64,000 nucleotides of DNA, from NCBI RefSeq assembly GCF_037392515.1, contig NC_090280.1, positions 22,759,118 through 22,823,117 of the forward strand, written 5' to 3'. Positions 1 through 64,000 of this stretch are shown in pieces. A program made the translations under genes and the position numbers. Under the pieces are notes generated by a model that saw only the letters and a list, made by a program, of their open reading frames with translations, was not told where the DNA came from and searched no databases. Positions within the stretch are counted from its first letter, which is position 1. The number at the start of each line of letters is the position of its first letter. The stretch is from Haliotis asinina (lineage: Eukaryota > Mollusca > Gastropoda > Lepetellida > Haliotidae).

Positions 1-1451
1 GACGCATCAAGTACACAAAAAGAAGTTGTTATCCATAAAGAATCTTACTTTCTTGTGACTCGCTATACTTCTAAAATGCCCATCAAACAGATCATCTGTC
101 TGTACACACAATGAACCCTCAGCATATCAGCAAATGAAAAAGCCAATCAGAAGCCGTCGTTACTCCTGAGTGCACATCCAGGTGCTAAGACTGGGTTCGG
201 TCTCCCGAGGACTTCGTTTCGGGGGAAGTAAGTCCAAGTACAACATATTGCACTTTTGAATCGCGATTGTACACTTATAATTTTGTTTATTTCTTTTTTG
301 TAAAAGCAGCAATGTATATTACATATCATGAATAAGTGATGAATGTGTTTTAATTATGTTTGATTTTTTGGTTGCATGTGACCTTTAATCATTGAACACA
401 ACAGGTATTAATATGCTTGTAAACCAAATAAAACTCAGCACTCGGAATATCATTTAACAAATAGTAGTAGTTCGTGTTTGGTACTATTTTCTCTATCCTA
501 TAAGTATGAATACATTTGACCAGTGTATGGCACTTACACGAGGTTATTGCATACGTTGACTGTGCGGATGCTGGCCATGGATGTGTGGACACAGTCCCGT
601 ATCACCCACAAGATAGGTTTCGTTGTACAATATTTTTAGTATATTTTAATTCAGCTTAGTATGTAACACGACTTCTGACTGGTCAATGCTATGAATTTCC
701 GACCGTATAATCAGCATATACGGCAGCAATTTGAAAACCGATTAACCAAAACCTTTGAATGAATCCCAACACTGTCAGGGTAACGCTGTTTTTACATATT
801 TTGTATACATTTGCAGAAGCACTAGGTCAGTTAACTCACCTATCCCACAAAAAATGGATGGAAAGACAGCGCAGTATCATAAATTTTGTTGTAAGATCAA
901 ACAATTTACTCGCAACGGGCTGTTCACCCATCATTGTTAGATCATGGAACAAGATTCATGACGTCATTATAGAGTGTCACGTCAACCACTATAACGTCAT
1001 TTGACTAAAGAACTGTAACGGTCCGTCGGTAAGGAATCAAAGGACCATTATCATTTACAGCGGTCCGCTCATTTCTGATAACCAGAGGGCGGTTTCATGT
1101 TAATTCCATTTTATTTTAACTGTAACACTATGATTTATTCATCATAGTCAGGCTTAGTCAGTGTGAACATAACAACCGTGCTGAAGGGAACTAATTTGTC
1201 TGGTGATTGTCTTAGTTCATGGAGTGATATGATTAACCTTTGAGCTAGGGGAACTTTGACCTGATTTAAAAATATAATTTTGTTTTCACTAAAACCAGCA
1301 TAATACGAGTTGAATTAGAATTGGGATAATGTACTGTGGTTGACGAATTAGGGACGTAATTAAGTTATATAACCTGCGGTACACATCCCCAGTCCGTCAA
1401 ACACAGTACAGTTATCCCCTCTTTTCACCATTAGGCCACATGTTATTTTAA

Positions 1452-1582
1452 GGTAACGCTATTTTTCAGGGCATATCATTTGCGAAAGCCCGAGGTCTTT
1501 CACAAAATGCCCGACGAAGGATCGCAGTTAGAAAGGACCGAGGGATCCTGTAAATGATAATGCCCTGACAATTAGCGTTACC
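1452..1582. repeat. 131-bp foldback (MITE-like) element
   Basis: The ends GGTAACGCT and AGCGTTACC are exact inverse complements. The pairing continues inward through CAGGGCAT against ATGCCCTG and ATCATTTGC against its near complement. The structure is an imperfect hairpin typical of a non-autonomous DNA transposon. No clear target-site duplication was seen. Confidence 0.6.
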
Positions 1583-2649
1583 GTTATTATAGCTATAATA
1601 AATATAATTTTAGTAAAAAAGAACACAAGCAACGCCATCGGTTTAGAAGCATTTACTGCTAACAACAAACGACGAAGATCAATGACACACATTTTACAAA
1701 TATAGACACGACATAGAACAACACAGATGACGTCACTGTTTTCAGTGCTCAACAACGTTAGCCTTCCAGTCGATATTTTTATTGCTGTATGTTGTAATTT
1801 ATGGAACGATTGTGATGGTTGGCACAAGCAAGAAAGTGCATGATGACACATGTGTATGTGACGAATGTGATCATTATATTGTCAATAATGAGCTCAGGTT
1901 CAAACGAGCCGTAGGTGATTGAACTTCAACTGCTGAGCTACTTATGACGTCACCTAACAACGGGATGGATAATGACCCTCATCAAGCATTTTACAGGCAT
2001 TAGCAAGCTACATTGACCGCTCATTTCCGATAACGTGCGATAATAATTCTATCCATTTCAGCTCTAAAACTCTTTACGCAACGTTCATTTTGTTGATCAC
2101 TGTAAACATGTAATCACGAAAGTGACCTGTGTTATATTGCATGGCGTAATACATGTATACGCCCTCTGTTTATTATGAAGGCATGTTCATCAGATGTGTT
2201 TTAATATTATGTACATAGTGTATATTATTGTTATTACAGGGTGTGTTCTTCCCGAAATATATGGAAATAAACAGGTATCTCACACATAACCCCTAGTCTG
2301 TGGTTAATAAGACTTTGGAACTTATGGCTACCACAGGAAAACTAATATTTACGAAACAAATGTATTTCTATTTCTTTGAATGTGGAGACAAAAGATTAAT
2401 GCAAGGCAGGGTGTTTTGTAGTCAGGCTGGAGCAGAAGAAAATATATTGATTAATATTTCATGGCCCATAGTGATGAAAATGGTGTCGAGTAAAACATTG
2501 GACACGCTCATTTTAGCCGATTGATACAATTTGGTGTGTTAGAATTTTGCTGGAACGTATATGTTAGCCTGGCATTAACGTTTTGCCTGTGAATATATAC
2601 ATTTTTGATTGTATACCCATTTAAACTGAAAATGCGCTCAAGACAGAAT

Positions 2650-2864
2650 AGACCTGAACCCGAGGAAAATCAAGACTTGCTTCATTTAGGGCTAAACCAT
2701 TGCAGTGAGGGCTGGACAGTAGAGAAAGATAATGTCTTCAGGGACTGTGAGACAGACTAATGCTGGCCTCGTATGATATTACATAATGGAGAAACTCACT
2801 GGTCTGTGATTATTTCTGTGACTGCCGGTGTTGCTGCGACTAGCTCCGAACTGACGCGGCTTTA
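2650..2864 (+). repeat. Dispersed repeat, left copy (inverse of 60414-60628)
   Basis: This stretch and the reverse complement of 60414-60628 share long collinear words, including GGGACTGTGAGACAGACTAA, and run from the word GACCTGAAC to the word CGGCTTTA. No coding frame is visible in either. The family is not recognised. The copies lie in opposite orientation on either side of the receptor array. Confidence 0.65.
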
Positions 2865-2878
2865 AGCATTATTCCATA

Positions 2879-2945
2879 CAATACACACATGAACACACAC
2901 AATGCACACATGTACACACTCACTGCACACTAACACACACATATT
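2879..2945. repeat. Degenerate CA-rich microsatellite
   Basis: Interrupted runs of ACACAC and TGCACAC. No other signal was seen. Confidence 0.7.
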
Positions 2946-3086
2946 CGGACCCATGTCGCTATATACCAGCATACGATAATTTCCTCCCCTCAGCTTTCAC
3001 TATTGGCAATAGAAGGTTAAACAGCTATTCATTCCTGTTGGAGATGCATTGCAACAGTCAACCTTTATTCTTCATATACTACTCAC

Positions 3087-3428
3087 GTACTACAACGAGG
3101 ACCTGTCTACATCCAGTAACTTCCTACCTATTGGTTCCCTGACAGTAGTAAGTACCACCGTCCTGTACAGTAACATTGTAGATGGTAAACCTCATCTGTC
3201 CGGTCTGTGATGGTGAGTCCTCCTCGGTGTATCTGATCCTGGTCCTGTACCCGCTGTTGAGCATTACACGGTGTGACTTGGGCTGGACCAGTAACAGTCT
3301 CTCAGCTACCGAACCATCCACCCATACATAATATATAAAGCTAACACTGTCTGGTTTCATGGTCATGGTAACATCTTCGCCAACACGTGTAACAGTGTAT
3401 GGGTATCCAGTTGTCATGGAGGCAAGAC
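3087..3428 (-). pseudogene. Broken V-like Ig exon (psi-V1)
   Basis: This exon is homologous to the V exons at 19026-19379 and 41628-41981. It has an acceptor (TGCAG) at its 5' end and a GTGAGT donor, and 342 nt keep phase 1-1. The reading frame carries the Ig F-strand signature GGTYYCQG, but a TAG at 3124-3126 replaces a CAG codon just after it, before the final strand. The codons for SHT in the middle are deleted in frame. The normal B-strand Cys of an Ig fold is replaced by Met (VTMTM). It has its own signal exon at 3678-3720. No membrane or tail exons lie to its left within the window, so it looks like a remnant of an additional receptor copy or of an alternative first domain. Confidence 0.75.
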
Positions 3429-3677
3429 CTGCACTCAAAACAAATAATACTCACTCGGTTGACATAAATATTGAAGCACATTATTTAAGCCTGCTCCATA
3501 TAATACAAGTTCACAGATACATACCACATATACAGGCACGCAAACGAAATGTAAGTCACAAATTAAAGCGTCAAAATATGAAGCAATACTATTTTCATAG
3601 AAAACACTGGTCACTTATAAAAAGTCATGTAAAGCTCAGGATAATTCAAATGCTCTTTTCAGCTATCACATACTTAC

Positions 3678-3720
3678 CACACACATGTAAGCCCCAAAAC
3701 AGAATGTGAGTCACAGACAT
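3678..3720 (-). pseudogene. Signal-peptide exon of psi-V1
   Basis: This 43-nt open stretch starts with ATG and ends in phase 1 at a GTAAGT donor. It encodes MSVTHILFWGLHVC, a short hydrophobic leader. Its length and donor position match the MFLGSIVSVALCGF exons of units A and B, although the residues differ. It is intact itself, but the V exon it would splice to has a premature stop. Confidence 0.6.
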
Positions 3721-3791
3721 GTCTACTGGCGTGGTAAATTCATACTGACACATCACGCACTTTGACATTTGTTTTTAAGCGTTGAAATATT

Positions 3792-3814
3792 TAGTTTCGC
3801 TGGATAATATTTCC
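3792..3814 (-). promoter_or_regulatory. Conserved upstream block, psi-V1 copy
   Basis: This 23-bp block reads TAGTTTC-R-CT on the plus strand and ends AATATTTCC. It recurs upstream of all five signal exons, 64 or 72 nt before the ATG. It could be a promoter or 5'UTR element. In the units with an MFLGS leader it also lies within an open frame (encoding RKYC-x-VKL), so a coding origin is not excluded. Confidence 0.4.
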
Positions 3815-3960
3815 CTAAAAAAGCGGGTAACTTCCCGTTGAATTTTAACCTATGTTTACGTGCGCTTAACGTTACATAGTCAGTAATGAGTTGTTTACAT
3901 TCATATCCACAGACAAATAATGTTGGTGACAGATTACTCACAAAACTGCTTTTGTTAAGT

Positions 3961-4095
3961 ATTATTGCAGCTATATGGCGCCGGTTTGTATATAATCGAG
4001 TCTGGAATAGAGAATCCAGTGATCAATAGCATGAGCATCGACTGCTCAACCAAGTCAACTAGTCACCCGATCCCGTTAGTCAGACAGATCGTTGT
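3961..4095 (+). mobile_element. SINE, partial copy
   Basis: It contains the family words CAGCTATATGGCG, AATCGAGTCTGGA and AATCCAGTGATCAA, followed by a diverged 3' part. Copies at the same relative place lie at 23967-24130 and 46308-46475, so the insertion predates the unit duplications. Confidence 0.7.
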
Positions 4096-5084
4096 ATTGG
4101 TTATGGGGTCATGTTTGCCTGTACAGTTTACAAATCATCTAAGAATGGTCAAAATATGGGTATAGAAAGGTTGATCGATGTTTGAAGATATTGTGAGGGA
4201 ATACAGTGGTTATATTGAACATTCGGCAGGAACAGTTAGTTGTCCATAATGAACATTTTGTAGCAGTGAAAACTATTCATCTCGTATATCCTGTTTTTTT
4301 CCTAACAAATGAAAAAAATAGGGTTGTATGTTTGAGTTTGTGCCGACCATCACAGTGTGAACGGTAAAATTCTGTTATTGGTGTATCATCGTCATTCCTA
4401 TATATGTTGACTTTGAATTGGTTGTGGGATGCTCTATATTTACAAAATCCCTGGATCAAATGATGAGTTCTAGTTTCGAGCGTAATAATGTTCATTCATT
4501 AACAACAACTTGAAACAGAACTTACTCACTTTTATTTGGGTACGTGGAGTTCCTTCTTATTATTGAAAATTCTAAATACAGACAAACAGACTTTATACGC
4601 TTGTTGAACCAGTATCGATGAAAATATTATACTGAGATATTTATAATATGTCACTAACAGTCACTCACAATGATGACGTCGTTATGGAGCACAACAATAG
4701 CTGATGTGTCGAGATTCAGCTCCAAACCCACTGGGGCAAAACGATTCCAGAAAATTCAGTTGTCTTTGGAGACCATAGATGATGTTACATAGACTTACAA
4801 CTAGGAAATGAGTTAAATGGCGTACAAGCTATATTCAATCCAGAACGTTCATGTGTTAAGCCTTGAGTCGACGAACGGATTATATATTCTTAGCCAATAT
4901 CTATTGTCTATCTAATTAGCACATGAACTGAATCCACATGTAAACCTAATATCTACTTTTGTCCAGAGATGATTCAACCGTTTTCATTATGGTTTGCCTA
5001 AAGGAACACGCATTTTAAGCGAAATGTCTCGAGTGCGTGCCACTGTATACGTATTTGGGTATTACTTGCTTCTCCGACTAGTGA

Positions 5085-5330
5085 AGGTTCGGGGTAGAAT
5101 AGACCTTCAGCAACCCATGCTTGCCATAAAAGGCGACTAACGGGATCGGAGGGTCAGGCTCGCTGACTTGGTTGACATACGTCATCGGTTCCCAATTGCG
5201 CAGATCGATGCTCACATTGTTGGTCACTGGATTGTCTGATCCAGACTCGACTATTTACAGACCACCATCATATAGCTGGATTATTGCTGAGTGCGGCGTA
5301 AAACTAAACTCACTCACTCGTTTGCTTCTC
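5085..5330 (-). mobile_element. SINE, near full length, minus orientation
   Basis: The reverse complement reads through the whole family body, from ACGCCGCACTCAGCAATAAT to AGCATGGGTTGCTGAAGG and TACCCCG. It is the only copy in the window in this orientation and has no counterpart in units B or C, so it is a private insertion of unit A. Confidence 0.8.
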
Positions 5331-6314
5331 CTAATATGTTTTCGTAGTATAAGCAGATTTGTTGTGTTATTGAAAAGTGGAGATATTAAAACTAACTGAC
5401 CATGCTTCTCAGTCTTAAACATGTCAAAGTTCACACTGGTAACGAGTATCCGGGCCCAGTATCTCTAAAGCTAATAGAACCAAGGCGTTGTACGTTTATC
5501 TGTTTTGAATGGATATATCCCAGGGTCAAATCCCCTACCACATATGCCCGTGGAATGCTTGCGACTGACTATCGTCCAAACTAATCTCAAGTTCACAATA
5601 GTAAGTGTTATATGTGTACGCGATTATCTGCGATAGCTAGAACAGAACAGAATACGAATAACAGTCGCAACTTAAGGGGTGTAGTAAATTCAGTCAGGTA
5701 TGTAACGTTGCTTCCTTCTGGTTCGATAAATGTTTACTACTGCTATTCTATTTTAACTTCAATCTAACGGACATCGCTTTACTATTTGTTTCCCTTGGCA
5801 CTACCTTCACGTTGATGTGCAACGGTGCAACCTCTACCAAAGTCAAAAAGCTTATTGTACAAACGACATCCGGCTCATATACATATCATACTGTTTCACA
5901 CGGGAATGACACATTACTTTTAACTAGTGCATTTTTATTATAATAATGTATAGTGAAAGGTTTGATATCTGAGGTTCGTTCTTAGTCCTTATCAAATGAT
6001 TTGTAATATATTTCTTTCGAAGATCACTATAAAATGGACAGACGCACACAGAGTGAATTTCATTTCCTAGTTGTATATGCATAACTGACATATTCGTTCC
6101 GATTTTGCAATGAACAATTTTCTTCCCTCATTTTCGACATGGTCTAATGAACCTAGCCGATATTAGATAAAATGGTTCCCTACAGTTTCCGGCGTGAGTA
6201 CTGATGAAAGAAATTCCGGTTGAAATAAAGTCTTGAACGTGTTGTAATAGGCATAACATGAACTATCTTCCAAAGTTGAATGCCCCTCGAGCTAAATATA
6301 TCTACAGACCGAGT

Positions 6315-6701
6315 TCAAAATTCTTTGTGAAACATGTCTACACTTCCAACTGATTCACAAAACCATATACAACCATAGCCATGGACAAATAGAAGATTCC
6401 TTACACGCGATACCTGTGTAATTTCCCCCATGTTATCTGAATGTAAAATCACGTTGTAGCTATACTGGGAAGACGGTGTCCATGCATATGGAGAAGTTTG
6501 AACCAGTGTTTTAAACATCTGGGAATTAATATATATTGGCTTTCTCCCACATTCACCATGCACCATACAATTTGGTGAAGAGGAGCCAACACTAAGAACT
6601 TTTTGAGATGCTAATAAATGAATCTTCTCCAAACATTCATACCGCTGGAATCCCCATACCTCTGAGTCGTATGATAAAGTTGGTTGTATAATATGGCTCA
6701 C
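6315..6701 (-). pseudogene. Non-LTR retrotransposon ORF2 C-terminal fragment
   Basis: The 128-codon open frame reads YDSEVWGF, then a CLEKIHL stretch, then VHGECGRKPIYI. The pattern YgSEvWGf ... iEkiHl ... tpN..VyGEcGR.PiyI is the region after the reverse transcriptase domain in many animal non-LTR elements. There is no RT core beside it, so it is a fragment. Motifs are seen in the sequence; the family assignment is from memory. Confidence 0.55.
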
Positions 6702-7574
6702 GTATTCTGCATTACTGTTTAAGAAAGTTCATTTAATACGGTTAACGCTACGTTGTTTTGTGAAAATGTAGGTTGAGTGAACGTCCACCGTGCTGATGTG
6801 TGAGTATTAACTGAACCGTTGCTTTACCTGTATACTTTTGAATGTTATCGAGACCAATGTAGTATCTGTAACAAATCTACATGTGATGTTTATGTTAGCG
6901 GATTGCTCATTGTAAACCATTCTATTAATGGCTACGTAGCACATCATTCAGCTGCTGGTCTGATGCTGGTTTATGTACGAGGGAATATGAAAAAGGTTCT
7001 AATTATCATCAAGACGTTTTCAGGGTAGAAAATCCATTTTTGATTTTTGGACCTTAAGACTTCTTTACACTGTCACCATCCACAGTAACATATTCTCCCA
7101 GCATTTCTTGACCTTGTGCAGACCTCTTAAATAGACCCCCTAATTTCATGTAAACACTCCGTCTCTTCAATGACCTCAAAGGTATCATCATAATGGTGTC
7201 CACATCTTGGCTCATTTGTCAGGGACATATGTTCAGTTTGAAAATTCCGTTTTACATCTCACAAGTATCAAAAGATGGACTGTCTTCATCATAAACAGAT
7301 TTCATCTCCTTTTGATTCTGTCGGGCAGTGCAACCATTCAATTGCAAAAGGTTGATAACACTGCATGACTCAATCTTCTGGAAACATGGGGTTACTTGTG
7401 TTTAGGATGAACTACAAGAAGAATTCATAAAGTGAAGCAAGACGTTACTGGTCCATTAATTAGATAGGGATTACTGATATTGCCTTGTCGTTTTCAGCAC
7501 AATTTACAATAAATTCCTGGCGATAAAATTATTCTTATTTTACTAAATGAGTCTGAGGTTTGCTGAGTTAGAGA

Positions 7575-7720
7575 GCGTAACAACTATACAAACCATTCAC
7601 ATCTTTGTATGTAGAAGCTTTCGTGGAGTGAAGACATTGACACCAACCTACACAGTATTGGGTATATGTGGCAGAAATCCTTTGTTTATTCTTACATTTA
7701 AATGTTTCATGAAATATTGA
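7575..7720 (+). pseudogene. LINE C-terminal fragment (unit A)
   Basis: On the plus strand the sequence encodes a short stretch with TPTYTVLGICGRNPLFI, resembling the TPn..vyGeCGR.PlyI motif of non-LTR ORF2 tails. A near-identical copy lies in unit B at 26925-27083. No reverse transcriptase core is present. It belongs to a stretch absent from unit C. Confidence 0.4.
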
Positions 7721-8966
7721 ATTAAAGTATTATATGTACCTGATTTAAGATAGCATATTTAATGCAAGTGGCAAGAATACAATGTTCGCTTGAACCGGAC
7801 TGTCACTCCCCTCTCTTCTGCAGTTCTAAACCTAGAAGTTATACTTTCTGAAAGGGTACTTTTGGCAGCATACCTCAAGTAACTAACAATTGCAAAATCC
7901 CATAGGAAGAGAAGTGTCAGACAGGAATTAAAGACAGGAAACAGAAAGCAGTGGTGGTACTAGAAGAGCATGTCTTTGATGACTGCACGTGTTAATGACA
8001 GACTGGTAAATAAGTGGAAACATGAAGCACTAGTAGTTGGAAACCATATTTTAAGAACCAGTATGTAATGACGTCTTCCTTCCTGGTCATTAACGATCTA
8101 TTACGCCCAGCTCCATTGAAAACTGTCTCGTGCCTTTGTCCGATCTGAAACCACGTACAGTTAAAATCGTTTTCTGTGCCACAGTACAGAAATACACAGC
8201 TGTATCGTTTTCGAAGGGTGTTATTTCACATTCCATTTGTAACTTCAGCATTTATCATCCAAAACTGTGTACAACAGGAGATATGGATTGTGTCAGATCA
8301 GACAACATCTCGTAGGAGATATCATTTTAACAGTAGATTTTGCACAAAGCCCTGACAATGCTATGACGTCATGAACTCGATAACGTCACAATGTTATGAC
8401 ATCGATGCACCGGAAGTCTGATGGCAGTGCAGTCTTCAGACATGTACAGTTTTCACTGAAAACTAATCAAGAATGATTTTGGATGATAAACAGAATCTCA
8501 CTCTCGTGTTTACTGATATCAATTATATCAATACCCGTTGGTAAAGGTGAAAATATCCTTGCCAAGCCTCGGATATTTGTTACTTTATCAACTTGTGTTG
8601 ATATATTTGATATCAGTAGACATTTCGATGAGATTCTCTATTTCTTTACACGAGTGGTTGACTGATATCTGCATGAAACGGGTTGTTAACAGTTGTTCAA
8701 ATGTCAGCTGGTGTTAAGCTACAGATCACGATACTTCAGTCCTAAGACAAATACCTCCTGAGGAATACATTCTAGGCAGAGTGATACCAATACAGAAGTA
8801 GGCTAGCAGTAATGTGAATTCCTGTATAATGTGGGACATCTGTTTTAAGTAATCTGGTTGATCAAATTTGCAGCATTTAAAACTAAAGTAAAACTTTTAA
8901 AGCATTTATAGAAGACATAAAAACAACGATTTAACGATTTTTAACGATTCTTATTGAATCGTGTGT

Positions 8967-9030
8967 GAGAGTGTTAGTCCGTGCGTGCGTGCGTGAGTGC
9001 GTGTGTGTCCACGCGCGCGTGTGCATGTAT
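8967..9030. repeat. GCGT/GT microsatellite
   Basis: Alternating GTGCGT units. A longer version lies at the matching place in unit B (28331-28400). Confidence 0.8.
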
Positions 9031-9221
9031 GTTGAGAATGGGTACTATATTTATGTAGAGTTTTATTTGAGGTGCTGACAATCAAAAGATCACAATCGGA
9101 AACCGATCTGTTACTTATGATTTATGGAATTAAGAAATTGTGGAGCCTTAGCCGACAAGCCCATCCATTTAGCTCATGTGCAAATTACTATGTGCAATCC
9201 TATTATGTGTGTAGTGTTTGA

Positions 9222-9635
9222 TATATAGAGAAAACTAAACTATGTCCCATGTAATACCTTATTTATCAAACGAGTGAATGGTTTGGTATCTAAATCGCTT
9301 TCGCTCGTTAGATACCGATGCCATTCACGAGTTTTATAAATATGGTGTTACACGGGACACAGTTTCGTATTTTATTTATTACTCACCCGGCATTAGCAAA
9401 ATAATATCGAGCAAAGTACTTCTTTACTAGGAATTCCACGAGTGTGATGACACTAAGCTTTCCGAAAGTCAAGCAAGGTCTAATGCTATTGTGACCGAGG
9501 TATTAGCACGTCATAACAATAAAACACTTTGACGTCATACGTACGCCATCACGCGATGTTATCACACAATGTGTAACTTTCTAAAATTACCTAACAGTGA
9601 TATCTACAACAGATGAATAATAAAATGTCGATCGG
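9222..9635. repeat. Foldback-containing insertion, unit A copy
   Basis: The first third (about 9232-9366) is a long near-perfect palindrome: GAGTGAATGG and TTTGGTATCTAA face TTAGATACC and CCATTCAC, and GTCCCATGTAATACC faces GGTGTTACACGGGAC. The same block is at 28610-29035 in unit B. In unit C, flanking words TGTGTGTAGTGTTTGATAT and GTGTGTT-AGAAAGC lie about 20 bp apart near 50535-50575 without the block. No reading frame is seen; it is probably a non-autonomous transposon. Confidence 0.6.
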
Positions 9636-9774
9636 TGTGTTGAGAAAGCATAAGAGTTAAATCTTTCTGATAAAACAGGTTAAAGCTATATTGATTGAAA
9701 AATTGTGTTTTCACATTATCGCTGTTGATGAAATATAACATAAGTTTCATGAAACGAAAATAAAAGGTTTTAAC

Positions 9775-9780
9775 TTTATT
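9775..9780 (-). promoter_or_regulatory. Poly(A) signal of gene A
   Basis: AATAAA on the minus strand, 676 nt past the stop codon. The same hexamer in the same surroundings follows genes B (344 nt) and C (494 nt). The A-B difference, 332 nt, equals exactly four 83-bp minisatellite units, so the 3' ends are otherwise collinear. Confidence 0.6.
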
Positions 9781-10009
9781 AATTGAATAAGAATGTTGAT
9801 GCTAAATCAGCGTTGTTAATATACTTTGATATACATCAGTTAAGCTCAGAGACCAATACCAGTACAATCCTCTGTTAAAAATGGCATCGTGGCAAACATT
9901 TCCTGTTGTTGGGTGATTAGTAAATGAAGTACTCTTGTTTTGGCAGCTGAAATGTTAGCTTGTTGAGATGTTAAACTGTATAGGCTCTGTTGAAAAGTGA
10001 AAACACGTG

Positions 10010-10540
10010 CTCATGTGGAACTGTACCGTCAGTTTAGGTTTCACCTAGTACTGTGGTCCTCTGTTGAGGAAGATGAAGGATGGAAAGACGTGTAGATGTG
10101 AAACTGTACCGTCAGTTTAGGTTTCACCTAGTACTGTGGTCCTCTGTAGAGGAAGATGAAGGATGGAAAGACGTGTAGATGTGGAACTGTACCGTCAGTT
10201 TAGGTTTTACCTGGTACTGTGGTCCTCTGTTGAGGAAGATGAAGGATGGAGAGACGTGTAGATGTGGAACTGTACCGTCAGTTTAGGTTTTACCTGGTAC
10301 TGTGGTCCTCTGTTGAGGAAGATGAAGGATGGAGAGACGTGTAGATGTGGAACTGTACCGTCAGTTTAGGTTTTAGCTGGTACTGTGGTCCTCTGTTGAG
10401 GAAGATGAAGGATGGAGAGACGTGTAAGTGTGGAACTGTACCGTCAGTTTAGGTTTCACCTGGTACTGTGGTCCTCTGTTGAGGAAGATGAAGGATGGAG
10501 AGATGTGTAGATGTGGAACTGATCCCGCAGGAGTCGTTCG
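10010..10540 (-). repeat. 83-bp minisatellite in the 3' end of gene A (7 units)
   Basis: The word CTGTACCGTCAG begins at 10021, 10104, 10187, 10270, 10353 and 10436, and its coding counterpart CTGATCCCGCAG at 10519: an exact 83-bp period. On the minus strand each unit repeats the final part of the coding sequence (QFHIYTSLHPSSSS onward), the stop codon and a few UTR bases. Only the first unit is coding; because 83 is not divisible by 3 the others are out of phase and lie after the stop. Units B and C have three units each. Confidence 0.9.
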
Positions 10541-10639
10541 TAATCGTATAGGGGTAAGACATCGTTGTTGGAAGCACGAGGTACATCACTGAAGTCATGG
10601 GATAACCTCTCTGCCATCACAGTGAGATATTCACCAAAT
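10456..10639 (-). CDS. Gene A last coding exon: cytoplasmic tail
   Basis: The acceptor is GATTACAG, entry is in phase 2, and there are 60 codons then TGA at 10456-10458. Residues run FGEYLTVMAERLSHDF, a short linker, then DVLPLYDYERLLRDQF and HIYTSL, and end in a Ser-rich piece. YERL and YTSL are spaced by seven residues (ITAM-like). DYERLL also fits the acidic dileucine endocytosis pattern [DE]xxxL[LI]. The end of this exon is the founder of the 83-bp repeat. Confidence 0.82.
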
Positions 10640-13600
10640 CTGTAATCACAACATTACACTTATGTTACACTTGCCCATAGGTGCATGTATTTTTCTTTCA
10701 AGCAGTGTGCAACGGAAATCACCTCCTATAAACCACTTCAACTATGGTCATAGATTTCCAAAACATTTTAAGCAAATTGTGCATCAGTTACATAGATACA
10801 TTTGCTACTTTCTCTGTCATTTCCACAGGTAATCGATGCCGGCGTTTACCTAAGATTTCTAAAGGTACGTTTAGTAAATGGTGTTTGACACAGAAGACAG
10901 CAACCGTTGATATGAAGATTTGTTCACTAGTTATTACGATGACTGACTCCAGCACTTAAGATAAAAACATGAAAATGTGTACCTGTTGTCCTGGTTCTCT
11001 GCAAGTAAAACAAAAGACTGAGTAACAGTAAAGAATTAGTCGTTCTCAGACTAGTTCATCAACATCACCAAAACTAGAACACCATAACTATGGCTTCATT
11101 ATGCTCATATGGGGAATCGAACCTGCGTCTGTGGCGTGAACACCCTATCCACTGGCCTACCGACCGCTCCATTACTGAATAAAGGAATCAAAACAACTTC
11201 ACAAACTAAAACGAGAAGAAAATATTGCAGCACGTCAAGGTGAACCACGGATATGCCCGTATACTGTTCGACGCTGCATTCAACAATATCCCAGCTAGAC
11301 TACGCTTGTCTGATACACGCCAGACTTGCCGAGAACACCCAGTGGTTGATATAAAGAGCGTCGATTTACGCAACTGGGATACGTCGGAAAAACATGCATG
11401 AGCATAATCAACCAGCGTTTCTCACCTGTTGTAACAAGCATGGTTGTTGAAGTTCTGACCAGGCCCTCACGTTGGGGTAAATTTTTGTTGGTTGTGGTGT
11501 GTTGGGGATTGGAGGGGTGGGGGTTGAAACTTACATTGCATGCAAAAATATTCATGCATTCGTTGTACCTTTCACGTCCGTGCAAACAAGAACAGTGACT
11601 GCTGCCACCACAACTGCCACAGCAGTCAGCATAACGGAGTAGACAGCTACGATGGGGACGATGTCGTCTACGTTTGCATCACCTTCTGATACAAGACAAA
11701 GATGACACATATTTGTATTAAGTATGATAATTCATGTGACAATATAGCGACGTATTTCACCATGGTGTATTTTCTAGTTCCTGTTAGAGCACTAAATAAC
11801 TTTATGACATAAATAATGTCAACTGACAAAACAGTATTTTGCTCTACAAGAACTATGACACAATAAAGTAAGCAAGCGATGAATAAGGAAGAATCATTCA
11901 CCGGGATGACCATTACAGCTCTCCAGACAAGTGGATCCTTTTCCCCAACACGGCCTATCACCAATATCTGGTAGTGCTTTAGGAACACTGAGAAATGTCC
12001 TAAGTATTCGGACATCTAGAATATCCGACTCTATTTACAATGTTATAGCTATTCTATTATGGCTATTTCAGACTAAATAATCGGGGGTTTTGGTCTCCTT
12101 GGTCGGTTTGAGACACGAGTTCTGTTCCAGGCTTCAGACACTAGACAGTTCCAGCTACGTTTACTCGACATATCAGTACCCTATACGGCAGTTCGAGTTT
12201 CACAGTCGTTACACATCATGCTAGTTGTTAACCTTCAGACACCAACCTTCTATTTCCTGGTAGCTCCCATCGTTTTCGTCTTCCCTGTGATACGACACCA
12301 CACTGGTAAAAGGGAACATTGAACGTGAGTATAATGAGAGGAAATTATTAAGCTGTGACACACTCTCAATTCATATCGCGCTCCTAGTCGTGTATAGTTT
12401 TGTCGGGTTGGTTTGTTGTTTAACGCCACACTCAGCAATATGACAACTATATGTTGACGATCTATAAATAAATGGTCTTGGATCACATAATCCAGTGTTC
12501 AACAGCACAAGCATCGATCCCGTTCGTCAGCTTTTACGACAAGTATGGGTTGATGAAAATCACTTTACCACGGGTAATTACACCAATGTGGTGATGAAAT
12601 ATTTATTCATCTTACTTGAAGATTGATGAACATACTCACCGATGACGAGCACATCCTCTCTCTGAAAGTTTAAAGTGTGTGGGAACAATTATGCATACAA
12701 ACTTAAAGTATATATTTATTTCGTGCACACTGATGTTACCATTCTTTCTCCATTTAGAAGTTTAAGAGTTTAAGAGATACTGTACATCATACGGTATGAG
12801 TTTTAGTAGAAGGTCAATCAGTGCTAATAGTTGTCAGAATTATAAAATGTTAATAGACCTGTAGTTTTGGTTGCAAACGGTTCCGGACTGTTTTTCAGAC
12901 ATTCTACATAACACTACACTTTAAATAATTCGTCTGACCTGTTTAACGTCATCTGAATCAACCGACGTGACGTACTAGAATGACGTCCAGCACCAACCTA
13001 CTATCTCCTCGTAGCCTCCGCCTGTGTCTGCGTCACGGGTGTAAGTGACAACGCTGGGGGAAGGAAATGTAGAAGGTGGTTGGAATCAAGGATATTTACA
13101 AAAAGCAATCCGCTGTCCTCAGAAACAAAATTTTGCAAAAGGACAAAATAGTTGTTACAGTTATATGTATGAATGTGTTCACAAAATGGGTAAGCAAGTT
13201 ATCAGTATTTGAAGCTCTTCTAACGTTTGCCTGAAAGAACGAAATCTTTTTGACACCAACAGCTCATTAGCGATGTGCCATTAATTCTGCTTGGGCTCAT
13301 GATCCACATATACTGCTACTGATAAGTGAAATAGAGCTAATCAAATCACTGTATTTGTGATTAAGTGTTTCCACAATAGCAGCTACTACATAATTTTAAG
13401 TCAGCTGGTTACACATTTTGCCTTACTCACCGATTATATGTGCATCCTTTACCTGAAACAAATAAATTTGTGTAAATAATGACATATCCACAATGTTCGA
13501 TGCAAAATAGAAGATAAACGAATTTCCGGTATAATTATACATCTTTGAAGTGGAAATAAATATCTTGCTATTTGTAGAACGACATGTTTATAGAACGACA

Positions 13601-16600
13601 TGTTTGTAGAACGACATGTTTGTAGAACAAACGCAACCTGAGTAACACCAGTGTCTTGAAGCATGAATGTCGATTAAAACTAGTGTCCTGGAGCCAATGT
13701 AAACATAAACTTGGAAACTGAAGTCCATTAAACATGTAAATTTGTGCACACTGTTGATATATATCCTCTTCAAGCATCATCTTGAAGGTTCCATACTGAA
13801 GTACTTTAGAAACGCGAGTATCATATTATCATTCATTATGGAGGGTGCAAAACGAACAGAAACTGTGCTCAAATTAATCTGACTTTCACAGATGAACTTG
13901 ACGCATACCAAGAAATGCCCACGTGACCCACCATTTGCTGGAAATCAACTTTTCAATTTTCCGTGAAAATGCATAAACGTGGCGTTTTCACAACACATTG
14001 TCAGATCAGTCAACTGTGTACCGAAATCACACCGAAATTTTGAACTGCACCAAATTGTTGACTTGGGCACAACATGTGATCGAGCACATCTTTGCCAACC
14101 ATGTGTCTAGCCCGAGATCGCCGCATACAAGTTCAAGCCAGCCTCCAGAACAGATATTACCATTCATAGAAGAAGGGATATCGTCAGTCTCCAGACGGTA
14201 CGATAGCGATTACGTCAGCAAGGGCTGCGTGCGCATAAGTATTCTATTTACTGACGAGTCCTGATTTCATCTCAGTCATGCGTATACAAGGATCAGAGTG
14301 ACATGGACAGCGTAACGGTGATTGTTGAGTTCAGCAGCGTTGAGGGAAGCGTATTACTAATGATTTGTTGAGAGACTGATAGTCATGACAGGACACGTGT
14401 GGACGTCTGCCGTAGTCGAGTTACAGCTCAAAATGATACTTACTGAGAACAAGAGTCGTTCCTGCTCCCAGCATGGCGCCAGATCAACGTCTTCACATTT
14501 TGCAGGAGGATTATGCAAATGACGGTCATAACCGTTACTGACATTGGCTCTGTGAAAGTTTTGAGCGCGTTTGGAAATAAATTTGATCCCTTCAACGTTA
14601 TCGTTAATTCAACTTTGCACTGACTACTTTTGTTTTTTCTTGTGTTTCAACCCTAAATGACAATTTCAGTGTCAAGAGGGACAAGTTCTTTTCTTCGTTT
14701 AAAACGGAAATTCAACGTCTTATCCCAATGGTGCGTTTCTAAAGTAGTTCAGTATACTTCACAGTCTCCTCTCACAATCTGTCCTCTTTCAAACTCTTCC
14801 TTAAAGACGGTCTCAGATTCCATTTCCCCACAAGAGACTTGGTTTTCTTCCTTGATGAATATTCACCATCAAGGACACTTTTACATTTAATCAAGATACA
14901 CCACAGACACGTCACAAATCACACCTAGAGAGAATCACTTAATATAGGTAGGACAAAAATCATCATTTCCTTGAAAATGTATCACATGTCAGTAGGAAGT
15001 GAAATAATTATCAGCTAGCTTTCTACTGAGTATGGGTGGAAATAGACATCAGACGCTACATGCCAAAGTATTGTAATATGTTTTGCAGACAAAGAAGAGG
15101 CATCAAATCAGTCCTTATTAGTACTGCTTAACATTTCTATAGGTGCATAGATGTACATGAGTTGTGGGGTAAAACGTTTTAAAGTACTACTCTGGTAACT
15201 ATCTGATCCCCCATCCCCACCTTCCTAACCAGCGCGTCGTTTTCCCAGACTGTCATACATTATTCACTACATATAAGAAGTGCAAAGGGATAACTTACTG
15301 ACGATGCACTGAACACATACACACGCACACACGCACACACGCACACACGCACACACGCACACACGCACTCACGCACACGCACAAGCATCCACTCAACACG
15401 CTATTAAGTGAGATTGGTATATGTAATTACTGAACCAAAGTGTTTGTGAGTTCTAGTCATTCACTGTCACATCACACCGTTTTACCTCCACGTCTCTGTT
15501 TTCTACAAACAACAACCATGACGACGACAGTGATGATCACGATCAGGATGGAGCAGACAGCAGTCACTGGGACGATGGAAACGACACCAGATTCATTAAG
15601 CTCACGTGCTGAAACATTTAATATGGACAATATTCAGTTTAGCATTGTATAATCCTGTTTACTTTTCAGAAAAAAATAACATCCAAGATATGTTGCTTTA
15701 TTTAAGGTACATGATGTGATTGAGTAAATGAGTGGAGTTTTATATCACTTATAACCCAGAAACATCACCCGTCTTAAGAAGATTTTAATTAGGTTCATGG
15801 CATGTCAACCGGGTTGACCCTTCCGATGTTCATCTAAAATGACACTTTCCAACTGCAATATAACCAGTTGCGTTCTCGATACAACACCCATCGATCCATC
15901 TTCATAGAGGGATCCAATAATAATGGTCAAGTTACCAGTGCTACTGTCATTGCATCAATTTGAAGGGAGTAAAAACTTTATTACATATCTCATGCAAATA
16001 TAATCTTGAATTTTACATATTCTGTCACAAAGCATGTTTCCGGAATCTGTGGAGGCCTTACTGAAGACCTCTAGTGTCAGGTTGCGTGATGCACTCCCAT
16101 GGCTGTTGTTGACGTGACACGTGTACTGTCCAGACACAGACACATCTATAGCTGGTATAGACAACACAGCCTTCCTGTGTCCTGTAATCACCATCTGTCT
16201 GGATGTGTCCCACCAGGTTACAGTGCAGGCAGGGTTACAGTCAGCAGAACATCTCACTGTTACAGGTTTCCCTTCTTCTACCTGCAGCTTGTCCCTTGTG
16301 CCGTGAAACTGTATCTGGTCAGGTCCATCTGCAAAGCATGTGATATAATCAGAAATAATAATTTGATAACTTGATATTTTCTTCTATCATACCAATACCA
16401 CTGTATATCAATTTCACTTGAATTAATATTTCATCAACTTTCGGTTTAGACTTTTGAAGTTGGTTAGGTTTTATTTTTTACTCAATGCCTATTCTACTTT
16501 TAGTGTTGATCACATCTACATCTGCTAGCCTTGTCGAGTCTAGGCTCACCAATATAAGACTCCCAGTTTCAAAGATCTTACTGTTGTCACGAAAATATTA

Positions 16601-18642
16601 CATTCAAATGCAAACGACGACACATTACGCACATTCTGTTTTCGTTCCTCTAAGTCATACGTGTACGTATCAGTCAGGTATTCCGACTGGATGGTCGACC
16701 GCGACCGCAGCAGGGGAAACGTCCAATGTTTTCTTTGTACGAGTTTGATAGCCGCTCAACTGTGATTTTGTTAACAGTGGGAATCTACAGTCAACTGTAT
16801 TTTGTATGTACACGTCCGATATTGTCATTTGTATGCTCCGCCTGACCAACGTTGACAGTTCGAGTCATGTATTATCTTGACGTTCCTGTATATCTCATCT
16901 GATGCCCTTACGATTGTATCTCTAATGATCAGTGCCTGTACCAGATATTGTCAACGTTTCATGCATTTTACCGTATTCTTAATTGTAAACCCAATATTGT
17001 CACGATTTTAAAAAGAAGCGTTTTTGAGGACAAAAACCCCTTGAGTGAGTGAGTGAGTAGGTTGAGTTTTACGCCGCACTCAGCAATATTCCAGCTATAT
17101 AGCAGCGGCCTATAAATAATCGAGTCTGGACCAGACAATCCAGTGATCAATAACATGACCATCGATCTGCGCAAATGGGAACCGATGACATGTGTCAACC
17201 AAGTCAGCGAGCCTGACCACCCCATTCCGTTAGTCGCGTCCTACGACAAGCAGAGTCGCCTTTTATGGCAAGCATAGGTTGCTGAAGGCCTATTCTACCC
17301 CGGGACCTTTACGGGTACTCGTCGATAAATCACTGTAGATTATTTTTCCCATAATTTTCTTGCATCTGTGCATGGTCAGAGTTTTCAGGGTCAAATCACA
17401 CACTCCTGACTGAAAATTGTAAACATGAAATTTTCATGCCATACTTTCAATCGCTTTGATCTGATTCAGTACATATTATGTATTGTTAGTTTTGTGTTGA
17501 TCTTTCGTATTTCAGCTGAGTGGTCCGTGCCCGTTTTTTGCTCATTTAAAATATATGTCCAGGTGAGAAACAATGACATTACATAATTTTAAAGTGTTCG
17601 TGTATATTGGACATAACACCTGACACCGCTTGCCTTTGAAGCTGAAAGCCTTCACCACAGATTCTGGCTGTGTTCTCTTCCGAAAGTTCTATATCAACGG
17701 ACACCAGTAATGCCTTTTTGTTAGCGCTATGAGTAAACATGGTGTGGAGTTTGGAGCTATATAAATTGACACATTATTGTGTAGCTGTCATTAAGTCCTA
17801 TCAGAACCACAAAGGTACTATCATAATAATGATTCAGAACATAACGGTTCTATGTAAGTTGTATGCTAAGTTGCATAGATATGCGAGGTTCCTGTACCGT
17901 AAACAAAGGTACGTTCTTACTCACAGAGGACATCCAGTACATGTTCGTGACTCCAGTCAGACTCCAGCCCCTCCTCCACAGCCTGGCAGCTGTAGGTGTC
18001 TCCCTGGTTCTCTCCGCTGACCTGGGTTATTGTCAAGTTATCTCCACCTGTTGGAGACTCATCACCAGATTCTAGGAGGGTCCTGTCCCTCCTCCAGATG
18101 TAGGTCATGGTCAGTTGGGGGTGGTCCGGGGGCAGACTCCGGGACGAGGAGTTGGAGCATGTGAGGGTGACATTCTCACCTGATACAGGTGAGGCAGGTC
18201 CGGTGATGGTAGGTGTGGTTGGCCTCTCTGTGAAAAAAATTTAACAGCTTCGCCGAGACCTTAACACCAGTACTAATCAACATGGTTTTACGAAATGTGT
18301 GAAAAACATTTTAAAATATGAATCCACTGAGACATAATGAACTAAATGAACTGAATGAACTAAATGCTCTGACACTTTTATTAATGACGTATTCACCTTT
18401 ATTGTCAATCAAATAAGCGCCAGCGACACGCTAATACTCCTAATCGGTTTGTTGATTAAATGTTCTACACAACATTTAATCAGTTGGCTGGACTAATCCC
18501 AAGGTCCGGCGTAAAAATGACATTAGATATGCTCGTTGTTGTTACCTTGACTGGCGCTCGGGATTATAGCAACAAGACAGGTGGATTCGGATATACTGCG
18601 AGTGAGTAGTTGGTTGGACTGTTGTTAACACGTAAGAACATT

Positions 18643-18678
<36 letters not shown>

Positions 18679-19558
18679 ATGCGATCTGTAAATAATCAAG
18701 TCTGGACCGGACAATCCCGTGACCAGCATCATGAGCATACATCTACGCAATTGGGATACGATGACATGTGTCAACCAAGTCAGCGAGTCTGACTACACAA
18801 TCCCATTAGTCGTCTCGTGCGACAAGCAAGGGGTAAAGAAGACCAATTCTAACCCGGATCTTCACGGGTATACTGTGAGTAGGCTTGCCATGTGTAACTC
18901 GACAAAAGCACATGCATGCACACGCACGTACACACACACGAGTCTTTATATATGGTTAATTACGTTTTAGTTTAGACGCATTCTTTTAGTTATCTACCGT
19001 TCTGTTAACTCCACTCAGTACTCACGTGCTACAACGAGGACATGTCTACATCCAGTAACATTCTCTCCATTGCTTCCCTGACAGTAGTAAGTACCAGCGT
19101 CCTGTACAGTAACATTGTAGATGGTAAACCTCAGCTGTCCGTTCTGTGATGGTGAGTCCTCCCCGGTGTATCGTATCCTGGTCCTGTAGCCAGTGTGACT
19201 GTTGTTGAATACCCATACACGGTGTGTCTTGGACTGGACCAGTAACAGTCTCTTAGATACAGAACCATTCCCCACTACAAAATACTGGAAGCTGACATTT
19301 TCTGGGTTCATGGCCATGGTAACATCTTCACCAGCACGTGTAACAGTGTGTGGGTATCCAATTGTCATGGACACTAGAGCTGTATACGAAAAGGTAATTA
19401 GAATCAGAACTCAACAACCCTAGATACAGACGTTAGACATTGCGTAAGATTAAAGTGAAAAGCAACTTAATCAGAGATTCAATATATATTTCAGTTTTCG
19501 AAAACAGATACATACCAAACCCACATAGTGCTACGGACACAATGGAACCCAGAAACAT
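10456..19558 (-). CDS. Gene A: Ig-superfamily transmembrane receptor with ITAM-like tail
   Basis: Span of a complete multi-exon gene; every exon is open and has GT-AG borders. Predicted products are 427 aa (signal, V, Ig-1, Ig-2, TM2, 16-nt exon, tail) or 471 aa (TM1-CT1-E1 or E2 in place of TM2). It should be a type I surface protein with three Ig domains outside and a signalling tail inside. On the 427-aa form the tail has Y371 (GEYLTV), Y398 and Y400, and Y411; Y400-ERL and Y411-TSL are seven residues apart, fitting YxxL/I-x(6-8)-YxxL/I. The start at 19558 is chosen because its exon is 43 nt long in both leader classes; an in-frame ATG at 19654 would add 32 residues. The fold and motif are seen in sequence; an immune role is inference. 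Adhesion or self-recognition is an alternative. Confidence 0.82.
10983..10998 (-). CDS. Gene A 16-nt microexon
   Basis: AGAACCAGGACAACAG lies between TTTTACTTGCAG and GTACAC. It enters in phase 1 and leaves in phase 2, which is exactly what the tail exon needs; it encodes ENQDN plus part of an Arg codon. The sequence is identical in units A, B and C. Confidence 0.75.
11108..11172 (-). repeat. tRNA-like sequence (SINE head or tRNA relic), unit A
   Basis: On the minus strand, AGGCCAGTGGATAGG resembles a pol III A box and GGTTCGATTCC is a perfect B box. The acceptor stem does not close, so it is not a functional tRNA gene. It lies in the intron between TM2 and the 16-nt exon, with copies at the same place in units B and C. 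Confidence 0.55.
11569..11685 (-). CDS. Gene A TM2 exon
   Basis: 117 nt, phase 1-1, between GTATCAG and GTACAA. It encodes an acidic stalk (EGDANVDD), a hydrophobic helix (IVPIVAVYSVMLTAVAVVV and following residues) and a short basic end (VCTDVKG). It aligns with TM1 through the shared pattern IVPxxAVxS...VLVC, so the two are duplicates. It can follow Ig-2 directly and join the 16-nt exon in frame. Confidence 0.78.
12413..12575 (+). mobile_element. SINE, diverged copy in the E2-TM2 intron (unit A)
   Basis: It retains GCCACACTCAGCAATATGAC, a diverged AATAAATGGTC stretch and ATCCAGTGTTCAACA. Copies at the same place in B (31512-31660) and C (53320-53480) show an insertion older than the unit duplications. 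Confidence 0.7.
12640..12661 (-). CDS. Gene A microexon E2 (22 nt)
   Basis: 22 nt between TTTCAG and GTGAGT. Read in phase 0 it encodes REDVLVI plus one base and leaves in phase 1, which fits the 16-nt exon or TM2. All 22 bases are identical in the three units. It resembles E1 in length, phase and pattern (xxDxxxI). Including both E1 and E2 would shift the frame, so they appear mutually exclusive. There is no transcript evidence. Confidence 0.58.
13431..13452 (-). CDS. Gene A microexon E1 (22 nt)
   Basis: 22 nt between TTGTTTCAG and GTGAGT. In phase 0 it encodes VKDAHII plus one base. It matches E2 in length and phase. The copies in B (VEDAHII) and C (VKDTHLI) vary, unlike E2, but keep the frame and both splice sites. 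Confidence 0.58.
14444..14547 (-). CDS. Gene A cytoplasmic exon CT1
   Basis: 104 nt entering in phase 1 and leaving in phase 0 at GTAAGT. It encodes NVSNGYDRHLHNPPAKCEDV followed by DLAPCWEQERLLFS. It fits only after TM1 and before E1 or E2. The acceptor region reads TTTCACAGAG: the second AG, 2 nt downstream of the one used in B, restores the shared frame here. Use of the first AG would put E1 on an immediate TAA. The function of the segment is unknown. Confidence 0.62.
15309..15386. repeat. CACACG microsatellite
   Basis: Tandem ACACGC units in the CT1-TM1 intron. The matching place in unit B (34362-34412) has a shorter tract. Confidence 0.85.
15486..15608 (-). CDS. Gene A TM1 exon
   Basis: 123 nt, phase 1-1, between GTTTCAG and GTAAAA. 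It encodes RELNESG, a helix of about 24 residues starting VVSIVPVTAVCSILIVIITV, then CRKQRRG, a strong basic stop-transfer signal. It is an alternative to TM2 for anchoring the ectodomain and leads to CT1. Confidence 0.8.
16062..16328 (-). CDS. Gene A Ig-2 exon
   Basis: 267 nt, phase 1-1, acceptor TTTGCAG, donor GTAAGG. The Ig domain has VRC in strand B, VTWWD in strand C and SGQYTCHVNN in strand F. An extra pair of cysteines sits right after strand B (CSADCNPAC). N-glycosylation sites are present at NNS and in the final strand (NLT). This is the membrane-proximal domain. Confidence 0.85.
17044..17325 (+). mobile_element. SINE, near full length, in the Ig-2/Ig-1 intron (unit A)
   Basis: It starts with GAGTGAGTGAGT, continues through GCCGCACTCAGCAATATTCC, AATAATCGAGTCTGGACCAG and AACCGATGACATGTGTCAAC, and ends near CTACCCCGGGACC. 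It is shared with unit B at 36184-36450. Confidence 0.85.
17925..18227 (-). CDS. Gene A Ig-1 exon
   Basis: 303 nt, phase 1-1, between TTTTTCACAG and GTGAGT. It encodes RPTTPTITGP, ENVTLTC (strand B Cys), MTYIWRRD (strand C Trp) and DTYSCQAVEE (strand F Cys), and ends LDVLC. This is an ordinary I/C2-type Ig fold between the V and Ig-2 domains. It is open here, whereas unit B has a TAG in place of the Gln codon in ENQGD. Confidence 0.85.
18598..18880 (+). mobile_element. SINE with internal AT tract (unit A)
   Basis: It carries CTGCGAGTGAGTAGTTGGTT, AATCAAGTCTGGACCGGACA and ATGACATGTGTCAACCAAGT. An AT dinucleotide tract at 18644-18677 has grown inside it. The unit B counterpart is 41230-41490. 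It lies in the V/Ig-1 intron. Confidence 0.8.
18644..18677. repeat. AT microsatellite
   Basis: An uninterrupted ATAT run inside the SINE. The unit B copy has only a short ATATAT here. Confidence 0.9.
19026..19379 (-). CDS. Gene A V-like Ig exon
   Basis: 354 nt, phase 1-1, acceptor TATACAG, donor GTGAGT. It encodes a V-type fold ending NVTVQDAGTYYCQGSNGENV. The DxGxYYC signature of strand F is present, but strand B reads EDVTMAMN: Met stands where the conserved Cys should be. The usual Trp of strand C is also missing here (QYFVVGN), although unit B keeps it (YYVWVN). A further Cys lies in VTGCRHV. There are several Asn-glycosylation sites. It is the distal domain and the likely ligand-contact surface; the ligand is unknown. 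Confidence 0.82.
19516..19558 (-). CDS. Gene A signal-peptide exon
   Basis: 43 nt from ATG to a GTATGT donor in phase 1. It encodes MFLGSIVSVALCGF, continued by A-L-V-S from the V exon; cleavage near there is plausible. An open frame extends upstream to an ATG at 19654 (leader beginning MFIRKYC), so a longer start is possible. The short start is preferred because the unrelated MSV-type leaders have the same 43-nt exon. Confidence 0.7.
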
Positions 19559-19621
19559 AGTCACTACAGTGGTAAGCAGAAACTGACAGATACAGTCTCT
19601 GATATAATGCGTCACATAATG

Positions 19622-19644
19622 TAGTTTCACTAAGCAATATTTCC
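19622..19644 (-). promoter_or_regulatory. Conserved upstream block of gene A
   Basis: Gene A copy of the 23-bp block found before all five signal exons, 64 nt before the ATG. It differs from the psi-V copies at the R position (A instead of G) and in the middle. It could also be coding if the 19654 start is used. Confidence 0.4.
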
Positions 19645-19764
19645 TGATAAACATTTCCCGGTGAACCTTACGTTGTGCGACGATATTTCACTGTGAATGA
19701 TATACGTTTTTTTGTGAATATGTCCTCCATCAACGCCCACATGGATACAATGTGTCAAACCCAT

Positions 19765-20000
19765 CTCTGGTGATCACCCACTCACGCACAGATTCAACCA
19801 CTCACTCACTCACCCACTGATTTACCCACTCACTCACCATTCACCCACTCACAGATTCATCCACTCACTCATCGATTCAACTACTCACCAAATCACCCAC
19901 TCACTCATTCACCTACCCATTCACCCACCCATATTTACCTACCCAAACACTCACTCACCAACCCACCTATTCACACACCCATTCACCCACTGATTCACCA
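19765..20000. repeat. Degenerate CACTCACC-type array
   Basis: Imperfect repeats of CACTCACC, CACCCATTC and related words. Only a short remnant exists at the unit B counterpart (42385-42465). Confidence 0.75.
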
Positions 20001-22683
20001 ATCAGTTTTACTGCTTGTACGGAAAAGTACTGTGTTTGACTCGGGGTATCGCTACAAGTGATACCTATTTAAAATATTGATAATCTGTCTACAAATCTGA
20101 CATGACGCGATAACGCTAAATATAATTTCGCTGACAAATGAGTATTAAATGTTAAAATCTCAGTGCTTACAAAAACATTTTCGCCTCCTCCACAGCATGA
20201 CTGCTTAATTTGAATACACCTCTCTACCCAAACACCACTGCAACCCAACCACTCACACCGAGATTTACCCTCTCGTGAACTGTCAAGAGCAATATTCCCT
20301 CTATCAAACATTTACTGTTTGAGCAGCCACGTCTTTCTCCTCTCACGTACACACATACAAAATATAATGCAGTACGAATATGGCAGGTAGCGTTTTGATG
20401 TGAAGAATGAAACACCACTCCGAAATTTTGATAGCAAGTGTAAACCAGCGGGGGAGGAAAAATCCCAGGGATATAGAAACGAGTTCCGTACTTCCGTAAA
20501 CTTTGTGCGAAGCAGATCTCCTGAACTATTTGTGATAGCTTGGTACACATGTCAAACATGATCCCAAGATGAACTTGTTCAGAGCAGATCTCGTAGCTAG
20601 CTTCGTAGAACTTGGAACACATGCCAAGCATAATTGATCCCTTTCGGGGATTAGACCCGGACATGAATTTTTTTTAGGTTTCCATGTCCTTAGCAGATCA
20701 CCCAAACGTTTGCTTTATCAAACGTGGTACACATGTTCGCTTTGTTCACCATGATCCCTAGATGTGTCTTTCGGGTGTTGCACCAGTGTGTGAAATTTGT
20801 TTGTTATTTTTTGTTTGGTTGGTTGGTTGGGTTTTTTTTCTTTGTTACCTTGAGAAGACGTTTGACATTGAAATTGGAACAGAACCTTAAAACTGTTCAC
20901 TATTACTTCACCAAACTTGGCATATGGATAGGCCTGGTGGTATAGTGACGCCTTCTTTTAGGTTTGGATATCTGAATAAAATATTTTGGGCGTTTAGATG
21001 GCAACAACTTCGACCTCGACTGACTTTGGTGGTAGTGTTCTTTCTAGGAGCACAACTGTAAAACCTTACAAGCCTCCCACTCTACCATATGCACAGCAAA
21101 ACACTGGCATACAGTTGCGGGGGATATTGATGACTTTTGTCTTAATGGTTCGTTCCTATTGACAGCAGGGTGATTATTTAGAGAGATATTCAATCTACAT
21201 ACCTCAAGGAATATACAAATAGTCCTTATAAACCTCATTGCAAAATGCCTGCGATAGTTGTGATCATATTCTGTCCTTCACTTGATGAAGGGAAGGAAGT
21301 AGCCCAGAAAAGTCGTGTTGTAAATAATAAAGACGTTGTAAATCCATACACGATGCAGTGGTTTGTCAGACAGCTTCTCCACAGTGACCGACTCCTGGTA
21401 GACTTGGTGAAGGATTTCACTTGATGTACATCACTGTACTGTCGATCATCACTGTACATCACCATCAACAAAACCTTCCAACTTCAAACCTTGGCACACA
21501 GAGAATAGCTGTGGAATTCCTTGTTTTCGTTATGAGTCTTGACATGCATCATCAGAGGATCATCACATAAATACATATGTGCAAAAGTACACAATAAGAT
21601 TCTGCCATGAAGAGCCTCCACATTAATCAAAACCCGGCCTTCCGAATTGATTGGCATACACAAAGGATTAAGAGACTTAGAAGCGTTAGAATGGAAAATT
21701 CTAAAACAGTGAATCACCATGTTTGAAAGGTATTTTTGACTAATAAGAATAAAGGAAACAGCTGTATGTGCTGCACTGCAACATGGCCATTACAGACAGT
21801 AACATCGGTGATTTATGGATTAAGCACGAGCCAAAGTGAGTGAATGTGTTGCAATATGGAAAGAACTAGATGACATTGAAAACTCAGTATCTGAAAAAGT
21901 TAATACAGCGTCTACAAGTACAGTTAAGTTCTGTCTGAAGTGTTGCCAAAACCTTAGTGAAACGACACTTTGAAATGAAAAGTCAAGGGCTGTTTGAGTA
22001 TAGGTAGGTTCGATTCTCCTCGTATGAAAACTTGTTGAAGTATGTTGCATTTTTGGCATTCATGCCATAAATGGTACATTATGTGACCAGTTTATATGCT
22101 TTGCTTATAATAGTCTCAGTGCTGTTGCCTATGTTAGGTTCTTCCTCGTTGCTTCCCTTCATCATACACTTTAACTCATGTCACTTGCTCGTCTCATGCA
22201 CAGTCAAGCTCCCCACATCGCTCTTTGATACACATTCACCTCTAACAGCAATACACATAAGGATAAACCGGACAAATGGACAAAATACATGTGGCACGAG
22301 GGTGAAAATAGTGCATTCTTTACAAACATTAGGTTACACTTTCACACTGGTAACTCTTTTTCCGAAAGCAGCTGATTACACAAAAACATACATGATGGTA
22401 CATTTGCTTTAACAAATGAGAACACAAACGCTGTGGTGGGATTAGGAATTCAAAATATAAAGCATGAGAAATATGCAGCACTCAGAGCTCAAAGAGATCA
22501 CAATGAAGAAAGACAGTTACGACCACTCTTCAAATATACTTTCAAATCAAAAACAAATTAACAAGCTCTAACCCTAAATTATTTTGGGAAACATTTTCAA
22601 CTAATGTCACAGTTGCTACGGTTGATAAATTGGTATAAGAAGGTATAAGAAATATCCTTCGAAATATCAAAATATTACACAGA

Positions 22684-22950
22684 CAAGTCTAAAATACTGC
22701 GAGTGAGTAGTTGGTTGCATGGCTGTTAACACTCATAAACATTCCATATATATGGCGGCGATCTGTAAATAATCTGGACCAGACAGTCCGGTGATCAGCA
22801 CCATGAGCATACATATACGCAATTGGGATACGATGACATGTGTCAACTAAGTCAGAGAGCCTGAGTACCCGATCCCCTTAGTCGTCTTTTACGACAAGCA
22901 ATGGGTAATGAAGACCAATTCCCGCCCTGATCTTCACATGTATACTTCCA
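22684..22950 (+). mobile_element. SINE next to psi-V3
   Basis: It carries AAATACTGCGAGTGAGTAGT, a shortened middle, and ACGCAATTGGGATACGATGA. The copy at 45059-45285 is in the same position relative to psi-V5. Confidence 0.75.
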
Positions 22951-23080
22951 TCTTTAACTCCAAAAAAGCACACGCATGCACACGCATGAACACACGCACG
23001 CATACACACACGTATGGTTAATTACGTTTTAGTTTAGGCTCATTCATTTACTTATATACTGTTCTGTTAACTCCACTCAC

Positions 23081-23429
23081 GTGCTACAACGAGGACATGT
23101 CTACATCCAGTAACTTCCTGTCCATTGTTTCCCTGACAGTAGTAAGTACCAGCGTCCTGTACAGTAACATTGTAGATGGTAAACCTCAGTTGTCCGGTCT
23201 GTGATGGTGAGTCCTCCTCGGTGTATCTGATCCTGGTCCTGTAGCCGACTACTGTTGAGTACCTCTACACGGTGTGACTTGGACTGGACCAGTAACAGTC
23301 TCTTAGATACCGAACCATTTACCCATACATAATATAAGAAGCTGACATTGTTTGGGTTCATGGCCATGGTAACATCTTCACAAACACGTGTAACAGTGTA
23401 TGGGTATCCAGTTGTCATGGAGACTAGAG
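23081..23429 (-). pseudogene. Broken V-like Ig exon (psi-V3)
   Basis: Same exon as psi-V1 and the functional V exons, with intact acceptor and GTGAGT donor. It is 349 nt instead of 354: five bases are missing after the NSS codons, which shifts the frame and destroys the part with the strand F Cys. Its signal exon is also broken. This is a different lesion from psi-V1 and psi-V5. Confidence 0.8.
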
Positions 23430-23693
23430 CTGCACTCAAAACAAATATTACTCATGAAAACAAGGCTGACATAAATATTCAAGCACATTATTTAAGCCCT
23501 CTCAATATATTACAAGTTGACAGATACATGGCACCTATACAGGCAAGCAAACGATATGTAAACCAGAAATTAAGGCGTCAAACTATCTAGTTTCTCTGAA
23601 TAATGTTTTATTAGAGAAAACTGGTCACTTATAAAAAGTCATGTAAAGCTCATGTAATTCAACTAATGTTCTTTTCAGCTGACAGGTACATGC

Positions 23694-23736
23694 TGCATGC
23701 ACGTAAGCCCCAAAACAGAATGTAAGCCAAAGACCT
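23694..23736 (-). pseudogene. Decayed signal exon of psi-V3
   Basis: It aligns to the MSV-type leader exons, but the start ATG is AGG and the donor GT is GC. Both are single-base changes against psi-V1. Confidence 0.6.
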
Positions 23737-23807
23737 ACCTACAAGCGTGGTAAATTCATACTGACACATCACGCACTTTAACAATTGTTTTCAAGAGATG
23801 AAATATT

Positions 23808-23830
23808 TAGTTTCGCTGGATAATATTTCC
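23808..23830 (-). promoter_or_regulatory. Conserved upstream block, psi-V3 copy
   Basis: Identical to the psi-V1 copy over all 23 bases, and 72 nt upstream of the lost start codon, although the exon it would serve is dead. Confidence 0.35.
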
Positions 23831-23966
23831 CTAGAAAAAAACGGTAACTTCCCGTTGAATTTTAACACATGCCTACGAGGTCTTAACCTTTAATTAGGTG
23901 TTTACATTCATATGGACAGACAAGTAACGTTGATGACAGATTATTCACAAAACTGCTTTTGGTAGG

Positions 23967-24130
23967 TAATATTGCAGCTATATCGCAGAGCTCTGTATAT
24001 AATCGAGCCTGGACCAGACAATCTAGTGATCAATAGCATGAGCATCAACCTGCTCAATCGGAATACCATGGTATTTCTCAACCAGGTCAGCGAGTCACCA
24101 GATTTCGTTAGTCAGACAGATTGTTTTATT
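23967..24130 (+). mobile_element. SINE, partial copy upstream of psi-V3
   Basis: It contains ATTGCAGCTATATCGCAGAG, AATCGAGCCTGGACCAGACA and CTAGTGATCAATAGCATGAG. Shared with 3961-4095 and 46308-46475. Confidence 0.75.
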
Positions 24131-24639
24131 CATTATGCCGGCCTGTTTGCCTATAATACAGTTTACAAATACAGTTTACAAGTTTGAAGATATTGTGAGG
24201 GAATAAAGCGGTTATTTGGAATATTCGACTGGAATAGTTAGTTGGCTATTATAAACATTTTGTAGCAGTGAAAACTATTCATGCCGTATGTGCTGTTTCT
24301 TCTGACAAATGTGAAACATGAGGTTTTCAGTTTGAGTTTCAGGCAGACCAAAATTCTGTTATGGGTAATGATCCCCGAGAAAGAGCCGTGAGACTTTCAT
24401 CACCTCTCAGAAATTAGGCAAGGAGCACTTCAGTATACTCTGCTTTTTCTTTCCTGCTTTTATTGTATTTTCTCAAACCGGCCTGGAATTGCTCAATAAA
24501 GTCCCAAGTGCTAAAACTGCCACATGTTAAGACATTAACTCGCAAGGTTCACCGGAAGAAGGAGGAAGTCCACTGACTGAAATGAGAGATTAAAGGGATT
24601 CCACAGGAGGACAGAGGGGGACTACGGAGGTCTAGAGGT

Positions 24640-25010
24640 CCGACGATAAAAGTACAGTTTTAGTTGTTCTGTCGCCACAAATGCCGCCTTATACCAAGAC
24701 GTCTCTTTCCGTGAAGACCCTCCGAGACATCGATAAACCCAGCCGCCGTTTCTGAACAGACTGATCCAACATTCATCAGTAGACAGCACTCTCTACCAAT
24801 CACGTCGCTGCCACCCACTTCCAGTTGCAGTCGGCGTTAACGGTGTAGACGGGGGGTCAATGTCATTACACGGAAGGAGCGTGCCAGCCATACCAAGTCG
24901 TGGAAAGACTGTTCGTGTGCTGATGGCGTGTCCTAGTATTATAGCTGCCGTCCACAGTAAGGTCACGAATCTGCAGACTTTCAGTTCGTGTCGTGACTCT
25001 TTCCTATCTC
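24640..25010 (-). pseudogene. Tc1-like transposase relic
   Basis: Read on the minus strand in broken frames, the DNA gives a piece like ISTRTV..RLG.AG, then WQRRDW, then RVLSTDECWISLFRNGG and WVYR. The last part matches the hallmark RVLFTDESrFsLfr.dgR.rVyR of Tc1 transposases, where TDE holds the second catalytic Asp of the DDE triad. Stop codons and frameshifts interrupt it. Units A and C lack the body; unit C retains only its edge near 47020. Confidence 0.65.
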
Positions 25011-26924
25011 ATAATTTCAAGCATCTTTAGAATAAAATAGGTATCTATTTAGAAAAAACGTCGTACATTTTGGACAATTGCCTACGACATACCCGTGGAA
25101 TTACAGGCCGGATTTTGATGAGAGATAGTCCACATTGACATGTATATTTATTCCCGTGATTTCACGGTTTTTATTGAAAAGAAAAGTGGGAAGTTTATGC
25201 TCTATTTGTTGATTTGATCAACCATGATTGATTTTGGGAAGGATAGGAGTTTCTTCAAAAATGTTAAATGGCGTACAAGCTATATACACTCGAGAACCTT
25301 CATGTGTTAAGCCTTGAGTCGACGACAGGGTTATATATCCTTAGCCATATATTTATTCTCTTTCTAAATAGTGTATTGAACTGAATACACGTGTAAACCT
25401 AATATCTAGTTTCGTCCAGAGATGATTGAACTGATTTCACTATGGTTTGCCGAAAGGGATACGCATTTTAAATGGGATAAGACTGAAGTGGGTGTTTTAA
25501 AAAATGGTGGTATTCTCTCGAGAAGTGGCAGTTGGTATAATTGGTAGAAAATCTCTCGAGAGCGTGCCATTGTATACGTATTTCGGTATTAATTGCTTCT
25601 AACATATCATCGTGGAATAAGCATATTGTATGTGTTATTGTGAAATGGAGATAAAAACTAACTGACCATGCTTCTCAGTCTTAACCATGTCAAAGTTCAC
25701 ACTGGTAACGAGTATCCGGGCCCAGTATCTCTAAAGCTAACAGAACCAAGGCGCTGTACGTTTATCTGTATTGAGTGTATATAACCCAGGGTCAAATCCC
25801 CTACCACATATGCCTTCGTGGAATACTTGCGACTGGCCATCGATGTTTCGTCCCAGCTATAATCTCAATTTCACAACAAACAACGTCATCGTAAGTTGTT
25901 TTTTGTCTGTAAACGCGATTATCTGTGATAGCTAGAATAGAATGGAATATGGATTACAGTCACAAATCAGAGAGTCTAGTAAATTCAGTCAAGTATATAA
26001 CCTTACTTTCTTCTAGTCCGAGAAGTCTTTACTATTGCTATCCTATGTTAACTTTAATCTAATTGACATCTCTTTACTATTTGTTTCCCTTTACACTAAC
26101 TTCAGGTTGATGTGCAACGGTTCAATCTTTATCGTATGGTTCATATATTCTGCATTAATGTTAAAAATTGTTTATATAAGACTGTTAACACTAAGTTGTT
26201 TTGTGAAAATGTAGATTCTGTCAACGTTCACAGTGGTGACGTGTAGAGTATTAATTGAACAATTATCCTGACCATTCTAGTTTCTGTAACAAATCTACAT
26301 GTGATGTTTAGGTCCTTTAATGTCTGATTGCTTTGTGAGCATGTTGTAATAATTAGTTGTGAACCTTTCTGTTAATACCTAACCAACACACCGTTTCTTC
26401 AATGACCTCACTGTTAACGTCAAAATGGTGGCCAGATCTTGACTCATCTGTCAAGGACATATAATCGGTTGGAAAATTCCTTTTTACATCTCACAACAGA
26501 ATCATAAGATGGACTATTTCCAGATTTCATTTCATTTCTAATTATGTCGGGAAGTGCAACCATTCAATTGCAAAAAGTTGATGCATGACTCAGTCTTCTC
26601 GAAACATGGGATTACTCAAATACCAGAAGAATGAATAAAGTGAAGCAGATAGTTTCTGGTCCATTAACTAGGTAAGGATTACTCATATTGCCACATCAGT
26701 TTCAACATAATTTACAATAAATTCATGGCGATAATTAGAACATTCTTATTTCCCTTTACTAATATGTATTTGTATGGTCAGACCTCTTACCAAGCGGACT
26801 GATTCCCTCTCTCGCACTGTACTATGACAGATATTACATAGATTTATACCAATTCCGTTTGAATTATTCTTCATGATATTTGACACTAAAATTATTCCTA
26901 TTTTACTGCATGAGTCTGATGTTT

Positions 26925-27083
26925 GCTGAGTTAGAGAGCGTAACAAATATACAAACCATTCACATCTTTGTATGTAGAAGCTTTCTTGGAGTGAAGACAT
27001 CGACACCAACCTACACAGTATTGGGTACATGTGGCAGAAATCCTTTGTATATTCTTACATTTAAATGTTCCATGAACTATTGA
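26925..27083 (+). pseudogene. LINE C-terminal fragment (unit B)
   Basis: The plus-strand frame contains VCRSFLGVKTSTPTYTVLG then TCGRNPLYI. It resembles the LlGvkk.TPn.mvyGeCGRyPlyI segment of animal non-LTR ORF2 proteins. It is the copy of 7575-7720. Confidence 0.45.
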
Positions 27084-28330
27084 ATTAGAGTATTAGATAT
27101 AGCTAATGTTAGATAGCATATTTAATGCAGGACATGTGGCAAGAATACAATGTTCGCTTGAACAGGACTGTCACTCCCCTCTCTTCTGCAGTTCTAAACC
27201 TAGAAGTTATACTTTCTGAAAGGGTACTTTTGGCAGCATACCTCAAGTAACTAAAAATTGCAAAATCCCCTAGGAAGAGAAGTGTCAGACAGGAATTAAA
27301 GACAGGAAACAGGAAACAGTGATGGTACTAGAAGAGCATGTCTTTGATGACTGGACGTGTTAATGACAGACTGGTAAATAAGTGGAAACATGAAGCACTA
27401 GTAGTTGGAAACCATATTTTAAGAACCAGTATGTAATGACGTCTTCCTTCCTGGTCATTGACGATCTATTACGCCCAGCTCCATTGAAAACTGTCTCGTG
27501 CCTTTGTCCGATCTGAAACCACGTACAGTTAAAATCTTTTTCTGTGCCACAGTACAGAAATACACGGCTGTATCGTTTTCGAAGGGTGTTATTTCACATT
27601 CCATCTGTAACGTCAGCATTTATCATCCAAAACTGTGTTCCACAGGAGATATCGCTTGTGTCAGATCAGGCGACATCTCTGAGGAGATATCATTTTGATG
27701 GTAGATTTTCCACAAAGTCCTGACAATGCTATGACGTCATGAACTCGATAACGTCACAATGTTATGACACCGATGCACCGGAAGTCTGATGGCAGTGCTC
27801 TCTTCAGATATGTACAGTCTTCACTGAAAACTAATCAAGAATGATTTTGGATGATAAACAGAATCTCACTCTCGTGTTTACTGATATCAATTATATCAAT
27901 ACCCGTTGGTAAAGGTGAAAATATCCTTGCCAAGCCTCGGATATTTGTTACTTTATCAACTTGTGTTGATATATTTGATATCAGTAGACATTTCGATGAG
28001 ATTCTCTATTTTTTTACCAGAGTGGTTGACTGATATCTGCATGAAACGGATTGTTAACAGTTGTTCAAATGTCAGCTGGTGTTAAGCTACAGATCACGAT
28101 ACGTCAGTCCTAAGACAAATACTTCCTCAGGTATACATTCTAGGCAGAGTGATACCAATACGGAAGTAGGATAGCAGTAATGTGAATTCCTGTACAATGT
28201 GGGACATCTGTTTGAAGTAATCTGGTTGATCAAATTTGCAGCATTTAAAACTAAAGTAAAACTTTTAAAGCATTTATAGAAGACATAAAAACAACGATTT
28301 AACGATTTTTAACGATTCTTATTGAATCGT

Positions 28331-28347
28331 GTGTGAGTGTTAGTCCG

Positions 28348-28379
<32 letters not shown>

Positions 28380-28400
28380 TGTGTGTCCACGTGCGCGTGT
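28331..28400. repeat. GCGT microsatellite (unit B)
   Basis: A GTGCGTGC run, longer than the counterpart at 8967-9030. Confidence 0.85.
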
Positions 28401-28609
28401 GCATGTATGTTGAAAATGGGTATTATATTTATGTAGAGTTTTATTTGAGGTGCTGACAATCAAAAGATCACAATCGGAAACCGATCTGTTACTGATGACT
28501 TATGGAATTAAGAAATTGTGGAGCCTTAGCCGACAAGCCCATCCATTTAGCTCATGTGCAAATTACCATGTGCGATCCTATTATGTGTGTAGTGTTTGAT
28601 ATATAGAGA

Positions 28610-29035
28610 AAACTAAACTATGTCCCATGTAATACCTTATTTATCAACCGAGTGAATGGTTTGGTATCTAAATCGCTTTCGCTCGTTAGATACCGATACC
28701 ATTCACCAATTTCATAAATATGGTGTTACACGGGACACAGTTTCGTATTTTATTTATTACTCACCCAGCATTAGCAAAATAATATCGAGCAAAGTACTTC
28801 TTTACTAGGAGTTCAACGATTGTGATGACACTAAGCTTTCCGAGAGTCAAGCAAGGTCTAATGCTATTGTACCCGAGGTATTAGCATTTAACGTCATAAC
28901 AATAAAACACTTTCACGTCATATGTACGTCATCGCGTGGTGTTATTACACAATGTGTAATAACTTTCTAAAATTACCTAACAGTGATATCTACAACGGAT
29001 GAGTAATAAAATGTTGATCGGTGTGTTGAGAAAGC
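28610..29035. repeat. Foldback-containing insertion, unit B copy
   Basis: Same element as 9222-9635, with the same palindrome (TTTGGTATCTAA facing TTAGATACC) and only small changes. Absent from unit C. Confidence 0.6.
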
Positions 29036-29158
29036 ATGAGTTAAATGTTTCTGATAAAACAGGTTAAAGCTATATTGATTGAAAAATTGTGTTTTCACAT
29101 TATCGCTGTTGATGAAATATAACATAAGTTTCATGAAACGAAAATAAAAGGTTTTAAC

Positions 29159-29164
29159 TTTATT
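29159..29164 (-). promoter_or_regulatory. Poly(A) signal of gene B
   Basis: AATAAA on the minus strand, 344 nt past the stop codon, in the same surroundings as gene A's signal. Confidence 0.6.
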
Positions 29165-29384
29165 AATTGAATAAGAATGTTGATGCTAAATCAGCGTTGT
29201 TAATATACTTTGATATACATCAGTTAAGCTCAGAGACCAATACCAGTACAATCCTCTGTTAAAAATGGCATCGTGGCAAACATTTCCTCTTGTTGGGTGA
29301 TTAGTAAATGAAGTACTCTTGTTTTGGCAGCTGAAACGTTAGCTTGTTGAGATGTTAAAATGTATAGGCTCTGTTGAAAAGTGG

Positions 29385-29590
29385 AGACACGTGCATATGT
29401 GGAACTGTACCGTCAGTTTGGGTTTCACCTGGTACTGTGGTCCTCTGTTGAGGAAGATGAAGGATGGAGACACGTGCATATGTGGAACTGCACCGTCAGT
29501 TTAGGTTTCACCTAGTACTGTGGTCCTCTGTTGAGGAAGATGAAGGATGGAGAGACGTGTAGATGTGGAACTGATCCCGCAGGAGTCGTT
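29385..29590 (-). repeat. 83-bp minisatellite in the 3' end of gene B (3 units)
   Basis: Unit starts at 29405, 29488 and 29571, exactly 83 bp apart. The last is the coding copy; two lie after the stop. Four fewer units than gene A. Confidence 0.9.
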
Positions 29591-29691
29591 CGTAATCGTA
29601 TAGGGGTAAGACATCGATGTTGGAAGCACGAGGTTCATCACTGAAGTCATGGGATAATCTCTCTGCCATCACAGTGAGATATTCACCACAT
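29508..29691 (-). CDS. Gene B last coding exon: cytoplasmic tail
   Basis: 184 nt, same phase and length as in A, ending TGA. Residues CGEYLTVMAERLSHDF, then DVLPLYDYERLLRDQF and HIYTSL, keep the ITAM-like spacing and the dileucine pattern. It differs from A at only a few positions (CGE for FGE, DEPRASNID for DVPRASNND). Confidence 0.8.
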
Positions 29692-30034
29692 CTGTAATCA
29701 CAACATTACACTTATGTTGCACTTGCCCATAGGTGCATGTATTTTTCTTTCAAGCAGTGTGCAGCGGAAATCACCTCCTATAAACCACTTCAACCATGAT
29801 CATAGATTTCCAAAACATTTTTAGCAAATTGTGCATCAGTTACATAGATACATTTGCTACTTTCTCTGTCATTTCCACAGGTAATCGATGCCGGCGTTTA
29901 TCTAAGATTTCTAAAGGTACGTTTAGTAAATGGTGTTTAACACAGAAGACAGCAACCGTTGATATGAAGATTTGTTCACTAGTTATTACGATGATTGACT
30001 CCAGCACTTAAGATAAAAACATGAAAACGTGTAC

Positions 30035-30050
30035 CTGTTGTCCTGGTTCT
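30035..30050 (-). CDS. Gene B 16-nt microexon
   Basis: Identical to the gene A microexon, with the same CTTGCAG acceptor and GTACAC donor; phase 1-2. Confidence 0.75.
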
Positions 30051-30200
30051 CTGCAAGTAAAACAAAAGACAAACTTGTACATTTCTAAACTGATCGATTC
30101 ATCCAACAATGAGTAACAGTAAAGAATTAGTCGTACTCAGAATAGTCCATCAACATCACCAAAACCAGAACACGATAAATATGGTTTCATTATACTCATA

Positions 30201-30262
30201 TGGGGGAATCGAACCTGCGTCTGTGGCCTGAACACCTTATCCACTGACCTACCGACCGCTCC
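30201..30262 (-). repeat. tRNA-like sequence, unit B
   Basis: Same tRNA-like stretch as in unit A, with the B box GGTTCGATTCC kept. It does not fold into a complete tRNA. Confidence 0.5.
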
Positions 30263-30670
30263 ATTACTGAATAAAAGAATCAAAACACACTTCACAAACT
30301 AAAATGAGAACAAAATATTGCAGCACGCGAAGGTGAACCACGGATATGCCCGTATGCTGTTCGAGGCTGCATTCAACAATATCCCAGCTAGACTACGCTT
30401 GTCTGATACACCCGAGAACATAGATAGACTTGCCGAAACACCCAGTGGTTGATATAAAGAGCGTCGATTTACGCAACTGGGATACGAGAGATCATGCATG
30501 AGCATAATCAACCAGCGTTTCTCACCTGTTGTAACAAGCATGGTTGTTGAAGACAGGTTCTGACCAGGCCCTGCACGTTGGGGTAAGTTTCTGTTGCTTG
30601 TTCAGTGTTGGGGATTGGAGGTGGGTTGAAACTTACATTGCATGCAAAAATATTCATGCATTCTTTGTAC

Positions 30671-30787
30671 CTTTCACGTCCTTGCAGACAAGAACAGTGA
30701 GAGCTGCCACCACAACTGCCACAGCAGTCAGCATAACGGAGTAGACAGCTACGATGGGGACGATGTCGTCCACGTTTGCATCACCTT
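30671..30787 (-). CDS. Gene B TM2 exon
   Basis: 117 nt, phase 1-1. Stalk EGDANVDD, helix IVPIVAVYSVMLTAVAVVV and following residues, end VCKDVKG. One charge differs from A (K for T). Confidence 0.78.
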
Positions 30788-31511
30788 CTGATATAAGACA
30801 AAGATGACACATATCTGCATTAAGTAGGATAATTCAAGTGACAATACAGCGCCGTATTTCACCATGGTGTATGTTCTAGTGTCTGTTAAAGCATTAATTT
30901 ACTTTATGACATAAATAATGTCAACTGACAAAATAGTATTTTGCTCTGCAAGAACTATAACGCAATAAAGTAAGCAAGCCATGAATAAGGAAGAATCATT
31001 CACCGGGATGACCATTACAGCTCTCCAGACTAGTGGATCCTTTTCCCCAACACGGCCTATCACCAATATCTGGTCGTCCTTTATGAATACTGAGAGAAGT
31101 ACTCAGTATTCGGACATCTAGAAAATCCGACTATTTACAATGTTATAGCTATTCTATTATGGCTATTTCAGACTAAATAATCGGGGGTTTGGTCTCCTTG
31201 GTTGGTTTGAGACACGACTCCCGTTCCAGGCTTCAGACACTAGACAGTTCGAGCTACGTTTACTCGACATATCAGTACCCTATACGGCAGTTCGAGTTTC
31301 ACAGTCGTTACACATCATGCTAGTTGTTAACCTTCAGACACCAACCTTCTATTTCCTGGTAGCTCCCATCATTTTCGTCTTCCCTGTGATACGACACCAC
31401 ACTGGTAAAAGGGAACATTGAACGTGAGCATAATGAGAGGAAATTATTAAGCTGGGACACGCTCTCAGTTCACATCGCGCTCCTAGTCGTGTATAGTTTT
31501 GTCTGGTTGGT

Positions 31512-31660
31512 TTGTTGTTTAACACCACACTCAGCAATATGACACCTATATGTCGACGGTCTGTAAATAAATGGTTCTGGACCAGATAATCCAGTGTTCA
31601 ACAACACAAGCATCGATCCCGTTCATCACCTTTTACAAGCATGGGTTGATGAAAACCACT
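31512..31660 (+). mobile_element. SINE, diverged copy in the E2-TM2 intron (unit B)
   Basis: It retains CACCACACTCAGCAATATGA and AATCCAGTGTTCAACAACAC. Orthologous in place to 12413-12575. Confidence 0.7.
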
Positions 31661-31734
31661 TTACCACGGGTAATTACACCCATGTGGTGATGAAACATTA
31701 TTCATCTTACTTGAAGATTGATGAACATACTCAC

Positions 31735-31756
31735 CGATGACGAGCACATCCTCTCT
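31735..31756 (-). CDS. Gene B microexon E2 (22 nt)
   Basis: Identical to gene A E2 (REDVLVI, phase 0-1), between TTTCAG and GTGAGT. Confidence 0.58.
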
Positions 31757-32561
31757 CTGAAAGTTTAAAGTGTGTGGGAACAATTATGCATACAAACTGA
31801 AAGTATATATTTACTTCTTGCACACTGATGTTACCATTTTTTCTACATTTAGAAGTTTAAGAGTTTAAGAGAAACTGTACATCATACGGTATGAGTTTCA
31901 GTAGAAGGTCAGTCAGTGCTAACAGTTGTCACGGATTTTAAAATGTTACAGACCTATAGTTTTGAATGTTGACAGCTTGCAACAAGTCCAGGACTGTTTT
32001 TCAGACATTCTACATAATGCTACCCCTTTAACAATTCGTATGACCTGTTTAACGTCATCTGATTTAACTGACGTGGAGTACAACAATGACGTCCAGCACC
32101 AACCTACTATCTCCTCGTAGTCTCCGTCTGTGTCTGCGTCACGGGTGTATGTGACAACGCTAGGGGAAAGAAATGTAGAAAGTGGTCGGAATCAAGGATA
32201 TTTAAAAAAAACAAAGACAATCCGCTTTCCTCAGACACAGAATCTTGCAAGGAACAAAATAGTTGCTACAGTTATATGCATGAATGTGTTCACAAAAAGG
32301 GTAAGCAAGTTCTGCCTTATCGGTATTTGACGCTCTTCTAACATTTACCTGAAAGAACGAAATCTTTTTGACACCAACAGCTCATTAGCGATGTGCCATT
32401 AATTCTGCTTGGGCTTATGCTCCACATATACTGCTACTAATAAGTGAAGTATAGCTAATCAAATCACTGTATTTCTGATTGAGTGTTTCCACAATACCAT
32501 TGAAAAATAGCAGCTACTACAAAATTTTAAGTCAGCTGTTTACACATTTTGCCTTACTCAC

Positions 32562-32583
32562 CGATAATATGTGCATCCTCTAC
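32562..32583 (-). CDS. Gene B microexon E1 (22 nt)
   Basis: Encodes VEDAHII in phase 0-1, between GTTTCAG and GTGAGT. Two bases differ from A; the frame is kept. Confidence 0.58.
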
Positions 32584-33527
32584 CTGAAACAAATAATTTT
32601 GTGTAAATAATGACATATGCACAATGTTAGATGTAAAATATGAGATAAACGAATTTCCTGTATAATTATACATCTTTGAAGTGGAAATAAATATCTTGCT
32701 ATTTGTAGAACGACATGTTTGTAGAACAAATGTCAGCTGATTAACACCAGTGTCTTGAAGCAAACACTTGGAAACTGAAGTCCATTAAACATGTAAATTT
32801 GTGCACACTGTTGATTTATATCCTCTTCAAGCATCAACTTGAAGGTTCCATACTGAAGTACTTTAGAAACGCGCGTATCATATTATTATCATTCATTATG
32901 GAGGAGGCAAAACGAACAGAATCTGTCCTTGAAGTAATCTGACTTTCACAGATGAACTTGATGCACACCAAGAAATACGTGCATTCCTGTATGGTCAAGT
33001 GACCCACCATTTGCTGGAAATCACCTTTTCACCTGCAAATCGCGTAAAAATGCATAAAACGTGACGTTTTCACAACATATTGTTAGATCAGTCAACTGTG
33101 CACCAAAATCACACCGAAATTTTGAACTGCACCAAATTGTTGACAACACGTGATCGAGCACATCCTTGACAACCATGTGTCCAGCTCGAGATCACCGCAT
33201 TGTCTTCACTCTTTTTTAAGGAACAGGTTCAAGTCAATCTCCAGAAGAGACATTACCATTCACGGAAGAAGGGATATCGTCAGTCTCCAGACGGTACGAT
33301 TGTGATTACGTCAGCTGGGACTGTGTGCGCATAAGTATTCTCTTTACTGCCGAGTCCTGATCTCATCTCAGTCATGCATATACAAGGGCGACGTGGACAG
33401 CGTAACGCTGATTGTTGAGTTCAGCAGGGATGGTGGAGGCGTAATGATTTGTAACGAGATTAGTAGTGATGGCAGGACACACGTGCACGTCTGTCGTGGT
33501 CGAGTTACAGATCAAATGAATACGTAC

Positions 33528-33631
33528 TGAGAACAAGAGTCGTTCCTTTTCCCAACAGGAAGGCAGATCAACGACTTCACATTTTCCAGCAGGATTATGC
33601 AAATGATGGCCATACCCGTTACTGTCACTGA
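33528..33631 (-). CDS. Gene B cytoplasmic exon CT1
   Basis: 104 nt, phase 1-0, acceptor TTTCACAG, donor GTACGT. Encodes VSDSNGYGHHLHNPAGKCEV followed by VDLPSCWEKERLLFS. The best-preserved copy of this exon. It uses the upstream AG, unlike gene A. Confidence 0.62.
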
Positions 33632-34361
33632 CTGTGAAACTTTTGAGCGCGTTTGGAAGTAAATTTGACCCCATTCAACGTTATCGCTAATTCATGTTTG
33701 CACTAAACTGAGAATGACTAATTTTGATTTTACTCGTGTTTCAATCTTGTTTGACGACTTCGGTTTCAACAAGGACAAGTTATTTTCTTCGTTTATCACG
33801 GATATTCAATGTCCTATCCCAGTGATGCGTTTTTAAAGTAGTTCAGTATACTTTCACCGCCTTCCCTTATAATCTATCCTCTCTATCAAACTCTTCCTTA
33901 AAGGCCTGGCTCAAATTCCATCTCCCCACAAGAGACTTGGTCTTCTTCCTTGATGAATACCAATTGTCACCATCAAGGACACTTTTACATTTAATCAAGA
34001 TACACACAGACACGTTAGAAATCACACCTGGAGAGAATCAGTTAATATAGGTAGGACAAAATGATCATTTCGTCGAAAATGCATCACATGTCAGTATGAA
34101 GTGAAATAATTATTAGCTAACTCTTTACTGAGTATGTGTGGAAATAGACATCAGACGCGACATACCAAAGTATTGTTGTATGTTTTGCAGACAAAGAAGA
34201 GGCATGAAATCAATACTTATTACTATTGCTTAACATTTCTATAGGTGTATATATGTATATGAGTTGTTGGGTAAAAGTACTACTCTGGTAAATATCTGAC
34301 GTGCCCTTTTCCCCGCTCCCCACTACCCTCTCCGACCCTCTAGCGACGATGCACTCAACAT

Positions 34362-34412
34362 ACACACGCACACGCACACGCACACGCACACGCACACGCA
34401 CACGCACACGCT
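34362..34412. repeat. CACACG microsatellite (unit B)
   Basis: Tandem ACACGC hexamers at the place matching 15309-15386. Confidence 0.85.
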
Positions 34413-34541
34413 CAACATGCTATTAAGTGAGATCGGTATACGTAATTACTGAACCAAAGTAGTCAAGAAGTGTTTGTGAGAGAGGCCACTTCACGTCCCT
34501 CTCGAGTTCTAGTCATTCACTGTCACATCACACTGTATTAC

Positions 34542-34664
34542 CTCCACGTCTCTGTTTTCTACAAACAACAACTATGACGACAATGGCGATGACCACGATC
34601 AGGATGGAGCAGACAGCAGTCACTGGGACGATGGAAACGACACCAGATTCATTAACCTCGCGTG
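34542..34664 (-). CDS. Gene B TM1 exon
   Basis: 123 nt, phase 1-1, between GTTTCAG and GTAATA. Helix of valine and isoleucine residues after VVSIVPVTAVCSILIVV, then CRKQRRG. Confidence 0.8.
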
Positions 34665-35141
34665 CTGAAACATTTAATATGGACAACATTCAGTTTAGCA
34701 TTGTATAATCCTGTTTACTTTTCAGAAACAAATAACGTCCAAGATATGTTGCTTTATTTAAGGTACATGATCTGATTACAAAATACCAGAGATATAATTT
34801 ATACCAGGATTACAAATATAACCAGGGCTGCCCCGTATCTGCGAATTTGAGTGGGTGGGTGAGGGAGTGAGGGGGTGAGCGGGTAAATTGGTGGGTATGA
34901 GTGAGTGAGTAAATGAGTGGAGTTTTATGCCACTTATACCCCAGTAACATCACGCCTCTTAAGAAGATTTTAATTAGGTTCACGACATATCAACTGGGTT
35001 GACCCTTCCGATGTTCATCAGAAATGACACTTTCAAACTGCAATACAACCAGTTGCGTTCTCGATACAACACCCATCGATCCGTCTTCATAGAGGGATCC
35101 AATAATAATCGTCAAGTTGCCAGTCAACCAACCAGTGAGCC

Positions 35142-35260
35142 AGTCAGTCCGTGAGCCAGTCAGTCAGTCAGTCAGTCAGTCAGTCAGTCAGTCAGTCAAT
35201 CAGTCAGTCAGTCAGTCAGTCAGTCACTCAGTCACTCAGTCAGTCACTCAGTCAGTCATA
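35142..35260. repeat. CAGT tetranucleotide array (unit B)
   Basis: Near-perfect CAGT repeats. A longer array sits at the matching place in unit C (56714-56950); unit A has none there. Confidence 0.9.
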
Positions 35261-35458
35261 TCATCAGATTAATAGTCAAGATTGACCTCCTGAGCCATAT
35301 TACTAGTTTGTATAAATACCTGTTCAGACTGTCTGTGTGTTTTGAGAAATTTGAAGGGAGTAAAAACTTAAAAGTCATTATATATCTCATTCAAATGTAA
35401 TCTTGAATTTTACATATTCTGTCACGAAGTATGTTTCCGGAATCTGTGGAGGCCTTAC

Positions 35459-35716
35459 TGAAGACCTCTAGTGTCAGGTTGCGTGATGCACTCCCATGGC
35501 TGTTGTTGACGTGACACGTGTACTGTCCAGACACAGACACATCTATAGCTGGTGTAGACAACACATCCTCCCCGTGTCCTGTAATCACCATCTGTCTGGA
35601 TGTGTCCCACCAGGTTACAGTGCAGGCAGGGTTACAGTCAACGGAACATCTCACTATCACAGGTTTCCCCTCTTCTACCTCCCATGTGCCGTGAAACTGT
35701 ATCTGGACAGGTCCAT
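35459..35716 (-). CDS. Gene B Ig-2 exon
   Basis: 258 nt, phase 1-1, acceptor ATCTGCAG, donor GTAAGG. VRCSVDCNPAC, VTWWD and SGQYTCHVNN are present. Three codons shorter than in A between the first strand and EEGKPV. Open throughout. Confidence 0.83.
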
Positions 35717-36183
35717 CTGCAAAGCGTGTGAGATAATCAGAAATAATAATTTGATATTTTCTTCTATCATACCAATACCAAGGCATATCAATTTCAATTG
35801 AATTAATGTTTCATCAACTTTAGGTTTAGACTTTTGAAGTTGGTTAGGTTTAATTTTTTCTCATGCCAGGCTACATCTTCTAGCCTTATCGAGTCTAGGC
35901 TCATCAATATAAGATTCCCAGTTTCAAAGATCTTACTGTTGTCACGAAACATTACATTCAAATGCAAACGACGACACATTACGCACATTCTGTTTTTGTT
36001 CCTATAAGTCATACGTGTCCCGTATCAGTCAGGTATATCCGACAGGATGAACTTACTATTATATCTCTAATGATCAGTGCCTGTACCAGATATTGTCAAC
36101 GTTTCATGCATTTTACCGTATTCTTAATTGTAAACCCAATATTGTCACTGTTTTAAAAAGAAGCGCTTTTAAGGAGAGAAGCT

Positions 36184-36450
36184 CCGTGAGTGAGTGAGGG
36201 AATGGATTGCGCTTTACGCAGCAGTCAGCAATAGTCGAGCTCTGTGAATAATCGAGACTGGACCAGACAATCCAGTTATCAACAACATGAGCATCGATCT
36301 GCTCAACTGGGAACCGATGACATGTGTCCACCAAGTCAGTGAACCTGACCACCCGATCCCGTTAGTCGCCTTTTATAACAAGTATAGTCGCCTTTTATGG
36401 CAAGCATGGGTTGGTGAAGGCCTATTCTACCCCGGACCTTCGGGGATCCA
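36184..36450 (+). mobile_element. SINE in the Ig-2/Ig-1 intron (unit B)
   Basis: It carries AATAATCGAGACTGGACCAG, AACCGATGACATGTGTCCAC and GGTGAAGGCCTATTCTACCC. Orthologous to 17044-17325. Confidence 0.8.
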
Positions 36451-36459
36451 AAATCTCCA

Positions 36460-37385
36460 TGACGCTCAGGGCTGTTGTCACAGACTAAGTTATTTCAATA
36501 AGTTTCTTTGAAGCTTCATTTATTCAAACGATCAATTTGTTTCAACATATGTCCAAAGTGCACTGAAATTCTGTCCCCTTTGTCTATGTCATGTATTCAG
36601 CAAACATTCGGTGTATCCCCTCTTAACATCACCAACCCTCCGGGCAGGACCCTTAATTCTCAAACGTTATCAATATATGGCAGTTAACACTTCCCTACGT
36701 CGGCGAATCTTACGTATATACATGTGCATGGGCCAGTGACCTTGCAAAATGTGGCGTAATGGCCCTGTGTATAAAAATCTGAATGATATGATCAGTTGGC
36801 GAGACCAGCCAGGGAGACCAACCAAGGAGACCAGTCAGGAAAACAAGAAGCGAACGGATTGTGCGGTTAGTCGGGTTGTCGGCCAAGGCCGTCGCTCCAA
36901 ATACGACTACGTCGACGGTGAAGAAACGCCTTCCGACTTCTGAATGTGTGAGGTGACAGAACGGGTCTCCAAATCAGGAACATTGGCCACTCAGTCCTGT
37001 CACATGTTTACCACTGTATATACCTTTGCGACCATCATTCGACCAAACAATAATAAAACATGGCTGCTGCTATCTTCTTCTCTACCACTGACTTTTGTTT
37101 TTCTTCCGTCTCTTGTCCACCATCCTGAACTACCACCAGACAGCAACCACAAACGAACTCTCTTAGGCAAGTATACTCTTAAAACAAGTAGGGTAACCTG
37201 AACTTTGAAATCTGGTAGAAAGAAAACCCATTCAGGAACGTTACAATGACATTCTTTTTGTGTATGCAGCATCATTTCACGTTATCACCACACGCAAACA
37301 CAATGCATGGGAAGCACGTGCACAACGTCGGACCCTCCTACGCGTGCATGGGGTGCCATTATGAATCCTGACGTTTCTCAGGCTC
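36460..37385. other. Unit B private insertion in the Ig-2/Ig-1 intron
   Basis: About 0.9 kb between the SINE end and sequence matching unit A from about 17340. It has open frames of 64-91 codons on both strands but no recognised motif, no terminal repeats found by eye and no counterpart in A or C. Probably an unidentified repeat. Confidence 0.4.
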
Positions 37386-38691
37386 TTCCGTAGACTGTAT
37401 TTTTCGGATAGTTTTCTTGCATTCGTGGATGGTCAGAGTTCAGAGGTCAAATCACACACTTCTCACTGAAAATTGTAAACCTGAAATGTTCATGACATAC
37501 TCCAGTCACCTAACAAGGGGGATAAGTGAACGAACAGGTATGCTTTGAATGAAATCCAGGTGGAAGTTGGTTATGTTCTCAAAACATCCATTGTTACTGT
37601 ATCAGCATTGATTCAATCGCATATATCTCCCAATTTCGACAATCATACATTGAAAGTACAGTTCACTTACTGTTTTTAAGAGTATATATGAAATCTGGGA
37701 AAAGAATGCCTCTTAAAACAGTTTTGAAATTATTATCATGTTGAGGTTTGAAATTTCCAGAAAGTTGTGTCCCATCCCTATCCTTTATCCATCTCCACTG
37801 AGAAATGTACAAGTACAGTGTTAACCATTACTGATGAATGAATGAAGACTCAGTACAAGGTAAAATACCAAATACTCATTCAACGTGTGGCACAGGCCTT
37901 CATGACTGTCACAATCAAGTATGAATTGTCCATAATTTATATCAAGAGGACCTTCATTAACAGTTACGTACCTTGCCATCACGTTGAAACAAGATCAACA
38001 TTGAAATATTAGTTCTAAGGTAACCAGTTAAAACCCCTTTCGTTTAGTAAACGACCACCGCTCAACTTTTGGCCCGCGTGGTTGGTATCGAATCTCATGT
38101 GTTCCGTATTTTCCTGATATTTTACATAACCTTGTTTTGACCTTTGTCTGTCACCGTGCATTTACATTATCTGAAATCTGCATATTTGATGCTACGCTAG
38201 AATTGCAAGCCTGAGGAACATAAATTGGCGCTTTCGTAACCCGTGTCATGTGATTCAGTAAATGTATGTATTGTTAGTTTTGTGTTGATCGTTTGTATTT
38301 GAGCTGAGTGGTCCGTTTTGCTCATATCTAAAGCACATGTCCAGGTCAGCAACAATGACATGACATATTTTTGGTCACTGGTGTATATTCGATAAAACAC
38401 CTGACACCGCTTGCCTTTGAAGCTGAAAGCTTTCATCACAGTTTCTGACTATGTTCTCTCCCAACAGTCAATAACGCCCTATTGTTAGCGCTATGAGCAT
38501 ACTTGGTGTGGAGTTTGGCGCTATATCAATGGACACATTATTATGTTGTTGCTGTCATTAATTCCCAACCGAACCACCAAGTTACTATCACAATAATGAT
38601 TCAGGACCTAAAGGTTCTATGTAAGCTGCATGCTAAGTTGTATAGATATACGAGGTTCCTGTACCGTAAACAAAGGTACGTTCTTACTCAC

Positions 38692-38991
38692 AGAGGACAT
38701 CCAGTACATGTCCGTGACTCCAGTCAGACTCCAGCCCCTCTTCCACAGCCTGGCAGCTGTAGTTGTCTCCCTAGTTCTCTCTGCTGACGTGGGGTATTGT
38801 AAGGTCATCTCCACCTGTAGGAGACTCATCACCAGATTCCAGCAGGGTCCTGTCCCTCCTCCAGATGTAGGTCATGTTCAGAGGGGGGTGGTCCGGGGGT
38901 AGACTCCGGGACGAGGAGGAGCATGTGAGGGTGACATTCTTACCTGACACAGGTAAGGCAGGTTCGGTGATGGTAGGTGTGGCTGGCTTCT
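38692..38991 (-). pseudogene. Gene B Ig-1 exon with premature stop
   Basis: 300 nt, phase 1-1, acceptor TTTTCACAG, donor GTGAGT. The Ig fold is intact up to DDLTIPHVSREN, then TAG (38771-38773) replaces the CAG of ENQGD, followed by YSCQAVEE. It is a single C-to-T change in the coding strand. Skipping this exon preserves the reading frame. Confidence 0.8.
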
Positions 38992-39450
38992 CTGTGAAAA
39001 ATATAACACATGATACCAGACTTTAACACCAGTGCCAATAAACATGGTTAAAAACATTCTAAAATATGAATCCAACGAGACATCATAAACTAAATGAACT
39101 AAATGCTTTGACTCTTTTGTTAATGAAGTATTCACCGTTATTGTCAGTTAAATAAACGCCGGCGACTCGCTAATACTCCTAATCGACTTGTTGATTAAAT
39201 GTACTCTGTGAAAAAATATAACAAATGATCCGAGACCTTAGCACGAGTGCCAGTAAACATGGTTTTACTAAATGTGTGGTTTGCCTCTCTGTGAAAAACG
39301 TTTCAAAATATGAATCCACTGAGACATAATAAACTGAATAAAGTAAATGCTCTGACACTTTCATTTATTAAGTATTCACCTTTATTGTCAATTAAATAAG
39401 CGCTAGCGACACGTTAATACCCCTAAACGGTTCGTTGATTAAATGTACTA
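38990..39450. repeat. Tandem duplication of the Ig-1 5' flank (unit B)
   Basis: The stretch from the Ig-1 acceptor to about 39205 is repeated imperfectly at 39206-39450, both ending TTGATTAAATGTAC. The second copy carries the acceptor-like CTCTCTGTGAAAAA but no exon. Unit A has one copy. Confidence 0.65.
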
Positions 39451-39486
39451 CACAACTACTTTCCCCTTGGTCAAATGAATAAATCA

Positions 39487-40235
39487 TATCTGTATGTATG
39501 TCTGTATGTCTTTATGTACTTCTGTATGCATCTCTTTACGTATGCCTGAATGTATGTCTGCATGTATCTCTGTATGTATTTCTGTATACATGTCTATGTA
39601 TATATGCATGTATCATGTCTATCTGTGTGTCTTTAAGTACCTCTGTATGCATGTCTCTACGTCTGTATGTATGTCCGTATGTATGTCTGTATGTATGTCT
39701 GTATGTATCTATGTATGCATGTCTATATATATGTCTGTATATATGTCTGTATGTATCTTTGTATGCATGTCTGCATGTATGCCTGTATGTATCTCTGTAT
39801 ACATGTCCATGTATATATGTATGTATGTCTGTGTGTCTTTATGTACTTCTGTATGTATCTCTGTACGTATGTCTGCATGTATGTATGTCTGTATGTATGT
39901 CTGTATGTATCTCTGTACGTATGTCTGTATGTCTGTATGCATCTCTGTATGTATGCCTGTATGTATTCTGTATATATGTCTGTATGTATGTCTGTATGTA
40001 TCTCGGTATGTATCTCTGTACGTATGTCTGTATGTATATCTGTATGTATGTCTGTATGTATCTCTGTATTTATGTATGTATGTATCTCTGTATGTATGTC
40101 TGTATGTATCTCTGTATGTATGTCTGTATGTATCTCTGTAGGTGTCTGTATGTATGTCTGTATGTATCTACGTATCTATGTATCTATCTATCTATGTATG
40201 TATCTATGTATGTATCTATGTATCTGTGTCAGATT
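39487..40235. repeat. GTATGTCT / GTAT satellite array
   Basis: About 750 bp of GTATGTCTGTATGTAT-type repeats. Long open frames on both strands (rich in Cys, Tyr, Val, Leu) are artefacts of the repeat, and all three plus-strand frames stay open. In the V/Ig-1 intron of unit B only. Confidence 0.9.
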
Positions 40236-40345
40236 CGGGATTCAAATCTTAAAAACATGAAGCCAAAAAACCTACGTTTTTCCATAGTTCAGCCTCAAGT
40301 TAGACTTTTCTTCATATTCTTGTTTCGGGATTCAAATCCCGAATC
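40236..40345. repeat. Palindromic GATTCGGGATTCAAATCCC repeat
   Basis: Words such as TTCGGGATTCAAATCCCGAA form self-complementary hairpins. Related copies lie at 41090-41160. Confidence 0.6.
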
Positions 40346-40423
40346 AGAATATTTCGTTCAGATTTGGAGTTATGACCAACAGTGTCAATATACATCATCC
40401 CACCCCTTCTAAGGTACTAGTAC

Positions 40424-40540
40424 ATGTATGTATGTATGTGGGTAGGTGGGGGCGGTGGATGGATGGATGGATGGATGGATTGATGCCTGCCTGCCCACCT
40501 GCCTGCATGCATGCATGTAGGTAGGTAGGTAGGTAGGTGC
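40424..40540. repeat. GTAT/GGAT/GTAG tetranucleotide tracts
   Basis: Consecutive short tracts of TATG, GGAT, CTGC and GTAG repeats. Confidence 0.85.
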
Positions 40541-40889
40541 GTACAAAATGTAAAAGAATCATTACAGGTGTTAAGTCATAAATGCAAACATTTGTTGTAT
40601 TTCCAACGTGTACCTACAGAGAGATTGTAGCAGTTACAGTAGGACGTCATTACATATACATTATGACGTTACAGAGGGACAAAGTTCTGGAGTGACAAGT
40701 TCAAGCTTATAATGGTTTAACTTTTTAACAACATGATTTTCGACATCGGCGTGTTTTTTCACAGAATACACAGTTAACATGCAATGCACGTGAACGTTGG
40801 GGATCAAATAGTCTGAACGATGGGTATAAAAGGTTGATCGCAGTTTGTCGATTATTCACTGTATTTGGAATATTGTTGACGAACGCTAC

Positions 40890-41009
40890 ATGCCTTGTCT
40901 GCGTGAAGCCAACCGTCATATCGCTATTGGTCTCCTTGAGGCCGGTAAGTCCCAGCGTGCAGTTGCCCAACGGATAAATGTTCACCAAAGCACCGTTTCA
41001 CAGCTCTGA
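40890..41009 (+). pseudogene. Tc1-like transposase N-terminal fragment
   Basis: A 39-codon open frame after a TATAAAAG word: MPCLREANRHIAIGLLEAGK followed by SQRAVAQRINVHQSTVSQL and a TGA. This is the helix-turn-helix DNA-binding head of Tc1-family transposases, where the protein would continue to the DDE domain. The sequence then diverges into the palindromic repeat, so the element is truncated. In the V/Ig-1 intron of unit B only. Confidence 0.7.
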
Positions 41010-41084
41010 TAGAGATATCGCTAAATTCGGTTGCAGACGCCCCTAGTACATCTGAACGAAATTTGAATCCCGAAAAAATCCCAA

Positions 41085-41160
41085 AAATATTCAGATTCGG
41101 GATTCGAATCCCGAATCCCAAATCCCAAATTCCGAATCCCAATCCCGAATCAGTTTCTAA
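41085..41160. repeat. GATTCGGGATT hairpin repeats
   Basis: Tandem and inverted copies of GATTCGGGATT and AATCCCGAATCCC, strongly self-complementary. Confidence 0.65.
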
Positions 41161-41229
41161 CTTCATGTTGCTTAATCGTTGTTACACTGACTGGTGCTCG
41201 GGATGAATAAGACAGGTGGATTCGGATAT

Positions 41230-41490
41230 ACTGCGAGTGAGTGGTTGGTTGGACTGTTGTTTTAACACTGCACTTAACAACATTCCATATATATGTCGGC
41301 TATCTGTGAATAATTGAGTATGGACCAGACAATCCGGTGATCAGCACCATCAGCATACCTCAACGCAATTGGGATACCATAACATGCGTCAACCAAGTTA
41401 GCGAGCCTGTCTATCAGATCTCGCTAGTCGTATCGTACGACAAGCAAGGGGTAATGAAGACCAATTCTACCCCGGATATTCACGGGTATA
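41230..41490 (+). mobile_element. SINE (unit B, beside the V exon)
   Basis: It carries AATTGAGTATGGACCAGACA and TGCGTCAACCAAGTTAGCGA. Orthologous to 18598-18880 but without the expanded AT tract. Confidence 0.75.
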
Positions 41491-41627
41491 CTGTGAGTAG
41501 GCTTGCCATGTTTAACTCCACAAAAGCACACGCACATATACAAACACATCTTTATATATGGTTAAGGTTTAGGTTTTAGTTTAGGAGCATTCATTTACTT
41601 ATCTATCGTTCTGTTAACTCCACTTAC

Positions 41628-41981
41628 GTGCTACAACGAGGACTTGTCTACGTCCAGTAACTTCCTGTCCATTGCTTCCCTGACAGTAGTAAGTACCAGC
41701 GTCCTGTACAGAGACATTGTAGATGGTAAACCTCAGCTGTCCGGTCTGTGATGGTGAGTCCTCCCCGGTGTATCTGATCCTGGTCCTGAAGCCGGTGTGG
41801 CTACTGTTGATTACCACTACACGGTGTGACTTGGGCTGGACCAGTAACAGTCTCACAGATACCGAACCATTCACCCATACATAATACACAAAGCTGACAT
41901 TCTGTGCGTTCATGGCCATGGTAACATCTTCACCAACACGTGTAACAGTGTAAGGGTATCCAGTTGTCATGGAGACTAGAG
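41628..41981 (-). CDS. Gene B V-like Ig exon
   Basis: 354 nt, phase 1-1, acceptor TATACAG, donor GTAAGT. It encodes MTTGYPYTVTRVGEDVTMAM, then YYVWVNGSVSV with the strand C Trp retained, and VQDAGTYYCQGSNGQEV. Strand B again has Met in place of Cys. The extra Cys of the last strand is Arg here (VTGRRQV). Confidence 0.8.
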
Positions 41982-42121
41982 CTGTATACGAAAAGGTAAT
42001 TAGAATCAGAACTCAGTAACACTAGATACGTTGACACGTTAGGCATTGCGTAAGATTACACTGAAAAGCAACTAAGTAAGAGATTCAACATGTATTTCAG
42101 TTTTCGAAGACAGATACATAC

Positions 42122-42164
42122 CAAACCCACATAGTGCTACGGACACAATGGAACCCAGAAACAT
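42122..42164 (-). CDS. Gene B signal-peptide exon
   Basis: 43 nt, ATG to GTATGT donor, encoding MFLGSIVSVALCGF as in gene A. The open frame continues upstream through further ATGs. Confidence 0.7.
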
Positions 42165-42227
42165 TGTCACTACTACGGTGAGCAGAAACTGACATATGCA
42201 GTTTCTGATATAATGCGTCACATGATG

Positions 42228-42250
42228 TAGTTTCACTGGACAATATTTCC
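42228..42250 (-). promoter_or_regulatory. Conserved upstream block of gene B
   Basis: Gene B copy of the 23-bp block, 64 nt before the ATG. Confidence 0.4.
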
Positions 42251-42389
42251 TTATAAACATTTCCCGGTGAACCTTACGTTGTGCTACAATATTGCCGTGT
42301 GAATAATATATGTTTTTTGTGAATATGTCCTCCATCAACGCCCACATGGGTACAATGTGTGAAGTCCATTTCTGGTGATCACCCACTCA

Positions 42390-45300
42390 TTCAACCACTG
42401 ACTGACTGGTTCACTCATTCACCCATTCACTCACCATTCAACTACTCACGCACCAACAGATTCATCCACAAGTGATACCTATTTAAAACATTGATAATCT
42501 GTCCACAAGTCTGACATGACGTGAAAACGCAAACAAATGAGTATTAAATGCTAAAATCTCAGTGCTTACAAAAACATATGTTCGCCTCCTCCACAGCAAG
42601 ACTGCTTAATTTGAATACACCCCTCTACCCAAACACCACTGCAACCCAACCACTCACGCCGAGATTCACGCTCTCGTGAACTCTCAAGTGTAATATTCCC
42701 TCTATCAAACATTTACTGTTTGACCAGCCACGTCTTTCTCCTCTCTCACGTACACACATACAAAATATAATGCAGTACGAATATGGCAGGTGACATTTTG
42801 ATGTAAAGGATGAAACACCACTCCGAGGTTTTGGTAGCAGGTGTAAACCAGCGGAGGAGGGAAAATCCCAGGGGTAGAAGGCCGGGGGGATTTTACCAAC
42901 TCCAAGGGTGGCCACGATGACAATGGTTAAGCTGCGTTAATTATTCCACGTTTTCCGTGGAAATATGACTTAGCCTGTGATTAAGGGGATGTCATCTTGT
43001 CCAGAGCAGATCTCCTACACTATAAATGCTAGCTTCATAGAACTTGGTACACATGCCAAGCATGATTGATCCCTTTCGGGGATTAGACCCGGACATGAAG
43101 TTTTTGAGGTTTCAATGTCCTCAGGGGTCTTTCGGGTGTTGCACCAGTGTGTGAAATTTGTTTGTGATTTTTTGTTTGTTTGGTTGGTTGGTTGGTTGTT
43201 TGTTTTTTTTTCTTTGTTTCCGTGACAAGACGTTTGACATTGAAATTAGAACAGAAGCTTAAAACTGTTCACTATTACTTCACCAACCTTGGCATATGGA
43301 TAGGCCTGGTGGTATAGTGACGCCTTCTTTTAGGTTTGGATTTCTGAATAAAATATTTTTGGCGTTTAGATGGCAACAAGTTCGAAATCGACTGACTTTG
43401 GTGGTAGTGCTCTTTCTAGGAGAAAAAATTTTTAAATCTTACAAGCCTTCCAATCTGTCATATGGCACACAGTTGCGGGGGATATTGATGACTTTTGTCT
43501 TAATGGTTCGTTCCTATTGACAGCAGGGTAATTATTTAGAGAGATATTCAATCTACGCACCTCAAGGAATATACAAATATTCCTTATAAACCTCGTTGCA
43601 AAATGCCTGCGATACTTGTGATCAAATTCCGTCCTTCACTTGATGAAGTGGAAGGAAGTAGTCCAGAAACGTCATGTTGTAAATAATAAAGACGTTGTAA
43701 ATCCATACACGATGCAGTGGTTTCTCAGAAAGCTTCTCCACAGTGACCGACTCTTGGTAGACTTGGTGAAGAACTTCACTTGATGTACATCACATCGCTG
43801 TACTGTCGAGCAGTACATCACCATCAACAAAACCTTCCAACTTCAAACCTTGGCACACAGAGGATAGCTGTGGAATCCCTTGTTTTCGTTATGAGTCTTG
43901 ACATGCATCATCAGAGGATCATCACATATATAAATATGTGCAAAAGTACACAATAAGATTCTACCATGAAGAGCCTCCACATTAATCAAAACCCGGCCTA
44001 CCGAATTGATTGGCATACACAAAGGATTAAGAGATTTAGAAGCGTTAGAATGGAAAATTCTAAAACAGTGAATCACCATGTTTGAAAGGTATTTTTGACT
44101 AATAAGAATGAAGGAAACAGCTATTTGTGCTGCATTGCAACATGGCCGTTACACACAATAAAATCGGTGATTTATGGATTAAGCATGAGCCAAAGTGAAT
44201 CAATGTTTTGCAATATGGAAAGAACTAGATGACATTGAAAACTCTGAAAAGGTTAATACAGCTTCTACAGGTACAGTTACGTTCTATCTGAAGTGTTCCC
44301 AAAACGTTAGTGAAAAGACACTGAGAGAGCTTTGAAATGAAAAGTCAAGGGCTGTTTGAGTATAGGTAGGTTCCATTCTCCTTCTATGAAAACTTGCTGA
44401 AGTATGTTGCATTTTTGGCATTCATGCCATAAATGGTACATTATGTGACCAGTTTATATGCTTTGCTTATAATAGTCGCAGTGCTGTAGCCTTTGTTAGG
44501 TTCTTCCTCCCTTTTTCCCTTCATCATACACTTTAACTCATGTCACTTGCTCGTGTCATGCACAGCCAAGCTCCCCACATCGCTCTTTGAAACACATTCA
44601 CCTCTAACAACAATACACATGAGGATAAACCGGACAAATGGACAAAATACATGTGGCACGAGGGTGAAAATAGTGAATTCTTTACAAACTTTAGGTTACA
44701 CTTTCACACTGGTAACTCTTTTTCAGGAAGCAGCTGATCACACAAAAACATACATGATGGTACATTTGCTTTAACAAATGAGAACAGAACCGCTGTGGTG
44801 GGATTAGGAATTCAAAATATAAAGCATGAGAAATATGCGGCACTCTGACCTCAAAGAGATCACAATGAAGAAAGGCAGTTACGAACACTCTTCAAATATA
44901 CTTTCAAATCCAAAACACATTCACAAGCTCTAACCCTTAATTATTTTGGGAAACATTTTCAACTAATATCACAGTTGCTACGGTTGATAAATTGGTATAA
45001 GAAGGTATAAGAAATATCCTTCGAAATATCAAAATATTACACAGACAAGTCTAAAATACTGCGAGTGAGTAGTTGGTTGCATGGCTGCTAACACTTAACA
45101 ACATTCCATATATATAGCGACGATCTGTAAATAATCGAGTCTGGACCAGACAGTCAGGTGATCAGTATCATGAGCATACATACACGTATTTGGGATACGA
45201 GAGCTACCCGATCCCGTTAGCCGTCTCGTACGACAAGAAATGGGTAATGAAGTCCAATTCCCGCCCTGATCTTCACATGTATACTTCCATCCTTAACTCC

Positions 45301-45415
45301 ACAAAAGCACACGCATGCACACGCACGTACACACACACGTCTTTATATATGGTTAATTACGTTTTAGTTTATCCTCATTCATTTACTTATCTACCATTCT
45401 GTTAACTCCACTCAC
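42390..45415. other. Spacer between gene B and psi-V5
   Basis: No gene supported. Collinear with 19745-23080; short open frames differ in their breaks between the copies. Confidence 0.5.
45059..45285 (+). mobile_element. SINE next to psi-V5
   Basis: It carries CTGCGAGTGAGTAGTTGGTT and AATAATCGAGTCTGGACCAG, with a deletion in the middle. Orthologous to 22684-22950. Confidence 0.75.
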
Positions 45416-45758
45416 GTCCTACAACGGGGACCTGTCTACATCCAGTAACTTCCTGTCCATTGCTTCCCTGATAGTAGTAAGTACCAGCGTCATTGTAGAT
45501 GGTGAACCTCAGCTGTCCGGCCTGTGATGGGGAGTCCTCCCCCGGTGTATCTGATCTTGGTCCCGTAGCCGGTGTGACTGTTGTTGAGTCCCTCTAGCCG
45601 GTGTGAGCTAGGGATGACTACTGACAGTTTCTTAGATATCGAGCCATTCATAAACACGGAGTATATTGAGCTGGCGTTCTCCGGGTTCATGGTCATGGTA
45701 ACATCCTCGCCAACACGTGTAACAGTGTATCGGTATCCAGTTGTCATGGAGGCTAGAG
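45416..45758 (-). pseudogene. Broken V-like Ig exon (psi-V5)
   Basis: 343 nt with intact acceptor and GTGAGT donor. An extra C in a run of Cs shifts the frame at RYTG, and a 12-nt deletion removes the codons for VQDA just before strand F. Strand B again lacks Cys (VTMTM). This is the most altered of the three broken V exons, yet its signal exon is intact. Confidence 0.8.
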
Positions 45759-46024
45759 CTGCACTCAAACCAAATATTACTCATGAAAACAAGGCTAACA
45801 GTTGACATAAATATTCAAGCTCATCATTGAAGCCCGCTCAATATATTACAAGTTGATAGGTACATACCACATATGCAGGTACGCAAACGAATTGTGAATC
45901 AGAAATTAACGCGTCAAAATATCTAGTTTCTCTAAAAAAATATTTTCTTAGACAAAACTGGTCACTTATATAATGTCATGTAAAGCTCATTTAATGTGGT
46001 TTTTTTTAGCTGACAGGTACATAC

Positions 46025-46067
46025 CACACACATGTAAGCCCCAAAAGAGAATGTGAGCCACAGACAT
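46025..46067 (-). pseudogene. Signal exon of psi-V5
   Basis: 43 nt, ATG to GTATGT donor, encoding MSVAHILFWGLHVC. Start codon and donor are intact although the partner V exon is frameshifted. Confidence 0.6.
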
Positions 46068-46138
46068 GGCTACTAGCGTGGTAAATTCATACTGACACAT
46101 CACGCACCTTAACAATTGTTTTCATGAGATGAAATATT

Positions 46139-46161
46139 TAGTTTCGCTGGATAATATTTCC
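46139..46161 (-). promoter_or_regulatory. Conserved upstream block, psi-V5 copy
   Basis: Identical to the psi-V1 and psi-V3 copies of the 23-bp block; 72 nt before the ATG. Confidence 0.4.
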
Positions 46162-46307
46162 CTACAAAAAATGGGTAACTTCCCGTTGAATTTAAACACA
46201 TGCCTACGAGGTCTTAGCCTTTAGTAGTCAGTAACTAGTTGTTTACATTCATATGGACAGACAAGTAACATTGATGACAGACTACTCACAAATCTACCTT
46301 TGGTTGG

Positions 46308-46475
46308 TAATGTTGCAGCTATATCGCAGAGGTCTATATATAATCGAGTCTGTACCAGAGAATCCAGTGATCAACAGCATGAGCATCAACCTGGTCAATC
46401 GGAATACCATGGTATTTTTCAACCAGGTCAGTGAGTCACCCGATTCCGTTAGTCAGGCAGATTGTTTTATTCATT
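46308..46475 (+). mobile_element. SINE, partial copy upstream of psi-V5
   Basis: It contains GCAGCTATATCGCAGAGGTC, AATCGAGTCTGTACCAGAGA and CCAGTGATCAACAGCATGAG. Shared with 3961-4095 and 23967-24130. Confidence 0.75.
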
Positions 46476-47212
46476 ATGCGGGCAAGTGTGTCTATAATAC
46501 AGTTTACAAATACAGTTTACAAGTTTGAAGATATTGTGAGGGAATAATGCTGTCATATGGAATATTCGGCTGGAATAGTTAGTTGGCTATTATCAGCATT
46601 TTGTAGCAGTGAAAACTGTCGTATGTCGTATGTGCTGGTTTTTCTGACAAATGTGAAAAATGAGGTTTTCAGTTTGAGTTTCAGGCCGACCATTACAGTG
46701 TGGACGGTACAATTCTGTTATTGGTAATGAGCCGTGAGAATGAGCCGTGAGACTTTCATCACCTCACAGAAATTAGGCAAGCAACACTTCAGTATACTCT
46801 GCTTTTCTCGGCTGCCTTTATTGTATTTTCTCAAACCGGCCTGGATTGTCTCAACAAAGTCCCAAGTGCTGAAACTGCCACATGTTAAGACATTAATCGT
46901 AAGGTTGACCCGAGGGAGAAAAAAGTTCACTGACTGTAATGAGAAATTACAGGGATTCCACAGGAGGACAGAAGATGACTAAAGGGGGCGTCTAGAGGTC
47001 CGACGACGAAAGTACAGTTTTAGTTGTTCTGTGGCCACAAATGCCGCTACATATCCCTAACCAATATCTATTGTCTATCTAATTAGCACATGAGTTCAAT
47101 CCACGTGTAAACCTATTATTTAGTTTCATCCAGAGATGACAGAACTGTTTTATAATGGTTTGCCGAAAGGGATACGCATTTTAACTGGGATAAGACTGAA
47201 GTGGTTGTTTTA

Positions 47213-47224
47213 AAAAGTGGTGGT
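47213..47224. repeat. Target-site duplication, left copy
   Basis: AAAAGTGGTGGT, repeated exactly at 49518-49529 on the other side of the LINE. The uninterrupted site is recognisable in unit B near 25500. Confidence 0.8.
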
Positions 47225-47288
47225 TACAATATGACGTAATGCAAAGGATTCATTTTATGTCAGTTTTACAAACGGTTTTTTACTTGAT

Positions 47289-47693
47289 TTGTACTGCAGT
47301 AATAACGATTCCTACTGGAAATTACTTCGGTTCTGGATTAAAGATTCAGGATCCGTCATTTGTATTCCGCCTTTGAAACAAAATGATGCAGATGAAAATC
47401 CAACTTTATTCACTGATATGCAGAAAGCAGAGAAACTTAATCAGTATTTTCAGTCTATATCTAGTATTAACGAAGTAAACACTGATTTGCCATTCTCTGA
47501 CAAACGCACTGGTTCTATTTTGGATTGTGTAACTATTTATGTAAATGAAGTGTCTGATATAATCCAATGTTTACATCTTGAAAAAGCTTCTGGCCCGGAC
47601 AGAATCAGTCATAAGTTTCTTAAAAGTGTAGCACATTCAATAAGTATTCCACTATGCATGTTATTCAATCAATCATTAAAGACTCGTATATAA
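47289..47693 (+). pseudogene. LINE ORF2 remnant: pre-RT linker and first RT segment
   Basis: Open frame of 134 codons ending at TAA. It contains EKASGPDRISHKFLKSVAHS and IPLCMLFNQSLKT, the region before the reverse transcriptase palm. Confidence 0.75.
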
Positions 47694-47750
47694 ATCAAGT
47701 ATGAGGAAAGAATCACATGTAATTCCCTTATTAAAAAGGGCGACCGCTCA

Positions 47751-48967
47751 ATGGTCTCTAACTATCGACCTATATCCTTGATCAGTTGTGTGGGCAAGGT
47801 GTTTGAGACAGTGATGTTCAAACATCTGTACAACTATTTTCATGTAAATCAATTATTATTATATAAGTACCAATCAGGATTTCAGTCTGGTCATTCAACT
47901 GTCCATCAATTACTTGAAATTTATGACCAAATATGTGAGGCCTTAGATGATAAAAAAAACACTATTGTATGGTGTTTTGTGATGTCTCTAAAGCTTTTGA
48001 TCGTGTGTGGCCTAAAGGTTTATTGTTGAAATGAGAAAAGTACGGAATTCATGGTTCATTGTTAAATTGGCTAGCTGATTACATAAGTAATCGTTCACAA
48101 AGCGTCTTTGTAAATGGAGCCCTATCCAAGCCGAGGTATTTACAAGCTGGTGTCCCACAAGCTGATGACTTAGACTGCTTGACACGATTATTTGCTGATG
48201 ATTCGTCGCTAGGCTTATCTTCTCATGATCATCTATTCACTGGAAGAGAACTGAATTCAAACTTGGAAAGACTGCGGGCTTGGGCAAAGCGGTGGCTTAT
48301 AACATATAATCCTGATAAAACTGAGGCAATTATTTTCACCTTACATAATAATATTGAGGCATTCAATCTCTACTTCAACGGAGTTCTGGTCAAAACCGTT
48401 GAAAATCATAAACATTTGGGATTAACGTTTACAAAAGATTGTATATGGTCTGACCACATTGATAATATTGTAAAAACAACTTCAAAAATGATTTCTTCTC
48501 TACGTAAACTCAAATTATTATTACCGCGCTGTGTATTGAATAGAATATATGTCATGTTCATAAGACCCCATTTCGAATATGCGTGTGAGGTATGGGATGG
48601 GTGTGCTCAATACCAAGCAAATAGATTAGAACAACTGCAATTAGAAGCAGCAAGAATTGTAACAGGCTCACCCAAATATACACATCATGAACATATGTAT
48701 CATGAAACTGGTTGGGAATCTTTAGCAGATCGTAGGAGAAAGCGAAAACGTTGTCTTTTTTACAAAATACAGCATAATATGGCACCATCGTACCTTAATG
48801 ATCTTGTTCCTGGGAAGGTAGCGTCTAAAAGTAACTATAATCTTCGTAACTCCGACGATGTCTCGCTTCCCTTCTCCCGTTTGAAGTTTTCTTATAATTC
48901 ATATTTTCCATCCAAAATTAGAATGTGGAATGAATTTCCAGTTGAAGTTAGAAAAGCGTGTCACTGA
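47751..48967 (+). pseudogene. LINE ORF2 remnant: reverse transcriptase
   Basis: Two frames (47751-48029 and 48059-48967) separated by a frameshift and a TGA. The second covers LLNWLADYISNRSQSVFVNG, GVPQ, FADDSS, a thumb region (KHLGLTFTKD) and FIRPHFEYACEVWDG. The segment between GVPQ and FADD is missing, so no active enzyme is expected. Confidence 0.8.
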
Positions 48968-49296
48968 ATTCTTTTAAATCAAATATTGTTGTAACACAAA
49001 ACACAGCTCCCAAATACTTTGATTTTGGACCGAGAATCACTAATATCACCCTTACAAAACTACGTTACATGTGTAGTCAACTGAATTTCGATCTATTCCG
49101 TGCTGGCATAATAAATAACCCCAAATTTTCTTGTAGATATATATGTGAAAATTCTCATCATTACCTATTTGGCTGTCAACTATATACTCAACAGAGATCT
49201 ACCATGATGGCTAATTTACGCAGTGTTACCAATGTTACTATAAACTCCGAGTTACTGCTACGTGGCAATGCAGATCTGACTGATCATGCAAATTAA
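48958..49296 (+). pseudogene. LINE ORF2 C-terminal remnant
   Basis: Open frame of 112 codons overlapping the previous one in another phase. It contains a Cys-x3-Cys-x3-His-x5-Cys-like pattern (CRYICENSHHYLFGC), as in many animal LINE tails. Confidence 0.7.
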
Positions 49297-49517
49297 AACA
49301 TATTTAAACTTGTTCAAACATATATTTGTCAATCAAAAAAAATTCTTAATTATTGCAATTGCCCCAATCTTTCTCATCTTTCTGTTCTTGTCTGTCCATC
49401 TTGTATAATGAATGTAAATAATATCATGTAAATACTACGGAGAAGGTGTTCTAAGTTGTACAACATGTACCCAATCCTTTTCTCATGAATAAAATATGTT
49501 TAAAACAAAAACAAAAC

Positions 49518-49529
49518 AAAAGTGGTGGT
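49518..49529. repeat. Target-site duplication, right copy
   Basis: AAAAGTGGTGGT, the partner of 47213-47224. Confidence 0.8.
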
Positions 49530-50690
49530 ATTCCTTTGAGAAGTGGTAACTGGTATAACTTGAGGGAAATGTCTCGAGTGCGTGCCATTGTATATGTATT
49601 TGGGTATTAAATGCTTCTCCTAATATGTTATTGTGGAATAAGCATATTTGATATGTGCTATTGAAAACAGAAGATCTTAAAGCTAACTGACCATAAACAT
49701 GTCAAAGTTCACACTGGTAACGAGTATCCGGGCCCAGTATTTCTAAAGCCTAGAGAGCCATGCGTTGTGCGTTTATCTATATTGAATGTATATCTCCCAG
49801 GGTCAAATCCCCTGCCATATATGTCCTTGTCTAATACTTGGGACTGCCCGTCGTTGCTTCGTGTCTAACGTTACTTTCTTCTAGTCCCAGAAGTCCTTAC
49901 TGGTGCTATTCTGTGTTAGCTTTAATCTAATGGACATCTCTTTATTATTGCCTTTCCTTGGCACTAACATCAGGTTGATGTGGAACAGTGCAAACTTTAT
50001 CATATGACTCATATGTTTGAGATTGTTCAATCAATACTGTTAACCCTATGCTGTTTTGTGAACATGTAGATTGTGTGAACGTCCACCGTGGTGATGTGTA
50101 GAGTATTAAGTAAACAATTTCATAACTTGTATACTTTTCAATGTTATCGTGACCATTGTAGCATATGTGGCAAATCTACATGTGATGGTTAGGTTCTTTG
50201 ATAGCTGATTGCTTTGTGAACATGCTGTTATGATGAATTGTAAACTATTCTGTCAATGCCTGACTACGTAGCACATCAGTCAGTTACTGGCCGTTTATTT
50301 ACGAGGGGATATCAAAAAGGTTTTAATTGTCACCAAGACGTTTTCATAGTAGAAACTTCAGTTTTGATTGTTGGTCTTTAAGACATCTTTACATTGTCAC
50401 CATCCAGAGTTACACGTTTCTTCCAACATTTCTTGACCTTGTGTAGACCCCTTAAATAGACCACCTAATTTCATGGAAAACCAACACTCCACCTCTTCAA
50501 CAGTATCTTCAAAATACTATTAGGTGTGTAGTGTTTGATATTATATTTGTCAGTGTGTTCAGAAAGCGTAAGAGTTTAGTCTTTTTCATAAAACAGGTTA
50601 AAGCTGCTATACTAATTGAAAAACTGTGTTTTCACATTATCGATGTTGATGAAATAAAACATAAATTTTATGAAATGAAAATGAAAGGTA
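49530..50690. other. Spacer downstream of gene C
   Basis: No gene supported. Blocks match units A and B, but about 2.4 kb present in A (roughly 7190-9205 and 9225-9630) is missing here. Confidence 0.5.
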
Positions 50691-50694
50691 CAGC

Positions 50695-50700
50695 TTTATT
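50695..50700 (-). promoter_or_regulatory. Poly(A) signal of gene C
   Basis: AATAAA on the minus strand, 494 nt past the stop codon, matching those of genes A and B. Confidence 0.6.
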
Positions 50701-51069
50701 GATTGATCAAAACTGTTTTTGCCAAGTCAGTGTTGTTGATATGCTATGATATACGGTGAGTAAAGCTCAAAGCTTTTCCTCACAAGCGTCCGCTTTCTGA
50801 AACGACATAATGTTCGGTAACTGCATACATCATGGCGTTGTACAGACAACATTCGCCGGGTATGTAAAGGACAAGCAGGAACAAATCTCACATTTCTGTG
50901 GATATCGGTACAGTCCTCTTTAAGAGTACCTCTGTAAAAGAGGCAATCGTGGAAAACATTTTCTCTTATTGGGTGTGTAGTAAGTGGAGTACTCTTGTTT
51001 TTCCAGCTGAAATGATGAGCTAGCTGAGGTGTTAAACTGTATAGGTTCTGTGGAAGAAGTTGAAGAGTG

Positions 51070-51275
51070 GAGAGACGTATAGATGTGGAACTGTTCCGTC
51101 AGTTTAGGCTTCACCTGGTACTGTGATCCTCTGTTGAGGAAGATGAAGAGTGGTGAGACGTGTAGATGTGGAACTGAAATGTCAGTATAGGCTTCACCTG
51201 GTACTGTTGCCATGTGCTGAGGAAGATGAAGGATAGAGAGACGTGTAGATGTAGAACTGTTCCCTCAGGGGTAGC
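51070..51275 (-). repeat. 83-bp minisatellite in the 3' end of gene C (3 units)
   Basis: Unit starts at 51091, 51174 and 51257, each 83 bp apart. More diverged between units than in A. The right-most is the coding copy. Confidence 0.85.
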
Positions 51276-51377
51276 TCGTAATCATGTAGAGGTAAGAAAT
51301 CGTTGTTGGAAGCACGAGGTACACCAATGAAGTCATGGGATAATCTCTCTGCCATCACAGTAAGGTAGTCACCACAT
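51194..51377 (-). CDS. Gene C last coding exon: cytoplasmic tail
   Basis: 184 nt, same length and phase as A and B, open to TGA. Residues CGDYLTVMAERLSHDF, then FLPLHDYELPLREQF and YIYTSL. The distal YTSL is kept, the proximal YxxL is lost (Pro at +3), the paired Tyr before it is His, and the dileucine is lost. Confidence 0.78.
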
Positions 51378-51723
51378 CTGTAATTACAACATTACACTTA
51401 TATTGCCCTTAATTTTGACTTGTCCATAAGTGCCTGCATTTTTCTTTCAAGTAGTGTGCAGTGGAAATCACCTCCCACTTCAACCATGATCATACATTTC
51501 CTACCCTTTTTTAACAAATTGTGCATAAGTTACATAGATACATTTGTTACTTTTTCAGTCATTTCCACAGTTAATCTGTGAAGGCTTATAGTCTAAGATT
51601 TCTGAAGTAAGTTGAGTAAATGGTGTTTCACACCAAAGACAACAATCGTTTATTTGATGACTTGTTCTCTGGTTATTACGATGTCTGACATACGAGTCCA
51701 GATGAAAACGTAAAAACATGTAC

Positions 51724-51739
51724 CTGTTGTCCTGGTTCT
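51724..51739 (-). CDS. Gene C 16-nt microexon
   Basis: Identical to the A and B microexons; acceptor ACATGCAG, donor GTACAT. Confidence 0.72.
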
Positions 51740-51876
51740 CTGCATGTAAAACAAAAGACAAACTTGAACATTTCTGAACAGATCGGTTCGTCCACACAGA
51801 GTAACAGTAAAGAATAAGTCGCTTTTAGAATAGTCCATCAACATCACCAAAACCAGAACACCACAATTGCGCTTCA

Positions 51877-51950
51877 TGATAACCATGTGGGGAATCGAAC
51901 CTAAGTCTTTGGCGTGAACACCTTATCCAGTGGCCTACCGACCACTTCCG
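51877..51950 (-). repeat. tRNA-like sequence, unit C
   Basis: Third copy of the tRNA-like stretch in the TM2 to 16-nt intron. The B box is partly kept (GTTCGATTCC). Confidence 0.45.
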
Positions 51951-52263
51951 TAATGAATCGAAAAATCAAAAAAACATTTACAAACTAAAATGAGGACACA
52001 TTTTGCAGCACATGAAGGTGAACCGCGGATATGCTCCCATACTGTTCGACGCTGCTTTCAGCAATATCCCACCAATACTACGCTTGTCTGAAATATGCCG
52101 AGAACACCCGGATTGTAACCTGTTGTAACATGCATGGTTGTATAAGACAGGTTCTGACCAGATCGTGCACGTTGGGGTAATATTGTGTCGTCTGTGGTGT
52201 GTTGGGAATTGTAGGGGGTTGACACTTACATTGCATGCAAAAATATTCATGCATTCTTTGTAC

Positions 52264-52380
52264 CTTTTACGTCCTTGCAGACAAGAACAGCGACTGCTGC
52301 CACCACCACTGCCACAGCAGTCAGCATAACGGAGCAGACAGCTACGACAGGGACGATGTCGTCTACGTTTGCTTCACCCT
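52264..52380 (-). CDS. Gene C TM2 exon
   Basis: 117 nt, phase 1-1. Stalk EGEANVDD with the helix after IVPVVAVCSVMLTAVAVVV, end VCKDVKG. Open. Confidence 0.75.
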
Positions 52381-52892
52381 CTGATATAAGACACATATAA
52401 GATGACACATATCTGTGTTAAGTATGACAATTCAAGTGACAATACAGCGACGTATTCACCATGGAGTATTGTCTTGTTCCTATTAAAGCATTAATCAACT
52501 TTATGGCATAAATAATGTTTTTAAACTGAGGAAATAGTATTTTTTCTCTACAGGAACGGTAAAGTAATAAAGTAAGCAAGCCATGAATAAGGAAGAATCA
52601 TTCGGGATGACCGTTACAGCTGTCCAGACTAGTGGATCCTTTTCCCCAACACGACCCATCACCAATTTCTGGTTGAACACTGAAAAATGTCTTAAGTATT
52701 GGGACATCTAGAATATCAACGAATTTGACTCTATTTACAATGTTGTAGCTATTCTATTATGGCTATTTCAAACTAAATAATCGGGGGTTTTGGTATCTTT
52801 CCTTGGTTTGAGACACGACTCCTGTTCCAGGCTTCAGACATTAGACAGTTCGAGCTACGTTTCATTATACCATACACGGTAGTTCGTGTTTC

Positions 52893-53045
52893 ACAGCCCA
52901 TGCACTGTCTGTAAATTATCGAGTCTCGTCCAGACAATCCAGTGATCAACAGCATGACCACCGATCTGCTCAAATGGGAACCGATGACATGTGGGCATTG
53001 CAAGCATGGGTATCTGAAGGCTATCTACCCCAGATCTTCAAGGGT
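52893..53045 (+). mobile_element. SINE, partial copy private to unit C
   Basis: It carries AATTATCGAGTCTCGTCCAG and AACCGATGACATGTG, then jumps to the 3' end of the family. No counterpart in A or B. Confidence 0.7.
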
Positions 53046-53319
53046 CCTTCAGATGGGAGATAGGTCGAGCTACGTTCACTCGACATATTAGTACCCTATA
53101 CGGCAGTTCGAGTTTCACAGTCGTTACAAATCACGCTAGTTGTTAACCTTCAGACACCAACCTTCTATTTCCTGGTAGCTCCCATCGTTTTCGTCTTCCC
53201 AGTGATACGACACCAGGCTGATGAAAGTGAACATTGAACGTGAGCATAATGAGAGGAAATTATTAAGCTGGGACGCACTCTCAATTTATATCGCGCCCCA
53301 AATCGTGTATATTCTTGCC

Positions 53320-53480
53320 TGATTGGTTTGTTGTTTAACGCCACAATCAGCAATATCAAAGATATATGTCGACGGTCTGTAAATAAATGGTTCTGGGCCA
53401 GACAATCCAGTGTTCAACAGCATAACCATCGATCCGGTTCGTCAGCTTTCGCGACAAGTATGGGTTGATGAAAATCACTT
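53320..53480 (+). mobile_element. SINE, diverged copy in the E2-TM2 intron (unit C)
   Basis: It retains GCCACAATCAGCAATATC and AATCCAGTGTTCAACAGCAT. Orthologous to 12413-12575 and 31512-31660. Confidence 0.7.
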
Positions 53481-53554
53481 TACCACGGGTAATTACACCT
53501 ATGTGGTGATGAAATATTTATTCATCTTACTTGAAGATTGATGAACATACTCAC

Positions 53555-53576
53555 CGATGACGAGCACATCCTCTCT
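53555..53576 (-). CDS. Gene C microexon E2 (22 nt)
   Basis: Identical to E2 of genes A and B (REDVLVI in phase 0). Because CT1 leaves in the wrong phase here, its use in frame is doubtful. Confidence 0.5.
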
Positions 53577-54451
53577 CTGAAAGTTTAAAGTGTGTGGAAA
53601 CAATTATGCATTCAAAATTAACTAATTAATTACTAACTTTAAGTTTCATCACGGATGTATTGTGCACATCTGTATATACCACCCCCGTACATTGCACACT
53701 GATGTTATTATTTTTCTCTACTTAGAAGTTTAAGAGTTTAAGAGATACTTTACATCATACGGCATTAGTTTCAGTAGGTCAATCACTGCTCATAGTTGTC
53801 AGAATTTGAAAATGCTTATACAACTTTAGTTTTGTATGTTGACAGCTTACCAAAAGTCCAAGACTGCTTTTCAGACATTGTACATAACACTACCCCTTTA
53901 ATAATTCGTATGACCTGTTTAACGTCATCGGAATCAACTGACGTGGAGTACAACAATGACGTCCAGCACCAACCTGCTATCTCCTCGTAGCCTCCGTCTG
54001 TGTCTGCGTCACGGGTGTATGTGACAACGCTAGGGGAAAGAAATGTAGAAAGTGGTCGGAATCAAGGATATTTAAAAAAAACAAAAACAATCCGCTTTCC
54101 TTAGACACAGAATCTTGCAAAGGACAAGATAGTTGTAACAGTTAAATGCATGAATGTGTTCACAAAAAGGGTAAGCACGTTCTGAGTTATGGGTAGTTAA
54201 GGATCTTCTAACATTTGCCTGAAATGACAAAAACTGTGATACCAGCAGCTCATTAGCTCATTGTGCTATTAATTCAGATTGGGTTCAGTATTCCATATAT
54301 ACTGCTACTGATTAGTGTAGCATAGCCAATAAAATCACTGTGTTTGTAATTAAGTGTTTCTACAGTAACTTGGAAAAATAGCAGATACTACGAAGTTTTA
54401 AGTCAGTTGTTTAGTCATTTGTCTTACTTGTACCTGATAGCAGGTACTCAC

Positions 54452-54473
54452 CTATTAAATGTGTATCCTTTAC
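54452..54473 (-). CDS. Gene C microexon E1 (22 nt)
   Basis: VKDTHLI in phase 0. Both splice sites are kept. It differs from A and B at several bases. Confidence 0.5.
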
Positions 54474-55283
54474 CTGAAACAAATAAGTCTGTGCAAATAG
54501 TTACATATGCGCAATGTTAGATGAAAAATATAAGATAAACAAATTTCCCGTATAGTTAGAAATAAACAACTTGAAATTTGTAGACCGACATGCTTTTTTA
54601 ACAAATGTCGATTAAAATTAGTGTCTTCGAGACTGAAGGTCATTAAATCTGTAAATATGTGCACACTGTTGATTCATATCCTCTTCAAGCACCTTGGCTT
54701 GATTCCATACTGAACTACTTCTGAAACCCCAGCATACCATTATTATCATTAATCATGGAAGATGTAAAACGAATTTTGAACCCAAACTGTGCTTGAAGTA
54801 ATCTGACTTTGACAGATAAACACGATGCACATTAAGAAATGCGTGCATTCCTGTCTGGTGACGTGATCCACCATTTGCTGAAAATGACCATTTTACCTGC
54901 AAATCACGTAGAAATACATAAAACGTGGCGTTTCCACAACACATTGTCAGATCAGTCAACTGTGTATCAAAATGATACCGAAAGTTTCAACAGCACCAAA
55001 TTGTTGTGATCGAGCACACCCTTGACAACCATTTGTCCAGCCAGAGATCACCACATTTTCTTCACTCATTGAAGGAACAGGACTGAGTGTATTCTCTTCA
55101 CAAGTCCTGATTTCATCTCAGTCAGGGGTATAGAAGGATCACACTGACGTGGAAAGTGTAACGCTGACTGTTGAGTTCAGCAGGGTTGATGGAAGCGTAC
55201 TGATCTGTAGAGAGACTGGTAGTCATGACAGGACACATATACACGTCTGTTGTGGTCGAGTTACAGCTCAAACGCATACATAC

Positions 55284-55386
55284 TGAGAGCCACTGTTGTT
55301 TCTGTTCCCAACATGGCGGAGATCAGCGCCTCCACATTTTGCAGAAGGATTATGCAAATGATGGCCATACCCGTTACTGACATTGA
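55284..55386 (-). pseudogene. Gene C cytoplasmic exon CT1, frameshifted
   Basis: 103 nt with acceptor TTTCACAG and donor GTATGT. It begins like A and B (NVSNGYGHHLHNPSAKC), but one base is missing after DL, so the end (PCWEKERLLFS in B) is lost and the exit phase becomes 2. Splicing to E1 would then give a TAA. Confidence 0.6.
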
Positions 55387-55919
55387 CTGTGAAACCTTTG
55401 ACCACGGTTGGAAATAAGTTTGACCCCCTTCAACGTTATCGTTAATTCATTTTTGCACTAATTTGAGAATGATTACTTTAGCTTTTATTTGTGTTTCAAT
55501 CCTCATTGACAATTTCAGTGTCAACGGGGACAAGTTCTTTTCTTCGTGTACCACGGACATTAAACATTTTATCCCAGTGGTGCGTTTCTAAAGTAGTTCA
55601 GTATACTTGCACCGCCTTCTCTTACAATTTATCCTCTCTCTCAAACTCCTCCTTAAAGGCCGGTCTCAGACTCCATCTCCCCACAAGAGACTTAATGACA
55701 CCACCAAGGACAATTTAATATTTAATCAAGATACACCACAGACACGTTGCAAATCAGACCTGGGCAGGATCAGTCACTATAGATAGGACAAAATGATCAT
55801 ATCGTCGAAAATGTCAGTATGAATGGATATACTTATCAGCTAGCTTTCTACTGAGTGTGAGTGGAAATAGACATCTAGACATCAGGCGCTACATACAAAA
55901 GTATTGTTATATGCTTTGC

Positions 55920-56050
55920 TCTGGACACCTCATTCACCCCACCCATCCACCCCCTGCCCCCAAACCCCACCCAGCCACCAACAACGCCCACCATCCCTCC
56001 TCGCCACCCACCCCCTTCACCCTTCACCCTTCCTCACCACCTCGCCCTTA
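55920..56050. repeat. C-rich CACCC stretch
   Basis: A pyrimidine- and C-rich run (CACCCACC-like). Open frames through it are compositional. Confidence 0.7.
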
Positions 56051-56147
56051 TCCCTGACTGTCATACATTATTCACCACATATAAGAATGTGCAGTTGGAT
56101 AACTTAGTGACGATGCATACGCGCACACACTCAGGCAAGAGTATTAC

Positions 56148-56270
56148 CTCCACGTCTGCGGTTTCTACAAACAACAAATATGACGACAACGGCGATGACC
56201 ACGATCAGGACGGAGCAGACAGCAGTCACGGGGACGATGGAAACGACATCAGATTCAGTAACCTCACGTG
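56148..56270 (-). CDS. Gene C TM1 exon
   Basis: 123 nt, phase 1-1, between TTTCAG and GTAATA. It has a helix starting VVSIVPVTAVCSVLIVVIAV and ends CRNRRRG. Open. Confidence 0.75.
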
Positions 56271-56713
56271 CTGAAATATTTAATATGGACAATATTCAGT
56301 TCAGTATAATATAATCATGTTTACTTTTCAGAAAAAAATAACATCCAAGACACGTTGCTTTATTTAAGTTACATGATGTGCTTACAAAATACCAGACATA
56401 TAATGTACACCAGGATTAGAAATATAACCAGGACTGCCCCGTATCTGCGAAATTGAGTGGGTAGGTGAGTGAGTATATGAGTGAAGTTTTGTGCCACTTA
56501 TACCCCAAAATCACGCCTCTTCAGAAGTTCATCTGAAATAACACTTTCCAACTGCATTGCAACCTGTTGCGTTCTCGCTACAACGCCCATCGACTACAAC
56601 GCCTATTTTCACAGACGGATTCAACGGTAATGGTCAAATTGCAAGTGATACAGTCATTGGATCCAAAACCATTCTAAGAACTTCATCGATTTTACAGTCA
56701 ACCAGCCAGTCGG

Positions 56714-56950
56714 TCAATCAGCCAGTTAGTCAGTCAGTCAGTCAGTCAGTCAGTCAGTCAGTCAGTCAGTCAGTCAGTCAGTCAGTCAGTCAGTCAGTCA
56801 GTCAGTCAGTCAGCCAGTCAGCCAGTCAGTCAGCCAGTCAGTCAGTCAGTTAGTCAGCGAGTCAGACAGTTAGTCAGCGAGTCTGTTGGTCCGTCAGTCA
56901 GCAAGTCAGACAGACAGTCAGTCAGTCAGCCAGTCAGTCAGTCAGTCATA
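56714..56950. repeat. CAGT tetranucleotide array (unit C)
   Basis: Long CAGT repeat with scattered CAGC variants; the longest version of the array at 35142-35260. The open frame full of Ser-Gln-Val comes from the repeat. Confidence 0.9.
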
Positions 56951-57515
56951 GAGTCAGTCAACTTGATACAACAATGTCACTCTTTACGTCAACACAACAA
57001 GAGACCATGCAACGTCAGCGTTCAACAATTTCCAAGTAACATCACTGGTCTTCAGGAGACTTCAATCTGATTCAGACATGTTTAATGGGTTGACACATGC
57101 GATGTTCATCTGGAATAATCTTTCTCACTGGACATCCCCATCAACCTCACTGTCTACGCCAGTTCAACAGGAGGCCATGCAACGTTGGAAACATCAGCGA
57201 TCTAACTAGTGCAGGCGAAGTTCTAAAGAGACGGAAAAGTGTCGAGTTTGGTGTCACATATAAAGGGAAGATTAGGAGGCATCTGTGCCGCTTGGATGCT
57301 TTTTGATTTTACAAAAACATTGTCGTGATATTGACATTTGATTGACGTTCTTATCAATATTACGAGTTGATACGGCTAATGATTTTGAATCGTTGAGTAC
57401 CACTGCCGTTGGTGTTCTCGCAGGTGTTCCATCACGTTAAGGTGAATGGAAAGGCAGATGTCATCCAAAAGACAGGTTGTATGTTATAGATTCTATTGTA
57501 CAACTGTTGACTTAC

Positions 57516-57776
57516 AGAAGACATCCAGTGTCAGGTTCCGTGATGCACTTCCATGTGTGTTGTTGACGTGACACATGTACTGTCTAGACACAGACACATC
57601 TACAGCTGGTATAGACAACACAGCCTTGCTGTGTCCTGTCATCACCATCTGTCTTGATGTGTCCCACCATGTTACAGTGCAGGCAGGGTTACAGTCAGCA
57701 GAACATCTCGTCGTTACAGGTTTCCCTTCCTCCAGTTTGCCCCTTATGCCGTCAAAGTGTATCTGGTCAGGTCCAT
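57516..57776 (-). CDS. Gene C Ig-2 exon
   Basis: 261 nt, phase 1-1, acceptor ATTGCAG, donor GTAAGT. TRCSADCNPAC, VTWWD and SRQYMCHVNN are present. Open. Confidence 0.82.
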
Positions 57777-58057
57777 CTGCAATGCATGTGAGATGGTCAG
57801 CTAGGAAGGAAGTCTTTTTCTGAGATATAAGTCTAGTTTCCGTCTGTGACGTAAATGTCTGAATAAAGACCAGCTGCTTGGTTTGGCCTGTGCTCTTGGG
57901 ATTCATAAGAATGGCAAACTTCCCTGTTTCGCGATCTTATCAAGTTGTTTTCCTCTAACAATAAGTACCGTCTACAGCTGGGACACCGTTGTAACTCACC
58001 CACCCACTCTGTTGCTATGCGCAACTCTTGACAACATATCCGGGTGATCATACCAGC

Positions 58058-58132
58058 GCCCCGTTCCTCAAAGCGATCGTAATTCTCATACTTTACCACA
58101 GACGTACGACAGTTCGCTTTGAGGAACGGGGC
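58058..58132. repeat. 75-bp foldback element
   Basis: The ends GCCCCGTTCCTCAAAGCGA and TCGCTTTGAGGAACGGGGC are exact inverse complements of 19 bases around a 37-bp centre. A MITE-like insertion in the Ig-2/Ig-1 intron of unit C only. Confidence 0.7.
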
Positions 58133-58335
58133 CCAGCCGCAGTTTTGAACATTTCAACTGATCATTGAAGCAAACCTGTCGCTCATTCCTATCAGGACTT
58201 TCACAATAATGATTTCTGTTCTGTTTACACAGAACTTCTGCGAAAGAAACTTGTCACAAAAGTGTGATTCAGCAGAGTTTCAAGGATACTTAATACGAGG
58301 TTCTGTTACCTAAAGCAAGGTAGGTTCTTACTCAC

Positions 58336-58635
58336 AGAGAACATCCAGCACATGTTCTTGACTCCAGTCAGACTTCAGTCCCTCCTCCACAGCCTGGCAA
58401 CTGTAGATGTCTCCCCAGTTCTCTCTGCTGGCGTGAATTATTGTCAGGTCATCTCCACCTGTAGGAGACTCATCACCAGATTCTAGCAGGGTCCTGTCCC
58501 TTCTCCAGATGTAGGTCATGGTCAGTGGGGGATGGTCCTGGGGTAGACTCCGGGAGGTGGAGGAGCATGTAAGGGTGACATTCTCACCTGATACAGGTGA
58601 GGCAGGTCCGGTGATGGTAGGTGTGGTTGGCCTCT
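58336..58635 (-). CDS. Gene C Ig-1 exon
   Basis: 300 nt, phase 1-1, acceptor TTTCACAG, donor GTGAGT. ENVTLTC, MTYIWRRD and DIYSCQAVEE are present. Open: the Gln that became a stop in unit B is Trp here (ENWGD). Confidence 0.82.
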
Positions 58636-59623
58636 CTGTGAAAAAATATCACAAAGACCTTAACCTTAACGCTTGTGTCAATGTACTACAATGTCAATGT
58701 TTTTACTAAATCCTCTATACTTGTTCATTAATTTTCCATCTATTAAATGTTAAACAGTTTAAGTGTTCTCTCGTCACGCCAAGGATCCTCACTCACTCAC
58801 TCAGTGTTCCACAGTTACAACAGGGAATACGTGTTGACTGGATCTTAATGCTTCAAACCGTTTTGTTGATTAAATATGATAGTTACCGCGCAACTACTTA
58901 CTGAATCGAGTTAACAGTATTTTCCATAGAGAGGCGGTAAAAGATGCAAGACTGGTGCACTCGGATACACTTATTCATGTTAACCTGCGATAAAGCTTCT
59001 TTGTCGGCTTATATATCTCTTTTGGCATGGTTAATATCCTGCATTGGGAATAAACATTGTATTTAGCGACCCTTGTGCGTAGTAATGCGTGACGTCACAA
59101 GCTCAGTTTTCTAATGATCACTCATTTGACTGCGTTACATTATGTAGTTCCCAGTCAACTTTTATGTTAAAGAATGTATTGTTGTCACCAAATATTAACT
59201 TAGTTTGAAAAATGACAAGAAACACATATGGAATTTGGGAAACTTTCAGTTAAACTTTTGAACAACAAATATAATGTTCTCCCCATCGAAACAATACCCC
59301 TTATGAACTCTCCAGTCTCATGTGTAAATTACTCATCGGTATCATGAAAAAGAACGGATCTGACCCCGAACAACTAGTTCTCAGATGTAAATTAGAGAGA
59401 TCATATCTCTCATTACGAGACAACAATTTTCTCTCATCAAGGCACTCACAGTGCACGGCCGTCAATCTGGACACGATCGCCAATAGATGGGCGTGTTTGT
59501 TTACCGTGTGAAAGTAGTCACTAAAATTTGCATATGACCTCTCTAATTTGCATCGGTATATGCATATGACCGCAAGGGATACCGAAAATATCCTTTGGCT
59601 TTATGGAATAGTTGACATAAATA

Positions 59624-59757
59624 CCACACACAATACACACACATGCACACACACAATACACACATGCACACACACAATACACAAATTCACACACACAATA
59701 TACCCATGCACACACAATGCACACATGCACACACACAATGCACACATGTACACACAA
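59624..59757. repeat. CA-rich microsatellite
   Basis: Repeated ACACACAATACACA and CACATGCACACA words. Confidence 0.85.
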
Positions 59758-59777
59758 TACTATGGAATATTGTAAGG

Positions 59778-60140
59778 GGCATTCTCGCGATCTCGACCTT
59801 TGGAAGCAATTTTAAATAGCCAAAAGTGCGAGAATGCGAGATCGCGTGAACGTGAGATTTGGCCAAAATCTCGCGTTCTCGCGATCTCGCATTCTCGTGT
59901 TTTTGGTACAGAGCACGTTTCTGTCAAAAGTCGATAACATGAGAATTCGACATTTGTACATGCTGTCAGATCTCGCAAACTCGCAAACTCGACTTGTCAA
60001 ATAAGGCCACAAAAACACGAAATCACGAGAAAACGAGAATGCGACGTTTCATTTTCTCGCATTCTCGCGATCTCATGATCTCACGTTTAGACGTTGGTGT
60101 TGCGCATGCGCAATATCTCGAGGTCAAAGCGCATGCGCAT
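59778..60140. repeat. CpG-rich hairpin repeats, left cluster
   Basis: Dense self-complementary words (CTCGCGATCTCG, GCGAGATCGCG), then a palindromic pair TGCGCATGCGCA / GCGCATGCGCAT. Same word family as 62069-62712. Confidence 0.65.
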
Positions 60141-60413
60141 GTTAGTAGCGTTGTGGTCATGCTTCATTCACGCTTTTTACTGCCCAAGCATTTAACAAAT
60201 TTATGACAATGCTTGAAAATCCTTTGTAGTGTATGTAAGCCCGCTCCTGTTGTTATAATTTCTTATGTACTTCAAAATCCTGAACATGTTCGATATAATT
60301 TAATAAACGAAATCGTGAACATGGAGGTCAAATATAAGCGGAAAGACTAAAGTGTGCTGAAGCTGGAAAAGGTTAACGTCAGTGAGTGATAAACTATTGG
60401 ATAAAGCCGCCTC

Positions 60414-60628
60414 AGTTCGCGACTATTCGCAGCTACACTGTATAGAAATAATCACTGACCTGGGCTTTTCTACATGATGTAATCTCATGCAAAGCTATCA
60501 TTAGTCTGTCTCACAGTCCCTAAACACAACTTTGTCCCTCCTGCCTAGCCCTCAGTGCAATGCTTAAGCCCTAAGCGAAGCAAGTATAGATTTCATCAGG
60601 TCAGGTTCAGGTCTGGTCTCCCTTGAAC
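60414..60628 (-). repeat. Dispersed repeat, right copy (inverse of 2650-2864)
   Basis: The reverse complement aligns with 2650-2864 over most of its length and shares GGGACTGTGAGACAGACTAA. Confidence 0.65.
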
Positions 60629-62068
60629 TCCTTTTCATTTTATACCAATCTATTTGTCACAATCAAAATTATATATTCACAGACAAAGCCTTAGTCTATG
60701 CTAGTAGTGTGTAGCAGGCTGCTAAAATGTGCTTGTCTAGTGTTTATTCGACACCATATTAACTACTTTCGGCCCAAAATACTAGTTTGTCTTCCGCTCC
60801 CACCTGACTGCAAAACATCCTGACTTACACAGTTCTTTGTCTCCTGGCTCCAAGAAATAGAAATACATTTGTGTCGCTAATATTTGTGTTCCTGTAGCGG
60901 CCATGACACAGTGAGTCCAATGCTTTATTAACGCAGACTACGGGTTATGAGTGACATCTCTGTTCCATATCGGGGTGGAAGAAGGCTCTCTGTAACACAA
61001 ATATACACAATATGCATAACATAGCATCACATCTAATAAGCTTGTCGTCATAATCATCATCATCGTAAATGCATAATCATAATGCATAAAGGTGCACGTA
61101 CAGTGATTAAGCGCCGCAATATAGTACAGATGACTTACGTTATCACAGGTTTACAGTGATATACAAAACGAGAGTTAGCAAAAATATTTATATTAATACA
61201 TAGTATAATAATGAAATGGACTAGATATACAGTGTACAGAACATGGGGGTAACGCGAAAGATATTGTACAAAGAAACCTATAACGTGTGAGTGACACGAG
61301 AGTGGGTCTGCATATCCAGCAACACCACAGTCAACGCATGCATTAAACGCATATATGTACAACACACTGATCAAATGTAATCTGTGTCAAGTACATACAA
61401 TATACATGATAGGTGAGATAGATCAATCTTTGAAGATACAGACACTAGACAGCAAACAAGAACTCTATCCAGCATATTGCCTAAACAGAAAACAACTTAA
61501 CCATAAATGATTCAAACTGATTCATACAAGTTAAATGGTACACTGTATATTGACTTTTGTTTTGTTTACCATGAGCACATTTGTACCTACTTTGTGTAGT
61601 GATTAATATTAGGGTTTAATTGACTATGTGTGTCACTATTAAAATGCCCAGCAACTAACCTTTGACTCTGACCTATAACTGTGACACAGCATTGTAAATG
61701 AAACTAAAAGACAAGATGCAGCTGACAACTACTTACAGCTGAAATACATAAAACATGCGTGCTCTACGAGACCACTATATTCTGATATAAGATAATATAC
61801 AACGTATGCCTATTATTTATTTATTTGTGTACACAATATGCAACCACTTAATTCATCCCTATTACACCATACGTTCTTTCCTTGGTGAAATACTCCACAA
61901 ACGTATCGTACGACAGTAATTTACACAGGTACCCAAAAAAGTTCGCCTTCAAAAAAGTAAATGTGGTTTAATATTCCTTCCGTCTTCCATGCTTTTTAGA
62001 AATTAATCAACCTCTCTGAGCTACCCGTGATCTGAATTCAACATGACTGTATAGGTAACTGGCAGAAA

Positions 62069-62712
62069 AGCGCGAGATTGCGAGATTGCGAGATTGCGAG
62101 ATTGCGAGATCGCGAGATTTGTCAAGTGTCGCAATCTCGCGTTCTCACGTCCTCGCGTTCTCGTGTTTTTGAAAATGGCTATCTAGAACTGTATATGCAA
62201 TTGGTACAAAAGCACGAGAACGCGACATTGCGAGATCGCGAGATCTCGTGTTCTCGCGTTCTCGTGTTTTTGAAAATGGGTATCTAGAACTGTATAGGCA
62301 ATTGGTACAAAAGCACGAGAACGCGACATTGCGAGATCGCGAGATTTGTCAAGTGTCGCAATCTCGTGTTCTCGCGTTCTCGTGTTTTTGAAAATGGCTA
62401 TCTAGAACTGTATAATTTTATGCAATTGGTTCAAAAGCACGAGAATGCAAGATCGCGAGATTTTTCAATTGTCGCAATTTCGCGTTCTCGTGTTTTTGCT
62501 AATGATTACATAGAACTGAATAGGTAAATGAAACCAAAACTACGAGAACGCGATATTGCGAGATCGCGAGATTTGTCAAGTGTCGCCATCTCGCGTTCTC
62601 GTGTTTTTGAAATCACAGTCTAGTACTATATTGGCACTTGGAACAAAAACACGAGAACGCGAGATCGCTAGATTTCTTAAAAATCGCAATGTCGCGTTCT
62701 CGTGTTTTTGAA
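62069..62712. repeat. Tandem hairpin satellite, CpG-rich (about 6 units)
   Basis: Units of roughly 100-120 bp. Each has an inverted pair (ACGAGAACGCGA ... TCGCGTTCTCGTGTTTTTG) around a core GCGAGATCGCGAGATTTGTC, separated by a spacer with CTAGAACTGTATA. It is far richer in CG dinucleotides than its surroundings. No coding potential. Confidence 0.8.
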
Positions 62713-62932
62713 AATCGCTACAATGCCATGGAAAAATATCTACTGCGCCAGTTGATGGTTAAAGTATGGATTGATAAGATGAAATCTATTTAACTTGATA
62801 TTTCCATCTTCATTGTGATGGTAACAAATGAAACATTTGAAGTTTAACTATCTGCCAGTGGGAACATTGTGAGGACTGAAAAGTAACGAAGTCAATGTAC
62901 ATCTTTAGACTTATATAATAATATATAATCCT

Positions 62933-62955
62933 AATATATATATATATATATATAA
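62933..62955. repeat. AT microsatellite
   Basis: A TATATA run, near-duplicated with the flanking word AATCCTAAT. Confidence 0.85.
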
Positions 62956-63728
62956 TCCTAATTAGTTTTGTTATCATATTATTTCGCGTTTTGAAACTTA
63001 ATAAGAAGCGTCATCATATACGTATAGTGCATATATAACATTGTACATGTGGTAATATCTAGACATTTTATAGATTGGCAACCTGAATCATATTTCACAC
63101 ACACGCCTTAAGTGCGATCTAGTGTATGTTGAATCATTACCAAACTGAAAAATTAGTCTCATCGATCAGTTCAGACAATGATCTACAGCTCGTCCAATCC
63201 GATTTTTTTTCGTGTGAAAGTGAAAAGAGACAATGCAAACATCTATTGTTACACGAAATTCCAATTCCTTCTTTCATAAGCAAATGGTATTTACAAATTA
63301 ATTTCAATTTTAAAGATTTTAAAAAGTCGTATTTCTATATTTAATATCGAGGTTTAGGCAGCATGGCGTTAACTGAGACGTCACAGACTGCCACTGTTTG
63401 AAGTTAAGGGGTTTGGTGGCAAATGTAAGCGGGCGGAGCAGAAAAAAAATCCCCAGCAAAGCCCGGAGAGATTTTCACGACTCAAAGGGGTTACATATGC
63501 TACCAAAACCGAGGAGGAGTATTTTATCCAAATTTGAACAGTCATGAATGTAAAACACAAATACTAGTTTGTATTAATTCAGATTTGTGCAATTTTTCTT
63601 GTGTGAACACTATATTGATGGAACAGCCCTCAAATGATGGATCAGCCTGGCATTCAAAACCTTGTCTTGCACGTTCATAACACGTGCTAAACGTGCCCTG
63701 CACGTGCGGCTGCTCATTCTTCTCTGGT

Positions 63729-63795
63729 ATCCTTCGTAGTCTAGTGGATAAAACCTCCACGCAAGAGAGCGAACGGTTGCGGATTCCAAACCAGT
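63729..63795 (+). repeat. tRNA-like sequence next to a SINE
   Basis: TAGTCTAGTGGATAAAAC resembles an A box and GGTTGCGGATTCC a degenerate B box, at tRNA-like spacing. A SINE body begins about 20 bp downstream, so it may be the tRNA-derived head of a composite element or a separate relic. Confidence 0.4.
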
Positions 63796-63813
63796 TACCA
63801 GCTGTATTTTGGA

Positions 63814-64000
63814 GTGTGTGAGTGAGTATAGTTTTACGCCGCACTCACCAATATTCCAGCTATTTGGAAGCGGTCTGCAAATAATCGAGTCTGGACCAGA
63901 CAATCTAATGAGCAACAACATGAGCAGAGATCTGTCCAACTGGGAACCGATGACATGTGTCAACCAAGTCAGCGAGCCTGACTACCTGATCCCCTGTATT
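63814..64000 (+). mobile_element. SINE cut by the window end
   Basis: GTGAGTGAGTATAGTTTTAC, CCGCACTCACCAATATTCC, AATAATCGAGTCTGGACCAG and ACATGTGTCAACCAAGTCAG are present. The 3' end lies beyond the window. Confidence 0.85.

What the first reader, a model, noticed from the sequence alone, without database searches (positions are those of the whole stretch)
10456..58635. Tandem array of molluscan Ig receptors with an ITAM-like cytoplasmic tail
Seen: three near-collinear minus-strand units with the same exon order (signal, V, Ig, Ig, TM, tail); in A and B the last exon encodes YERL-LRDQFHI-YTSL, with the reading frame fixed by every upstream exon phase. Known: YxxL/I-x(6-8)-YxxL/I is the ITAM through which vertebrate immune receptors recruit tandem-SH2 kinases of the Syk/ZAP-70 type. 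Inference: a multigene family of activating-type recognition receptors in a mollusc. I do not recall a described ITAM-bearing V-Ig-Ig family in gastropods.
Basis: partly seen in the sequence, partly recalled or inferred. Interest (0 to 1): 0.9.

Follow-up and report, generated by a model that had tools for sequence, protein, structure and literature searches.

The report
Abalone activating and inhibitory receptor cluster
A snail genome, probably an abalone's, carries dozens of near-copies of an immunoglobulin-type cell-surface receptor, most with a tail that looks built to switch cells on, next to a second set with a similar outer part and a tail that looks built to switch them off, an arrangement best known from vertebrate immune cells.

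Summary
The ITAM-like tail is real and not chance, but the window shows only part of the story. Unit A is an intact gene model: signal, V, Ig, Ig, TM, a 16-nt microexon, and a tail with YERL-x7-YTSL. Unit B has the same tail but a stop in its second Ig exon. Unit C has lost the first motif (YELP). The organism's own genome holds at least 57 such tail exons: 55 in 1.2 Mb, 2 more at 28 Mb. Both tyrosines and the spacing are kept in 57 of 57; the strict ITAM is met in 42 of 57; the segment is under purifying selection. A neighbouring 3-Mb cluster joins similar V/Ig/Ig exons to another tail: in 20 of 26 copies two ITIMs (LTYADL, V[VI]YE[EQ]I) 26 residues apart. V exons of the two clusters intermix in part (one ITIM clade rejected, AU p 0.00015). 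The genome also has Syk-type, SHP-2 and Src-family SH2 exons. Best reading: a gastropod family of paired activating/inhibitory Ig receptors, working like vertebrate KIR/LILR/CEACAM families. No transcript, binding or signalling evidence exists here, and some copies may be assembly duplicates. New variant of a known kind.

The parts
19516..19558 (-). Unit A signal-peptide exon, MFLGSIVSVALCGF, phase 1 out
   Evidence: same in unit B
19026..19379 (-). Unit A V-type Ig exon (phase 1-1)
   Evidence: Pfam V-set 2.4e-10 on the assembled protein
17925..18227 (-). Unit A second Ig exon (phase 1-1)
   Evidence: Pfam Ig hits on the assembled protein
16062..16328 (-). Unit A third Ig exon (phase 1-1)
   Evidence: Pfam
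15486..15608 (-). Unit A TM-a exon with basic stop-transfer CRKQRRG (phase 1-1)
   Evidence: homologous TM exon in family-2 loci
11569..11685 (-). Unit A TM-b exon (phase 1-1), possibly alternative to TM-a
   Evidence: donor AAAG/GTAC in 29 of 31 loci
10983..10998 (-). Unit A 16-nt microexon, phase 1 to 2
   Evidence: same length with AG acceptor and GT donor in 31 of 31 aligned loci (read by eye)
10456..10639 (-). Unit A tail exon (coding part with stop), FGEYLTV...DYERLLRDQFHIYTSL...
   Evidence: acceptor AG in 30 of 31 loci
10498..10542 (-). Unit A ITAM-format motif YERL-x7-YTSL
10013..10521 (-). 83-bp minisatellite whose first unit overlaps the 3' part of the tail exon (also 29382-29573 and 51047-51268)
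42122..42164 (-). Unit B signal exon
41628..41981 (-). Unit B V exon
38692..38991 (-). Unit B second Ig exon, in-frame TAG at 38771-38773
35459..35716 (-). Unit B third Ig exon
34542..34664 (-). Unit B TM-a exon
30671..30787 (-). Unit B TM-b exon
30035..30050 (-). Unit B 16-nt microexon
29508..29691 (-). Unit B tail exon with YERL-x7-YTSL (end set from unit A by equal length)
58336..58635 (-). Unit C second Ig exon
57516..57776 (-). Unit C third Ig exon; joining TM-b makes a stop, joining TM-a does not (phases read)
56148..56270 (-). Unit C TM-a exon
52264..52380 (-). Unit C TM-b exon
51724..51739 (-). Unit C 16-nt microexon
51194..51377 (-). Unit C tail exon; first motif YELP (Leu lost), second YTSL kept
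23101..23451 (-). Distal V exon, frameshifted
45490..45780 (-). Distal V exon, frameshifted, F-strand Cys changed
3124..3450 (-). V exon of the next unit, nonsense TAG

Best explanation
The locus is part of a germline-encoded array of paired activating and inhibitory Ig receptors of a gastropod. Each gene makes a type I membrane protein: signal, V-type Ig, two further Ig domains, one TM helix, tyrosine tail. In the cluster that includes the window the tail ends in an ITAM-format pair, YxxL-x7-YxxL. When ligand clusters the receptor, a Src-family kinase would phosphorylate both tyrosines, which would dock the tandem SH2 domains of the genome's Syk-type kinase and activate the cell. In the neighbouring cluster (24.2-27.2 Mb) similar ectodomains carry LTYADL and V[VI]YE[EQ]I, two ITIMs 26 residues apart, which would dock SHP-2 and damp the cell. 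Shown: exon structure, phases, copy number, tyrosine conservation, pN/pS well below 1 in both tails, partly intermixed V exons, presence of Syk-type, SHP-2 and Src-family SH2 exons. Inferred: expression, splicing, phosphorylation, docking, cell type, ligands.
For: 57 full-length tail exons: 55 at C1:22.35-23.57 Mb, 2 at 28.06-28.09 Mb. Both Tyr and the 7-residue spacing in 57 of 57; strict ITAM in 42 of 57. pN/pS 0.42 (95% 0.27-0.75) for the tail and 0.33 (0.15-0.73) for the 17 ITAM codons. Most of the intron before the exon varies more than the exon; its last 60 bases do not. All junctions of the unit A model join in frame. 26 family-2 tail exons: two strict ITIMs in 20, one in 2, none in 4; the Tyr pair is 26 apart in 25 of 26; pN/pS 0.41 over 15 distinct sequences, no interval computed. 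V exons of the two clusters intermix: 7 label changes, at least 3 forced by well-supported branches, 0 of 200 bootstrap trees with one clade, AU p 0.00015. Both Ig2 classes occur in both clusters (15 sequences). Partners: Syk-type exons in order at C7:18.11-18.13 Mb (SYK 2e-39; ZAP-70 8e-11), SHP-2 (9e-87), Src-family SH2 (best Fyn-related kinase 9.6e-33).
Against: No transcript, protein or signalling data. 15 of 57 tails fail the strict ITAM (V, F or P at +3 of the first Tyr, or F at +3 of the second); 4 of 26 family-2 tails fail both ITIMs, and L096, the one family-2 model joined end to end, is of that kind. V labels are clustered, not freely mixed: 7 changes against a shuffled mean of 14, 0 of 500 shuffles as low. 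Diversifying selection on V is not shown: pN/pS 0.84 (0.58-1.22) overall, 2.6 (0.79-11.4) in the CDR3-like loop. The number of wholly intact genes was not determined. No other species could be searched. Tail labels of V exons rest on cluster position. Near-identical copies may include haplotype duplicates.
Confidence: 0.7

Rival explanations
1. The two YxxL motifs are endocytic sorting signals (YxxPhi for the AP-2 adaptor), not an ITAM; the array is a set of scavenger or uptake receptors.
For: First motif DYERL is close to the classical DYQRL sorting signal (recalled). Residues at +3 of the first Tyr include V (9 of 57) and F (1 of 57), which YxxPhi allows and strict ITAM does not.
Against: Spacing of 7 is fixed in 57 of 57; a +3 Pro in 4 of 57 fits neither; the sister cluster carries tandem ITIMs with fixed spacing of 26; Syk and SHP-2 type SH2 exons are present. 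The two roles can coexist.
Confidence: 0.12
2. The receptors signal through ITAM/ITIM but serve self, allo- or gamete recognition rather than defence.
For: ITAM/ITIM-type motifs occur in allorecognition or candidate allorecognition Ig genes of Hydractinia and Botryllus (PMC12065747 passages). Two-sided repertoires with shared ectodomains suit missing-self logic (inference).
Against: Solitary snails do not fuse (recalled); no polymorphism or expression data here. Cannot be separated from defence with sequence alone.
Confidence: 0.25
3. The array is largely decayed or inflated by assembly: one or a few working genes, many pseudogenes and haplotype duplicates, and the motif is inherited rather than maintained.
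For: B has a stop in Ig2, C a broken motif and a stop in the V exon placed before it, distal V exons are dead. Some Ig3 rows have stops (several run past the exon end, at least two do not). Of 16 chosen pairs of loci 9 are at least 99% identical.
Against: 47 distinct tail DNA sequences, frames open through the motif in 57 of 57, ITAM codons pN/pS 0.33. Of the first 63 Ig2 rows, 1 has a stop (unit B); split rows further down suggest a few frameshifts.
Confidence: 0.1
4. The main product is a short-tailed form: the microexon is usually skipped, which ends the protein at DLVNISL, so most copies act as signal-less decoys.
For: Skipping the 16-nt exon shifts the frame to an early stop; microexons are often regulated (recalled).
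Against: The ITAM frame is under purifying selection, so the long form must be made at least some of the time.
Confidence: 0.06

Closest known systems
Vertebrate paired Ig receptors (KIR, LILR/PIR, CEACAM, FcR-like families)
   Same: Clustered multigene Ig receptors, similar ectodomains with opposite tails, ITAM or ITIM (families recalled; search listings and abstract starts). Best PDB sequence match of unit A's ectodomain is carcinoembryonic antigen (1.3e-20), which shows Ig-fold kinship, not orthology.
   Different: Mollusc; ITAM is in the receptor's own tail; ectodomain is V-Ig-Ig with an atypical V domain (no B-strand Cys evident); orthology not tested.
Oyster IgSF receptors CgIgIT / CgIgIT2 and the 'BCR-like' oyster signalling receptor
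   Same: Molluscan Ig receptors with ITAM or ITIM signalling. Seen only as passages and reference titles in the review PMC11999971; that review says CgIgIT2 has an ITAM while the cited title calls it inhibitory.
   Different: CgIgIT2 is described there as one protein with five Ig domains; here dozens of clustered genes in two tail classes. The primary paper PMC6994640 is not held.
Botryllus fester co-receptors (FcoR)
   Same: 53 loci, type I, V-type Ig plus two C2 Ig domains, tails that can carry ITIM or hemITAM, in the fuhc locus (PMC12065747 passages).
   Different: Tunicate; has a sushi domain; hemITAM rather than a two-Tyr ITAM; paired with fester genes.
Hydractinia Alr family
   Same: 41-member Ig family with V-set and I-set domains (PMC11999971 passages) and ITAM/ITIM motifs in candidate allorecognition genes (PMC12065747 passages).
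   Different: Cnidarian allorecognition complex; domain order and tails not compared here.
Gastropod FREPs
   Same: Diversified snail Ig immune molecules (PMC11999971 passages).
   Different: Secreted Ig-fibrinogen proteins (recalled); no fibrinogen domain found here.

Membership tests
ITAM-bearing receptor | YxxL/I-x(6-8)-YxxL/I in a cytoplasmic tail | tested here: met
   Units A and B; 42 of 57 genomic copies strict, both Tyr in 57 of 57; in frame after a TM exon in unit A. Not met in unit C and 14 other copies
ITAM-bearing receptor | Motif conserved by selection | tested here: met
   pN/pS 0.33, 95% 0.15-0.73 among paralogues
ITAM-bearing receptor | Motif kept in orthologues of other species | not testable with these tools
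   No other mollusc genome is held
ITAM-bearing receptor | Phosphorylation and Syk-type SH2 docking | not testable with these tools
   Only the partner's presence was tested: Syk-type tandem SH2 exons
Paired activating/inhibitory receptors | Similar ectodomains on opposite tails | tested here: met
   V exons intermix in part, AU p 0.00015 against one ITIM clade, though labels are clustered; both Ig2 classes in both clusters
Paired activating/inhibitory receptors | Inhibitory members carry ITIM | tested here: met
   20 of 26 tails with two strict ITIMs, 2 with one, 4 with none
Paired activating/inhibitory receptors | Opposite signalling through shared ligands on the same cells | not testable with these tools
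   No expression or binding data
Ig superfamily, V-type plus C2/I-type | Ig domains by profile | tested here: met
   V-set 2.4e-10, Ig_2 1.2e-20, I-set 1.1e-16, each above its Pfam cut-off
Canonical V domain | Intersheet disulfide (B- and F-strand Cys) | tested here: inconclusive
   F-strand YYC present; no Cys at the expected B-strand place in 22 of 22 ITAM-cluster V exons, by eye; structure prediction was off
FREP | Fibrinogen domain | tested here: not met
   No such Pfam hit on the assembled protein

The most novel reading that the evidence does not exclude
A gastropod counterpart of the leukocyte receptor complex that arose independently: more than 80 receptor tail exons in two neighbouring megabase clusters, in which V exons have moved between an ITAM tail and a tandem-ITIM tail, with a further on/off switch in splicing (16-nt microexon, two TM exons), giving haemocytes balanced activating and inhibitory recognition.
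Probability: 0.35. Interest if true: 0.92.

Novelty: new variant of a known kind. Interest (0 to 1): 0.8.

Why it matters
Large two-sided receptor repertoires, with activating and inhibitory members sharing ectodomains, are the basis of NK-type recognition in vertebrates (recalled). If the same design exists in a mollusc on this scale, it would be a further animal lineage, beside Botryllus and Hydractinia, in which Ig receptor arrays use ITAM/ITIM logic, and it would give a solitary, farmed invertebrate in which missing-self or counter-pathogen models can be tested directly. Abalones also suffer heavy disease losses (recalled), so a variable receptor array is a natural place to look for differences in resistance.

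Tried and rejected
Chance motif: rejected, since the pattern is common in six frames (27 other matches) but conservation in 57 of 57 paralogues and pN/pS are not chance. Direct TM-to-tail splicing as the coding form: rejected, wrong frame. A 29-nt candidate exon between TM-b and the microexon: dropped, not conserved in length. Family-2 tail exons inside the window: none found by tblastn. In L096 the first tail exon has two possible acceptors; I used the one that keeps the frame. Structure prediction of the V domain: not available, so no fold search was made. A first attempt to find tail exons by regular expression found 0 of 57 and was replaced by coordinates. The first signal-exon scan found no candidate in the right place; a looser one did. 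The pN/pS sets are partial: third-Ig extraction caught 21 of 30 loci, TM-a 27 of 30, TM-b 16 of 31; for Ig3 (ITAM cluster 0.75, 0.41-1.81), TM-a (ITAM cluster 0.76, 0.42-1.57) and TM-b (0.50, 0.25-1.26) the intervals include 1. Only 3 family-2 loci were fetched at length. The opening pattern search was only to see whether the genome was held. Literature: searches listed no gastropod ITAM/ITIM Ig array by title or start of abstract; only openly licensed papers are held.
Full report
WHAT IS THERE. The window is C1:22759118-22823117 of a 1.14-Gb genome in 159 contigs. On the minus strand it holds three collinear units. Unit A gives a complete gene model at GT/AG sites that I chose: signal 19558-19516, V 19379-19026, Ig2 18227-17925, Ig3 16328-16062, TM-a 15608-15486, TM-b 11685-11569, a 16-nt microexon 10998-10983, tail from 10639 to the stop at 10456. 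The intron between TM and microexon is phase 1, that between microexon and tail phase 2. With either TM exon the product ends ...GEYLTVMAERLSHDFSDVPRASNNDVLPLYDYERLLRDQFHIYTSLHPSSSSTEDHSTR. Pfam gives V-set 2.4e-10 and four Ig models at 1.1e-16 or better.

CORRECTIONS TO THE FINDING. Unit B carries a TAG in Ig2; a near copy at C1:23131298 has none. Unit C reads YELP at the first motif. The V exon placed before it lies outside the window and has a TAG; joining its Ig3 to TM-b makes a stop, joining TM-a does not (phases read). Three distal V exons are dead. It has the same length and splice dinucleotides in 31 of 31 aligned loci. Skipping it ends the protein at DLVNISL. In locus L026 at 22.348 Mb I see TM-a but no TM-b between Ig3 and the tail, which supports TM-a as a working partner. 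The YTSL half overlaps the first unit of an 83-bp minisatellite; the array probably grew out of the exon end (inference).

THE FAMILY. A tail-peptide search found 57 full-length tail exons, 55 at 22.35-23.57 Mb and 2 at 28.06-28.09 Mb (150 of 332 candidates scored). I read all 57: 30 as loci, 26 by coordinates, one in the window. Both tyrosines are present in 57 of 57 with spacing 7. The strict motif holds in 42 of 57; of the other 15, 14 have V (9), P (4) or F (1) at +3 of the first Tyr and one has F at +3 of the second. One copy (L038) ends early, after YTSLHP. A third tyrosine upstream (EYLTV or DYLTV and variants) is kept in 55 of 57. There are 43 distinct peptides and 47 distinct DNA sequences. 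Pooled pN/pS is 0.42 (0.27-0.75) for the tail and 0.33 (0.15-0.73) for the ITAM codons; it is 1.14 for the last 12 codons. Four tails, unit C among them, read YELP; by position, the V exon before three of the four has a TAG.

THE SECOND TAIL. The third Ig exon also occurs many times at 24.2-27.2 Mb, 93% identical in DNA to unit A in the two fetched loci that cover it. Its 3' exons differ: in L096 TM-a is followed by four exons in phase, ending in NDDGLTYADPALELP...EEPAVYEEIDF. A search with the last exon found 26 copies, 25 at 24.2-27.15 Mb and one at 2.96 Mb, none in the ITAM cluster. All 26 were read: 20 have two strict ITIMs (LTYADL and V[VI]YE[EQ]I), 2 have one, 4 have none; L096 belongs to the last group. 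The Tyr pair is 26 apart in 25 of 26, pN/pS 0.41 over 15 distinct sequences. The V-exon tree of 22 ITAM-cluster and 20 ITIM-cluster exons needs 7 changes of label, at least 3 of them forced by well-supported branches; 0 of 200 bootstrap trees has one clade. Holding the ITIM exons together is rejected, AU p 0.00015. Against free exchange: the labels are clustered (0 of 500 shuffles as low as 7), 15 of 39 inner branches are open and the bootstrap had not settled. Tail labels of V exons rest on cluster position. Two Ig2 classes, about 45% identical, both occur in both clusters (15 sequences, 4 from the ITIM cluster).

PARTNERS. An SH2 search gave 49 matches. Exons in order on C7 match SYK (2e-39) and ZAP-70/SYK (8e-11). 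Exons on C16 match SHP-2 (9e-87). Two exons on C7 match Src-family SH2 domains (best 9.6e-33). Kinase and phosphatase domains were not read.

MECHANISM. Shown: anatomy, copy number, conservation, partly shared ectodomains, partner SH2 exons. Inferred: ligand-driven clustering, Src-family phosphorylation, Syk docking on the ITAM, SHP-2 docking on the ITIM pair, opposite outputs. The main rival on mechanism is that the tail motifs are endocytic signals; the sister ITIM tail and fixed spacing argue against it as the whole story. Whether the ligands are microbial or self is open.

SELECTION ON V. In 22 V exons the framework stretch is conserved (pN/pS 0.36, 0.18-0.79), the CDR3-like loop is at 2.6 but with interval 0.79-11.4, and the whole domain at 0.84 (0.58-1.22). 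Diversifying selection is suggested, not shown.

ORGANISM. Four matches to a recalled red-abalone lysin, on C14 (best E 5e-6, 38-59% identity), fit an abalone or near relative, probably not one of the Californian species (inference).

CAUTIONS. I compared 16 chosen pairs of loci: 9 are at least 99% identical, the others 92-99% in their best piece; window unit A and its copy 333 kb away are 98.7-98.9%. Haplotype duplication in the assembly is possible. Genome searches score only the best candidates, so counts are lower bounds. How many genes are intact from end to end was not determined. No RNA evidence was available.

PRIOR ART. ITAM- or ITIM-bearing Ig receptors are reported in oyster (review PMC11999971, passages only), Botryllus and Hydractinia (PMC12065747, passages only). 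My nine searches listed no gastropod array of this kind. Hence: new variant of a known kind.

Noticed in passing
C1:2.9-28.9 Mb (mostly outside window): Ig2-like exons are spread over much of contig C1: of 133 matches only one lies elsewhere (C8). The whole arm may be an Ig-receptor region.
   Followed up: no
C1:22.33-23.6 Mb: Stretches of the array recur at 99-100% identity, and unit A recurs 333 kb away at about 98.8%; recent segmental duplication or unpurged haplotypes.
   Followed up: partly
window 47235-49296: Broken plus-strand reverse-transcriptase remnant between units B and C: RVT_1 5.9e-7 in 47694-48026; the next open frame (48035-48964) matched no Pfam family.
   Followed up: partly
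window 39491-40223, 56695-56960, 62072-62715: Long simple or tandem repeats, including a 12-bp/8-bp array and a roughly 212-227-bp array.
   Followed up: no
C1:22386200-22397331: The 83-bp minisatellite is greatly expanded downstream of one tail, with dozens of units scored in the tail search.
   Followed up: no
C14:26671887-26685725: Lysin-like exons, possibly two copies side by side.
   Followed up: no
ITIM-cluster V exon L161: F-strand Cys changed to Tyr in an otherwise open V exon.
   Followed up: no
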